From NCBI GenBank assembly GCA_017506865.1, contig JAFCMP010000514.1:1736001-1800000 (forward strand): a stretch of DNA of 64,000 bases. The letters are read 5' to 3'. This DNA comes from Tribonema minus. Its lineage: Eukaryota > Sar > Xanthophyceae > Tribonematales > Tribonemataceae. Under the pieces are notes generated by a model. That model did no database searches, was not told the DNA's origin, and saw only the letters and a program-made list of their open reading frames with translations. A program made the translations under genes and the position numbers. How positions within the stretch are numbered: position 1 is the stretch's first letter; the number at the start of each line of letters is the position of its first letter. This document shows positions 1 to 64,000 of the stretch, piece after piece.

Positions 1-3000
1 GCCACAAATCAAGGCTGCTGAAAGTACAAGAGCGATATTAGTGATGTGTGACCGCCTACATTGAGCAATCGCGTGAAGTGGTAGCCGACACGTGGCGCAG
101 ATGCGCGTGGAGGCAGAACCCCAGTTTTGCCACAAATCAATAGACAGGCCTACTAAAGATGACCCCAGCAATATGATTTGTTCACAAATATCTAACATGT
201 AAGTGTAGTTTTGGAAAACAGTCAATCTTATACAAATATAACTGCCGACCTTGAGCAATCGCGTAAAGTGGTAGCTGACATGGCGCAGGTCCTCGTGTAG
301 GCAGAGTCCCCCAGCTGCACCAGAATTCAATCGACTGAAAATAACCTTAGAACCACATCATTTTTGTATGTTATCTCTACTGAAAATCAACATAAAACTG
401 AATAAACATGATGTAAAGAATGTGGCCGCCTACCCTGAGTAAGCGGGTAAAGTGGTAGCTGACGTGACGCGGGTCCTCTCGGAGGCAGAACCAGCTGCAC
501 CAGAATCAATAGAGGCCTGCTGGAAATAACCCAAACAGTATCATCATCATCGGTCCGTAATCACTGCTCAAGAATTAACGTTAAAGACATGTCACCGCCT
601 ATGTACCTTGAGCAATCGGGTAAAGTGGTAGCTGACGTGGCGCGGGTCCTCATGGAGGCAGAACCCCAATTGCACCAGCACACCAAACTCCGCCTCCAGC
701 ACCTGCTTCTTGGACACCTGCCACTGCAGGATCGAAAGAAATGTGATGGTGCAGCTTGTCAACACATGTGGGCAGACACAGTCTGGGGTAGCAAAGCCGG
801 CATCAGTAATATTATCATTAAGTTATGCTTCGAAGTATCGTGACAGTAGCATGACTGTTAAAACTTGAAGTGATTCAACCTCCACGACCTGCTTCTTTGA
901 CACCTGCCACTGCGGGATTGAGTGACGTGCCATGGCGTAGCTTGTCAGCACATGTGGGCAGACACAGTCTGGGGTTGCGAGTCGCTGCTAACCCTAACCC
1001 TAAGTGGCATCTTCATCAACACCATCCTGTCCGATCATGCCTACCTCTGGTCCCACCCCTCACCATAAGCGACTTACCCTACCCCCAACCCTAATTTCAG
1101 CCCATCCACGCTACAGGCGCTAGCATGGGGAAGTAAGTTTCATATCACCTGGCTCCTCATTGGCCCGGGGCCAGTTCACGCATGCTGGAACACGCTGCAT
1201 TCCGCTCCGACACCCAAACAGTCACTTTCCAAGTCTACGTATGGCAAAAGTATAGACCGGATGGACGGACAACGCATGCACAAATACAAAAAAGCAGTAA
1301 ACTGACTTCTGAGTCTATGAAGGACCACAGGCCGGGCAGCTTGCTGTTGTATCCGCTGATGCTCAGCGGCTCGTTGAACTGCAACAACAGAAATTGCAGC
1401 CAGCAAACAGAGGAAATTTGAGAGACTTTAAACAGAGGTAGTATGAGAGACTTGGAAACCTTGGCACTGCCTCGGCTGGAAGACATTGCGTCATCCAAGC
1501 GACGCTTCAAATTCCAGAAGTCACATGATCATTTCCAAAGTGAAACAACTTGTGTGTGCAGCAGTCAAGCAAGAAAACCTGTTGTTGCATCACGTCAAGG
1601 GCACCAGGGGCAGACCCAACGCGATGACACACTACAACACATGATACTTTGTGACATTCCATGCACTGGCATGGCCATCGGCAAGAGTGCGAATGATGAG
1701 TTTCTGACAAGCAGCAAACCCGAATAGAAGTACGTTAAAATACTTTGAATCATTCTCCGGGTAAAGGGTAAAACAGGTATTGTACACGCCAAGTTGCTTG
1801 AGGAAGGACAGTCAAAACCGAACCTTCAGTTCCAGTCATCGGGTCGCACCTGCTCCCTCATTTTGAATTGAAATGCGTAGTCTTTCTTGTACGCCACCAG
1901 GACGCATGCTGCCATTGCAAGCCGGCGGTTGGCCTTGGTCACCAGCGCCATGACCCAAGACTGAGCAATGACATGGTGACACATACATACCGTACGATGC
2001 ATTGTGCGCCATCTGGCAGATTTTCAGCAATGTGATAGTGACAGTTATGAGACACATAGAGGTACCTTATACATGGCGATGCCGTGCAGAGGTCATCGGC
2101 ATTTAGACACTTTCAAGGTGTTCACAAAGACACATGTAGATTATGCTTGCAAGTCCATGGACATCCACCATCTTGGCGCTTTCGCGCCCTGAACGAGAAT
2201 TAATCAGGAGTACCTTGTACGCCAGCAGCAGGCACGCCGCCATGGCAAGCCGCCGGTTGGCCTTGGTCACCAGCGCCATAACCAGCACTGAGCAAATGAC
2301 ATAGTGACGATCACCATCCAATGCATTGTACGGCAGAGAGAGGCACGTAGCCATGGCTCACCATCGTCATCAGGCAGATTTACGCAATCGATGTGATGGT
2401 GACATTTATGGGACACAAATAGAAGTACCTTATACGCCAGCAGCAGGCACGCTGCCATGGCGAGCCGGCGGTTGGCCTTGGTCACCAGCGCCATGAGACA
2501 CAGGCGCTCAAAATACACGCACGCCAGGGCCACGCTGGCCACCTGCAGCAGCGCTCGACAGAGTGCAACCGCCAACGCGTCAGGCGACAGGCACAAAGAT
2601 GGTGCAACCTGCATAGCTAGCAAGCTACGGTAGCGCTCACAGAGAGTGCGGTTGCCAAAATGTGAGGCTTAAGCGCTGCGCTGGCGCAACCCGTGCACCT
2701 GCACATGCTGGTGATTCCAAGCCAGATGCGCTGTCATGATATGAGCATTGACAAGGTGCTAAGCAGCGGTTGAAAGCCGACGCCCCCTCTTCCCCCCCCC
2801 CGCGGCCGTAGCCCGCCCGCCCCCCCCTCATGCACTTGAGGCACGGCGCACCACGATTTCACTACACATTTGTCGAACACCTGGCATACGGATCATATGT
2901 CAAGCATGCATATAGCATCTAGGTTCGCTCATGCCCCCCAGACGCCTCCAGTTCTGAGAGCAAAGCCGTGAGCAAAGTGACCCTAACCCTGACCCTAGCT

Positions 3001-6000
3001 CCAACCCCGTGCCCTCAAAGTCAAGCGTACTTTGCATTCAATACGCCTATCCGTAACCCTGACTCTACCCCCTGACCCTTGCATCAGCGAACCTGACTCC
3101 AAACCCTAACCCTCCTTATGCACGTGCCTCGACGCCAATGTGGTGGCAGCAACATTAGCCCTAACCCTAACCCTCCCTATGCACTTGCCTCGACACCAAT
3201 GCGGTGGCAGCCCGCCAGCGCCTGCCGCTTGATGGAGCGGATCTTGGAGAGCGTGAGGCTGGGCGGCAGGTCGGGATGGCGGTCCCTGAACTGTCGGTTC
3301 AGGTCTTCCTTCAAATCCCTGAGTACAAATGTGCAATGGCGCATGTGAATCAGCCATAGAGCACGCAGGCAACCCATACCAAATCCCAGCAGAGACGGTG
3401 TGCAGCATGCAGGCGGGACACAGCTCATGCAGGCAAGGGGTGGCGGTCCCTGAACTGTCGGTTCAGGTCCTCCTTCAGGTCCCTGCGGATGACAAGGGCG
3501 CGGTGGCGCATGTGAGTGAGACATGGCGCGTGCAGGCAACCCATTTCAGATCCCTGCAGACGACGAGGACACACTGCGGTGCGTAGTATGCAGGCGAGAC
3601 ACAGCTCACGCAGGCAACAAGGTCTCAGAGGGCGGAAGCTGCAGGATTATGTGCCCCATGACGAGGACGCATACAGCTTTTTCATTGAACACTCGCTTTG
3701 GCTTCGTGTGCTGCAACACAGACATGATTGTGGCCACACCAGCTGAGCGTGTCCACACCAGTAAGGCATGTATACCTACTTACCCACACCTCTGATTCTA
3801 GTGCCTCATCACCAGCGACAGGGCGTCGCTACAGTGCACCGCGGCATCGCACACATACAGTCGGGGATTGCGGCTGTAAGAGAGGGTGAGCGCAGGTGCA
3901 GCGCGTGACTCACTTTGGCTTGACGTACTGCAGCACGGAGCAGATGACGGGGCCCGTGTGCTCGTCCCCGGTGAGCAGCTGCTTGTGCCTGCCGACCGAC
4001 AGGGCGGGGTCATCCAGGACGCCGGGCTCGTAGTCGGGGACGTGCGCGCCGCCCTCGAGGTGGCGCAGCAGCTGGTGCTGCGGCGCCTCTTGTTCCTGAT
4101 GATATGCGTCAGAGTGGCAAGGATTGTTGTTCGCTTGAAGGAGCAATAATATCAAGTACAAAAACTCCAGATGATAAGATGTACTTCAACTGATAGTCAA
4201 GAGTGATGGGTGCCCGGGGTTGTAGTGGGGAATGTGCGCAGCGCCCTCCAGGTGGCGCAGCAGCTGGTGCTGCGGCGCCTCCTGCTCCTGATGGTGCGAG
4301 AGAGCGCGTGAGAGTGGCAAATGTGGTTGTTCTTGGTCTAGACGAGAAGCAGAAATCTCAGGTACAACTACTTCAACTGGTGTGATGTACTTCAACTGAC
4401 AGTGCCGGGTCGTCCGGGACGCCGGGGCTCGTCGTCGGGGACGTGCGCGCTGCCTTCGAGGTGGAGCAGCGTCTGGTGCTGCGGTGCCTCTTGCTCCTGC
4501 ACACGAGATCGCATATGATTTGGCTCCTTGAACTTCTGAGGTTGAAGTACCAAGTCGATGCCGGCAGGCCTGCGCGGCGCCCTCGAGGTGGCATAGCGAG
4601 TGGTGCTGCGATGTGACTTGCTATAAGAGATGCCAGAGGACATTCGTGGAGACTGGTAAGAACGTGCAGTTATTCTAAAAAGAGCACACTCTGGACGCGC
4701 AGTCCCTCGGAAGTGTACATCACAATACACTATGCACCTCCTGTGTTTGGGCTACCAGCTGGAGCTGGCCTACCGAACACGTGAGACCTTTCATACTGAA
4801 CACCCATGCCCCTCGAACGCTACAAAGCTCGCACACAGAAGTCTTTTGACCTGTGGATATGATGACACTGTTTGACTCGTGGCCAATGACTGCAACAGCG
4901 GCGACCACGGTTATTGGTGGAAGGCACTTGCGGCTAACCATCCTTTGTCACCTAGAGCTCTACGATCTTTTGATTTGTTTCCATGCGTACAAGTGGGCGG
5001 ATCCGTCCGCTACTGCCGCAGAAACGTCCTGCGCAGTGCGGACTTCACCTCGGGCTGACCATGTAGAGAAGACAACTGTAGCTGAAGCCACGCCAGTCCC
5101 TGCGCGGCACGCCTTCCGCAGTACACAAAGAGTTCATGCACACTTGTAGAGTACATCTAGAGTACATATCGCAATTAGCTAGATGGCATGGAATGAACAC
5201 GCATTATTTGGACCTCACCTCTGGCCTGGCAGCAGAGAGGAGGTGGCCGTAGCTGAAGACGTGCCAGTCCCTGCGTGGCACGCGTAAGGAGTCTGCGCAG
5301 CGCTCGTCCACGAGAGTCATGGTACGCACGGAGTACATGCGCAAGTTGATGGTACATATGGAGTACACATGGAGTACATACCGCAAGTCGCTAGCTGCCG
5401 CAGAACAAACATGCAATATTCGGACCTCACCTCTGGCCTAGCCGCGGAGAGAAGGTAGCCGTAGCTGAAGCCGCGCCAGTCTCTGCGCGGCACGCGAAAG
5501 GCCTCTGCGCCGCGCTCGTCCACCAGCTTGTGCCAGCGGCGGCGCAGCTCCTCCTCCTTGGGCTCGTAGCGGATGACGCTGCAGACGGCCAGCGGGTAGC
5601 CCTGGCGCGGCGGGCGCAGTGACAGGGCGCAGCATCAAAGCGGGGAACTTGCATATAGATACTTCCAGAGTGTACATGTATTGTTTGTGTATACCTGCAA
5701 GTGCTTGCAAACGATCGAGATTCATTGCTGCTCATAGCGGATGGCGCTGCAGACGGTCAGCGGATAGCCCTGGCGCGGCGTCAACGAGCAGCATCATGAA
5801 TAAACATTCACGTAATGGAGTACCTTTAAAGTACATGCATTGAAGTACAAGCTACTTGTGAAGACTGGGTTCTTCTAACCATACCCATACTGCAAAAGCG
5901 TACTGGCACAGGGAGCAGCGCTGACACCAGCGGACACCTGGCGTTCCCGTTCAAGCTTGATGACAACTTTATCGACGCGCGGAAGTGAGAGACTAGGGCG

Positions 6001-9000
6001 CCCCGCAAATTAGGGTTAGGATCAGGGTATGGGGTTAGGGTTAGGGTTCACGTGCATGCCACCCTGGCACGCGTGTCACGCATTGGTGTCAGGGGCGGTT
6101 CTGCATCCTCGGGCTCACGGCACACAGTGCTCTGGTATGTTCGCATGCGCATCATTGTATTACCCACCATATACCCATACATGCGCGTTCATCATCACCA
6201 GGATCATCAGTGCACTCTCTGCTTCTTTACGTGCAACGGCATCATGAAAACACATTTGATCCCGCTGACACAACCGAGTAGCGACGAGCATCAGCACACA
6301 CATGCCGAGCAATAAATGCGCCGGAGAGTGGTCGCAGATTGAACATTTCAGTTGTGGGCAGTTAGTTGCACATGGCGCCCATGAGCCCATCCGGCTGCTT
6401 AAAAAGATGTTGCTGAGGGTCGTCTTGAAAGCAATTCTAGAAGCATGCTGTTGATTATTAAAGATGACCTCGCCATGCCATGCATCGAATCAGGTGGCAC
6501 CTGAGTGCCTGTGAGAGAAGCAGACTTATGATGAATTTAGCCAACTTCAACAACTAGGGCATCATGTGCGTCATGCAGGAGACATGCGGCTTTGCCCTGA
6601 TCCGGGAAATAACTCTTTTGTCCGTCCAACCGCCCCTGATTATCTATGCGTATCAATAATCTCAGGGCGGACGCATTCACGTATGATAACCTTGGTGCCA
6701 GAGCAAAAACAGCCGTCCGTCCAAATCTCGGCTCAACAGGCGCTCATGACCCAGAACGAAAAACAGAAAGAAAAAAAGGAGAAGGCATCGCGTACATACC
6801 GTACGTACATACCATACGTACCTTTGTCCCGGAGAAAAACAGGCGTCCATCCAGCAGGCCCTGGTTGGCCAGTGACCTCTCCCACTGCCGTACTTCCGCA
6901 GCATCTTGGCCTGGCAGCTGCAGCAGGCCGTGCCTGACGGCACAGCAGCATTGCACATATTTACGTAAGTTCCTTGTTTGATAGTCGGCACAGACGCCAG
7001 TGTACTTGAATCGGCCATGATGCAATCTTTGGCAATTAGCTGAAAACCTTCAATGAAAAGCGCATCTACTTAGCGTGCAGAAGGCCGTGCCTGGCGGCGC
7101 AGCAGCATGGTAGGAGCACGAAGGGAGATGAGTTGAACGTCGGGTCAGGCCTCAGCAAAACATGTACGTCAAAGCATCATTGGGTGGACATAATGCTTCA
7201 TGTATGCACACAGCGCGCCAGCATCAGCTAACGTTGTCGCGCTCCTGCTGCGTCCTGTGCCGGCAGCTGCAGCAGGCCGTGCCTGACGGCGCAGCAGGAT
7301 CGCACATATTTGTATGAGCCCTTGTTTGATAGGCGGCAACGATGATGCCATTGTATGCGGATCAGCCATGATGCGATCTTTGGCAATTGGTTGAAACCTT
7401 TCAAGGAAAAGCACATCTACTTGGCTTGCAGCAGGCCGTGCCTGACGGCGCAACAGCATGGGAGGGGCGCCGGGGAGGGCAAGTTGAACTTCAGGCCAGG
7501 CCTCATCAAAACGTGTATCATCAAGTGGGCAAGACGCAGCATGTATGCACACAGCGCGCCAGCGCCCGCTGACTTCGCCGCGCTTCTGCCGCGTCCTGCG
7601 CCGGCAGCTGCAGCAGGCCGTGCATGGCGGTGCGACAGCATCGCAAACACGAACATACTGCGGAGGCAAGGATTCCATCTCATATGGCACAGCGCAGCAA
7701 GCCATGCTCGGCGCACCGGCACCAAAAGCACGGACAAGAGCATGTGTTCGATACCACATTCAACAAAGTTTGAAGCACTTGAGTAGCAATCATGCATTCA
7801 CAGCTGATAAAGAGTCTAACAATCACAGATTGTATTTTGACCCAGATGAAGAATTCGCAGTCAGACCGCACCTGAACGCGCGCGGCACGCGTACGTGTGT
7901 CGCCTCCGGGCCCCCCAATCTTCGCCCCGGTCCAGGGCTGGAGCCCCCCCTCTGGCCCTGCCAGACAAACAAGCAACGGACAACAGCGGGCCCAAGGGGG
8001 GGGTGAGCAATCCCGGATACCTGTCAGCGTGAGGCGCAGAACTGGTCCTGAGCACTGACGCCAGTGGAGTAGTTCGGTATGAAGGTATCTACTGCGCACA
8101 GCGACTGTACCATAGAATCCATGTGTCCGCGCGCGCAAGGCGCGCGCAATGACACTTCTGAGGCGATGCTCACATTTACATTCTTACGCGCTTCACGAGA
8201 TTGTTGCGGGTGCAAGCCCAAGAGCACTTGTGAATGAACACAGCACATTAATTAATTTTTTCAATTGCGTTTTTTCTGAGTTGAATTTTATTTACAACGT
8301 GACGTGAAAGCTGTTGTATGATGCGCAGGGTCTCAGCTCTGCCCTCATTTGCCCTCATTTCTGCAGCAGGCCCGATGTTCAGTGTCGCCCAGAATACAGA
8401 CAATACAGTGACAGTACACGGCAAGTTCAAGCAACTTGACTGTCCCTGCGCCGAGTGGGCCTACTGAACTGAGCGATGCCTGACCCTCATGCCCTCAACC
8501 TCAACACCAACTACTTCCAAACATAGCCTCCATTCACTTCAACGTCGCTTTCAGCTTCACCTTTGACTTTGCCTCTGCCTGGTCGGCCTCGTCGGCGCCG
8601 CTGAGTAATGCCTCATCCTCATCATGGCTTAAACCTCAACACTGCTTCCACGCCACCTGTAACTTCAACATGACATCAAAGCTTCACTCTTTGACTTTCC
8701 CTCCGCCTCGTCAGCCTCGTCGGCGCCGCTGAGCAAAGCCTCATCCTCATCATGCCGTAAAACTTCAACACTACACCACTACCTCACACCTGCCTGTTCC
8801 CAGCTTCAACACCACATCACAACTTCACCTTTGAATTTCCATCCGCCTCGTCCACCTCGTCGGCGTCACTGAGTGTTTTATCATCTTCATCATGTTGTTA
8901 CACTTTAAACTGCTAGGCTACTGCGCATTTTGCCTGTCCCTTTGCTTCAACATGACATCAAAACTTCACCTTTGACTTTCCCGCCGCCTCATCGGCCTCG

Positions 9001-12000
9001 TCCGCGTCGCTGAGCGGTGCCTCATCTTCGTCCTGCACTGAACCTCAACAACGCACCGCTACTTCGCCCTTGCCTGTCCCTGCCTCAATACACGTGTACA
9101 CACACGTGTACACACACGTGTACGTGGAAACTTCACCTTTGACTTTCCCTCCGCCTCGTCGGCCTCGTCCGCGTCGCTGAGCGATGCCTCACCCTCGTCA
9201 TGCCTTACACCTCAATTCTTCTCCGCGCTGATTCACCATTTTGCTTCAACAAACGTGTAAACTCACTTTTGACTTTCCCTCCGCCTCGCCGGCCTCGTCC
9301 GCGTCGCTGAGCGATGCCTCATCCTCGTCAGCAGGCTCGCGCACGCGCGCGTGGCCGGTAGCTCCATCCTCTTCTCCGTCTCTGCTGGCGCAAATGAGTC
9401 GAATGTGTGCGCGTTACTAGGACATGCATTTCAACAGTGACAAACAGCAGAGCACTCTGAGGCGCGTGTTCAAAGACTGTCAAGTGAAAAGTGTTGCCCT
9501 CGTGCGCCATGCTCGTTGCCAAACTTGCCATGCGCATCTGCATCATGAAGTTGTTTCATAGCCTAGGGCAGAAACACGCCCATCCTCTCACAACTGCCTG
9601 CAAATCGGATTGGACTGGCGTTGGCAAAGCTAACAACACCTGTTTGAACTCCAATGGTGATGCTCCTCAACGGCGCCCCCGACTCCTCGATAATCATGCA
9701 GTAGGCGCTAATCCCCAAGTGCCGTCTGGAAGTGCCTGCTATCACCCCCATGCACCTGGCCCAGAACTCTCTATTTCTCAAGTCGAGGCACGCTCAAGTT
9801 TTCATGCGTTTCAGGTAGATGCATACCCCCCGCCACACTGGAGCAACGCTCAGCGGAGCGCCTCTCCAGCGGTCAGCAATGTTCGAATGCAGCACGCGCT
9901 AAGCTGAGAGGGGCGCCTGCCCGTCACAGCTGCAACAACTCCACACTTCAACTTGAAGTAAACGAAGTGCGTCGTATCGCCCGACGGCGGTGCCCATTGT
10001 GGAACATCGCTGCTAGTGCAGTCATGCTCCATGCATTTTGTCGCTGCACAGACTGTGAACTTCACCTTGAAGGACACCACAACACTCATGCGCTCTTGTA
10101 CATTGTGCTTCAGATACACACATACTCGGACGCGGCGACGCCCCCATCAGCATCGCTCAGCAGCGCGCCTGCGCAGCTCTCGACATCAAAACAGCACCAC
10201 CGCCAATGCAGCAGTGACCTCCAGCGGTAGTATACCTAGAAGTGCCTCCTTGCCATGCCCCTGCACCTCTTGGCTACACAACTTTTGCTGCACAGGCTGT
10301 GCAATTCGCATCAAACTACAGTACACTTGAACTTATGCACGTTTGAGCGTCGTGCATCAGATACATACAAACCCGGATGCGGCGATGCCCAGCGCGCCCC
10401 CGTCAGCGTCGCTCAGCGGCGCGCCCTGCTTGTCCTGCACGGACTGTGCAATTCACATCACCCTAACCCCTAACCCTAACCCTAACCCTAACACTGCAGT
10501 ACACCTGAACTCATGCACCTTGAGTATTAAGCTTCAGGTACCCTTATACATACCCAGTGCCAATGCCGGTTCCCGTCGCGCCCCCGTCAGCATCGCTCAG
10601 CGGCGCGCCCCTGCCCGCGGACCCCGGGCTGTGCTGCGCCGCCCTGGTGCCGTGCTCAATGATCTGGGGGGGCGCAAGGCGATCAGCAGCAGCGCTCAGT
10701 TTATTTGTACAAGGAGGGGGTTGTGCAAGACCGCAGGGAGGGTGGGGGGGGGGGCGTGCAGCAGCGCATGCTCGCTGTACAGCCAGAGTCATGCGCACAA
10801 CAGCTGCGGCCACACGTACAGAGGCGTGATGCTCCCCGTTAAGATCGGCGGGCACTCTCATGCCCCCGCCGGGGTCCCCACTGCAGCGCCGCTGCGATTT
10901 CGCGGTTGCGCGCATATGCGCCGCGCGCAACCGCAAAGGAAAGGACGGAGCTCCAGCGGGCACATTACAGCGCATCGTGCAGAGGCTGCTGCGCAACGCC
11001 AGACATATCGCATGGTTCCCATTTGAGACATCAGAACATCGCCCCCCCTCCCCACCACCACCCTCCCCCCCCCCCCCCCCCCCTCACCTTGGCCTCCTGA
11101 CGCATCGGTATCGACGACAGGAACGCCAGCAGGTTGCTCAACCCCCCCCTTCCCCCCCTCGGCCCCCCCCACTCCCCGTCCCCCTCTCACCTTGGCCTCC
11201 TGGCGCATCGGTATCGACGACAGGAACGCCAGCGCCGCAATCTCGCGCGTCGCCCACCGCTGCCGCGCCTGCCCTCGGCCCACGGGGTAAATGCGACGCC
11301 GCTTTGCAGGCACGGATCCGTACGCCATGCTCCGCGCCGCTGCCTCCGGCGCTGCTGCCGCCGCTGCTGCTGCTGCCGCCGCGTCCGCCGCAGCGGCGCC
11401 GCCGGCGGGCGGTTGCGCTGGCGCGCGCGGCGGCAGGGGCGGGGGTGCAGCGGGAAGCTGGTGAGGGGCAAGTGTAGATATCTGGCGCAGCGGTGGCGAG
11501 CGGAGATTCGAGGGGTTTTCCGCGACGAGCATCCTGCGGCTGCCACGGCCGCAATGGCACGAGTGTTTTGACCGAATGGCGACGAGGCGCTGCGCGGGGA
11601 GGCGCCTCTGCGCTGCACTGCGCAGCTCAGCGTGCGGCGAAATGCTCCCACACCGCGCTGCGCACCCCCTTTGCGGTGCGGCGCAGGAGCTCTGCACCTC
11701 TGGACCGCTGTCTACGCCCTTGAATTGCGGTGGAGTACTCCTCTCAAAGTTTGACCTCGAGAACAGCGGGCACAGGCGTGGGCGATTGCGCAGACGCTAG
11801 CACGCTGCTGTAGACAGTGCTTTCTGCAATGGTCGCAGGCTTTGCAGGAACAGTGTCGCCCGCCGCTTTGCCGCAGTTTGCGAGTGTTGAGCACACGATT
11901 ACACGCTGTCTCCGCGGCAGTGCTGCACGCTGTGCGCAAGCTCCGACAACAGCAGCGGCACCCCTGACCGCTTGCTTCTACAACCGGATGTCACACCGCA

Positions 12001-15000
12001 AGCTTGTTGCAAATCCGTACTTGACGCACATTGCGTTTTGGACAGGGATCTGTGAATCGTTTGCTGGGATGACCAAGCGCGCACTGGCATGGGGAACGTC
12101 TGTGACACTTGAAGTGCCAACATCGTCAGTGCAAATGCAGCGCGCTCAAGCTGCAACCCAACCTTAAATCTATCTCATCTCTACCCTTGCCCTCGCCCAA
12201 CCCTAACGCGGAGACACACCTGACGGCTCGGCGGCTGCAGCCGCTGGCGCCTGCTGCTGTGGCGGCGCAGCGGCGGCAGCAGCGGCGGCGTCAGCGCGCA
12301 CATCCCCCACGGCATCCGCCGTCGTCAGCGCCGCCCCCGCGTCGTCATCGGACGACGCCAGGCGCTCGTCGAACAGCGCCGCCGCCGCCGCGCGCGTCGA
12401 CAGCGGGCGCGGCAGCGGCGCGGTGGCGGCGAAGGCGGCGTCGTCATCGGGCTGCGCATGAGAGAGCGCACACAACGTGCAGGAAAGGTCCAAAAAGTGT
12501 TGTGAGCAGCAAGCAGACTTGGAGCAAGGGGCGCAGTTGGCTTAATTTGCGTGCCTGGCGACGGCGGGCATGGCAGCGGCGTGGTGGCGGCGGAGGCGGC
12601 GTCGTCATCGGGCTGCGCGGGCGCGCGCAGAAAGTGCGGGAAAAAGCACGGAAAACGGCAGAATGTTGTGAGCAGCAAGCAGACCGTGAGCAAGGTGCAA
12701 GATGGTGTGCGTGCGCGGCGACGGCGGGCATGGCGGCGGCGCGGTGGCGGCGGAGGCAGCGTCGTCGTTGGGCTGCGCATCAGAAAATGCACCAAAAAAG
12801 TAGGAGAGTGCCAGCAAGGAAGTTGGCGCCGCACATAATGTCAAGTACGAGGTTACCAAGCTGTGGGCAGCAGGCACAGGCGGCGGCATGTATGTACAGC
12901 ACAGCTGCCTCACTATGGCAGCGGACTTGGAGCGAGGCGGGCGCAGGAGCGCGTGGCCTGATCTACACGCGCGACGACGGCGGGCGCGGAGGCGTCGTCG
13001 GGCGCGCGCGCAGAAACCACGGGAAAAAGCGCGGAAAAGCCAGAAAATGCTGTGAGCAGCAACCACACCAGGAGCGAGGTGCAAGATGATTTGCGGGCGC
13101 GGCAGAGGCGGGCGCGGCAGCGGCGCCGTGGCGGTGGAGGCACCTTCGTCATCGGGCTGCGCCGTCGCGTGTTAGAGGATGCGGCGTCATCAATTCAATC
13201 CACAGCACTTGCTGGAACGGGTGTCTGGCACAGGGACCAAGGTCGACGGGAGTCGAGCTGAACTCTAATTTCCCAAAAGAGCTGCACATGCACAAAAAGC
13301 TGCTGCAGGTAAAACCAGACCTGAAGGCTTGCTCGCTTTGTAACCTTAGTCGGGTCCCCTAACCCTAGCCGTAGCCTGAAACCTTAAACCTTGATAGGCT
13401 GCGCGCCGCACGCACAACGCAATCGCAGCATTGTAGTGCAATCGTACATCGTCTGCAATACGCCCAGACAGTCTCGGATGACATGCCTGGTCAAAGCAAG
13501 GTCCAGCGCCTCAAAAAAAAAAAAATCTTTATTACAACTCAAAGTATACTTCTTTGTAAAATCTTAAGGGGCTACCATGGTGAAAGTAGGCATGGCTCAC
13601 CTCCAGTCCAGCCATGACGTCAGGCAAGCTTCCGCTGACTCCCTGCGTTGCCACCGATGCAGCAGACAAAAACAGCAGGAGCAGACACCAACACAGAAAT
13701 TGGCGACCTATGCAGCGGATCAAAGGGCGACCGAAATGGCCGTTTGGCTCAGGGTATGGGATTCATACATTGGACGTCCTGCCAGGTTTATGCGGCATCA
13801 TTGTGTGATCCCCCGAAGAAAGAAATGACTTTTGTAAACGAACTGCTGTAAGTATGTGCATGTACTTTCGAAGTACAGCTTTTCAACATCAGGTCATTGT
13901 CAGTTTATTCTATTTGGTATCCGCCGCCTTGGCTGCTTGTTCTCGCCTCGCCCCGAGACAGCGTAAATGTGGCTCCGGTGGGCCGTGGCGACAAGCCTTA
14001 TTTGATGGTATCCTTGAAAATCAGGTTGAACTTGCAACATGTGGTTCCCCAGACACTGCGTTGGTCAGGCCAAATCACCGCACAAAAACTTTTTCTATTG
14101 TTGTTTTGTAAACAGTTTCATGGCACAGCACCGCTTAGATTGTTTCAGAATCAAATTTGCACCCGAGGCCACGCGTGGTGTCAATGGTCCCTATATATAT
14201 GTATACACAATATGGCACGCGAGCGCAGCTGCAGACAAGCAGCGGCGCAGGCCGGCTGACCTGCAGACAGTCACTTTCCTGTTCTAAGTTGTGGTCTTTG
14301 TCTTTCTGTGGAATGTGCAGTACTGTGTCGGTGCGACTCATGCATTGACAATGAAGAAGTGACCAGTCTTTAGATCCCGCCCGTGAAGGCGTCTTTGCTA
14401 CGGCACAGCGGGCGGAACCTGCGCAATGCATCGTGTACACGCACTCTAACCCTAACCCTAACCCTAAGTAAACCCTAACCCTACCCTAACCCTTCTTTTA
14501 CGGATGCGTCGCTACGCTTCCAAAACTACATTTTATAAGCATGTACAAGCGTCAGTTATCAGCAGCACATTAACGTGGCATTTCTCAAAACTACTTGTGA
14601 GCAACGCATGACAGGCATGCAATGTGGGACACGACGCGTTCAAACGGGTTGCAGTAGTGCGCGATTGAACACATGTGGCTTGCGTCGATTTGAGTTGTCA
14701 GCATTCACCGTGTCACGCGGGTTGGTAACTGCACATACTTCATGGTACGCTTTGGATGCCGTCGGACTTGAGTAGTCAGCACCTACCACGTGCCATTGTT
14801 TTCTTTTTGAAGACAGTCATGTCTTATGGTGCTGTGCCTTCAAGGGTGATCGTTCAGTCCATGCAGGAAGTGATTTGAGTCGGACGAGACAAAATAATTA
14901 GTTAAATCACTGTCTTGCAAAATGGGCAATCCATGAAGCTACCGCCACACACAACCTCAGAGGGCGGCTGCTTCCATAAATTCCAGTCACCTTCTTGTGT

Positions 15001-15361
15001 AGAGGGAGGCCTGTTCAAATCATCGCAATTTGTGATTCATCAGATGCTCATCGTCGATCACCTTGCCGCAGGGCAGTTGTCCGAACGAGGGCAGTCGCCC
15101 GCATGCTCATAGACTGCCATTCGTCAAATTATCATCATTCACCTTGTTGGAGGGCAGCCGCCCGCTGCGCGCGAGGCTGTCCCTGGGCCTCTCCCAGATG
15201 AGATCATCCCTGGACAGATTATCCGTGGACAGGCTCCTATTGAACACGCTCTCATTTGCCTCGTAGAACGGCGGCGTGACCGCTTCCGACTCCGTGTTGC
15301 CGCCGCTGAGATACGCCAGCACCTCCTCATCCTTCTCTTTCTGGCTCCTGGCATCGTCCAT
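1..15361 (-). CDS. CABLES: CABLES-like protein with C-terminal cyclin-type fold (12 exons in window, 3' end off left edge)
   Basis: CABLES proteins (CDK5 and ABL1 enzyme substrate) are adaptors linking cyclin-dependent kinases to other kinases. Exons, 5' to 3' on the minus strand: 15361-15143, 12451-12220, about 11417/11457-11191, 10663-10554, 9381-9267, 6917-6822, 5601-5431, 4095-3914, 3318-3189, 2542-2429, 1378-1307 and 723-607. Every junction between resolved exon ends is phase-compatible; only the acceptor of the third exon is unresolved. Family hallmarks are TREIAALAFLSSI near the N terminus, GVLDDPALSVGRHKQLL, SVLQYVKP followed by DLKEDLNRQF, LTLSKIRSIKR, VALACVYFERL with TKANRRLAMAACLLLAYK (cyclin helices), then FNEPLSISGY and VLEAEFGVLVQLGFCLHEDP. 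About 600 residues are visible, near the size of animal CABLES1. The region 9381-9267 is acidic and the N-terminal part is Ala/Pro-rich. One intron needs a GC donor (GAG/GCAAGT at 3188). The first exon (ATG at 15361-15359) is joined only by phase and position. Function is inferred from the family. Confidence 0.88.
40..585 (-). repeat. Decayed copies of exon 723-607 donor edge
   Basis: Three further copies of the HEDPRHVSYHFTRLLK segment, with its AAGG/GTA-type edge, lie at about 55-130, 240-315 and 425-500, spaced about 185 bp. They carry indels and stops. They occupy the intron after the last visible CABLES-like exon. Confidence 0.7.
1840..2285 (-). repeat. Two copies of exon 2542-2429 donor edge
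   Basis: MALVTKANRRLAMAACLLLA is repeated at about 2282-2211 and 1951-1880, each followed by a GTAC- or AAG-type edge. The upstream cyclin helix of the real exon is absent from both copies, so they cannot replace it. Confidence 0.75.
2105..2216 (-). repeat. Dispersed ~90-bp repeat, copy 1
   Basis: The core CAGGGCGCGAAAAAGCCCAG (diverged here, reverse strand) lies between a TTTTTATTAATT-type side and a side containing ACATGTAGAT/ATCTACATGT. This copy sits in an intron of the CABLES-like gene, directly before a decayed copy of the exon at 2429. Confidence 0.5.
3420..3570 (-). repeat. Copies of exon 3318-3189 acceptor edge
   Basis: CAG/GGACCTGAAGGAGGACCTGA and a shorter copy lie at about 3485-3440 and 3565-3545, upstream of the real acceptor at 3319. 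A donor-edge echo is also seen at 3160-3118. The copies lack the rest of the exon. Confidence 0.65.
4200..4625 (-). repeat. Three copies of exon 4095-3914 acceptor edge
   Basis: EQEAPQHQLLRHLEG-like segments occur at about 4295-4205, 4500-4400 and 4620-4555, in the intron upstream of the real exon. Each keeps a CAG acceptor and loses similarity around DDPALSV. Confidence 0.75.
5040..5400 (-). repeat. Copies of exon 5601-5431 donor edge
   Basis: Segments like VPRRDWRGFSYGYLLSAARP recur at about 5315-5218 and 5125-5040, each with a following GTGAGG or similar. An acceptor-edge copy lies upstream at about 5785-5738. Confidence 0.7.
7074..7700 (-). repeat. Four copies of the acceptor region of exon 6917-6822
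   Basis: Units of about 170 bp carry a GGCCTGCTGCAGCTGCCGGC-like core (absent or shortened in two copies). They lie at about 7074-7111, 7256-7290, 7425-7460 and 7595-7640, upstream of the true acceptor at 6918. Sequence around the core, including ATGCGATCTTTGGCAATTGG, repeats with it. Confidence 0.75.
8560..9210 (-). repeat. Five copies of the acidic exon 9381-9267
   Basis: Tandem units of about 140 to 160 bp each contain DEDEASLSDADEADEAEGKS-type sequence. They lie at about 9200-9135, 9030-8972, 8890-8836, 8745-8690 and 8620-8570. Only the 9381 copy has the correct acceptor and phase. Because the frame is often open, alternative use of a copy is conceivable. Confidence 0.75.
10125..10445 (-). 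repeat. Two copies of exon 10663-10554 core
   Basis: GAPLSDADGGA-type sequence recurs at about 10440-10375 and 10180-10130, each followed by GTATGTAT-like donor sequence. A TTAGGG array (reverse strand, 10461-10495) separates the first copy from the exon. Confidence 0.65.
11085..11135 (-). repeat. Copy of exon donor edge ending at 11191
   Basis: LLAFLSSIPMRQEAK followed by GTGAGG is repeated about 100 bp downstream of the real donor. The copy is followed by a long poly-G run on the sense strand. Confidence 0.6.
12555..13170 (-). repeat. Copies of exon 12451-12220 acceptor edge
   Basis: CAG/CCCGATGACGACGCC and the following Ala/Pro-rich stretch recur at about 12625-12560, 12780-12720, 13020-12930 and 13165-13095. 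AGCAAGCAGACTTGGAGCAA-type intron sequence repeats between them. The period is about 165 bp. Confidence 0.7.
13170..15142. other. First large intron of the CABLES-like gene
   Basis: Apart from the telomeric array at 14446-14493 and a poly-A run at 13513-13525, I see nothing definite. A hydrophobic open frame at 13723-13601 (minus) has a GAG/GTGAGC donor but starts at TTG, not ATG, and was not accepted as an exon. Confidence 0.4.
14446..14493. repeat. Interstitial CCCTAA array
   Basis: About six CCCTAA units with small interruptions lie in the intron after the first CABLES-like exon. Similar short arrays lie at 991-1004, 3154-3175, 10461-10495, 21115-21145, 38225-38262, 43495-43527 and 46186-46215 (all CCCTAA on plus). 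Confidence 0.85.
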
Positions 15362-15395
15362 TTTGTGTGCACTCGAGCTGGGGCGCCTTCTGCCA

Positions 15396-15434
<39 letters not shown>

Positions 15435-17276
15435 TGCACTTGCTGCCGTTGACACACGTGTGTTGCGATTTTAGGATAGTAGAGGCGGTTTGTGGCGGTA
15501 CAGTCGACTGCTGAGTTGCCGACCCACGCTGGTGTGGCAGCCCCGCCGCCTGCGTTGCTTGGCTAGGCCCATTGTCCTCGTAGCATCACAAGCTCCACAG
15601 CCTGGGCCTGGCAACAGAACTGCTAACAACTTGCGTGCGATATTCCTTGTCAGCACCTATCGCTTTCACCACTGCCAGGTGTAGGGGTCACCTTGCCCAC
15701 TGCAGGAAGGTATTCGGATTCAAAATATTGTTGACAGCCTGCTTTTGAGAGTGATTGCAACGGCCTGTTGTGATCTGTAGCGACACGAGGTGTGCTTTCT
15801 ACTGCACTTTGAGAGATGGTACGGCCAACCCTCCCCACCGCTCGTGGTCCGTGATTCATCAACACGAGTTCAACACGAAAAGTTCAACAAGAAGTTACAC
15901 TTCGTGAGACTTCAAATTCAACCTCTCGAAGCAAAGCATGTCAGTCAGTCAGTCAGCTGGTGGTGGGTGGCTGGGCAGTATGGGGGCTGGATTTGCCATG
16001 GGTCGAAGCAGGTCGAACCAAAAAGTCATAACTGACAGTGTCCCTCAGGTTTGCACCCCCCCCGGGCGGCACTTCAACAGAGCCTTGCACGGCTAGACAC
16101 CACAGTTGCTCGCCGCCAACACTACGCACTACGCCCACCTGTGGCGCATTATTATTGCCAGCACGGTGACCAGCACCGACCTGAGCACTGCCATCAGGCA
16201 AGAGTGGATAGCCATCGGAAGTAGCATCAAAATCAACAACACCCCGTTGTCTCGTTCTCCACGCTCTAAATGCGCTGCGCCAGATTCCGCTTTACGCGCA
16301 ATGTTATTCGCACGCAGCTGCTGCACTTTTTTCGGCTCGCACCGGCTCTCGAAAGCAAAGCATTGCAAGAAAAAGCGCTTTTTGCACGCTGCTGTAGCTT
16401 TATTTTCATGGCTCGCATGGGGGCACAGAAGCAAAGCACCGTATGTAGCAGCGTCAATCCAGTACATGACGATGTCGGCACCTGATGAATGGACAAAATT
16501 GCACCACCATGGGGAGGCTCGTGCTGAACGACATGAAGACAGTTGCACTGCGCGCGCAGTCTCCTGTTATTTACATCATGTGACAACCTTAGTGCCAGCA
16601 AACTGTCTCTGTCGCTTCTGTAATCCACAGTCACGAGTCACAACAAGCATTCTAGAGCTGCGCCCCCCCCCCCCCCCCCTTCTGCCCCTATGGACCGACG
16701 CCATTGCGCAGTGGGCAAATCGCCCACCCTTACACGCGGGCAGCGTTGTGAAGCAACGGTGCCCCCTAATGCCTCGCGCACCTTCGGCGCACACCCACCG
16801 CCGCTGCAGGTTTTCTCATGCAGTGCCCATGAAAGTTGCAGATGTATCTGCATTACCTCGCGTTACAGGTGCCTTGGCACGTGGGCGGGTGTGCAGCACG
16901 CGCAGGCATGATGCGATGGCATGATCTAGTCGGAGTTGGGAGTACCCCTCGGGGACCTGACCCCGCCAACCCTGCCCCCCCCCGCCCCCAACAGCCCTTG
17001 GGCACTGGCGCACGAGAGATGGAGATCAGCGCTCAGAAGTGGCAGCGCGCTGCGTGCGGAGGCTTTGTCCGCGGAACTGCGTGCGCCGGCCGTGCCGCCG
17101 CCGCCGCCGCGCGGCGGCGGCGGCGGCGGCGGCGGCCGCAGCAGCAGCAGCAGCAGCACCACCACCAACAGCACCAGCAGCAGCGGCAGCGGCAGCAGCA
17201 ACACCACCGCCACCAGCAGCGGCAGCAGCAGCAGCTCCACCAGTAGCAGCAGCAGCGGCAGCAGCAGCAGCAGCGC
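15362..17276. other. Intergenic region between permease stop and CABLES-like start
   Basis: This 1.9 kb holds the CTG run, a CAGTCAGTCAGTCAGTCAG microsatellite at 15940-15956, a poly-C tract at 16662-16678 and the CAG-rich stretch past the permease stop. No convincing exon was found. It should contain the permease 3' UTR and the CABLES-like promoter, but I see no defined signal for either. Confidence 0.5.
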
Positions 17277-20200
17277 TCAGAAGTCGCAGTGCTCCGCGGA
17301 GACCTCCTCGAACTCGCACCAGCCGCGGCGCCGCGCGACCTCCAGCAGCGGCTGCAGCGCAAACCCCACCGCGCCGAGCACGCCGCACGCGACGAGCGTG
17401 AGCCAGCTGGCCACGGACAGCAGCAGCAGCAGGAACAGGCCCGCGGGGAGCCTGCGCGACGGCGGGGGGGGGGGGTAAAGGCAAGCAGCAGCATTCAGCA
17501 GCGTTCAGCAGTGTGTTCCGTGAGGGCTGCGCCTGCTTCAAGTGTGCGGAGATAGCGGCGGCGCCAAAGACACGTCGAGGTGGGTGGGGGGAGCATGTAG
17601 GGTTAGGATTAAGGAGCGATTATCTAAGGCACGGGGCAAGAGTGGGGAAGCGTGCCGTGCATCAATTTTCTGTGCTTAAAGTTTGAAAATAAGTTGAGGT
17701 ACCAGAAAGTGATTGGACGGCTACGACCAGAGTTGTGTAGACCATGCAACATCTGAGGACACTGAAGACGTCATCTGAGGACACGGTCGACCCAACAGCA
17801 GCAAGCGCAGCTATTGCAGTCGCATACCTCCGAAATAGAAAGCAGCTGGCATGCAAGGCCGCCAGATTCATCTCAACAGGATCGTGCAGAAGACTGGGGT
17901 CATGTGCAGCCGTGTGGAGTGGAGCTAGCAAATGCCGTAAGCTTACGTTCACAGCTACACTGCAGCATACCGATGCGTATATGCCCCTTCAAACTCCCAG
18001 CATGCAGAGCTTTTGTGATCTTGGTATACTGCAGTGGTCACTTTGCAAAAATTCGCGAAGTTCTTTTCAGGGCAAGCACGTTCTCGTAAGACACACTCAC
18101 AGCACTACGATCCACACGCACCTATCGAACGCCAGCAGACCAGATATTGATATTATTGCACCGAAGTTGTGGACACCCAACAGTTACAGGTAGCAGATTG
18201 ATGAACTCCAAATCGAGGCATGCGCATACTTGAGGAAGAAAACACTTACAGCATCACGATGCACCCCGTCGTGCTCAGCGGCACTCGGAATGGCCGCGGG
18301 AGGTCGGGCCTGTCCATGCGCAGCTTGATGAACGCCGCAAACTCAAGCAGCTCCGCAAAGACCTGGCGCAGGAAGATGGCGCGTGCACGGAACATATGCG
18401 ATGATGCTCAACGGCTTGATCGGTTGCCGCTGAAGCGGCTGACCACAGGGAATACTCAAGCAGCTCCGCAAAGGACTGACGCAGGAAGATGGCGCGTGCA
18501 GGGAACGTATGCAATGACGCTCAGAGGCTTGATCGCATTGCGACCGAAGCCGCTAACCACATGGAATGCCATGCCTTGTAGCATCACCGCTCAGGTACAT
18601 GTTCATCGACTTTTATGCTTTAGTGTCAGAAGCATGGGCTACTTCAATTTTCTTTCACTGAATTCACTGCTTCTGGTGTGCCCTTGTAGAGGCGATCTGC
18701 ATGCAAGCATTCAGCCCCACGTACATGGAGGTACAGACCGTATAAAGTATAGGCACGCATGTATGGAGCTCATCTGCACCAAGACACGCACTGAATGCGT
18801 CCAACACTGGCAAGCGCTGGTCTTCAAGTGATGCTTCAAAGCCATACGCCAAGGTGGTGCATGCTGATCAGCAGCAGCCCTGGCTCGCACGTGGCCTTCA
18901 AAACAGCGTGGCGGTGGCATGATCGGTGAAGATCTCACGCGATTCCAGCTTGCTAATGTCGATGGCTTCTACCAAACCAAAAAATGAACAAGAAAGGGCG
19001 CTGTCAACAACTCTGGTATATACACGACAAATAATATGTGCATCATCAGACACAAGCACGTGCACAAGATGGGGCCACTTACATAGAGCGAGTTGAGTAT
19101 CTCGACGATGGCGCTGAAAGACAGGAAGCCCAGCAACAGCACGCCCGTGGCCGACAGCAGCGTCGCCACCAGCGGACTCCCCGACTTGGTGCGCCGCCCC
19201 AGCACCTTGGGGACCATGCCGCGGTCGGCCATCCCCATCAGCTGCATGCTGTCCGAGCTGCAGATGCGCGCAAACAAAAAAGAACAAACACAGCAACAGG
19301 AAATCATTTCATCAGCTGCATACTGTCTGAGCTGCACGGATGCCAGAAAAAACATAGAAACAGGAATTTATTCCCGTCATTTGTGGATCTATTCCCATCA
19401 GCTGCATGCTGTCAGAGTTGCGCAGGCACCAGAAACACAAGACAACCACAGCAAATTATTCCCATCGTTTGTGCATCTATTACCATCATCTGCATGCTGT
19501 CCGAGCTGCACAGGCGCAAAAATTGGCAACAGAAGTGAGGTCCCACCACCTTGTGAGGTGTTCACAAACCGCCTGACCAGCATGGGCGCACAAGTTCACA
19601 TGCAGTTCTTTTGGACGTAGATTTACGCATAACATGATGCCCGCGGATCCGCACCATGCCATGGCCCTCCATGCCCCCCCAATACGCCCCTCGCACTGAC
19701 ATCATGCGCGCAAGCCGTCGATGAGCAAGGACGCACTCACATTATAAGCCCCCCCTGCCTGGATGCTCCCCGCTTTCAGAGACAACTAAGAAAAAATCCT
19801 TGTAGCTGGCATCACTCTGGGGAAAGGGCTTTCAAGTACTTGCTGCTCCAAGCAGACTGATACTTTTAAGCACGTTTCGCCTTGCGCCGCATGGTGTGTA
19901 TACAATTATGTAGGCATGTAGGTATAAGCAAAATGCGCACCTCATCTCCGCCTCAAACAGCCCTGTGTGGGTATGTAGGTATAAGCAAATGCGCACCTCA
20001 TCTCCGCCTCAAACAGCCCCACGTTGGACACAGCCGCGGCTATGACCACCCACAGCCCCAGCCAGGGGCCCCCCACCGCCGTCGCCGCGGCCTCAAAGTA
20101 GCCGTCCTCCCACAAGGCGTAGTCGGGGTTGGCGCTGACGCCTGTACCCGCCTGCATGCGAGATTGATGTAAACAATAGAATAAGAGTCAGAACCATGTA

Positions 20201-23200
20201 CTTCGAAGTATTTGATATTTTTTAATGGTGTGAAGAATAGAATCAGAGTTGAAATCACGTACTTCTAAGTGTTTAATATTTGTGAGCGTCTTAGGACAGA
20301 GTCAAAGTAGCCATCCTCCCACAAGGCGTAACGGGATTGGCGCTGACACCTGTTCCCGCCTGCATGCGAGAATGATGTGAATGACAGAGTCAGAGTCAGA
20401 GTCACGTACTCCAGAAGTAACTTAATTTTTTTCCAAAAGAGTCTTGGGACGGAGTCAAAGTGGCCGTCTCCCAGAAGGCGTAGTCGGGGTTGGCGCTGAC
20501 GCCTGTTCCCGCCTGCGCGCAATATTGGTATGAAAAACAGAGTCAGAGTTAGAGTCACGTACATGAAAGTCTCAGGACAGGGTCAAAGTCGCCGTCTTCC
20601 CACAAGGCGTAGTCGAGGTTGGCGCTGACGCCTGTTCCCGCCTGCGCACAGAAATGATCACAGTCAGAGTACATGATTACATTCAAGAGTCTTAAATGAA
20701 AACCAAAGAGTCGCATGGCAGCGCACTACGGAGCATCAACTTCTGGGGAGATGGAACAAACGAAACGCTGATACGTCGATGTGCTCCAAACCCAAAGCCC
20801 CTGTGCCTTTAGACATAAGCGCAAACTTGCTGCGTAGCACATGGACGCGCCTGAGCCTGCCACCTCGCCCATGGCACGCAGGCCAGCTCCCAATCGGAGC
20901 CCTGGCTACTGATGGAAAGTAATTTACCTTTAACCTGGTGCCCTACTGAGACGAGGAAAGCACCAGCGCACTGGCAACAACTACTGTACTGAGTTCTTCA
21001 TTTCTTGACTCTCGGCTAGTTTAACCAGCAAGCAAGCCTCAGCCCTCAGTAAATTGGCAGCGCTCCGCTGAGAACGACCAGCACGATGCAGCACGCCATG
21101 GCGCTGACCCTACCCCCAACCCTAACCCTAACCCTAATCCTAATCCCAACCCTAATCTAACCCTAATCAATATTGGCAGCGTGCGCCGCTGAGCACGATC
21201 AGCACGATGCAGCACGCCGTGGCGCCAACCCTTATTCTAACCCTCACCGATGCTGCCTAATTCTAACCCTCAGTGTGGCCCTCGCCAACATCGGCAGCGC
21301 TCCGCTGAGCACGAGCAACACGATGCAGCACGCCATCGCGCTGACCCTACCTGAACCCTAGACCTAACCCTTACCCTACCCCTGACCCCTATATTATTGT
21401 GACCTCAACCCTTACCAATATTGGCAGCGCGCCGCTGAGCACGACAAGCACGATGCAGCACGCCATCGCGCGCAGAAAGGCGCACCCCCGGGTTGTCGAC
21501 CCCCCCCCCAACCTTAAACCCACTTCTAACCCTAATCGCAACCCTCGTCAAAATTAGCAGCGCTGCACTGAGCACCACCGACACGGTGCCGCACGCCATG
21601 GCGCTGACCCTACCCCTACCCCTAAACTCAAACTCAACCCTAACCCTATTTCTCACCAAAATTGGCAGCGCTCCGCTGAGCACGACAAGCACAATGCAGC
21701 ACGCCATCGCGCGCGGAAAGGCGCGCCCCGGGTTGTCGACCTCCCCCGCAAAACTGGCCGCGCTGTCCCAGTAGTTGAGGTTCCAGAACATCACGTTGAG
21801 GAGCGTCCCCCATTCCACCGCCTGGAGACCCCCGGCCGGCAGGTCCAGCCAGTTGGAAGGGTATTGGTAGCCTGGAACGGGGCACACCGGACCATGAAAT
21901 GGAGATAGGATAGGTGAAGTTCAAAAACATCAAGGAGCGTCCCCCCCTCCACCGCCGGGAGACCCCCGGCCGGCAGGTCAAGCCAGTTGGAGGGGCGTTG
22001 GTAGCCTGGAACGAGCGCACCGCATTATGATGGAGTACAGATAGTTGCGATTCCCGAACATCAAGTTGAGGGGGATTCACCAGGGGACCCCCCCTTAGCC
22101 TGAACCAGGTGCATCATAATGGCTTAGAAGCACCAGCAGATGGCAGGTACTACCATAAAGGGTCCATTTGCTTGTGAACAGCAGTGCTGCACGCGAGATA
22201 CATTGAAGTTTGTCGCGAACATTGTGCCGAGGTGGGTCTACCACCTAACCCTAAGCCTAACCCCACCCTGTGCAAATACCGTAGATCACGGAGTATAAAA
22301 CCCCCCTCTTGTATAAGAACCCCCCATCGTATACTGTAGTATAAGACCACCCGTCTTCCTTGGGAGGTGAGTGTGTGCACGCAAGACCGGGGGTATGCTG
22401 TATAAGACCGGGGTAAGCACGTGTTGTATAAGACCGGGGTTGTAGACAAAGGAACATGGCAGTTACGCAAACTTCAAGTCGTTTCGGCATAATTCAGCGG
22501 GAGGGACAGTCGTGGTGCAGTGCCAAAGCAGGTGGTGCAGCGCCAAAGCAGGTGGTGCGAGCTGCGTTGCTGCGCAATGCTTCTGCAGCCGTGAGTTGTA
22601 GTGCCAAGGACGTGTTTGAACCGGGCGTGCTAGAATAGGAGCTGCAGAACGTTCATTTGTGGCCTGCTGCTTGCAGTAACTGTGTGCTGCAGTAATGTAT
22701 CATGCGATATATGCTACCGCAGCCACTCACGCGCGTGCAAGACCGGGGGTACGTTGTATAAGACCCCCTGTCTTCTGAACACGGACCTCGCAACGTGCTA
22801 AACGGGGGGGTCTTATACTCCGTGATCTACGGTATGAAGTTGCCGCCACTAAACAATACTTGGGACCTTCTGTTGAGACTGGTTCGGAAATCAAGCCCCA
22901 CATAGGTACATGTAGGGGCTACTTGTAAACTTCAGGATGTTCTAGTTCGAATGTGTTTTGAAAAAAAAAATTAATAATGTTTGCACAATGTGACATTTTT
23001 TTTATCTACGGCGAAGATTGTAACAATTATTGCATGGCCAACATTGTGTTGTTGAACTAACCCTAGCCCTAACCCAAACCCAATGTAAGGCTCTACGTAA
23101 CAATGCTACAACGCGCAAGCGATTACTTTGCATAGTGGCAACTATACACTGGCAAAAAAGGGGGATGCTGATCTTGTGCCTTCTTGCCAAAATTCAAGAT

Positions 23201-26200
23201 ATTCGCAATTGAATGCTGCTTGTTGTAAGAGCGTGAAGATGTGAATGGCCTAAGGCGGAGGGCACCCAACAGAGCGTAGCGCCAAAACACAATCTGAGCG
23301 TCAAATTAAGTAAGCGTGCAGCGCAGTGTACACGATGATGAGGACTGCGTGATACACAAGTCCGCGGCAAACAAGGCGCAAAACCAGAGCCAAGAACTTC
23401 GATGTATCTTGCCTTGAAATACACCAAAAAAATGTGAACGGGGACCATTTCCTTGACCGCGAGCAGGCATTCACAGAAACGAATCGAAAGATCGTAGAGC
23501 TCCAGGTGCTAAGGAGCGGATTTATAGTTTTTCCACCTGAGGCGAGTGACCTTGCTTTCAGATCGTACTACTGACGTTCGATACCACCCCTTGTGATTTT
23601 CATTGGGAGTTTCACACCGACAAATTACTGGAAATTGCTGTGAAAGAAGTGTAAATCATGCTGAAGTAGTTCTGAAGCATGTAGCAACATTCTTTCGCGC
23701 AATATATGACGTGTGCATTGCGTACCCCCACCGTAATTAAATTTGGTTTTTGCACGGGCGCCGGAATCAAACAAGTATTTTTTGAAGTTTAACTGTTCGG
23801 GTCAGACCTGCTCTTGTTTTGCGAGTGGTTTTGCAAACCGCTCCACCCTTCGACCCGTTGCAAACTTGTTTTCACGGTGTGGACGAGGTCAACTCCCAAG
23901 CAACCCTGGGGCTCTACACGACAAAAAATCTACCCTGTTTATTCTCTTTGAAACTAACGTGTCGGTTTCAGCCTCATTTATTCCTGTTTGATTTTTATTC
24001 TCATGCGACACTTGTTTTACCTACTTGAAGCTAGGGTTAGTGTTCACCACGGACTGCAACCGGTAATATTGCTGCAAGAGGTGTATAGATCATCCTTTTT
24101 TTTTTAAGTAGTTCTCAAGTATGTAATTGTATTTGTTCGCGGATTTTGCTACGTGTGCATTGCGTCCTTGCAACATGATTACGACACAATTCGCAGTGCA
24201 CACACCTTTGAGGCCCCAGCACGACATAATGATGAACGGCAACAGCGAGAACACGCACACCAGTATCGCCGTCCTCCCGACAAACTGCAAGAGAGCGCAG
24301 GCAGCACGCACGGGGCACAGCCGTATTGATGTGCCTGACGTCAAGTTTGGAAACATCAGCAGAGCGCACGTACGTGCGTTGAAATCCAGTTGAAACAATG
24401 TTATCCGAAAAGGACATGACATAACAATGTGAACGATTCCTGGCATTTTAAGGGCTGTGAGAGAGCGGCACACGCCAGGCATAGCAGAGGTGGCATGGCA
24501 GGTACAATTATTTATGAATATATGCACAGAGCATTCATGTCATCGCAATCAATACTATTGAATGACTCACACACACCGTCCAGCAGTTCCCGCAAGGTGA
24601 GCGTTATTAGCAGCGCGCACTCCGCGATCAGAGACACTGGACACCTACCATCTAAGCTTTTTCACGTCGTCAGCGAGAATAAACAAGAAGCACAAATCCC
24701 CTAACCTCACACCAGACCACTGCCATCAGCATACCTGCAGACTCCGCAGGTTGAGCATGGTGAGCAACGCGCATGTCGCAAGCAGGAACTCCAGAGAGCG
24801 CAGGCTCAGAGCAGACATGCTTTAAAGTAGCAACATCAACTGTGAGGCGCAGGTCAAGCACACACATCTGCAGTCCCCGCAGGTTGAGCATGGTGAGCAG
24901 CGCACACGTCGCGAGCAGGAATGCGGCGCGCAGGCACAGAGCAAAACATGCTTTGAAGTAGCAATTGAGGTTCAGATCAAGCATACACACCTGCAGTCCC
25001 CGCAGGTTGAGCTGCCAACCAAATCGGTTGTCCCGACTTGTCATCAGGGGCGTCACCACCCAGTCGTACCCACGCAGGTGCAAGTACAAATGTCCCGAGC
25101 TCACACCAGACCACAGTTTCAATATCAACCGGCGCACCTGCAGTCCCCGCAAGTTGAGCATCGTCAGCAGCGCGCACGTCGCGAGCAGGAATGCGGCGCG
25201 CGGCAGGCTCAGAGCGGACATGCTTTGAAGTAGCAACTTCAACTTTGAGGTTCAGGTGAAGCGCGCACGCACCTGCAGTCCCCGCAGGTTGAGCATCGTC
25301 AGCAGCGCGCACGTCGCGAGCAGGAATGCGGCGCGCGGCAGGCCCTCCATGAGCGGCGAATCAGGGTCCAGCAGCCGCAAGACGTAGTCCAATATCTGGG
25401 GACCCCAAGAATACATACAGAGGCGGCGGTTCAATCTCAAGTACTTTGAAAAATGGATAACTCCAAGGGGGGGGGGGGGGGGGGGGCACTGCAATACTTC
25501 AAGTGTGAATCGGGGTCCAGCAGCCGCAAGACGTAGACCAAAATCTGGGGGCACAAAGGCAAAGAGGTGGCGTTTCAATCTCAAGTGCTATGAAATATGA
25601 AGAACCTCAAGGGGAAGGGGGTGCACCGCAATACTTCAAGTGTGAGCTTGACGGAACTGCCGAAGCTGGCGATGCACGTGCTGTAATGGACCTCGTCAAA
25701 ACTCTGCGACAACAGTGCAAAGCCTAGGCCTTTTTCATGCGAGTTCCATGGGAATTGGTGCCAGCTGCTAGTGCAACGGTACGAACGATCAACATGCTCA
25801 CCGGGACTGCCTAAAGTGATTTGTCAGGAGAGTTCAACCTTTGCATGCGCAACAGTGCTACGCATTACGCATGCGCAGCAACACCTCTACGTGCGCCAAA
25901 TGCAGCAGCAGCACATTGCCATTATCGATCGGCCACTCTATGATGAAATTGGCGGCCGCCGTCTCTGCATTAAAACGCACTTCAAAGAAGTAATTCAAGT
26001 GTGCTTACCAGGACAGCGTAGAGCGAGTTGTCCGCCACGCCGCTCAGCCAGCTCCAGTAACCTGCGGCAAACAAGTGTCAATATTACACAACAGGAAACA
26101 GCAAACATGTTGTGCGGGCTGTCAGGGCTTCAGTGCTCTTTGAAGACGAGAACTGTATGTGCGCAATGAGCTCGGATTGAGCACGCTCTTTCACAGCGGG

Positions 26201-27815
26201 TTTCACAGGCGGTCAGCGGATCCGCCTCTCTCTGGAAGCGCTGCAAGGAGACGCGTGGCGCTTGAAGTATCTGCACGTTCCGAAGTTCATGAATTGTGCG
26301 CTAGAAGGACCAGGGGTGCTCAAAGTCATGCATGCAGGCGCACCGTGCGAGTGAAGCAACGTTGAGCTTCTCAACTTCAACGTCAAGCGAGCGGCATACG
26401 CTCACCCTCCATGACCCCCCAACGAACCCCCAACACGGACCGAACGCCGCGGACACCCGTGCGACGAAGCGGGATGCACGACCATTTCACCTTTATTCAA
26501 CTTCAACTTCAACTTCAAGCGAATGCTCACCCTCCATGAACCCCCAGTACGGCCCGAACGCCGCCGACACCCACGCGACAAAGCCGGAGGCCTCGGGGAA
26601 CGCCGTGGAGAGTTCCGCGGTTACCAGTGCTTCGGGTATCGACCACGCCAGCGGCAGCAGGACGAGTCCGAGAAGCGTCAGGAGGGGGCCGCCTGCTGCT
26701 ACGGCTTCTTCCATGCCGAAGGGCCCACCGCTGACGCCGTAGAAGATCAGGACGACTGCAGCAGAGGTGAGGAGGGGGGGGAGATGATGCCTCGGATGGT
26801 ATGCTTGACCTTGCGGGGTGGGCGGGTGGGTGGGGGGGTGGTGATGCGGTGTGGAATATTGAATGTGAAGTGGACTGAGTGATGAAGGCTGCCGCCTGTA
26901 TGCCTCAAATGGTGTGCTTATCCTTGTGCAGGGGGGGGGGTGATGCGGTGTGGAGGATTGAAGGTGACGTGGACGGAGAGACGTGGATTGAGTTATGAAA
27001 GCCGCCGGCTTTGCGTGGGTGTCCGCTGTTCATCGCCATGAATCATGGACGACGAGGACAGTTGCAGAGGGGCAGGGAGGGGTGTGTGTGTGTGATAAGC
27101 CTTGGAGGACATACATGTACTTACACTTCCAGATCTTGCACAGCAGTGCAAGGACTCCACTTCAAGCGCAGTCAGCGCTTGAACGTCTCCGGGTGTACAC
27201 ACAAGTGACAGCATTTCATCGCAGTGCGCCTGTGATGAGGGTACTTCAAAGCACAGGTTAGGCGGGAGCTCTGCACATCCTGCGCAAGACGAATGTTGTG
27301 GTTCAATTCAGGGCTCAACTGCCCGGAAAACAACGCTTTTGCGGAACGTCATGTGGATGTTCACTCGATGCCTGGCGCCAAGTTTGGTGTGTACATTTTC
27401 AGCGCGGCCGGCCGCCCTAATTAGGGTTAGGACGCGGGCTTCTGGCGGGCTACACAGCGGCAGCTTCTCCATGCTCCAACAGAAGAACATGCATCGTGAC
27501 GTTGCGGCATGTCACGGCGCAGCCAACACCACGGCGTACACAGAGCCGGGAATGATGGCAACTTCAAATTTGAGGTTTACATGCGACAGCGCGCGACTCA
27601 TTCAGTGCGGGAAACGACAGCGACTTCTTGTGGAAGTCCCCGTGATTGAACAGAAAGCAGCTTGAAACTTGAAGTTTCCACACGACTCACCCAGAGCGGG
27701 AAAAGAGAGCGACTTCTTATGGAAGTGCCCGTGGTTGGACCCCCCTTCCTCCGCCTGGCTGCCATGCCGGCTGCTGCCGTGGTGGCTGCCGCTGCCATTG
27801 CCAACGGCGTTGTAC
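17277..27815 (-). CDS. APC-superfamily amino acid/polyamine permease, PUT/LAT-like
   Basis: A multi-pass membrane carrier importing polyamines or neutral amino acids. Exons on the minus strand: 27815-27691, 26755-26531, 26061-26009, 25395-25273, 24284-24206, 21871-21657, 20151-19997, 19257-19083, 18362-18250 and 17451-17277 (TGA at 17279-17277). All nine junctions keep phase and give about 478 residues without the first exon, close to plant and protist PUT transporters. Visible motifs in order: [18 protein letters not shown] (TM1 signature), [56 protein letters not shown] (TM6 substrate region), [60 protein letters not shown] and a C-terminal hydrophobic pair. The N-terminal tail is Ser/His-rich ([13 protein letters not shown]). 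The 27815 exon starts with one base of a split codon, so a further upstream exon with the ATG is missing, possibly near 28000-28050. Plant PUTs are polyamine importers, but substrate cannot be fixed from sequence. It is transcribed in tandem with the downstream CABLES-like gene. Confidence 0.93.
19300..19520 (-). repeat. Three copies of exon 19257-19083 acceptor edge
   Basis: GCAGCTCGGACAGCATGCAG-like segments occur at about 19340, 19415 and 19512, spaced about 80 to 100 bp, upstream of the real acceptor in the permease gene. Confidence 0.65.
20280..20650 (-). repeat. Three copies of exon 20151-19997 acceptor edge
   Basis: CAGGCGGGAACAGGCGTCAG followed by [14 protein letters not shown] sequence recurs at about 20360-20295, 20517-20445 and 20645-20575. 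Each is followed by ACTCTGACTCTGACTCTG-like intron sequence. Confidence 0.75.
21040..21610 (-). repeat. Five copies of exon 21871-21657 donor edge with telomeric spacers
   Basis: [18 protein letters not shown] segments recur at about 21605-21535, 21495-21415, 21345-21285, 21225-21165 and 21105-21045. The spacers are degenerate CCCTAA arrays (plus strand), for example 21106-21170. This is the clearest case in the window of exon-edge echo and telomeric repeat alternating. Confidence 0.8.
21915..22090 (-). repeat. Copies of exon 21871-21657 acceptor edge
   Basis: A good copy ([15 protein letters not shown]) at about 22015-21925 and a fragment at 22085-22030 lie just upstream of the real acceptor. 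Confidence 0.65.
22279..22832. mobile_element. TA-flanked inverted-repeat element (MITE-like) in permease intron
   Basis: The left end CCGTAGATCACGGAGTATAA and the right end (reverse complement CCGTAGATCACGGAGTATAA) match over at least 20 bp, with TA on both outer sides (22277-22278 and 22833-22834). GTATAAGACCGGGG words repeat several times near both ends. It is 554 bp with no coding capacity seen. The terminal CCGT and TA target are shared with the element at 51681, so the two may use related transposases. Confidence 0.8.
22833..24205. other. Permease intron remainder
   Basis: AT-richer sequence between the TA-flanked element and the exon at 24206. It has short CCCTAA-like words near 23059 and no exon echo. 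Nothing else was recognised. Confidence 0.4.
24725..25240 (-). repeat. Four copies of exon 25395-25273 donor edge
   Basis: [23 protein letters not shown] segments recur at about 25230-25140, 25015-24990 (short), 24945-24866 and 24800-24733, with repeated TTGAAGTAGCAACTTCAA spacers on the plus strand. An acceptor-edge copy lies at about 25550-25500. Confidence 0.8.
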
Positions 27816-27960
27816 CTGCAAGATTGTCGTGTTGAGGATTTGAGCAGATTCTTATTTCTGGACTGTTGGAAACTACAAGCATCCTGCTGCCGTGGTGCCT
27901 GCCGCTGCCGTTGCCGACGGCGTTGTACCTGCAGCATTGTCATGTTGAGGTTGCAGCAAG
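27600..27960 (-). repeat. Edge copies on both sides of exon 27815-27691
   Basis: A donor-edge copy ([15 protein letters not shown]) lies at about 27655-27600 and an acceptor-edge copy ([13 protein letters not shown]) at about 27940-27890. The pair shows echoes on both flanks of one exon. Confidence 0.65.
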
Positions 27961-28849
27961 CTCTTTTATAACTTTCATAAAACACCAGCATTGTGCGCGG
28001 TGACGGCGCCCAAACGCGGCGAAAGCGCCGTACCTTCTCCAAGCTGAAGGAATGCTTTGAGCAAGCACTTTGATTTTTTTCCTTGGAATGCTAGATCGTT
28101 AGTGTTTTCATTGTTGGTAAGGTTTGGATAGATGACACCAGCAGGAGCAGGTTTTCAGCGCGGGAGCGAAGCGCTAACCCTACTCCTAACCCCAGGCAGA
28201 GGCACGCCATGAGCTATGGGAAGTGGGCACGCACGGCACAATGACACCGGTTTGCCGATGCGATGCTGCCATGCAGCCATCGCAACCGTGCACAGCACAG
28301 CAAATAATTTACTCCGCATTTATGTGCGTTTGGATGATCTCGTTGGATGCATCGAAGTTTCAGATGAAGAGAAATTTCATGCTTGATAAATCGTGGATTG
28401 TCCCGTCTTAAACCAGCAGGAAGAATCGATGTAAAAAAATGATAAGGAAAATTGATTATCAAAAATATTGATCTAAAAGTGAAAAAGCACAGGAGATGAG
28501 TGACGTGGACCCTGCACAGCGAACTTACATTACATACCTCAAGAGTATACTTCAGACATATGTTGTATACAACATACAACACTTGAGTACCTCATTGTCA
28601 ATGACATACAGTGACAGCCGCTGTATTACACCACTGCATGCCATTCTTTGACATTCATGTAACCCATACTATGCATACCTGATGGAAAAATTGAAGCCGC
28701 GCAACAAAGCTTACATACGGCAACAGAAGACCGACGCCAGTCGTGTGCAGTCAGAAGTGAATGTCTTGGTCGGTCTACCGGCAAGCGCAACCGCCGTTAT
28801 CGTCAAGCAAACGGCAGCGAGCATGCAGCTGCCATACGCTCCAATACAT

Positions 28850-30330
28850 ACCTGCCCTTGCTGCCAGGGTGGTCGAGGCTGCGCGTCCGCCAGTCCCGCG
28901 CATACGTACAATATCAACATATGTACTTCAAGGTGATATTCAAGTCTGACTGTGCACGCCTGCCTTTGCTGCGCACGCGCCAGTTCCGCGCACATAAACA
29001 TTGAACGACATGTACCTCAAGGTAAACTTCAAGTCCGACTGTGCATACCTGCCCTTGCTGCCAGGCGGGTCGTCCATGGAGACATCAAAGCTACGCGCCC
29101 GCCAGTCCTGCGCACATATACATCATCAAGATATGTACTTCAATGTATACTTCAAGTGTGACTGTGCATACCTGCCCTTGCTGCCGGGCGGGTGGTCCAT
29201 GGAGACATCAAAGCTGCGCGCGCGCCAGTCCCGCGCGCTCTCCGCATCCGCCTCGCCGCCGCTGTGACTGCTGATGGACGACGACCGCCTGCAGCGGCGC
29301 GCAGCGGTCAGTGACGCTCCACATCTTAACTTCAATCACTTGAACTTGGTACGGTTACGCAGCGGTCAGCGACGCTCCACACGCACGGGGGACGCAGTCG
29401 CTGGCGCCACTGCAGGCGCGTTCAGCACCTGCCACGTGCCTTCACCTCACATCAGCACTTGGGCCATGCTCGTGCATATATGATGTAGGTGGTGCCAAGT
29501 AATGACACCCACTTGCGACCATCACTTTTAGGACGCAAAAGCTTACGTAGTCTGTGCTTCCGGCGGTGGCGTCGCGCACATGCCCCATCAGCAAACTGCG
29601 CGTTGTCGCACTCACACACTTGTGAGGTTGTGACTATCAGTGGCCGTTCAACGCCGCTGTCGGCAAGCATTCAGTCTGTGACTTCAGGACTGTCAATGGC
29701 TCGTACGCTATCGCCGACCCGAATGTGTTGGTCATCACCAGACGTACATCAGCTGTTGCCAAAAGGGTCACCCCGCAGAATGTGCTAGTCATTACATATG
29801 CTAGTCATGGCATCAGCTATGTGCAAAAAGCGTCGCTGACGGCTGGGCGTTGCTGGTGTTGAGTTTTCTTGTCTGTGACCTCCGTAGTGCCATTTTCCAA
29901 CATAGTCTTACCAGGTTCAAGTAGTTGCAGTTGTGATGTGAAGCGTCACTGACCGCTGCGCGCTGCTGCAGGCGATCGTCGTCGATCAGCAGCCACACAC
30001 CTTGTGACCTCCGTAGTGTCATGCTCTGCTAAGTTCAAGTAGTAAAAGTTGTGATTGGAGCAATCTAGTCGTACCGTGCAATCTAGTCGTACCAAGTTCA
30101 AGTAGTTGAAGTTGTGATTAGAGCGTCACTGACCGCTGCGCGTGATTGTCGTCAATCAGCAGCCACACGCCTTGATGCGGGCCTCTGCTAAGTTCAAGTA
30201 GTTGAAGTTGTGATTGGAGCATAGTGCAATCTAGTCGTACCAAGTTTGAGTATTTGAAGTTGTGATTAGAGCGTCACTGACCGCTGCGCGGCGCTGCAGG
30301 CGGTCAACGCCGATCAGCAGCCACACACTT
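28850..30330 (-). repeat. Echoes of exon 29288-29172 on both flanks
   Basis: Donor-edge copies (ARSFDVSMDDPPGSKG-like) lie at about 29110-29045 and 28900-28850, with a weaker copy near 28980. Acceptor-edge copies (GACGATCGCCTGCAGCAGCG-type, reverse strand) lie at about 29980-29940, 30170-30125 and 30320-30280. AAGTTCAAGTAGTTGAAGTT spacers recur between them. Confidence 0.7.
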
Positions 30331-31106
30331 CTACATGTGACCTCTGTAGTGTCATAATGCTACACTAAGTTCAAGTAGTTGCACCTCCCCCAATAAAATG
30401 ACCAATGCGGTCGTGAACGTCGATATGCGGATGGCACTCGTGCCATAAGGATGACACGTGCTTGCTCACGCTGCCATACATGTCAGGGCTGCTGCTGCAC
30501 TGCTACGGCTGTGGCGGTTGTTGCCGCAACGGCGCTCTGCGCTTGACATTTCCACTACAATACGTCTTCGACAGAACATCACTTCACACAAGTATACGCC
30601 AATCGCACACACATCGCGCCAATCACTCACATCGCATCAAGCATCAGGGCTTTGTGATGTTCAAAGTCCAGTGCAGCGGATGTCATCAAAGACCAAAATT
30701 CGGAAGGCCTGCAGCTATGGGCCAGTCACAAACTACGTAGCTGGTGCAAGAGCTCCTGTCGTATCAGAGCTTTCGCCCCCTTTTATGGTGGTAGTGATAT
30801 CCGGATCTGCTCTGTCACGGCACAGATGTCCCCAACTTTGCACTGACTGCGCAGATATAGAAGGCAGAGCACATCACCAGCATCCGAATTATTCCAGTCC
30901 GTACACTGCACCCGATTTGATCAACGATGCCGCGTCCACTGCGATTCTGAGCCTAAAGAAAGTACTGCAGTTTGGCTGCACACCAAGAAAAAGAAGTCAA
31001 ACTGGGGGCATACCTGTGTCCTTCCCTCAGCTTCGCGGCGCTGCCATCCAGCAGCGGCGTCGCCGCTCCTGGTGCGGGAACCATGGAAGGCTGGAGCGCA
31101 GACCTC
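29172..31106 (-). CDS. Possible 3' exons of the modular gene, or a separate small gene
   Basis: Two minus-strand exons look real. The first ends at 31014 (CACAG/GTATGC donor) and starts at 31090 (CAG) or 31106 (AAG); it reads VPAPGAATPLLDGSAAKLRE. The second is 29288-29172, with a CTGCAG acceptor and AG/GTATGC donor; it reads SSSISSHSGGEADAESARD then WRARSFDVSMDHPPGSKG. The first exon ends in phase 2 and the second starts in phase 2, so they join cleanly. The 31106 start would also accept the phase-2 end of the exon at 32910 directly. The second exon is Ser-rich, charged and has no fold I recognise, as expected of a cytoplasmic tail. Its donor and acceptor edges are echoed several times in the flanking introns, as for other real exons here. 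The stop codon was not located; it should lie between about 28100 and 29170. Confidence 0.45.
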
Positions 31107-31444
31107 CTTCACCACCACACCTGTTCGTTACGCTGAACGTCAACTTCCACTATCAACTTCTAAGAAAATTGAAGTTGGCCGGGAACTTCAACAGTGGGGG
31201 AAAGTCACTCAAGTCGCTCTGAAGACCACACCCGCGCCCACTGGTCTGACCCCCAACTCTTCGTTGTGCCTGCTGGCAACATGCAAGTGCCCAGCGGCTA
31301 GTATTCGTGCCATCCGGCAGATTTGATTTTTCTTTTCAATAAATGAATGCGATAATAAAGATCAAGTCAGGGTATACTGGCTGTGGTATGTCAGGGCTCA
31401 CCTGCTCAACAGCTCGGAGCTTGCCCTTTGCAACGTGTACTTTT

Positions 31445-31525
31445 TATGAATTCTCGCTCAGGGCGCGAAAAAGCCCAGATGATTGGCATCTAGCTGTACG
31501 GAATGTGTACTTTTTATTAATTCGC
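31445..31525 (+). repeat. Dispersed ~90-bp repeat, copy 2
   Basis: This copy carries the core CAGGGCGCGAAAAAGCCCAG and is flanked on both sides by GTACTTTTTATNAATT words. It lies in the region between the modular gene and its possible tail exons, opposite in orientation to the local gene strand. Confidence 0.6.
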
Positions 31526-32404
31526 GTGTACTTCGAAGTATGCATAATGGCCATTCGGATCACGCATCATCATCTTCAAGGCTGGCCACCCCTCAGACAG
31601 CCCATGATCATCATCAAGCATACCAGAGTCCATACAGTAACTGTCATTGGCAATCGCCCCAAATATTTGCGCCACCGTGTACTGCTTGAAGTGTCTGCCG
31701 TTGCTGGGGCGGTCGCTGGACAAGAGGATCGCGTGAACAGGCGCTACGCAGCAGCAGTTTGGGATGGCTGCGTTGAAGTTGAAGTGCGGACACGCGCGAC
31801 AGACACATACCAGACACTGTTTGATCGACGATATCCCTATTACATTGCTGGTATGTCGTCAAACGCAACACTCGCAAGGCAGATGAAAGCATCGCCACGG
31901 CAAAGCTCTCATGCGCACGCAGCCGAGACTCTCAGTGCAATTACGTGCATTGAACTTCAAACGTTGCCACATGCCCCTTTCTGCGCCCACGTCACAACAA
32001 AACAACAGAGACCCTTGGCAGTTGCGTCGTAAGCGCAAGCTGCCTCAGGCTGCTGCGCGCCGCCGCGGAGCGCGCGCTGCGCTATTGCGGCTGCTACCAG
32101 TATGCAAATCGTAAAATGGCTCAACGCTCTGCATGCCCCCCCCGCCCCCCGACCCCTCACCCTCCCGACATTTCATACAGCGCCCGCCACGCCTCTGCAC
32201 TCAACATGCAAAGTCACGCGCAAGCAACCACGCGTCTGCCCCCACGCTGCGCACAATGCAATCTGCTAAAATTTGACCCCCCCACACCCCCGCCCCACCC
32301 ACCCCACACACCCCACGCACACACACAAACCGTGTAATGCGACGCCAGACAGCCAAACACCTTATAGGTAAAAGTCAGCGAGCACACTCAGCTCACATGC
32401 CGCT

Positions 32405-32541
32405 GTGACGACGGACACCACCGCTGCCCGCCGCAGCCAGTTGACGGCGTCCGTACACCGTTGACTCAGCGAGGTCCTCGCTGGCGCAGCGTGCGGCGTC
32501 TCTTCTGCTGCCACATCGAACACCGCTACTGCTCCCCCCCC
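32405..32541 (-). CDS. Doubtful exon between the modular gene and its possible tail
   Basis: A GGGGAGCAG acceptor and a CAT/GTGAGC donor on the minus strand bracket about 137 bp open in two frames. The frame that fits the phase-2 end of the exon at 32910 is Arg/Gly-rich (DAARCASEDLAEST). The other frame is more natural-looking and hydrophobic at its end (LRRAAVVSVVTAACELSVL) but does not fit the phase. I cannot choose between them, so this may be intron. Confidence 0.2.
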
Positions 32542-32564
32542 CCCCCCCCCCCATCGCAAAGCCT

Positions 32565-32830
32565 CACTTGAAACCGAACAGGCCCGACGAGTACACGCTG
32601 AGCCCTGCTGCTCCCTCCCCCCCCCCGCCCCCTGCGCGGAGCCTCACGCGAAGCCAGACAGGCCCGATGAGTACACAGCACGCTCGCTGCCTGCGGGCCA
32701 CACCGCGCTGCTGCCCCTCCCCCCCCCTTCCCTTGCCCCTCCCCTCCCCTCGCCCCCCCCCCCCTCTTGCACCCCGCCCCCCCTCCCTCTCACACGAAGT
32801 CGAACAGGCCCGACAAGTACACCGTGCGCG
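32565..32830 (-). repeat. Three copies of exon 33217-32910 donor edge
   Basis: VYTSGPFGF-type endings recur as VYLSGLFDF, VYSSGLSGF and VYSSGLFGF at about 32825-32790, 32700-32645 and 32600-32565, separated by long poly-C tracts (plus strand). Confidence 0.7.
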
Positions 32831-32909
32831 CGCTGCCCGCGGGCCACACCGCGCTACTGCCCCCCCCCTTCCCCCCTTGCCCCCCCCCCCCCCCCCCTCT
32901 TCCTCTCAC

Positions 32910-35900
32910 GCAAAACCAAACGGGCCCGATGTGTACACCGCGCGGTCGCTGCCCACGGGCCACACCGTGTCGACATGGCACCCCAGGGGGCGCGCGTCGA
33001 GCGTCCCAGGCGACGGCACATCCAAACGCAGCGCAAAGTCGTAGGCGTTCGGCACGGCGCCGGCGGCGACGGGGCCGCTGAGAAGCTCCGCCTCGGCGGT
33101 GGTGCTGCCGGGGACCAGGCATACGACGCTGACGGCGTCGGGGGGGGCGCCGGTGGTGACGAGCGTGCCGCGGACGAGGGCGCGGCCGGGGCGCCAGCGC
33201 GCGACGCCGACCAGGACCTGGGTTTAGGGGGGTTACGGGGGAGGGGGGGTGTAGTGAGAAATTACGCGGGGGGGGGGGGGGGGCTGTGGGTAATTGAGCG
33301 ATTGCAGACCTTCTTGGAAAACACGACAAGACAAAAAGAAATTAGCATGAGCACTGAGGCAGATATTTGTATAAGGCTGTACCGTGCGCTGGAAGCACTT
33401 GCGGTCGTGTCGTGCAGCACAACCATCCAGCCAAGTCCCGCGACATTTGAGAAGGGGAAAGGGCAGGCGTGACGCACCACACTCGAAGTACCAGAGTATT
33501 TTGAGCTTCTTTTCGGGTGACGCACCTCCACCGCGTTGATCTCGGGCGCGCCTTCCATCTTGGACCCATCCACGGCAGTGCTCAGTATCCCGTGCTCGCT
33601 CACGGCAAATACTGTGAAGGTATAGTTGGTGCCCTCCGGGAGCTCTGCGAGGCCTTTGATGGTCGCCGTGGTTTTGCCGGCCAGCAGCGGAGTAGCGTAG
33701 TAGGTGATCGTGGCGGGATCGTTGTCGACTGCGGGCTTGTCCACCTGCAAGTGCGTTTTCATTTGCAAGTTTAGATTCACATTTCATAGGTTTCTTGTAT
33801 TAGTTGGTTACTCAATATCTTTGAGTGTTTGAGGTCAACTTTCGCGTTTCGGAAGAAAAAACTGCAACGCCGCGTACGGCGCCGTTGTGCACGCGATACC
33901 TCAGGAAAACCCCTCTGTCTCGCTTTGTGTGCACTCAAGGTTGCTGCCTGTTGGACGACCGGAGTTACAGAGCGCGTGCACTGACGGTTGACCACAGGCC
34001 GGCGAGGGCCTCTGGTTTCCCGTCGACGCCTGCACTTTCTGTTTTCAACTACGACACCAAGAAGTACGCGAGGGAGCGAGAGAGAGTGGCGGGAGCGTGA
34101 GTGAGCGCAGCAGTCCACACCTCGGTCCTAAACGCGTTCACTGCGGCGTCATCGCCGGACGACGCGACCGCGCCATACGCAAGCCACCTGCAAGTTCAAC
34201 TTTGACACACACACACAAGCAACTGAGGGAGGGCCGGTGCGAAGCAGCTCGCACCTTGATCTTCAAAGAGTTGACAGCGTCATAGCTGCCGGACGCTGGT
34301 CCCTACCTGCGCTTTGGCCATATTCCACTTCAACTGTGACAAAAGCCCTTGAGACGGCGGCCGGAGCGAAACGGTTCGCACCTTGATTCTGGGAGAGTCC
34401 ACAGCGGCGTCATCGCCAGACGACGTGACCTCCCCGTGCTTCAGCCGAACTTAACTTCAACTTTGACACACACACACACACACACACACAGAGGGGACAG
34501 CCGGAGCAGTTCGCACCTTGATCTTCAAAGAGTCGACAGCAGCGTCATCGCCGGACACTGTTCCCAGCTCGTACATCAGCGTCACGCTGCCCGCGTGCGC
34601 GTCCGCCCCCGTTAGGACGTAGGGCGGCGGCGTCTTGGCCTCGTACATTACGCCTGCGGCGCGTGGCAGCAGCGGCAGCGCTCAGCACTCGGCGCGCACG
34701 GCCCAGGACGCGCTTTGAGCGGCTACGCGATCACCTTTCAAGAGTCGTCACAGGAGAGAAGCCGTGTTGCTATGATGTTTTCTTACTTGAAAGCGTTGCA
34801 GAAGCACTGGATTGAGTGCCTCGGCCTCTGTACACGACGCCTGCGGCGCAGCAGCAGCGCTCAGCATTCAGCGTGCCGCGGTCAATGACTCGCCGGTGTG
34901 GCTACGTGCTCGTCGCGAGACGTCACCGGAGAGAAGACAAACACATTGCGTGAAGTACATAATAAAGTGCTGCGAGAGAAGGTGATTATGCGCATCGGGC
35001 TCGACTGCAATTCAGCACTGGGGATGGACGTGCTTGTCAGAAGTACTTCTACATCGGAAGCATTCACATGTGAGTGTTGGCGTGGCAGGAGACGCAAGCG
35101 CCGCGTAACGGCGCGGTGGCAGCGTTCAGCACGTGCAACCGGAGATGAGCTCAAGCTGCATGGATGCCGCCGCAGCTCGAGCATTAGAGGATATCAGTTG
35201 CTCCAACTGGTGACCGTTTTCCGTCAGCTTTGACGTTCACCACGCAGGCAAAGCGACCGCTCCCGTCGCGCGCACGAGGGGACTCCGCAACTGTGCAGGC
35301 TGAGCCCTGAACGACGGCGGGATGATGGTGGGATCATCATGGTTCCGAAGCAGGCTTTCAGTGCTACGGCGTGCTGCTCTGCCAGGTCTTGACGAGGCGC
35401 GCATGGCACTCTCGCGTCGCATGCCCACCGTGCGTGTCTTGGGTACGTGTGTCAGAGTGCGCGTCGTGAGACCAGGTGAGGAGGAGCCGCAGCGACACCC
35501 GAGACCCGCCGTGCTGCTGAAGGCGCATGAAACCCTCACGAGGGAGGCAGCAGCGTGGCGCAGAAGGCGTACTCCAAGCCACGCCGTCAGGGCACGTATG
35601 ACTACACAAAGCACTTGCATGGGGAGCCACGGGGCCCCTGCTGCGCATACATAAGCAAGAGTTTGCCACGAGGGCGCATGAGCAAGCGCCAGCAAGCAGA
35701 GCCCGAAGCTAGGCCGCCGCTAAACACCGCTACAACGATGCAGGCTGCGCTACGCTGCTGCGCTACGCTGCTGCTGCGCTACGCATCGCCGCCATCGTCC
35801 GCGCGCCACTCACTTCCTTCCGCTGAGATCTCGCCGGTGGATGCGGCGTGGACCCACTTGACGTTGGCGCGCGCCGCCGTGAGCGGCACGCGCGTGCCGG

Positions 35901-38638
35901 GCTCGTGCATGATGGCAGCAGCGCTCAGCGCGCCCGTAGACGTCGTCTGCAGAACCAAGCACGCGCGAGTGTTTCGAGTCAGAGCTGGGATGATTTGGCA
36001 CACGCGAGTGCTTCGGCTTTTGGGGGCAGAGTCAGGGTCAGGCTGAGGTGCCAAGGGACATACTGCAGGTGTACGATGGCAGCAGCGCTCGACGTGTCCG
36101 CGGCCGTCTGCAGCGCCAAGCATGCGCAAGCGATGTTGCGCCGGTGTCGGAATGATGTGGCGCGTGAGTGCTGCATCAGCCGTGGAGTCAGAGTCAGGAT
36201 CAGGGTTGGGAATGAGGTGAGAAATCGGGTCAAGTTGAGGTGCTGAAGGCTCGTACTGCATGTATATGATGGCGGCAGCGCTCAGCGCGCCTGCGGCCGT
36301 CTGCGGCAGCGGCGCCAAGCCAGCGGTGTGTCAGCGCACGCGAGCGCTTCTAGTCAGGGTGTACTTCAAGCACAGCACATGTCATTGGGAACTTTGGGTT
36401 TAGGGTCAGGGTCAAGATCGAGGCTGAGCTCAGAAACTAGGACAAGGCGAAGTGCTAGGGTTCGTACTGTATGCATAGATGGCAGCAGCGCTCAGCACGC
36501 CAGCGGCCGTCGGCGGCAGCCACACGTATCGATCGGCGCCATTAGCACGTGCCAGCGCTTCGCGTCGACACCGGGGCTAGGCGGCACGCACGAGTGCTTC
36601 AGATTTGCGGTCAGGGTCAGAACTGAGGCTGAGATCAGAAATAGGGTCAGTTCAGGTTGAGGCTCGTACTGTATGTATACATGAAGGCGGGTGCGTTCCG
36701 GCACGCCCGCGGCCGTCTGCGGCAGCGTGACCGACGGAGTGGCGCTGTCGGCTCAGGCTTGAAGTTGGGGTTAGGGTTGGTGTTGAGGATCGAAGTCCAG
36801 CATGCTATGGAAGTCTTTGACGGTTGAAGCGACAGGCCAGTGAGATGAGTGAGCTACGCGTATGAGGCTACGCAGGCGCCGCACGCGGCGCTGAGATCAT
36901 CACAGCATGCGGCAAGAAGCGTGCATTGGAGACTCCGAATTCCTCATTTCCGACTTCGAGTCCTCGATTCTGTGGACTGCTCAGATGTGATGCAAGAGTG
37001 CCCTCTGTCAGGAGAAATACGAATCTACGCAAAGCAGAGCTGGTGGCCTCACCAGCACAGGGGGCGCAATAGGAGCGTCGCCGTACGCAATGTGCGGTGG
37101 AGACTTCAACTCCTCATTCCTGACTTCAACTCCTCCATTTTTGTGGACTGCTCAGATGTGATGCAAGAGTGCCGTTTCTCAGGAGAAATGCGCGTATGCA
37201 CATAGCAGAACTGGCAGCCTCACCAGAACGGATGGAGCAATGGGAGCGTCGCCATACGCAATGGAGTAGAAGAAGGTCAAGTCGCTGTAGCCCGCGGGTG
37301 CCTCGAAGCCAAAGTCCACCGTCTTGGTGAAGCCGGTCGAGCTTCCCAGAGGCAGGACTGCGCGCAGCACGGGAGAAACGGGAAACTTCATGTACTTGAA
37401 GTTTGCGAATGACCTGCGAAGCCCATACGTCATGCTGGGCAGGCAAGGGCAAGCTGCAAGTGCAAGACATCATAAGCTCTAGAGAACATGTATGTGCCGT
37501 ACTTCAAAGGGTCCCTCCTGTACTTCCTGAATCATGGCCAACGTAGCCAACACCAACGGCGAGACGTGCGTGACTGCAGTGCGTCGTGCTAACACTAACC
37601 CTAACCCTAACCCTAACCCTAACCCTAACCCTAACCCCAACCTTATACTTTTCAAAGCGCGCTGGCAATGCGCAGGAGCTGAGCAGCTGGCACTGGCGGC
37701 AATGCGCTGCATCGAAGCCGCTGAGGCACTGCGGCACGGACATGTCGCTGCAGCACTGATTTGCAACAGGGAGGCAGCAGCAGTGCTCACCCCTCCCCCC
37801 CCCCCCCCCCCCCCCTTCACACACACACATGAGCAGAACACACATCAGCATTGGAGGTCGCGCTGTGAAATACTTCAAGTATCTGAGGGATGCCTTGAAG
37901 TTGGCTGAGCTGACGCAGTCTCGTCAAATGCTGGGCTTAGGGTTAGTAGAAGAGCCCTAACACTAACCCTAACCCTCACTATGTCAAGCCAGCGGCGGTG
38001 TTGATGTGGCCTGCCAGCACGAAACACGTTGCTTCCTGTGGCGTCCATGCGTGGCCACGCGCTACAGCAATTACAACAATTGGCTGTCAGAGTTAGGGCT
38101 ATGTTCGCGAGACATGCTGCTGCTTCCAAGGAATTGTTGATACAATCAAATACAAGCCATTTTGAAAGGATACCTGCTCCCCCTGCCACCGTATTGTGTG
38201 GAGTAACATACTTCCTAACCTTAACCCTGATCCTAACCCTAACCCTAACCCTAACCGTGTGACGCCAAAGCAGGTGCGGGGGTGCCCCCGCGGACAGCTT
38301 GTCATGTCTAGAGCGGCGATGGTGACGGATCACAGCGCGCACTTCCGCAAGTTCAACTTGAAGCTGCCACAAACTCAACATAAGCTCGAAGCTGCCAACC
38401 CCCTGTCCAACGTGCGCCTTAGTACCACCCTCAACCGCAATATACCTAGAGCTCAACGATCTTTTTGAGTCATTTTTCATTACTTGTAGACTACAACAAC
38501 AGGTAGATATGGTTTGATTTTCACGCGATATTTTAGTCACTCAAATGCCTACCCCCCGCCCCCAGCACCCTACTACCCCTGGCGTACCTGTAGTCTCAAT
38601 TGCTGCGCGCAGGGGACGCCAGACACCACAATGGACGA

Positions 38639-38679
<41 letters not shown>

Positions 38680-41600
38680 GCGGCGCACCGTAAAGAAGCA
38701 GGGGAGTCAGTCACGAGCGGTTGGCACAGAGCAGCATTAGCAGGAAATTTCTCGACGCGTCATCTCTGATGCAGAGCTGCCCGCAGCCATCATCTCATTG
38801 TGTGCACGGGGGGGGGGGGGGGGGGGGAACTTGGCGCGCGAGTGTTCTGCCGACGCCCTTCCCCCAACGCACACACCACAGTTGACGGCCGTACGTGCGG
38901 AGACCCCGTGTGACATACAAACAAAAACTGCTCATGGCATCCGCACAAAACGCGATAGAGTACACTACGCTGCGCCCGGCTTGTGCCGCATGTGCGCGAC
39001 TAGGCGCATCGGCGCCGGTCTCTAACCGCTCCAAAATCGCGCTCTTTCAGTGCTTTTGTGTCGTACTTCAAGTATATTTATGTAGCTGCAGCGTTGCCTG
39101 ACTTGTCCGCGCGCGGCGACGTGATCAAGCGCAAACTTCAAGGAGCAAGTGTAAGCGCGTGACGCACCTGGCAACACGTCGCCGTCCGGGCGGCAGCGCG
39201 CATTCAGGCCGCCAACGGAGTCTTGTCCCGCCGTGCAGATGGCGCACGCAGTCGCGCCGGCCTCCACCCCGAAGCCCTTCTTGCACACTTCAACATGGAG
39301 TAAGAAAGGGGCAGCAGGACCACGTCAACAATGCGACTCTGAAGTAGAAACGGGGGGGGGGCAAGGCACCTCTTTACACAAAGTAAAACAATCGCGCCGG
39401 CCTCCACGCCAAAGCTTTTTTTGCATACTTCAACATTGAAGTTGAAAACAGGGGCAAGGCACACGAAGTAACACAGGTGTTGGCGCCCACGCCAAACCCC
39501 TTCTTGCAGACTTCAACATGAAGTAAGGAAGGGGCAGGGAACGCGTCAACAAAGGGACTCAGCATGAAGCAAAACAGGCGTTGGCGCCCCACGCCCAAAG
39601 CCTTTTCTTGCAGACTTCAACGTCAAGTAGAAAGCGGGGGCAACGCACACTTCAGCATGAAGTAAAGCAGGTGCTGGCGCCCACGCAAAAATGCTTCACG
39701 CAAACTGTAACATGAAGTAGGTATCCACGCAGGAAACAGGGAAACTGGTCGTCGGTGAAGGCCCTGCTGTGAGCTCACATACCTGCCTTGCAGCACAGAG
39801 TGAGCGAGCGCTCGCCGCTGCTTGCGTGCGTTACAACTGCAAAAAGCTGAGCACTGCCGTCGCAGGCGGCATGCGGCATGGCCATGCAATGCCCCGGCAC
39901 GTGTGCACGCACACGCACAGAGACACACACACACGCACGCACGCACAACGCAATGCGCTCATACCACCAGCACTGCGTCGTACACCGGGCAAACGACGCC
40001 GCCAGCCTGTCGCTCGCGTGCACGCCTGCGGCACATTGGCGCGGCACACGCCCGCGCGCCGCACGCGACGCACAGCAGCCAATCAGCAGCGGCGCGCGCT
40101 ACTCGCAGCATCGTTGTGCGCGTTACTCGCGCGCTCACGGTGCTCCGAGCTTACTGCACAGAACTCACGCGCGAACGACGCCGCCGCCAGCCTGTCGCTC
40201 GTGCGCGCGCGTTTGCGTGGCTCCGCATCGCCATGCCGCTGAGCACTGCCGTCATGGACGGAATAATCGACAACATACGATCCCAGCACGCGACGCGCGC
40301 GTGTGCGCACACACATCGCAATGCACGCCACTGTCATAGGCGAATGATCAACGACTCATTGGCACAGCACGCACGTACACACGAACACATACACAACGCA
40401 TGCATGCATACCACCAGAAACCGCGCAATCAAGCACGGAGCATACAATACCCCGAAGCAGCGTACTCACGCAAAAACGATGCCGCTAGCCTGTCGCTCGT
40501 GCGCGCGCCCGCGTGGCTCTGCAGCTCCAGCGCCAGCGCCCCCGGGTCCGTCAGGTGCCGCGTGAGGGGGAACACGATGCCGTCCGACCCCCCCGCCGCC
40601 GCCGCATCGCCCCCCTTGCGCAGCCCCGTCAGCGCAGTCAGCGCTCCGTCGACCTGCTGCGTGAAGACGACGTTGTAGCCGTCCACGGGGGGCGCGTCGG
40701 TGGCGGCGGCGAACGGCGGCCAGCGGAGAGTCACCTCCTTGAGCTTCTCGTCGGCGCTCGCGAAGACGCGCGCGGGCACGGGCGGGTGGAGCTCGCGCGG
40801 GCCCTGTAGGTGGTGGTGATCAGCGTTCAGGGGGGTGGGGTGGGGGGGGGAGGATGAGCAGCGTGTACGGGGAGGGGGGGCAGGGGAGGAGGGGGGAGGG
40901 GGTGAAGAGGGGCGTTGAGACGACATGACAGGACGGGACGCGCGGGCTCATGGCTGGGGCGGGTGGAGCTCGCGCGGGCCCTGTTGGTGATGGTGATGAT
41001 CAGCGTTTAGGGGGGGGGGAGATGACATGACAGGACGGGAGAGACGCGAGCCTCATAGCTGGGGCGTGTGGCAGTGGTGTTGATGGTGATGCGCAGCACG
41101 CGGGGGGGGGAGGGGAGGGGGGGGGGCAGGGGGGGGGCAGAGGCGGGGGTCTGACATGACAGAACAGGAGAGGTGCCACCTCATAGCTGGGGCGGGTGGA
41201 GCGGGCCGTGTGGCAGTGGTGATGGTGATGAGCAGCGCGCGTAGGAGGGGGGGGAGGGGGGGGGGGGGGCAGCGGTTGAGATGGCATGACAGGACGGGAG
41301 AGACACCAGCGCATGGCTGGGCAAACGGACAGTTGCCCCGTTGCGGTAGTTGAGAGCAGCACATGCAGAGGGGGTACCTATGCGACATGTGCTGATTGTG
41401 GAGCTTGAGAAGGCACGAAATATTTTAATACAATGACGTATGATCCAGAAAATGACAGAACAGTACATGATACCCTTTTTTTGCCAGGGGCGGTGCATTT
41501 CCAGCAGGGCATGCACATTGGCTACCGCCTATACGTCTGAGGTGTACAGTTCAACTGTACAATTCAATTGCTCACACACACAAACTGGTTGCAGTATTGC

Positions 41601-44600
41601 CAATGAACCTCAACGAATGCCTCCGGCTCGCCCTCACCGAAGGGCCATCCGCAGCCTCACCGTTTTCTGATATGGCCAGGCACTGAGGATTGCCATCAAA
41701 ATTCATGAACTTGAAGTGTTGAAAAATACCGGTTGCAGGTTCTTTACTTGATTTTCGAAAGACTAATTCTGGCACTCTAATAAACTTATAGGAGGCGTGC
41801 CTTCTGTTCACGCTCGCCGGGGGGGCGCCGTGATATAGCCAGGCTCTGAACGTTCCCTCTCAAACTCTTTGCAGCATCTCTTTGTATGTCTTGTACTTCT
41901 CAAAGAATAATCAGAATTCCGTTTAAGTGATGTTGTGTGTTCAGAGCAGGGCAACTTCCGGTGCCAGCCCCCATTTGTCTCGCTGTTCACTGACATGTGG
42001 TCAGGCGTTGACCGTTGTCACCGAGGTGCTGTACTTCAAGTGTTGAAACCAAACCTCAAATCATGATGTCGGTGCACGCTCACCGGGGGGCAGCCGCCAA
42101 TGCCAGGCCCCCCTGTCTCGCCGTACTCCGAGATGGTCAGGCACTGAGCGTTGCCACCGAGGTTCTGTACTTCAAGTAATTGGTACTTCAAATTGGTACT
42201 TCAAGTGCTGACACCAGCGCCTGCTTCAGTACTTCTATTAAACTTCAAGTTGTGCTTTCTTTTCACGCTCACCGGGGGGCAGCCGCCAGTGCCAGGTCCC
42301 CCTGTCTCGCCGTACTCCGAGATGGTCAGGCACTGAGTGTTGCCACCGAGGTCTGTGAACTTTCAGTACTGCAAAGTATTTATATGCTTCTGCCACAATT
42401 TGCAGGTCCCATTTTATTGCAAAACGTTTCTTCATTCACACTCACCAGGGGGCAGCCGCCAGTGCCAGGCCCCCCTGTCTCGCCGTACTCCGAGATGGTC
42501 AGGCACTGAGCGTTGCCACCGAGGTCTGTGAGCTCCCACGTGCTAATTTGCGGGGAGCCCACCGCGGCGATGCCGGCCGCGACGAGGTCCGTGAACCTGC
42601 GGCAGCGAGCAGCAGAGTTATGAGTCTGAGTTGGTGAGTCTGAGTCATTGCCGCATGCAGCGGCGACGAGGTCCGCAAACCTGCTGCCGCAAGCAGCTGA
42701 GTCAAGAGTCTGAGTCGTTGAGCCTGAGTCGTTGTCATCAGCAGCTGCTGCCCAGGACACATTCCACAGAGGGTTGAGTTGCGAGGAAAGTAAAGACATG
42801 CGCGCAGTGCAGCACGCGTGATGCTTGGTACTTGGAAGCATTCAGCCGCATGCCAAGGGTATGTAAGAAGCTGTGAGGGTATGCAATAGGCCACTGTAGC
42901 TGTGTGAACCTCGGGCAGTGGAGGGTCGCGTGCAGCTGCTGAGGCGACACGATGCATCTCTCTCTCTCAGTCTCTCTCTGGTGCGCGCGCCAATTTTGTC
43001 AACTTCAACCAAATTACTACACACCGTCGGTCTCTCCCAGCTTGCTCGTGTTGATAACGGCTGGTAATGTCGCGAGTTCCCTTACTCCACTATGTGCAAG
43101 CGTTAGCGTTTCCAGTCCCTCCCCTTGCATCATGTAATTGGCAAGTTCCCACTACTGAAGCCTGCAGTGCACTGCCGTCGGACACAGCATGAGAGAGAAC
43201 GTACCCCCTGCTACGAGTGATTCGTCAACTGCACCGAGCACTGCCCCCCCCTTGGATAGAAATGCCTTGGAGCACAACGCAGTGTCGCACAGGACGCTGC
43301 GGCTCGCAAACACAACAGCCCCTGAAATATGCACCTGCTCTACTCTCTGCAGCAGCCTGCATCAGGAGCACATCAACTTCAACTGGCGCTCGAAGCAGCG
43401 AGGACCGCCCAGCACCTGTCTCACAACTACCTCAACTTCAAGCAGAAGTACAAGCTGACCTCAGTCAGTTTGAACTGCTGGCCTCTGCATCCACTAACCC
43501 TAACCCTAACCCTAACCCTAACCCTTGCACCCACCCGCCGTGATTGTGCGCAGCAACGCGACTGCCTCCATGAGCGGTAGTACTTCAACTTCAAGGCCTT
43601 CTGGCGCCGCTGCACCTCCCTCGCGCTACAGCGCGCGCTCACACGTGTCGTGATCGACAACTGGAACGCAGTCATTGCCCCTGATGGCGACGTCAGCGCT
43701 TACCGCCGCATCGCACTGTTGCAAGTGCCGCGGCCCTCGCCAGCCAGCGCCGAACCGCCGGCCCCTCCGTAGATATAGTTATTGCAAGCCCGATTTATCG
43801 TGTGCTAAGCCCATGCGGTCCAGGACATAATGTACAACTTCAAGTAGAAGCACAAGCTGACCTCGGGGTGACTCTTCACTACGTGCGCATGGCACCAGCG
43901 CTAGTGCCCCAACTTCACGTACAAGTATGAACTGACATGTAGATCCCTTACAGCAACCTTGGATGCCATTCATCTGGGCTTTTTCGCGCCCTGAGCGAGT
44001 ATCAGTAAAAAGTGCAAGCTGACCTTAGGGTGACCTTCCACTGCGCGCGCGTGGCGTCCGCCGGCAGCTGCTCGGGCAGCGGCACGTCGAAGAAGCTCGT
44101 GTAGCCGGACCGCGCAGTGCCGACGCCTGCCGCGAGGGCGCCGTCGAGCGGCGATGCTGCTACGATACGCAGCCCTACGGTTGTGTCCCTCAGAGCCGGC
44201 GCCACAATCCTGCAGGTTGGGCACGTGGGCAGGGTACATGAGTATCGTGTCTGTACTGCATATGCTCTATATGTCACAGGTTTTGTTTGCCCCTCAAGCG
44301 ACAATGAATAAAAGTGCATTAGTGTCAAGTTGCGACGGGTAGCGGCAATGCGCAGGTGTCCCTGAGGGCGGGCGCCACGCTCCTGCAGTTTGGGCATGTA
44401 GGTAGAGTGCAGAAGGGTGTATTGGTATCAAGGGGTGGCATTTGGTGGCAATCAAGCCACGATGCGCAGGCCCACGGTGGTGTCCCGTAGAGCCGGCGCC
44501 ACAATCCTGCGGCATGGGTTGCGCAGATGAGGTTGAGAAAAGAAGAAGAGTACGGTAGGGTAGGTTAGTATCAAGTGGCGATGCCGTGACGATGCGCAGG

Positions 44601-46838
44601 CTCACAGGTGGTGTCCCTGAGGGCCGGCGCCACGATCCCATGTAGGTAGAGTACAGAAGGGTACGTCAGTATCAAGGGGCGGTTTTTAGTGGCGACGGGT
44701 CTGCTATGCGTAGGCCCACGGTGGTGCCCCTGAGGGCCGGCGCCACGATCCCATGCAGGTAGAGTACAGAAGGGTACATCAGCATCGAGGGGCAGCGTTT
44801 AGGATTAGGGTTAGGGTTAGGGTTAGCGATGCGTCCACCATGCGCAGGCCCACGCCTGTGTCCCTGAGGGCCGACGCTACAAACCTGCGGGTTGGGTATG
44901 TAGGTAGAGTGCAGAAGGGTATGTTAGCCGCAAGCGGCGACGCCGTGACGAAGGCTACATTTCCGCAAGGCCCAAAGAAGCCCTGCTACCAGCTATGCAG
45001 TTCGTCACCGCCCCCACCTGAAGCCCAGCTCGTGACTCTGAACATGCTTAAACGTAGCCTCAAATCTTCAAGACTTGCAGTACAGCTGCGCGGAGAGTCA
45101 CACCCCCCACCTGAAGCCCAGCTTGTCAGACTGTAACATGCTGCTTCAAGCTCCCCTCAAAACGCTTCGCACACTTGAAGTACATTGACATGGAGAGTCA
45201 CTGCACCCCCCACTTGAAAGTTAAGCTCATGTTCTGATCAGTCGTGTCTGAGCTACTGAGCCTCAACCCCAAAGACTTTCACTATAGCTGCGTGGCGAGT
45301 CAACACCCACACCTGAAGTCCAGCCTGAGCTTGTCCTGATCTACTTCACAATGCGCCTTCAAGACTTGAAGTACAGATTGCGAGGAGAGTCACCGCACCT
45401 GAAGTCCAGCTTGTCCACGTTCCCCGCCTCCACCCAGCCCGAGAGGACCAGGTCCTGCGTGTTGGGGACCACATTTTCATCAACGGGCTTGAGCACGACG
45501 GCGTCAGTTGCATCGTAACCGACGCCTGCCACGCGGCACTCGCCCACGTTGGCCTGCCCGATGTACAGCGACACGATGTCGTCCTGGACGATGTCGGGGG
45601 TGACCTTGTAGGGGGTGCCGCTGCCCCAGCAGGGGACTGCACAGCAGTGCACAGGTTGGAGGGGATTTGGAAGGGAGGGGGGGGGGGGGGGGGGGGGGGT
45701 GAATGGAGTCAGCGGGGGGCGGGAGGTTAATAATGGAGTCACCAAAGACTCTTGTGATTATTCTCTTAAAAGCTCTAAATTCTCAATTACATCAAAAATA
45801 TCAGAAAATTTAGCTGAGCCTGGGGCGCCACGAGTCACAAGGGGAACAAACAAAACCAAAATGTTTCTTGTCTGATATTTATTGGTCAGCCGCAGTGTTT
45901 TTTGGGGGGTCTGACCTCAAGAGCGCACGTGTTGCCAAACAGGTCTTGCACTATCCGCAGGCGACCATGAAGCACACCGTGTACGGAAACCAGATACGTG
46001 ACAAAACAAGGGCCAGTGGGAACCTTCCGTTCCGTAGGGGCATCAGAACCTTCAAGAACTTGCTAGAACTTACTGGAGAAACCCTTAGAACTGGACCGTG
46101 CCCTACCCCTAGGGTATGCACTAAGCATTGGACCATCTCATATTCCAACAGTGAGATCATGCGTAATGGTGATGACGGCAGCTAACTCTAACCCTAACCT
46201 AATCCTAACCCTATCCCTCAACCCCAACTAGCATAGCGTCCAACAACCCTCACCTCCGGGGTGATTGACGTCGAAGGCACCCTAAATCTGAACTATCATA
46301 GAGTCCAACAACCCTCACCTTCGGGGTGATTGACGTCGAACACATCCGGCTGCGGCGCGCCCGTGAGATCGTGCGTGACGGTGATAACCATGGCTAATCC
46401 CAGCAATAATCGCAACCCTACCCTAAATTTACCCTGACCCCAACCCCTCAGCTAGCATACAGTCTGACAAACCTCACCTCCGGGGTGATTGACGTCAAAG
46501 GCTGCGGCGCGCCCGTGAGATCATGCTTGACGGTGATCACGGCAGCTAATCATAACCCTAAACTGAATCCTAACTCTAATCCTCACCCAACTACCACAGC
46601 GTCCGACAACTCTCACCTCCGGGGTGATTGACGTCGAACGCGTCCGGCTGCGGCGCGCCCGTGAGATCATGCGTAACGGTAATCATCGCGGCGCCCGTGG
46701 TCGTGCGCGCACTTGTCGGGTTTGCTGGATCCTTGGGGCGGCTGACCACCACCTTACCCACGGAGTCGGCGAAGCGCTGGAAGCCCGCGCCGACGATGTA
46801 GTCGCGGTCCAGGAACAGGACAAAGTTGTCGGGGAACA
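32910..46838 (-). CDS. Large modular (fibronectin/REJ-like, Cys-rich) protein of unknown function, 5' end not found
   Basis: Eleven phase-compatible exons on the minus strand: 46838-46617, 45636-45399, 44209-44024, 42596-42446, 40803-40470, 39287-39168, 37357-37224, 35946-35814, 34653-34517, 33744-33526 and 33217-32910, about 725 residues. The 40803 and 33744 exons read like fibronectin type III beta-sandwiches (LRWPPFAAATDAPPVDGYNV; then GLAELPEGTNYTFTVFAVSE). The 39287 exon is a short Cys-rich module (CKKGFGVEAGATACAICTAG) like those of ephrin-receptor-type repeats. The 45636 exon (LVLSGWVEAG), the 37357 exon (SDLTFFYSIAYGD) and the 34653 exon (SVTLMYELGTVSGDDAAVDS) resemble strands of REJ domains of polycystin-like proteins, but this is weaker. 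No signal peptide, catalytic motif or clear membrane span was found. An extracellular or surface role is inferred from the module types only. The first exon joins in phase 1 to something upstream that I could not find between 46840 and 48980. The 3' continuation is listed separately. Confidence 0.75.
34115..34445 (-). repeat. Three copies of exon 34653-34517 donor edge
   Basis: GDDAAVDSLKIKV-type endings recur at about 34425-34380, 34290-34250 and 34165-34120, each followed by a GTGCGA-like donor and a CAAAGTTGAAGT spacer. Confidence 0.7.
34466..34489. repeat. CA dinucleotide repeat
   Basis: About twelve CA units next to a CTTCAACTTTGA spacer, in an intron of the modular gene. Confidence 0.85.
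36060..36735 (-). repeat. Four copies of exon 35946-35814 acceptor edge
   Basis: CAGACGGCCGCAGGCGCGCT and similar lie at about 36110-36070, 36310-36265, 36525-36480 and 36730-36690, spaced about 200 bp. Each is followed downstream by TACATACAGTACGAGCCTCA-like sequence, and GGTCAGGGTCAGG repeats fill the gaps. Confidence 0.7.
36895..37195. repeat. Tandem ~170-bp duplication in intron
   Basis: TGTGGACTGCTCAGATGTGA and neighbouring sequence occur at about 36970-37035 and again at 37142-37205, next to the donor of exon 37357-37224. The unit includes the exon donor edge echo (CACCAGNACNGGNGGNGCAAT). Confidence 0.6.
37592..37645. repeat. Longest interstitial CCCTAA array in the window
   Basis: Eight near-perfect CCCTAA units lie in an intron of the modular gene. 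Genes continue on both sides, so this is not a chromosome end. Confidence 0.9.
38638..38682. repeat. CAG/GCA trinucleotide repeat
   Basis: About 14 GCA units lie in an intron of the modular gene. A CTG run at 15402-15432 lies just upstream of the first CABLES-like ATG, and a CAG-rich stretch at 17135-17275 lies just past the permease stop codon. Confidence 0.85.
39300..39720 (-). repeat. Four copies of Cys-rich exon 39287-39168 acceptor edge
   Basis: GTTGAAGTCTGCAAGAAGGG-type starts recur at about 39435-39395, 39525-39480, 39625-39590 and 39715-39680. The spacing is about 90 to 110 bp. In these copies the CTTCAAC motif forms the acceptor itself. Confidence 0.7.
39785..40215 (-). repeat. Copies of exon 40803-40470 donor edge
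   Basis: ARTSDRLAASF-type endings recur at about 40215-40165 and 40035-39990, with a weaker one near 39830. Each is followed by (C)GTGAGT or a decayed form. Acidic CACGCACGCACA runs separate them. Confidence 0.65.
41645..42345 (-). repeat. Copies of exon 42596-42446 donor edge
   Basis: GGNAQCLTISEYGETGGPG-type segments, about 80 bp long and well conserved, lie at about 42345-42270 and 42165-42088. Weaker ones lie near 42000, 41835 and 41690. Each is followed by GTGAGC. They are similar enough to be alternative donors in principle, but none retains the start of the exon. Confidence 0.75.
43925..44022 (-). repeat. Dispersed ~90-bp repeat, copy 3
   Basis: The core is present on the reverse strand, with ATCTACATGTCAG-type sequence at the far end. 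It abuts the donor of the exon at 44024, so its end supplies intron bases immediately after the splice site. Confidence 0.6.
44370..44900 (-). repeat. Five copies of exon 44209-44024 acceptor edge
   Basis: IVAPALRDTTVGLRIV-type starts recur at about 44395-44355, 44510-44455, 44640-44590, 44755-44700 and 44890-44830. The spacing is about 120 to 130 bp. A TTAGGG array lies at 44800-44826. Confidence 0.75.
44985..45335 (-). repeat. Copies of exon 45636-45399 donor edge
   Basis: CTGGACTTCAGGTG-type edges recur at about 45325-45305, 45215-45200, 45125-45105 and 45035-45010, each followed by GTGACTCTCCGCGCAGCTGT-like intron sequence. Confidence 0.65.
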
Positions 46839-47170
46839 CTGCATGGGGGGGGGGGGGGGGGTAAAGGTGAATGCGCAGCCAATGCAGTGATGCGCGCCGT
46901 CGTTTGAATCTGCGCCGTGCAGAGGTGGTTTGGGCATGAATTTCTCGTGAGGCAGGAGAACTTTGGCATCTAACTGGGCAGCGTTTCGATGTAGTCGCGG
47001 TCCAGGAACAGGACAAAATTGTCGGGGAACACTGCACGGGGGGGGGGGGGGGCGAAGGGGGAAGGGGAGGGGGGGAAGGCGGGTACGGCGAATACGCCGA
47101 CGATGTAGTGATGTGGGATCAGGATAAAGTTGTCGGGGAACACTGCATTTTTCTGGGGGGGGGGGGGTCT
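46235..47170 (-). repeat. Echoes of exon 46838-46617 on both flanks
   Basis: Donor-edge copies (FDVNHPGG-like) lie at about 46530-46480, 46365-46310 and 46275-46245, separated by CCCTAA-like sequence. Acceptor-edge copies (VFPDNFVLFLDRDYI-like) lie at about 47035-46985 and 47150-47100, each preceded on the sense strand by a poly-C tract. Confidence 0.75.
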
Positions 47171-48980
47171 TAAGGGGGGTATGGTGATGACACAGCCAGC
47201 GTAATGATGTAGGCTTTCATTTGAAGGTGTGTCATGCGGAGGTACTTGGCTTGACTCTTTCGCAGGGTGGGCAGGTTTAGCATTCGACTGGGCAGCATTT
47301 ACATTTCGCAGATGTTGGCTGCGGTAAGCTGTGGGTCTTGTGGGAGGGGCGCTGCTGCGTCTCATACGCTCAACGGATATCGAGTGCTGCTGCATTTGAT
47401 GTTCAGTTGACGTGCAACACGGGCTTTCTCGAGCCTCAATATCCACAAGAAGGGCTTGAGGGCATTGCAACTAGGCTATGCAATCGAGCAATAAAGGCAT
47501 GGCGCAGAAACAAGAGTTTTCTGTGGTGTGTGGGGGGGTAATTGGATAGATTACTGCAGTCGCACAGCCCGGCACAACATCACTGCTACGTGGATGCCAA
47601 GTGAGTGAGTTGAAGTGCATCGAAGCGATCGTCGCTGCTGGGAGAGACTTTTTGCTGTCTCTATTTTAACAGTGAGTTCAGAAGCAATTACTGCACTTGT
47701 GAATGCAGGCAATATTAGCTGAGTAATATTTATGGACCTGTAGATAGCTGATGGCTACACAGAGGCAAAGCCCCAACGCACGCAGGGGCGAACACCGGAC
47801 CACGCATCAGACCGCATCCCGCAACCGATGTACACTTTGAAGTTTACTCGTGGACTTGTATTTCACAAATAAATTCCATGGAACGTTTGGGTAATACATG
47901 TTGTGTACATTTGTATGCACCGTCTATGTACAACCATGTACATGTATTTGCGATGCGCAAACAGCTGAGCACCCGCTGCAGTCAGGGGTCAATGTGGAGT
48001 GGCGGTGGCACATTGTATAGAGCTTGCCTGACACACATGCTGTTGCACCTTGCAGCACTGTCGTGAAAAGCTGGTAGATTCACTCTGTCGCAGTATGCCT
48101 CCAAGTCAGTGTGGCACCTAGCTGAAATCGCCCCTCGACGCTTGTCACATCACCTCCACCGTGTATGCTTTTGATGACACAAGCAGTCTCTGCCTTTCTG
48201 CCTTCACAACATCTGCTTCCTCTACTTTTTAACAGCCCCGTTTCACATACAAAATGCTTGAAGTCACACTATACCTGGTACTGCTGCTTGCACGTGCTGC
48301 AGCCCCGCCAGGGCCTGCGCAGCCAGCAATCACGAGTCATCATGCGGCGCCAGCGAAACGAGATGGAGCAATGAGAACGAGCACGTTGCAGTCAAACACA
48401 TGTGATCACAGAGGTCACGTGGACATGCCTGCGCCAATCTGGGCACGCCATAAGCACCTACACGTCTTGTGCATGTGGGCATACCATCGTCGGAAGCGCG
48501 CCATGGATCGGATGCGAAGCACGTCATCATATACTGAAGCTCTGCGATGGGGATGGGCGGACAAATCTGCACCCTACCTGGATAGCAGAGAGCACTGCCA
48601 GGGAGCGCCACCGAGGCAGCAATCCACCGTTGGCGGCCATGTTGCAGCAGGTTCTGTCGCGAACGGGGATCCTGCTCTAAGCGTGCGAGCTGCCACACGG
48701 TGGTTGCTAAAAGAGTCGAGTGGCCGCATGCTTTTCATTCGTAGTGTCAATGTTCCTGATGTCGCTGCGGAGTCTAAGGATACATGTGCTTCTCGTACGG
48801 CAACATGTGAGCTTGTGTGTAAGAGCTTTGAGATAGCCCGAAGGTGAAAAGCGTTTTGTTGATTCATTTTTTGATCATGAGCGTGACCGATTCTTTCAGG
48901 GTTATAACGTTAAAACGTTCAAACGGAAGAAGAGCTCTTTTTTTGCTGCTCAGCGAGGCTGCAGGCACTTGGCGGCGGCG
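47170..48980. other. Probable divergent promoter region
   Basis: The modular gene runs left and the syntaxin gene runs right from this 1.8 kb. It lacks exon echoes and telomeric arrays, unlike the introns. The doubtful frame at 48254 lies here, as may unrecognised 5' exons of the modular gene. No TATA-like or other defined promoter motif could be assigned. Confidence 0.4.
48254..48847 (+). CDS. Open frame of 197 codons in the divergent promoter region, doubtful
   Basis: A genuine ATG at 48254 opens 197 codons beginning MLEVTLYLVLLLARAAAP, which resembles a signal peptide. The remainder is basic and Cys/His/Ser-rich, with no domain I recognise. It ends 130 bp before the syntaxin start on the same strand, and no splice motifs or exon echoes flank it, unlike the other coding segments here. 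It may be a chance frame within the upstream region of the syntaxin gene. Confidence 0.2.
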   Translation: MLEVTLYLVLLLARAAAPPGPAQPAITSHHAAPAKRDGAMRTSTLQSNTCDHRGHVDMPAPIWARHKHLHVLCMWAYHRRKRAMDRMRSTSSYTEALRWGWADKSAPYLDSREHCQGAPPRQQSTVGGHVAAGSVANGDPALSVRAATRWLLKESSGRMLFIRSVNVPDVAAESKDTCASRTATCELVCKSFEIARR

Positions 48981-51900
48981 ATGAGGGGCGGGGCCTCGTC
49001 TGGAGACCCATACTTCGTCGCCAGAGACCAGGTGCGCGCTGCAACTCGACACATGAACTGAACTGCTAGTTTGATGCTTTTCCTTGTGCAGCTCTCCGAG
49101 CAAGGCAGCTAGCGTCTCTGTGCAGCTCTATACAATCCTGCAGCCCAGCTTTGACACTGCTGCCAGTATTTCATATGACCACGAGCGTGATGGTGCTTTC
49201 CGTATACAAAACTCAGCAAGCTTTGCAAGCCAGCAGATGACGAGTCCGGTTTCATCACACATGATCTGCAGAGCAGTTGCCGCCGAGTACACACCTGTGG
49301 CCGAAGTACAAGTCTCTATGGAGGTAGGGGTGCATGACACTTCTGTCAGAGTGTCACAGACATGATCGCTCACACGAGCTAGCAAAGCAAAGAGCGGTAA
49401 TGCAGAGAGAAAATGCAGCAGTATCAACTGATCATCATCTCCCAGCCAATGGCGTACCAGTGGCTGCGTAGGCAAGAGCCATCAATGGATTCCACCGCAG
49501 CCCCTGACTCTATCTTTGTTCACCTCGGTGCAGGTGGCAGCGAAGATCGCCGCTGTTCAGGCTAAGCATGCACAGCTAAATGCAGCGATTGACAAGGCAC
49601 GGACGCTCACGGACCGCGATGTCAAGGAACTCAAACCAGTGTAAGTTGCTGCCACTGCAACATAAATCAATGGTCCGCTGCAGTAGGTCTTGGCGGTTTT
49701 GTGCAGGTATCTGGTATAGCTGTTGCAATGTCGGTGACCATAATCAGTGACAGCAGCGTGATAGCGGCGTGCTGCTGCAGAGCGGTCTTTCGCTACGGAT
49801 GCTTATACTTGATGAACTCAACATATGTCAGCCCCGACTTTGCAGTTAGACGAGAGGAGGGCGAGCGCAAGCTGAACTCCACACATCAGCGTTGTGCTCT
49901 GCTTTCAAAGCTGGCCATCTGTCCCCGTTCAATGCAACATCGTGCGAGGTCTGGCGACGGTGATGGGGAGGCTGCATGATCCGCAGTAAATCTACACCAG
50001 GGCAGCGCAGTCCGTTTCTCGCGAATCAGCACTGGGCGCCACATTGTTTCATTTAAAGTGCGTTTTCCTCAAGTGCGCTTTCCTCCAAGTAGTGTATTGT
50101 CATCAACGCTGTCTCTAACGCAGCATGGCGGGGGTTCTGGAGACGGCGCAGCGGCGGCGGCACGACCTTGCAGCAGCAGCAAGAGAGAAGGGCAATGCTC
50201 ATCGCCGCACTCCACGTCATATAGTGTGGTCATCTGTAACCGACGCCGTTGATGCGCTGACCGCGCTGCGCACCTCGTAACTTCAATTGCTCAACTTCAA
50301 CTGTGCCTGACCGTCTGTAACCGCTGCTGCCGCTGGCGCGCGCAGCGTGGCGCGCGATCTGGCAGCTGCGCGACCTGAAGCAGCAAAGTACATAATGGCA
50401 ACGCTCAGCGCCGCACTCCACGTAATATAGTGGTCCAATCGACGCCGTTAATCATCCGCTGATGCTGCGCACCACATATCTTCAACTTCCCAACTTCAAC
50501 TGTGCCTGGCCGCCTGTAACTGTCGCCGCTGGCGCGCGCAGCGTGGCGCGGGATCTCGAGACGGCGAAGGGGCAGCTGCGCGACCTGAAACGCACAGTGG
50601 ACTATGTGGAGAAGGACAGGGCGAGCTTTCCGCACATTGACGACGCCGAGCTGCGCGATCGGAAGGCGTTTCTCAACGCGCAGAAGAAAATTTTGAACGC
50701 GATCGTGGCGGACACGGAGGGCGACAAGCTGGCGGCCAAGCTGGAGAAGGAGACGGTGAGCGCTGCTGTGCCTGAAGTTCAACACTTCTTTGAAGTTGAA
50801 GTTCAACGCACCTTCCACACGGAGGGTGATAAGCTCGCGGCCAAGCTGGAGAAGGACACAGTGAGAGCGCTGCTGCGCTGTCGCAGAGCGCTGACGCTGT
50901 TGTTGTTGAAGCTCGACACCTTTTTTTCAACACGCCTTTTGAATCGGAGGGCGACAATCTCGCGGCGAGACGGGGAGACGGGGAGACGGTGAACGCTGTT
51001 GCTCTGTCGCGGAGCGCTGTCGCTGCGTGCAGGGGCAGCCAGTGCTCTGCGACGTGTGCGCACGTAGCTGTGCGTGTGTTCGGGGATGCGCGCCGTGGTG
51101 TCGTGCTCGCTGAATCGCAGAGTGGCAGGGGTCAAGTACTTCCAACTGCTTACACAGTGGAAGTATTCGGGCGTATGTACGTGCTACATAGCGGGCGTTG
51201 TGCACTGCTGTGGTATTGTGTGTGGGGGGGGGGGGGCAATGGAAGTCCAGCTGGACGGCGGGACGAGACGACGCGCACGCGGTCGGTGCTCAGCAATGCA
51301 TGTGCAACTGCTGCTGCCGTGTGCTGAACTTCCACTGCGCGCGTACATATGGGAGCTGCGTTGAGCTTCTGGGTCTCTGCAGCCGATGCCCTGCCGCTTG
51401 TCAGTGCTCAACGGCGCGTACACGTCTCGCCACAGCAATCAGTTCAATACACGTTGGTAGCGCCCTTTATCCAAACTTCAACTTGTGGCTGCTTCAACTC
51501 GTGCGGCACAAAGACACGCCGCCTGCTCCTCAGCGCGCTTTGCCGTGTGAGATACGCCTGAGCTTGACCAGCGCCTTGATGCGCCCGTAATTGACGAGCT
51601 TTGTCATTCTTCAACTACTTTTAGTACTTCAGAGTAGTTACTTTGCCTATCTGGTAGGTAGTCGTACCTTCCAATATATACCGTCAAGTCTACAATTGAG
51701 CCCCATGGGGCGACTTTTTTTATAATTTCCCGAGCCCTCCTAAAATGATGCCCCACCCTTTTTATTTGCTGATGAAAATATGTCCTCCCCTTTTTTGCAC
51801 ATGCACATGCAGCATAACGTGCCCTCTGCGCATGCGCATGCTGCAGGGATTATCCACTCAGTGACTCGTGCTACATCACCACATTATGTGGGCACTTAAA

Positions 51901-54900
51901 ACAACGCGAAGCAGCCATTGCCAGCAACGTGCAGAGCAGGCAGAAAGGCAGCAAACACACAAAAAGGCAGCAAATACACGAAAGCATCATCACTGTCGCT
52001 TTCAGACTTCATCTGCACGACAACCTGCTGCGTTGCAGGGGAGGCTGAGGCTATTGCGAAGACCGCCCGGTTACCTGAAGCAATTGCGGAAGACGTCCAG
52101 CATGCTGCTTTGCTTGCCTTCCTGTCCCTAACGCAAAGCTTTGTTCATAGCTTGCTTGACTTTAGACGGCCTACCACCAGCTCCTGATCGGTCAGCCATC
52201 ACGTGCTTACAACGTTTTTTGAACAGTTACCGCCACTTCAAGTTCGAGTTGAACCGGCTTTTGAGGTTCACGGTGAAAACTGCGTGCTGCCGGCGCACTT
52301 GCGCACACCATGCAAGCCTGAACTTCAAGTGTGACGCACCTGGAGCATCGCGCCTGCATCTGGCAGCGACATGCGTGAAGGAAAGGGCTGGCAATCGATG
52401 CCCGTCACTTCATGATGGTGTGAGGTAAGGTGAAATGGCTCAACTATTAATGCGCCCCACCCTTTTTTCCTCCATATATTAATGACGCCCCACCCCCCTT
52501 TTTTCGCTCTCATAAAAAAGTCGCCCCATGGGCTTAATTATAGACTTTACGGTACTTTGAAACGTCACCCCATGATTGTTGTGGTGCGCCTGACGCGCAG
52601 GCGGCAAAACGCGACAGCTACAGGAAGGGCGACCTCGGCGCCAAGAGCAACGCGGAGGCGGACAACACGGAGTTCATACACGACCAGCGCTCCAACAGGA
52701 TGGCGCACATTGCGCGCCAGGACCAGGTGCGCAGCAACAGCGCTCATTCTCAAACCATAGGTAGGTATGTAGCATATCGACCGGTGCAAATACACGACCA
52801 GCGCTCCAATATGATGGCGCACGTTGCACGTCAGGACCAGGTGCGCGGCAGCAGCGCTCATCCTAGCTTCAACCCGTAGGTAGGTATGTATCGTATCGTC
52901 AGATACACATATATACACAGCCCGTGCTCCAAGATGATGGCCCACGTTGCGCGGCGGGACCAGGTGTACAGCAGCAGCAGCGCTCATCCTCGCCCCGGTC
53001 GTCGGCAGGTACGTAGGTAGCGTATTGACCGACACAATTACACTACCATCGGTCCGACGTGATGGCGCATGTTGCGCGCCAGGATCAGGTGCGTGGCAAC
53101 AGCGCTCATCCCCTAGCCCCAACTGTAGGTCTGGTTTTGTAGCGTTTTGACTGGTGCACGTACACGAACAGCGCTTCAACACAATGGCATGGCGCACACG
53201 GCGCGGCGGGATAAGGTGCGCGACAGCAGTGCTCATCCTGGCCCCAACCGTAGGTCGTTGGCGTGTCTTTGCGGGGGTGCGTCGTCGCTCTCGGTCTGGC
53301 GAACCTGCCTGCGCGCGGGGCGCGATCACGGGCAGAGATCACAGGCAGAGTTCAACTGTACATGGAGGCGCAGCGGTTAGAATCGCTGCTGCCCTCGCCA
53401 GCAAGTCGCCTGTTGAGCGCTGCTGCAGTCGCTAAGCACTTTCTCTCCATTTTGATCGCATGCTAGGTTCAGGGTCGCGGTTAGGGTTGTTGTGAATTCA
53501 GGGTTCAGTAAGCCCATACGCGCGGTGCGCCGCGTTGCTTGCTCGCACGCGGCGCACATACATGCATACCGCACCTCGTATGCATGCCCCGCCTTTGGAC
53601 ACGGCTAGGGTTCTGGACTGCGCTGTTGCTGTTGAAGTAGTGCATGCGGTGCCGAGTGTGGCGAGTCGCCGGGCGGGCGCAAGAGCTAGGGTTCGGTTTA
53701 GGGTTAGGGTTAGGGTGAGGGGGGCACAAGAAGCGCCAGACAATGGCACGTTGCATGATGCGATGTTGGCTGCTTGTTATCTTCAGCATGTGCGGCGTGC
53801 AGTGTGGCGGCTGCTACGCCGCCGGCGATGCGGGTCGGCACGAGCGACAACGCGGCGGACCTGCTGTCTGTGTGTGCCAAGGGTCGGGGTCAGGGTGAGG
53901 TGAACCCACGGGCGTGGCTCGCGCGAGCCACTGCACGAATGAAATATCATGTCTCATCCATCCGTGCGGGCACCTTGAAGTTGAGCCCTGAGCACTTGAG
54001 GATGCGGGTCGAGCAACTGCGTGTGCTTTTTTTGAGACGCGTCGTGCGCTGCGGTCAGGATTCCGGAGGACCTGGGGCAGCACGTGGGGGCCGCATTGGC
54101 ATAGATGCGTCCACACCGATCACGAGTTTGTGGGCCGGCGATTGCGTTCCGTGAGTGACGGACGCTGTGACGCAGACTCATCCCACGTGACGCGTTCGCT
54201 CTACTGAATGAAATCATGCGTGCACTTCAAATGCGCTTTGTTGCGTGGTCAGGACCTGGAAGAATTAGGGGAGCACGTGGACCGCGTCGGCATGCACGCG
54301 GAGACCATCAACGAGGAGCTGAGAGATCAGGTGCGTCACCTGCTGAAGTTTGTTTAGCGCTGCAGCAGCGCCACATCCCTTGGTTGCCACCTGTACGCAC
54401 ACTCTGATTGGATGCTTCAACTTCAATCAACAACTTCTTGTGACATTTGCGCTGTGCAACATTGCGGAGGCTTGTAACATCAAACAGTACTAGCATCCGG
54501 TGGCATCGGCATTTGGGCAAACACGAAGACTTCTAAGAACGACAGGACCATCGCTCCTTCCGCGTGCGTTGACATTTGTGTTTGAATAGCCCAGGGCGTT
54601 GTCTTGTCCGCAGGCAACGCATGCGGAAGGAGCGATGGTCCTGTCGTTCTTAGAAGTCTTTGTGTTTGCCCAAATGTCGATGCCGTGGATCGCTGTTTAA
54701 GATGTGACCGCGCCGCCTGTGTTGGGGGCGATGTGGAGGCCGCATGGGCTGTCTTCGCCTTCGCATAGATTGCAGCAGATGGCGTTGTTCCTGAAAGGAC
54801 GATGCGCTTCGGGTTGTTGGCCATGGCTGGTAGGGCTGGAGTGCAGCGTTACGAGGTCCTTCATGGCGCTCGCCGTTTGTGTGACGCCGGCATCTTCACG

Positions 54901-57900
54901 GAAGCTCACGTGTAGGGTTGCCGACCAGCGTATAATGGGATTTCCTATATGGCGTATAACGTATAATTATAACGTATATATAATCTATACTGCGTATAGC
55001 AACGTATTTTAAGTAGCCAAAACCTGAAGACAACCTCCAATTAAAAAAAAAAAAGTATTTGCGCATGATAGTGCCAATCTTCAAGAGTCCATACCACTTG
55101 TCACATCTTACCTACGCAATCAAATCTGGCCATTAGCAGCATTGCCACTTGTTCAACTTTGCTGCCACACCAAACCAGCATTAATGTATGCACCCACGCA
55201 TTCAGTGTATGCGCCTTGAGCTCCAAATGTCAACACGATGCCAGGCTTGTTCTTGTGAATAAATAATGCACAAACAGTGGTGCTGCAGATGTCATGGCAT
55301 AGCAATTGCGAATGCACACAGTCAGTCTCAGGTGCATCACAGCCAGTCACCAGCAGCAGTTCAAACACCAAGTATGTGTCAGTCCATGCAATGCAGTGCA
55401 TGCTCAACATGCTTTGATCCATCTCAACAGTACTGTTCACCAGGCACCAAGCGCGACATCAAAAATTGATCCCTGCAAAATGACTGTAGGTCAAACAAAC
55501 TGAACCATTTTTCCATCTTTGTTCGTGCGAAATTCACGGCGAATAAACGAAGTTCACCATCAAAAGTGAAGTTCTGGGAAGTTCGGTTCGTCACTTGCAC
55601 GACCTCAGCACACACGCCACAAAACATTATAGCTGCAGAGGCCTCGCATAGCTGATGATGACCGTAGCCTTACATTCGTCACGCATACCATGCGTTGAGG
55701 AGGCGTTGTCGAGCAGCAAGCCAGGCTTGTGCTGGGAGGTCACGGCTGCAGCTGCTGATTGAATGGACCAGTGAGTGCAGCTCACTGACTACAGCGTGCA
55801 GGTATTTGAGGTATCGAGATGTACCGACCCTTCAGATGCTTCGTTTAACGCAGGGGCGTGCGGCAGCAACTCTGCGCTGCTTCCGCATCGCGGAAACACG
55901 CCATATGCGGCGAGACAGGCATTATCATTAGAGTGTCACAACTATTGCTATAGTTAGTTATCTGGTATTGATGCTCAACCATTTGTTAGTTATTCGTTAG
56001 TTATTCGTTATTTAATATATATTCGTTATTTTATCGTTGCTGCTGTATACTACCAGTAATGCCTACCATCCTGGGATGAGGTAGCGTTGGAGAGGAGCTA
56101 CTTTCCCCTCTCGGACTTGCAAAGCATCTCAGTCGCCCTGTTGCGAGTTACTTTAGCTCTAATGCAGTCGCTACAATGCTAAGCTTTGCATAGATCATAC
56201 CCTAAAGAGGTCACACAAACAATAAGTTAAAACAACTTCATGTTGAACTTCAACCAAACCTTGAACTTGGAAACATTGGTGTGCAGTGTGTGTGTGTCAA
56301 GATGAGGAGCTCAGAGTGGGCGGCCGACTAGTATGAAAGCCAGCACTTGAATGTGCAAGCCAGCTCTCGACGTGCTCCCCCGTGCAAATACTCGGCTCTC
56401 GTGCCCCCCCGTGCAAGTCTTGTCTTCGTGTTTGGTCATGCCTTGCGCAAGCATAGCAGAACTGGCGACAGGGTCAGGCAGTGGTGGCGGTACGCTATTT
56501 GTCACACCAGCGCATCTCATACGTGCCGCCATCGTCGTCACACGGTGCAGCAGAGCTCGTGCAAACGAGCTGCAGAGCATTTGCACAAAAACGCGAAACA
56601 ACGAATTTGCGTCGAGCGCTCTCGGTAGTTGTTCGTTATACTTTGTATAACGAACAACTAAAACTAACGAAAACAACGCGCTTTTTTATAATTCGTTATC
56701 ACACTCTAATTATCATTATAACTCAAAGCGTATATCGAAATCGATATAACGATTATTATAACGTATATATACCTATAACGTATAATATACGTTATACGCA
56801 GTTGGCAACCCTACTCACGTGTGCTTCAGCGTGAAGTGTGACTGGACCAGGTGACTGTCGTGGTAAGCGCGTGTCATGGTCTCTTTTCGTACCTCAATAC
56901 CTTCTTCAACTAGTTCTTGAAGTAGAGCAAGGTTTTCAGCGAGGGGCGTGTGGCTAGCGAGCAAGAGCGGGAGCGCGTAGCTAACGGGCGGCCGAGCATG
57001 GCATTGTGCACAATGGTGCTGTATCTAATGCAGTACAACAGGCGGCGAGGTATGATGTTCAGCTTTTTCAACGCTGCACGAAAGAGAAGTATCATCCGAG
57101 CTCTTCAAGGTATAGTGAGACAATATTGTCGATAACGGTAGGGTACGCAACGGCGTCGCAAGCACGATCATTAGTGCATAAATGTTTGTACAGCATCGAT
57201 GCGCTCCTGCAACGTGGGTATGCGCTCATGGCCTCCAAGAACGCTGTTTCGCACAGCTGGGCCGTACATACATGCCAAGTACACTTTCCATCACTGGCTC
57301 TAGTTGAATCTATCGCTCTCGCTCTGTTGCAGCGCTGTGATTCACACGATCGCGTACCAGATTACCCCATTGAACGTTGTGCTGCCGAAATGCAGCTGCG
57401 TATACTTCTACAAGCAGATTCCAGCCCGTCGGGCGCTGAAACCTGTGTATAGCTGGCCGCCCCAGAGCGTCTGCAATGAGCGATTCATACAGCCACGAAA
57501 AGGTCTGGCTGTTCCTGCTCTCTTCGTGCCACTCTTAGGGTTAGGGTTAGGGTTAGGGTTAGTCGATCGCAGCAGGAACATAGGCCCGCGACACAAAGGG
57601 CATGTAGTGTTGCCGAAGTTGCGAAGGTGCTGCTGTGCGCAGTGAGCGCACAACTGAGTGCCGTCTGCACATCGCTCAGTTTCATCAGTTGGTTCGTGCA
57701 AGCATCATGTTCTGACTCCTGCCCAGAACTGTCAATAAGCTCCTCGGGTGCTTTGCGATGCTCTACGGCATCGTTGGTCTGCAATCTCAGCAGCACTACG
57801 ACACGCATGTGGTCGTATTGTGATGCCCTGCCAGCTGAAAGCTGACGTGATCATCGACTCAACACCCGAGGCACTCTGCGCAATGCGCCATTGCACGCAG

Positions 57901-58626
57901 CTCATCCCACGCGTTAGTGTCGCTACCGGTTGCGCGTAGACGCTCGTGTATCAGTGCCCCACGCTGGCTGCCTTCGCACTACGGTAGTACAGAGTCCGCA
58001 GGCCTAACGATGGGCACTGCGCTCCACAAGCCCCGTGCCATGACCACAGCCAACACACAGACGCAGCGTCAGGTCTGGCACGAGGCGGGCCGATCCTTGC
58101 GCCGCAGCCTTGGCCACAGGCATACTCTCACATCGAGTGTGACTCGCCAGCTCACTCAGTGACTCACTCATTGACTCACTCACTCTCTGCGCCCGCCAGG
58201 CCTGCATGCTGGACGACCTCAACGAGGACATCGCTGGCTCACTCAGTGACTCACTCATAGACTCACTCCAGTGACTCACTCATTGACTCACTCACTCTCT
58301 GTCGCCCGCCAGGGCCGCATGCTGCATGCTGCACGACCTCAACGAGGACATTGTCACGACGCACGAGTCGATATCACTGGCATCACTGGCTCACTCATTG
58401 ACTCACTCCAGTGACTCACTCATTGACTCACTCACTCTGCGTCGCCCGCCAGGGCCGCATGCTGGACGACCTCAACGAGGACATTGTCACGACGCACGAG
58501 TCGATGGGTATGGTCATGGGCGCCATGGCCAAGATCCTCAAGACCAAAGACCGTGCGCAGATCTGGCTCATTGTGACGCTCGTCGTCATCCTCGTCATAC
58601 TCGTATTTCTGGTCGTGTACACATAG
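48981..58626 (+). CDS. STX6: Syntaxin-6-type Qc-SNARE, complete, six exons
   Basis: A tail-anchored SNARE of the trans-Golgi/endosome fusion machinery (syntaxin 6/10, SYP61 in plants). Exons: 48981-49031, 49534-49640, 50542-50755, 52601-52726, 54253-54330 and 58453-58626 (TAG). All phases agree, giving 249 residues, the usual family length. The start is the ATG at 48981, because MRGGASSGDPYFVARDQ matches the conserved DPFF start of syntaxin 6. The N-terminal three-helix domain holds DRDVKELK, ARDLETAKGQLRDLKRTVDY and DDAELRDRKAFLNAQKKILN. The SNARE helix runs from MAHIARQDQ through EELGEHVDRVGMHAETINEE and LRDQ/GRMLDDLNEDIVTTHES. The glutamine of LRDQ is the expected zero-layer Q and is the last residue before the final intron. 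A single C-terminal membrane span follows KTKDRAQ (IWLIVTLVVILVILVFLVVY). Introns 3 and 5 carry transposon-like elements. Identification is firm; the compartment is inferred from the family. Confidence 0.95.
50105..50990 (+). repeat. Echoes of syntaxin exon 50542-50755
   Basis: An acceptor-edge copy (GCGCAGCGTGGCGCGCGATC) lies at about 50335-50385 and a weaker one at 50110-50170. Donor-edge copies (EGDKLAAKLEKDT, then EGDNLAAR) lie at about 50819-50862 and 50946-50985. The spacer TTGAAGTTGAAGTTCAAC separates them. Confidence 0.75.
51681..52552. mobile_element. TA-flanked inverted-repeat element (MITE-like) in syntaxin intron 3
   Basis: Terminal inverted repeats of about 45 bp start CCGTCAAGTCTACAATTGAG on the left; the right end, reverse complemented, starts CCGTAAAGTCTATAATTAAG. 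Both run into a CCCATGGGGCGACTTTTTT segment. The dinucleotide TA flanks both ends, as for Tc1/mariner-type insertions. Subterminal ATGCCCCACCCTTTTT words recur inside each end. No transposase was seen in 872 bp. The right end lies 48 bp upstream of the acceptor for the exon at 52601. Confidence 0.8.
52785..53225 (+). repeat. Four copies of syntaxin exon 52601-52726 donor edge
   Basis: RSNMMAHVARQDQ-type endings recur at about 52795-52840, 52920-52965, 53040-53088 and 53165-53215, spaced about 120 bp. Each is followed by GTGCGC or similar and a CAGCAGCGCTCATCC motif. Confidence 0.8.
54504..54682. repeat. Near-perfect 68-bp fold-back (inverted repeat)
   Basis: Arms 54504-54571 and 54615-54682 are reverse complements with 3 mismatches in 68 bp, separated by a 43-bp spacer. 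It would form a long hairpin in DNA or in the syntaxin pre-mRNA. It adjoins the BED-like fragment, whose open frame runs into the right arm, so it could be the remnant of a transposon end or a local inverted duplication. Confidence 0.85.
54690..54909 (-). pseudogene. Transposase-like (BED-finger-like) coding fragment
   Basis: The minus-strand frame reads SFREDAGVTQTASAMKDLVT, then NNAICCNLCEGEDS and LHIAPNTGGAVTSHLKQ. The C-x2-C pair followed by NTGG and SHLKQ resembles the BED zinc finger at the start of hAT transposases, although the last zinc ligand is not clear. It is interrupted on its 5' side by the hAT-like element whose target duplication begins at 54905. It is likely a relic of an older element. 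Confidence 0.35.
54913..56813. mobile_element. hAT-like non-autonomous DNA transposon with 8-bp target duplication
   Basis: The left end TAGGGTTGCCGACCAGCGTA and the right end (reverse complement TAGGGTTGCCAACTGCGTAT) form imperfect terminal inverted repeats. CTCACGTG occurs immediately outside both ends (54905-54912 and 56814-56821). An 8-bp target duplication is typical of the hAT superfamily. Both subterminal zones are AT-rich with repeated TATAACGTATA words, unlike the GC-rich surroundings. The 1.9 kb interior has only short open frames and no recognisable transposase, so it is probably mobilised in trans. It lies in the last intron of the syntaxin gene. The intact target duplication suggests a fairly recent insertion. 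Confidence 0.85.
57534..57562. repeat. Interstitial TTAGGG array
   Basis: Four to five TTAGGG units on the plus strand lie in the last syntaxin intron. Another is at 53694-53716 in the same gene. Plus-strand TTAGGG arrays also occur at 6010-6048 and 44800-44826. Confidence 0.85.
57566..57690 (-). pseudogene. RING-finger-like fragment in antisense within a syntaxin intron
   Basis: One minus-strand frame reads CADGTQLCAHCAQQHLRNFG then NTTCPLCRGPM. This matches the second half of a C3HC4 RING (C-x2-C pair, helix, CPLC pair), although the expected His ligand is missing. The first Cys pair is not seen upstream, and the frame runs straight into a TTAGGG array (Asn-Pro repeats) at 57534-57562. It is best read as a captured or decayed fragment of a ubiquitin-ligase-type gene, or as an exon of an unseen nested gene. 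Confidence 0.35.
58150..58445 (+). repeat. Copies of last syntaxin exon start with GACTCACTCA microsatellite
   Basis: CAGG/CCTGCATGCTGGACGACC (58196-58235) and AGGGCCGCATGCTGCATGCT (58310-58375) are decayed starts of the exon at 58453. They are embedded in TGACTCACTCATTGACTCAC repeats that also precede the real acceptor. Confidence 0.75.
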
Positions 58627-58656
58627 CACGCCGCATCGGCGGCGGCGGCGGCAGCG

Positions 58657-59240
58657 CTGGAACATCCAGGCGCCGCTGCCGGCGCTGCGCACAATGCGCA
58701 CGTTTTTGTCCTCCCCGTGCGCACCTGTGTGTTCTCCGCTTGCTTTATGGTGATCAGCTCTGTTTGCTTGGCCCGATTGTTATACACTTTCCTGAATTCC
58801 TGCCTGCTGGTGCTTGCACGGCGCTGATGAACAGATCGTTCAACTGATTGTCACCATTGTTAGAGTATGAACATGAAGTGTTCCAGTGTCGTGCCTAGTC
58901 TACCCTAGCGGTTGCGCAGTCCCCAATTCTAGAATTTTCTCTGGCAAGTTTCCGGGAAGTTTTTGAAGGTGCGTGCTGATACCCCTGCGGAACGGATATT
59001 ACTCCGCCAGCCTGAGCTTCGCCATCAATATCACCACTGGTTCTTATCTCTCACTCAAGGCGACTGCGGCCGCTGACATGGGCGCCCCCCTCCCCCCTCC
59101 CCTCTACACATCCCCCTTCGGTGTTGTACTTATGGTTCTGAGCCTGGTGAGCGTTGTCTGCGTATTATAACGGTCGCGGCCCTCGCCTGCGCACGGCACG
59201 CGCAACGGCAGACCGGCGACGGCGGCGGCGCAGCTTGTGT
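58657..59240 (+). repeat. Direct segmental duplication, left copy
   Basis: This block follows the syntaxin stop codon and matches 61538-62100. Shared anchors include ACCTGTGTGTTCTCCGCTTG-like, CTACCCTAGCGGT, TTTTCTCTGGCAAGTTTC and ATGGGCGCCCCCCTCCC-like sequence. It may include the syntaxin 3' UTR. No coding frame is conserved between the copies. Confidence 0.7.
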
Positions 59241-59541
59241 TCCCTCAGGTAAACAGCCCCGAATATGGGTATATAGCTTCTGCCGATGTGCTGGGTGTGT
59301 GGCGCGATGCTGCGAGCCGGAACCACTTTTCAGTTGCTCACGCATAGCAATGCAGTATCTTGCATGACTGCTTGAGAACACCAAGGCCCAGGCTCATCTG
59401 CCCTCTTGTTGTCTCCAGCTGCGGACGCAGAATCCAGAACCCCTTGTCTTCCGACCATGTTCAACAAGCAAAACTGATTTGGAAAAAACGCGCGCAGACA
59501 GATCTCGACTGAGGTTGCCAGCATCGCAGGGAGCGGTAACG

Positions 59542-61088
59542 ATGGCAGAGCAAGTGCAGCCGCGTCCTCAGTCGCGGCGCGGCTGGAAATACTTCGACTT
59601 TGACAGCAGGTGGCCGGAGGTGTACGCCATCTTCCAAAGCGCTCGCGTGCAGGAAGCGTTGCGGCCCTCGATGGAGGAGTGGTGCAGCGAGGCCGTACCT
59701 GGTAACGGGCCATGGACGCCTGGCTCATCTCTCTGGCGCCTAAGTCGCACGGACTTCTTCTGCTACATCTCCGATGAGGTAAGCGCCGCATCGCTGGACG
59801 CACGACCATGCCGCTGGGACGTGTGATGTGATGCGACCCAAGCGACGGTGATGCGACACGGCACGCCACCGCGTTCTCATTAGCTCAGCCAGAACACGTA
59901 CTGCAGAAGGCACCAGGCAACCTCCGCCAGTGAACAACCACTGTGGCACTGGTTGCTGGCGACGAGGGGTCTGCCACTGCTGCTGCATGCAATGTTTCCT
60001 GCACCGCTGACCACTCTCACGCCCACTTCCTTGCTGCTGCTGCTTGGAGCTTCAACTCTGAGCCTTGGCGCTGATATGGCGTCACACTCTAGCAACTTAG
60101 AACCTGGCATCGGCGGTGTTGCCCACCCATGACGTCCTGACCAGTCATGACCATTTTCATGCTAAGCATGTTGTGCCCGCCATCCATTGCCGCTCGCGCT
60201 CGCACAGGCGGATGAGCTGATAGAAGAGCAGCAGCTGTTCGAGAGGTACAAGGAGATGCGCAAGCGCACGCGCATGCCGGTTCCGGAGGACGAGGACAAG
60301 AAGTCGGAGGCCTACATGGCTCTGCACAAGGAGGTTTACGATGCGCTGTGCCCGAAAGAAGGGCAAGTACAAAGCCATCTCGAGGTGCCAGTTGGCGGCG
60401 TCGTTTGAGTGGTCGTCATTGAGGCACTTTCAGACTGTCAAATGACGTGTAGATTCCGTACAGCGAGCTTAGATACCATCCATCTGGGCTTGTTCGCGCC
60501 CTGAACGATAATTAATAAAAAGTACGCAGCCACCACTGCAAACACCACCGAATCGCATGCCGAGTCTGTCATGTTGACGAGGCAGGGGCGGCATTGCCAT
60601 GCATCGGGTAGCTGTGCACGCCTGATGTGACATGTCAGCACAATTTCTTGCGCCTGGGGACTTCAGAACTTTTTTTTTAGCTGCCTCAAGTCTGTGCAAG
60701 GCCCCTTGTACCGCCGTCACCGCCTGTCGCGGAAAACAGCTTAAGAGCGAGCGCCATCCCACCCCCAGCGCCGCCTCTCTCGCTCCGCCGCAGCTCGCTC
60801 GAGTCCATGGTCCTCGTCGAGGGCGCCAACTTCCTGTCGGAGGCCATGATGGACACGGCGCTGCTGCTCCTTCCTAATGAGGACGTTTTCACGGTGGCGG
60901 GCGCGCTCGGCCACGTCGTCCTGCTGCCGTGCCGCCGCGAGATCTTCGACTTCAGCCGCTACGGCATGTGGAAGCTCATGGGCCGCGCCGCAGACGATTC
61001 GTTGGCACCGGACAGCATCATCGCGGACGTGCCCGTGCCGCTGCTCAATGCGCTGGTGGGTGACGCTCCCGCGGCGCCTGAGCACTGA
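59542..61088 (+). CDS. Unrecognised three-exon protein (about 230 residues)
   Basis: Exon 1 is 59542-59778, starting at MAEQVQPRPQSRRGWKYFDF and ending at a GAG/GTAAGC donor. Exon 2 is 60208-60366 (or to 60390), ADELIEEQQLFERYKEMRKR then MPVPEDEDKK and HKEVYDALCPKE, a charged helical stretch. Exon 3 is 60794-61088, SLESMVLVEGANFLSEAM, LLLLPNEDVFTVAG, REIFDFSRYGMWKLMG, ending APEH and TGA. Exons 1 and 2 join in phase 0. Exon 3 as drawn needs one preceding base, so the 2/3 junction is not phase-consistent; a small intermediate exon or another donor is likely. No known domain, signal peptide or membrane segment was recognised. Exon 3 has an intact same-length inverted copy at 63199-63493, which argues that it is coding. 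The stop codon is embedded in TGAGCGCTGCTGC, the motif also found at splice donors here. Confidence 0.7.
60437..60527 (-). repeat. Dispersed ~90-bp repeat, copy 4
   Basis: The core is on the reverse strand, with an AATTAATAAAAAGTAC tail and a GTGTAGATTCCGTACAGC side. It sits in the intron before the last exon of the 59542 gene. It is the best match to the copy at 31445, in opposite orientation. Confidence 0.6.
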
Positions 61089-61370
61089 GCGCTGCTGCTC
61101 AAGCAATGGCGCCGCTGCTGCCGCTGCCGCCGCCGCTGCTGCCGCCGCCGCCGCTGCTGCTACAGCTGCTGCGGCGCCATGGTGGCGCATGCGCCGCCGC
61201 TTCTGCGACCGCTGCCGCTGCCGCTGCTGCCGCCGCCGCCGCTGCCACGGCCGGTGCGATCGCGGCGCATGCAACGCAGCGCGTGCAACTGCGCTGAGTG
61301 ACTGTTGGGCCCGGTCGCGGAGCGTCGCCGACAGCAGCGCTCAAATGCGCCCGCCAACAGCACCAATTGC
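60715..61370 (+). repeat. Inverted segmental duplication, left arm
   Basis: This arm contains the last exon of the 59542 gene, about 70 bp of its upstream intron and a GCC/GCT-rich tail past the stop, down to GACAGCAGCGCTCAAATGCG. It is matched in reverse complement at 62885-63560. Confidence 0.8.
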
Positions 61371-61537
61371 ACCGAGCGATGCAAAGCTCAACTGTCACGA
61401 CACAATTTCAACCCTCTTTCAAAAACGACCAGACAAAAACTGTGGCAGCCTGCAGTGTGCACAAGTTTAAAAAACATGGAGCTCCATGGTGCCACTACAC
61501 CTGTGGAGCGCAAGCCATCTGCAAGATGCCCACCCCG

Positions 61538-62100
61538 CTGGAAAATCCAGGCGCGCCTCCACTGGCGCTGCTCACAATCTCCACATTTTTGCCCTCCTCC
61601 TCAAGCCTCTGTGTGTTCTCCACTCGCTTTAGTCCGCTCTGTTTGCGCCAATGAAGACACGATTCGACTGTCTGTCATCGTTGTTGGCAGATGATGTGTT
61701 CAAAGGCCTACTACCCTAGCGGTAGGTATGTAGGGCGAAGTTTGCCGCAAATACAATTTTCAGGTTTCTCTGGCAAGTTTCGGCAGGGTTTTGTGGGTGC
61801 TGGTGCCCCTGCGCAGAATGAGATTATTCCGCAGACCTGTTCCGCCAGCGATGCTGCCGCTCTTTTTTCTCTCCAGCATGAGGTGACTGTGGGCGGCCTG
61901 TGGCCTGGCATGGGGCGCCCCCCCCCCCTCCCCCTCTGCGTATCCCCCCATGTCCCAGTGGTTATGAAACTCGTGCGTTGAGCCTGGTGCGCTTTGTCTG
62001 CCTCATGACCGCGTTGCGCTTCCTCGGCACATCATGGCGGTCGTGTTTGCATCTCCGCCAGCATACGCAACGCATGAGCGCCGGCGGCCGCGGCGATGGC
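61538..62100 (+). repeat. Direct segmental duplication, right copy
   Basis: This is the diverged copy of 58657-59240 in the same orientation, carrying TCTGTGTGTTCTCCACTCGC, CTACCCTAGCGGTAGG and GGTTTCTCTGGCAAGTTTCG. The 59542 gene lies between the two copies. Confidence 0.7.
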
Positions 62101-62884
62101 GCAGCTGCCGTCTCGCTGCCTTCGCAGGTGGTTGTCCTTCTTGCAAAGTCACACGCTTCCTGTCGCCTGATGAAAACGGGCGTTATTGAAGCGTCGCCAT
62201 GCTCACAAGGCATCTGCAACCCTCTACGCCCAAGCTGCGGAGGTGAGCCATGTGCTAGCAGAAGCAGGGCAACAGCAGCGCTCAGGCATAACAGATCTGC
62301 GTGTGAGACGACCAGTCATCACCATGTAAGCATTCCGGTTCTGATGGTGCATTGCTACTGCGACCACAGTGCCGGCACACGCAAGTGCTTCATGCAGCTT
62401 CTAGCGGGCGCGGTGCCATACAGGGGGGGGGGGCGCTCGACTCAATGCCTTCACACCCTGCCATTCAGCCTTCACACCCCGGATTCCACACGCGCTTGCG
62501 CTTCATGCCGTCACCACATTCAGAAGGACCCAACCTGGCTTGAACGGCACCCCGATCATCGACACTACAGCATCAGCAGCACGCACTGGCAGCTGCTCTC
62601 GCGCCCAGCTCATGTAACGTGCTGCAGCTGTCTGAGCACATCGCGGAGTGCGTACGCGAGGTCATCAGCGCTCAGCATGCCCCCTATTCCTCTCCCCCTC
62701 CCCCCCCCAGTTTTGTCATGCACGAAGACCACGGGCAGGCACTGTTCGAGTGCACCTGAAGACGCTTGCGCTGGGTTGGACAGATTCGGGGCCCGATGTC
62801 AGCACTCCGCCGTCATCCCGCAGCCTGCCTCATCGCGCGAGCGATGCGCCAGACGAAAACCGCGCCCGCAGCGGCTGCGTCTGC

Positions 62885-63560
62885 TCGTTTTGAGTCGGTC
62901 GCCGGTTCTAGTGCGTTGCAGGGGCGGGCGCACTTGAGCGCTGCTGTCGGCAGCGCTGCACCATGACGCCAGTCTAAGTAGCGCTCTGCAACTGGGGCCC
63001 GACAGTGCCTCAGGACATTCACGTACATTACATTGCATGCGCTGCGATTGCGCTGCATCAGCTGCAGCAGCGGCGGCGGCGGCAGCGGTGCATGCGCTAC
63101 CATCGCGCTGCAGCAGCTGCAGCGGCAGCGCTCGCAGCAGCGGCAGCGGTTGCAGAAGCGGCGGCCCGCGCGCGCCCCTCGCTTGAGCAGCAGCGCGCTC
63201 AGTGCTCAGGCGCCTCCAGAGCGTCGCCCAGCAGCGCATCGAGCAGCGGCGCAGGCACGTCCGCGATGACGCTGTTTGGGGACAGCGAGTCGTCCGCAGC
63301 GCAGCGGTCGAGCTTCCACATGCCGTAGCGGCTGAAGTCGAAGATCTCGCGGCGGCGCGGCAGCAGGACGACGTCGCCGTGCGCGCCCTCAACCGTTGCG
63401 ACAATCTCACCGGGCAGCAGCAGCGCCGCCGTCTCCGCCATCGCCTCAGAGAGGAAGTTGGCGCCCATGACGAGGACCATGGACTCGAGCGAGCTGCACA
63501 GCGGAGCGAGAGGTGGCACTGGGTGGGTGGGAGGGCGGTCTCGTTGTCCGCGACGAAAAT
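62885..63560 (-). repeat. Inverted segmental duplication, right arm
   Basis: Reverse complement of 60715-61370, with the exon at 63493-63199, the same GC-rich tail and the same GACAGCAGCGCTCAAGTGCG end. The arms are about 1.5 kb apart. Confidence 0.8.
63199..63493 (-). CDS. Inverted paralogue of the last exon of the 59542 gene
   Basis: This is 295 bp, the same length as the exon at 60794-61088, with the same CAG/CTCGCTCGAGTCC acceptor and the same APEH-stop ending. It reads SLESMVLVMGANFLSEAMAE, LLLPGEIVATVEGA, REIFDFSRYGMWKLDRC and LLDALLGDALEAPEH. The two copies differ at many residues but no stop or frameshift is present, which suggests selection after duplication. Similarity continues about 70 bp into the upstream intron and about 300 bp into the GC-rich sequence past the stop. 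Any upstream exons would lie right of 63560; none was identified before the window ends, so this is either the 3' end of a partial paralogue or a retained exon without a gene. Confidence 0.6.
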
Positions 63561-63691
63561 TGCCACGCCACGGGGGCAGTACAAAGAGCACGAGGACCAT
63601 GGAGTTGCGAGGGGCAGTAGAGACCGGAGGCAACGGCGAGTGTCAGGTCACCACGTGTGTGCGGGCACGCTACATTAGCATGTTACCGCAG

Positions 63692-63774
63692 GCCTCGACA
63701 GCTACCTCTCATGATGCGCGGCGATGCAACCCCTGCGCTCATCATCAGCAACGGACTCGGCGTGCCCTTCAGCG
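63692..63774 (+). CDS. Possible isolated exon at right edge
   Basis: An ACCGCAG acceptor and an AGCG/GTGCGT donor bracket 83 bp open in one frame that reads PRQLPLMMRGDATPALIISN then GLGVPFSG. The composition looks coding. It is on the plus strand, whereas the neighbouring inverted exon is on the minus strand. No partner exon was identified, so it may begin or belong to a gene extending past the window. Confidence 0.3.
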
Positions 63775-63804
63775 GTGCGTTTTCGGTCGGCGACATTGTA
63801 CTTG

Positions 63805-64000
63805 CTACATATGTAACAATTCTCGCTTAGGGCACGAAAAAAAAAGGAGGGTGGCGGTCCAGCTTAGCGCCGCAAATTTCATGCATGCTGTGGGACGCTT
63901 TGGGAGTTTCTCAGTGTGCTCCGACGTGGCCTTGTACTGTCACTGATTCTTGCTGAAGGGTGCGACAAAGCCCAGATGACGAATGTCCAGCTTGTTGTGT
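63805..64000 (+). repeat. Dispersed ~90-bp repeat, partial copies 5 and 6
   Basis: AATTCTCGCTTAGGGCACGAAAA at about 63820 and GGTGCGACAAAGCCCAGATG at about 63960 are two truncated matches to the dispersed repeat. The second runs off the window edge. Confidence 0.4.

Follow-up and report, generated by a model that had tools for sequence, protein, structure and literature searches.

Transposable elements are the usual answer when intron size has to be explained, and minisatellite arrays and duplicated exons likewise place direct repeats in series, as do the introns of Tribonema minus in the 64,000-nt stretch analysed here (contig JAFCMP010000514.1, positions 1,736,001–1,800,000, forward strand; hereafter the window). 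Single duplication events are also a known route of intron gain (PMC4974935). For instance, a tandem genomic duplication across an intron–exon boundary of the potato RdRp gene gave rise to a new intron that has a cryptic donor (PMC4974935). This case resembles the T. minus copies as a direct tandem duplicate over one intron–exon boundary that carries splicing signals; it is, however, a single case, whereas in T. minus many exons and genes bear several copies per edge, inside introns that already exist. The Rogers model, as outlined in two papers (PMC4974935, PMC2891723), holds that introns are gained when an exonic AGGT segment is duplicated in tandem. It shares with T. minus a short tandem duplication neutralised by splicing, but its duplicated segment is wholly exonic and its new intron arises between the copies, whereas the T. 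minus units include intron sequence and adjoin existing junctions. Introners (PMC9860276) are like the T. minus copies a genome-wide source of intron DNA. The T. minus copies, in contrast, lie near the exon edge that each resembles, and for one array (window positions 1–600) the matches reported in the 158-Mb genome were the array itself and one copy nearby, in a search that skips very common words. The terms Tribonema, tandem, Ectocarpus and stramenopile are all absent from the text of the introner paper, and a printed description of introns built from junction copies was not found among the top-ranked open-licence PMC papers, which does not thereby establish its absence.

The introns of T. 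minus probably lengthen from both ends through serial tandem duplications that favour splice junctions. Exon models were taken from outside evidence, namely T. minus database proteins for genes B and D, homologues for gene A and Pfam matches for other loci. Gene B (18249–30022, minus strand) encodes an amino-acid/polyamine permease in 11 exons, 30022–29912, 29107–29049, 27815–27691, 26755–26531, 26061–26009, 25395–25273, 24284–24206, 21871–21657, 20151–19997, 19257–19083 and 18362–18249, with a single solution per junction and GT–AG at every one; exons 1 and 2 lie within repeats and are less certain, and the 3′ end of the record may be incomplete. Gene D (48981–58626, plus strand) encodes a syntaxin 6/10/61-type SNARE, with exons 48981–49031, 49534–49640, 50542–50755, 52601–52726, 54253–54330 and 58453–58626. 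The joined exons of B and D are 100% identical to the T. minus proteins P0012 and P0001, respectively, the matches covering all of one query and 89% of the other. Gene A (604–11304, minus strand, ends approximate) encodes a cyclin-domain protein, which we take to resemble the CABLES family, and aligns with the homologue P0132 along 98% of the query, at 47% identity. Its nine exon cores, based on P0132 with some ends from our own draft, are 11304–11191, 7942–7871, 6917–6822, 5604–5426, 4032–3914, 3320–3183, 2545–2429, 1390–1307 and 726–604. The draft exon–intron model served only for the gene A query and some of these core ends, and its gene C calls were discarded.

Copying of exon edges was scored with a 45-nt exon-edge probe, positive when it beat all 100 shuffles of the adjoining intron sequence. 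Across four gene sets, 79 of 167 edges were matched on the same strand by a partial copy in the neighbouring intron or flank, whereas the reverse complement was positive at 7/167 and the wrong side at 3/152. The share was 19/30 in genes B and D, 12/17 in gene A, 27/60 in five HSP70/kinesin genes (unrefined Pfam core ends, adjacent intron) and 21/60 in CCT/Cpn60 genes, where the probe was tested against the adjacent 1 kb. At least one positive edge occurred in 14 of the 15 introns of B and D, and 48 positive edges yielded 96 copies, one to five per edge. The earlier note had ascribed two to six copies to nearly every exon; copies are indeed common, but about half of the edges have them. In self-alignment, which it had proposed, local direct HSPs far outnumber inverted ones, with 136 against 8 in the window (at least 30 bp, within 3 kb) and 85 against 0 in nine random 10-kb loci. 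Its view of a genome-wide rather than gene-specific process holds insofar as unrelated genes on other contigs show the copies, but edge-positivity differs strongly among genes (heterogeneity p = 0.0006), and a further HSP70 paralogue pair, outside the 167, had copies at 0 of the 16 edges tested. GC3 was uncorrelated with the share of positive edges (rho −0.01).

The duplicated unit measures about 125 bp, of which some 42 bp are exon. Copies are spaced by a median of 125 bp (10–90% range 86–208), in agreement with the 80–200 bp proposed earlier, and their exon portion has a median of 42 bp (20–66), so that the copies do stop inside the exon, as had been claimed, but sooner than the 30–100 bp then given. 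The splice site is spanned by the alignment in 90 of the 96 copies (donor 44/47, acceptor 46/49). Duplicated or mutually exclusive exons comprise a whole exon with both splice sites, whereas here 95 of 96 copies are partial and one covers at least 90% of its exon. The nearest copy abuts the exon unit, to within 8 bp, at only 8 of 48 edges; across these edges the unaligned gap has a median of 47 bp.

Individual arrays illustrate this organisation. In gene A, self-comparison and edge probes locate donor-edge copies downstream of exon 726–604 (51–678) and of exon 2545–2429 (1886–2496), and an acceptor-edge copy upstream of exon 3320–3183 (3273–3617), all on the minus strand and including the exon edge. 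In gene B, also on the minus strand, the donor edge of exon 6 heads five copies (24580–25343) whose identity to the exon is 0.98, 0.89, 0.89, 0.88 and 0.79 with growing distance. Exon 8 has five donor-edge copies (21037–21751) and an acceptor-edge copy (21772–22065, including the exon edge), exon 9 has three acceptor-edge copies (20093–20650, including the exon edge) and a donor-edge tandem duplication with a 56-bp unit and 94% matches (19909–20019), and exon 10 has three acceptor-edge copies (19231–19517, including the exon edge). On the plus strand, exon 3 of gene D is flanked by acceptor-edge copies (50119–50598, including the exon edge) and by a donor-edge array of the exon edge and two copies (50712–51025, first spacing 105); the donor-edge array of exon 4 comprises the exon edge and four copies (52676–53256), the nearest 114 bp off and all four with GT intact, and the acceptor-edge array of exon 6 the exon edge and two copies (58151–58505).

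Tandem duplications might fall uniformly along genes; an apparent enrichment at edges would then arise because one copy, the exon itself, is conserved and can still be recognised. The differences between exons and copies, at 0.106, 0.089 and 0.169 for the three codon positions, are concentrated at third positions and fit such a constrained exon. When arrays were compared with uniform placement in 200,000 simulations with refined splice sites, however, 41 of 49 touched an exon edge against 10.9 expected (sd 2.7), and no simulation reached 41; among arrays whose best identity was at least 90%, 13 of 15 were edge-touching against 3.8 expected, again with 0/200,000 simulations. At 95% or more the count of 4/5 against 2.1 expected was not significant (P = 0.07), a point in favour of uniform duplication. 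Unrefined cores gave 42/49, 14/15 and 5/5 for the three classes. Furthermore, after masking of the exons and of all copies recognised as exon-derived, the repeated fraction in introns of at least 900 bp falls from 0.31 at 0–60 bp from the exon to 0.01 beyond 700 bp; the reverse-complement fraction in the same analysis is 0.01–0.02. With refined splice sites, too, the signal more than 700 bp from an exon is near background, and in introns of at least 900 bp the repeated fraction past 1 kb is 0.01. Since the same gradient is seen in intron-derived sequence alone, conservation of the exon is an unlikely cause, and uniform duplication is a very unlikely account of these arrays.

The relationships among copies bear on their descent. 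In matched columns (n = 21), the exon shares 0.887 with the first copy and 0.886 with the second, and the two copies share 0.821. Whereas minisatellites are homogenised by unequal exchange, here mean exon–copy identity exceeds copy–copy identity, and adjoining copies are no more alike than those far apart. Within an array, the copies have diverged to unequal degrees (chi2 91.3, df 48, p = 1.7 × 10−4). The first copy is closer to the exon than the last at 11 of 21 multi-copy edges, a weak gradient which suggests that new copies do not always adjoin the exon. Judged on sequence, the copies look derived from the exon and not from one another; this is less than proof, because slow evolution of the exon would by itself place it close to the centre of a tree of this kind. 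Copy–copy identity (0.817) also lies above the 0.770 predicted under full independence, which implies either a common history for some of the copies or the action of gene conversion.

By eye, two HSP70 paralogues share a near-identical stretch through intron and exon beside clearly diverged introns, and gene conversion therefore probably occurs in the T. minus genome. Duplications could, accordingly, have been random at first, with conversion by the exon renewing the copies at edges while arrays confined to introns were lost, an account with which both the star shape around the exon and the HSP70 stretch agree. Young intron-only arrays should then be found, yet they are rare, with 2 of 15 at 90% identity or more, one of which is a junction array with 4 bp of exon; conversion between copies should, moreover, keep intron-only arrays alike too. 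We regard this history as unlikely.

The splice sites and reading frames of the copies were examined with regard to function. The earlier observation that copies keep the splice-site dinucleotide is correct for many of them, with GT intact in 32 of 44 donor copies (0.73) and AG in 39 of 46 acceptor copies (0.85), but these rates are about what decay predicts from identity squared (0.77 and 0.78) and thus are not evidence of function. In-frame use is possible for 6 of the 71 copies with an intact site, which qualifies the claim that only one copy per exon fits the codon phase. Selection might nevertheless retain copies as spare or decoy splice sites, or as alternative exon ends that diversify proteins. 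To this one may credit the few in-frame copies, the slight, nominal excess of AG over prediction and the copy–copy differences by codon position (0.171, 0.145 and 0.203, p = 0.001), whose third-position excess is unexpected for neutral intron copies. GT retention, however, falls below its prediction, 22 of 71 copies have a spacing divisible by three, close to the third expected by chance, and a whole-exon copy is found only once, which together make selection a highly improbable explanation.

Serial duplication at junctions is thus preferred, and the earlier proposal that intron DNA arises through repeated tandem duplication across splice junctions finds support in the junction-anchored arrays. 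In seven genes, edge-touching arrays take up 30% of intron length and arrays of every kind 35%, with sequence between copies counted in the spans. Against this account weigh the small number of nearest copies that abut the exon, the weak rank gradient, the third-position excess between copies and the strong differences among genes. Segments of about 125 bp spanning the junction, with some 40 bp of exon end and the adjacent intron, would be duplicated in series. At each event the outermost donor or acceptor would stay in use, as suggested by the database proteins, which carry the outermost site, and the intron would gain a fragment of exon together with a copied splice site. Later events would restart from the exon-side unit while older copies decay, which would give a comb or star of copies around the exon, and the process may still be active. 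Whole-exon duplications are probably purged, given that such copies are nearly absent and would change the protein. The bias to junctions could be mutational, perhaps through breaks that arise in connection with transcription, splicing or the chromatin of exons and are repaired with little microhomology. It is possible, if short of probable, that splice junctions themselves are targets of DNA-level duplication, potentially coupled to transcription or splicing, and that introns lengthen from both ends. Telomere-like intron inserts, tried as markers of junction breaks, had no edge bias (5/16 within 150 bp, 4.1 expected). At stop-codon edges, a copy of the CDS end was found at one of seven, in the glycine-rich tail of a doubtful gene end; the five judged cleanest had none, two of them with donor-like words before the stop, a hint that a splice junction is required, from too few edges to conclude.

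Introns with copies have a median length of 925, against 495 without (p = 1 × 10−4), and copy number increases with intron length (rho 0.76), longer introns also offering more room. The copies stand at many stages of decay and lend themselves to individual comparison, an opening for the study of intron growth. Should the preference for junctions prove mutational, it would indicate that DNA duplication is tied to splicing or exon chromatin in a way not so far recognised. Annotation may also be affected, as a simple exon–intron model trained on genes B and D was misled by partial copies of exons whose splice sites are good, and took many of them for exons. In gene C, self-comparison reveals local direct repeats.

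Partial duplicates of exon edges are present in the neighbouring introns of unrelated genes on several contigs of Tribonema minus, and the phenomenon is real. Self-alignment of the window yielded 136 direct HSPs of at least 30 bp within 3 kb versus 8 inverted ones, and nine random 10-kb loci gave 85 direct and 0 inverted, with coverage ranging from 3% to 37%. Each exon edge was also probed with its 45 exonic nucleotides and scored as positive when the match in the adjacent intron or flank exceeded those in all 100 shuffles. With database exons of the permease (gene B) and the SNARE (gene D), 19 of 30 edges had such a copy in the adjacent intron, compared with 1/30 for the reverse-complemented probe and 2/26 for the wrong-side intron; in the cyclin-domain gene A the corresponding values were 12/17, 1/17 and 0/16. 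The single reverse hit in genes B and D corresponds to an inverted copy of the gene B first-exon region within its first intron (29263-29351 vs 29909-29997, 88% over 89 bp). The earlier note had proposed a process extending beyond a single gene, and copies were indeed recovered on other contigs, in CCT/Cpn60 genes (21/60 edges; reverse complement 3/60; wrong side 0/60; exon-interior probes 4/38) and in HSP70 and kinesin genes (27/60; 2/60; 1/50). Pfam match lists, which are probe-free and were read by eye rather than counted systematically, displayed the same pattern: partial matches repeat the profile stretch of an exon start upstream of the exon and that of an exon end downstream, as at C51:21979-22639 and C246:700950-701488 on two other contigs.

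The exon edges rest on gene models of differing support within an assembly of 158 Mb and 554 contigs, whose contig C511 carries the window at 1736001-1800000. The six plus-strand exons of gene D, once joined, reproduce the T. minus SNARE record with 100% identity over 249 aa, and the joined minus-strand exons of gene B match a 478-aa T. minus record at 100% identity over 89% of the query, the draft query having one more 3' exon that is absent from the record. In both genes a single solution per junction gives the database protein, all junctions being GT-AG. For exons drafted before the comparison (all six of gene D; 3-11 of gene B), draft and record use the same copy; gene B exons 1 and 2, located in repeats, were taken from the record. 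The exon cores of gene A rest on homologue support, its T. minus record being absent among the 120 proteins listed in the homologue comparison. CCT/Cpn60 exon cores came from other contigs and were probed against 1 kb of flank.

In seven genes with 45 introns, the search for edge copies yielded 96, distributed over 48 of 90 edges and 34 introns, versus 3 in the reverse-complement control. The splice site is spanned by 90 of the 96, the exon part has a median of 42 bp, and one copy covers a whole exon; successive copies are spaced by a median of 125 bp (10-90%, 86-208). Eight nearest copies are contiguous within 8 bp, two of them with overlaps of 2 and 6 bp, and the matching run at these junctions is 0 or 1 bp, so long microhomology is unnecessary. 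The splice dinucleotides had been described as kept; they are retained in many copies (GT 0.73, AG 0.85), at about the rate that identity predicts (0.77 and 0.78), and among the 71 copies whose sites are intact, 6 could be used in frame. Therefore, copied splice sites give no clear sign of being kept or destroyed by selection.

The repeats are anchored at splice junctions. The seven genes (45 introns), with refined splice sites, were used to measure how often a 40-nt window recurs on the same strand of its own intron. In introns of at least 900 bp this fraction is highest at the exon edge (0.66) and drops through 0.44-0.47 (within 200 bp), 0.29 (400-500 bp), 0.07 (500-700 bp) and 0.03 (700-1000 bp) to 0.01 past 1 kb, the reverse-complement control remaining at 0.00-0.02. 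Tandem duplication across splice junctions, as previously suggested, is supported by the 49 arrays: 20 touch the donor edge, 21 the acceptor edge and 8 neither, so that 41 touch an edge vs 10.9 expected under uniform placement. Detection bias arising from the conserved exon was addressed in two ways. Among arrays with a best identity of at least 90%, 13 of 15 are edge-touching vs 3.8 expected; at 95% or more the figure is 4 of 5 vs 2.1 (P 0.07), a sample too small for a decision, in which the one remaining array spans an acceptor with just 4 bp of exon. When exons and detected exon-derived stretches were masked, intron-derived sequence kept the gradient, from 0.31 to 0.01, in a set that may still hold more decayed exon copies that escaped detection. 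From these two tests we infer that the junction bias is mutational. Telomere-like inserts served as a control, with 5 of 16 within 150 bp of an edge vs 4.1 expected. Short interstitial TTAGGG-like runs occur often, with 18 across the window vs about 0.06 by chance and 15 in the nine random loci; of 16 telomere-like runs in introns of eight genes, 13 have their G-rich form on the coding strand.

The best reading is that the exon edge acts as the template for serial tandem duplication anchored at the junction. We know of nothing resembling such copies, and searches of open-licence literature gave no comparable pattern among the top listings; genome comparison was confined to T. minus. Over matched columns (n=21), mean identity is 0.887 between exon and first copy, 0.886 between exon and second copy and 0.821 between the two copies, an average with exceptions within single arrays, and a constrained exon would lie near the tree centre regardless of copy origin. 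Copy-copy identity is 0.817 vs 0.770 predicted by full independence from the exon, and, over 90 pairs, adjacent copies have no more in common than non-adjacent ones. Divergence is unequal within arrays (p 1.7e-4), which disfavours their origin in a single burst. A clear ladder, its youngest copy adjoining the exon, is seen in some arrays, such as the donors of gene B exon 6 (identity 0.98, 0.89, 0.89, 0.88 and 0.79 outward) and of intron 4 at another locus, L044 (0.98, 0.94, 0.93 and 0.83); across multi-copy edges, the first copy is closer to the exon than the last in only 11 of 21. Differences between copies in the seven genes display a mild excess at third codon positions (0.203 vs 0.171 and 0.145, p 0.001), which is odd for intron sequence; exon-directed conversion and past coding use are both options.

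Genes differ strongly in how often their edges are copied. Across the 16 genes or gene groups compared, which did not include gene A, 67 of 150 edges were positive (heterogeneity p 0.0006), with none in two CCT/Cpn60 groups (0/4, 0/8), and the positive share had no link with GC3. A second pair of HSP70 paralogues, outside these 150 edges, also had none (0/16; reverse complement 1/16). By eye, the introns of the HSP70 paralogues L047 and L048 (contig C522) are clearly diverged in one part, followed by a stretch nearly identical across both an intron and an exon, resembling the outcome of gene conversion.

Sequence between copies included, array spans occupy 15,666 of the 45,138 bp of intron in the seven genes (35%), and those of edge-touching arrays 13,478 bp (30%). 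Copy-bearing introns are longer than the others (median 925, n=34, vs 495, n=11), and copy number correlates with intron length (rho 0.76), longer introns also having more room. Two introns of genes B and D additionally house inverted-repeat elements in their interiors, at 22276-22835 and 51679-52554, with terminal repeats of 31 bp at 97% and 42 bp at 90% that have TACCGT in common near the outer end. A possible third element, GTAGGGTTGCC ... GGCAACCCTAC, seen by eye and absent from the inverted-repeat search results, lies at about 54913-56813, within the final gene D intron. Downstream of this gene, sequence is directly duplicated in pieces within 58655-59161 and 61536-62001, near an inverted pair of similar stretches (60749-61230 vs 63052-63540, 80% over 491 bp).
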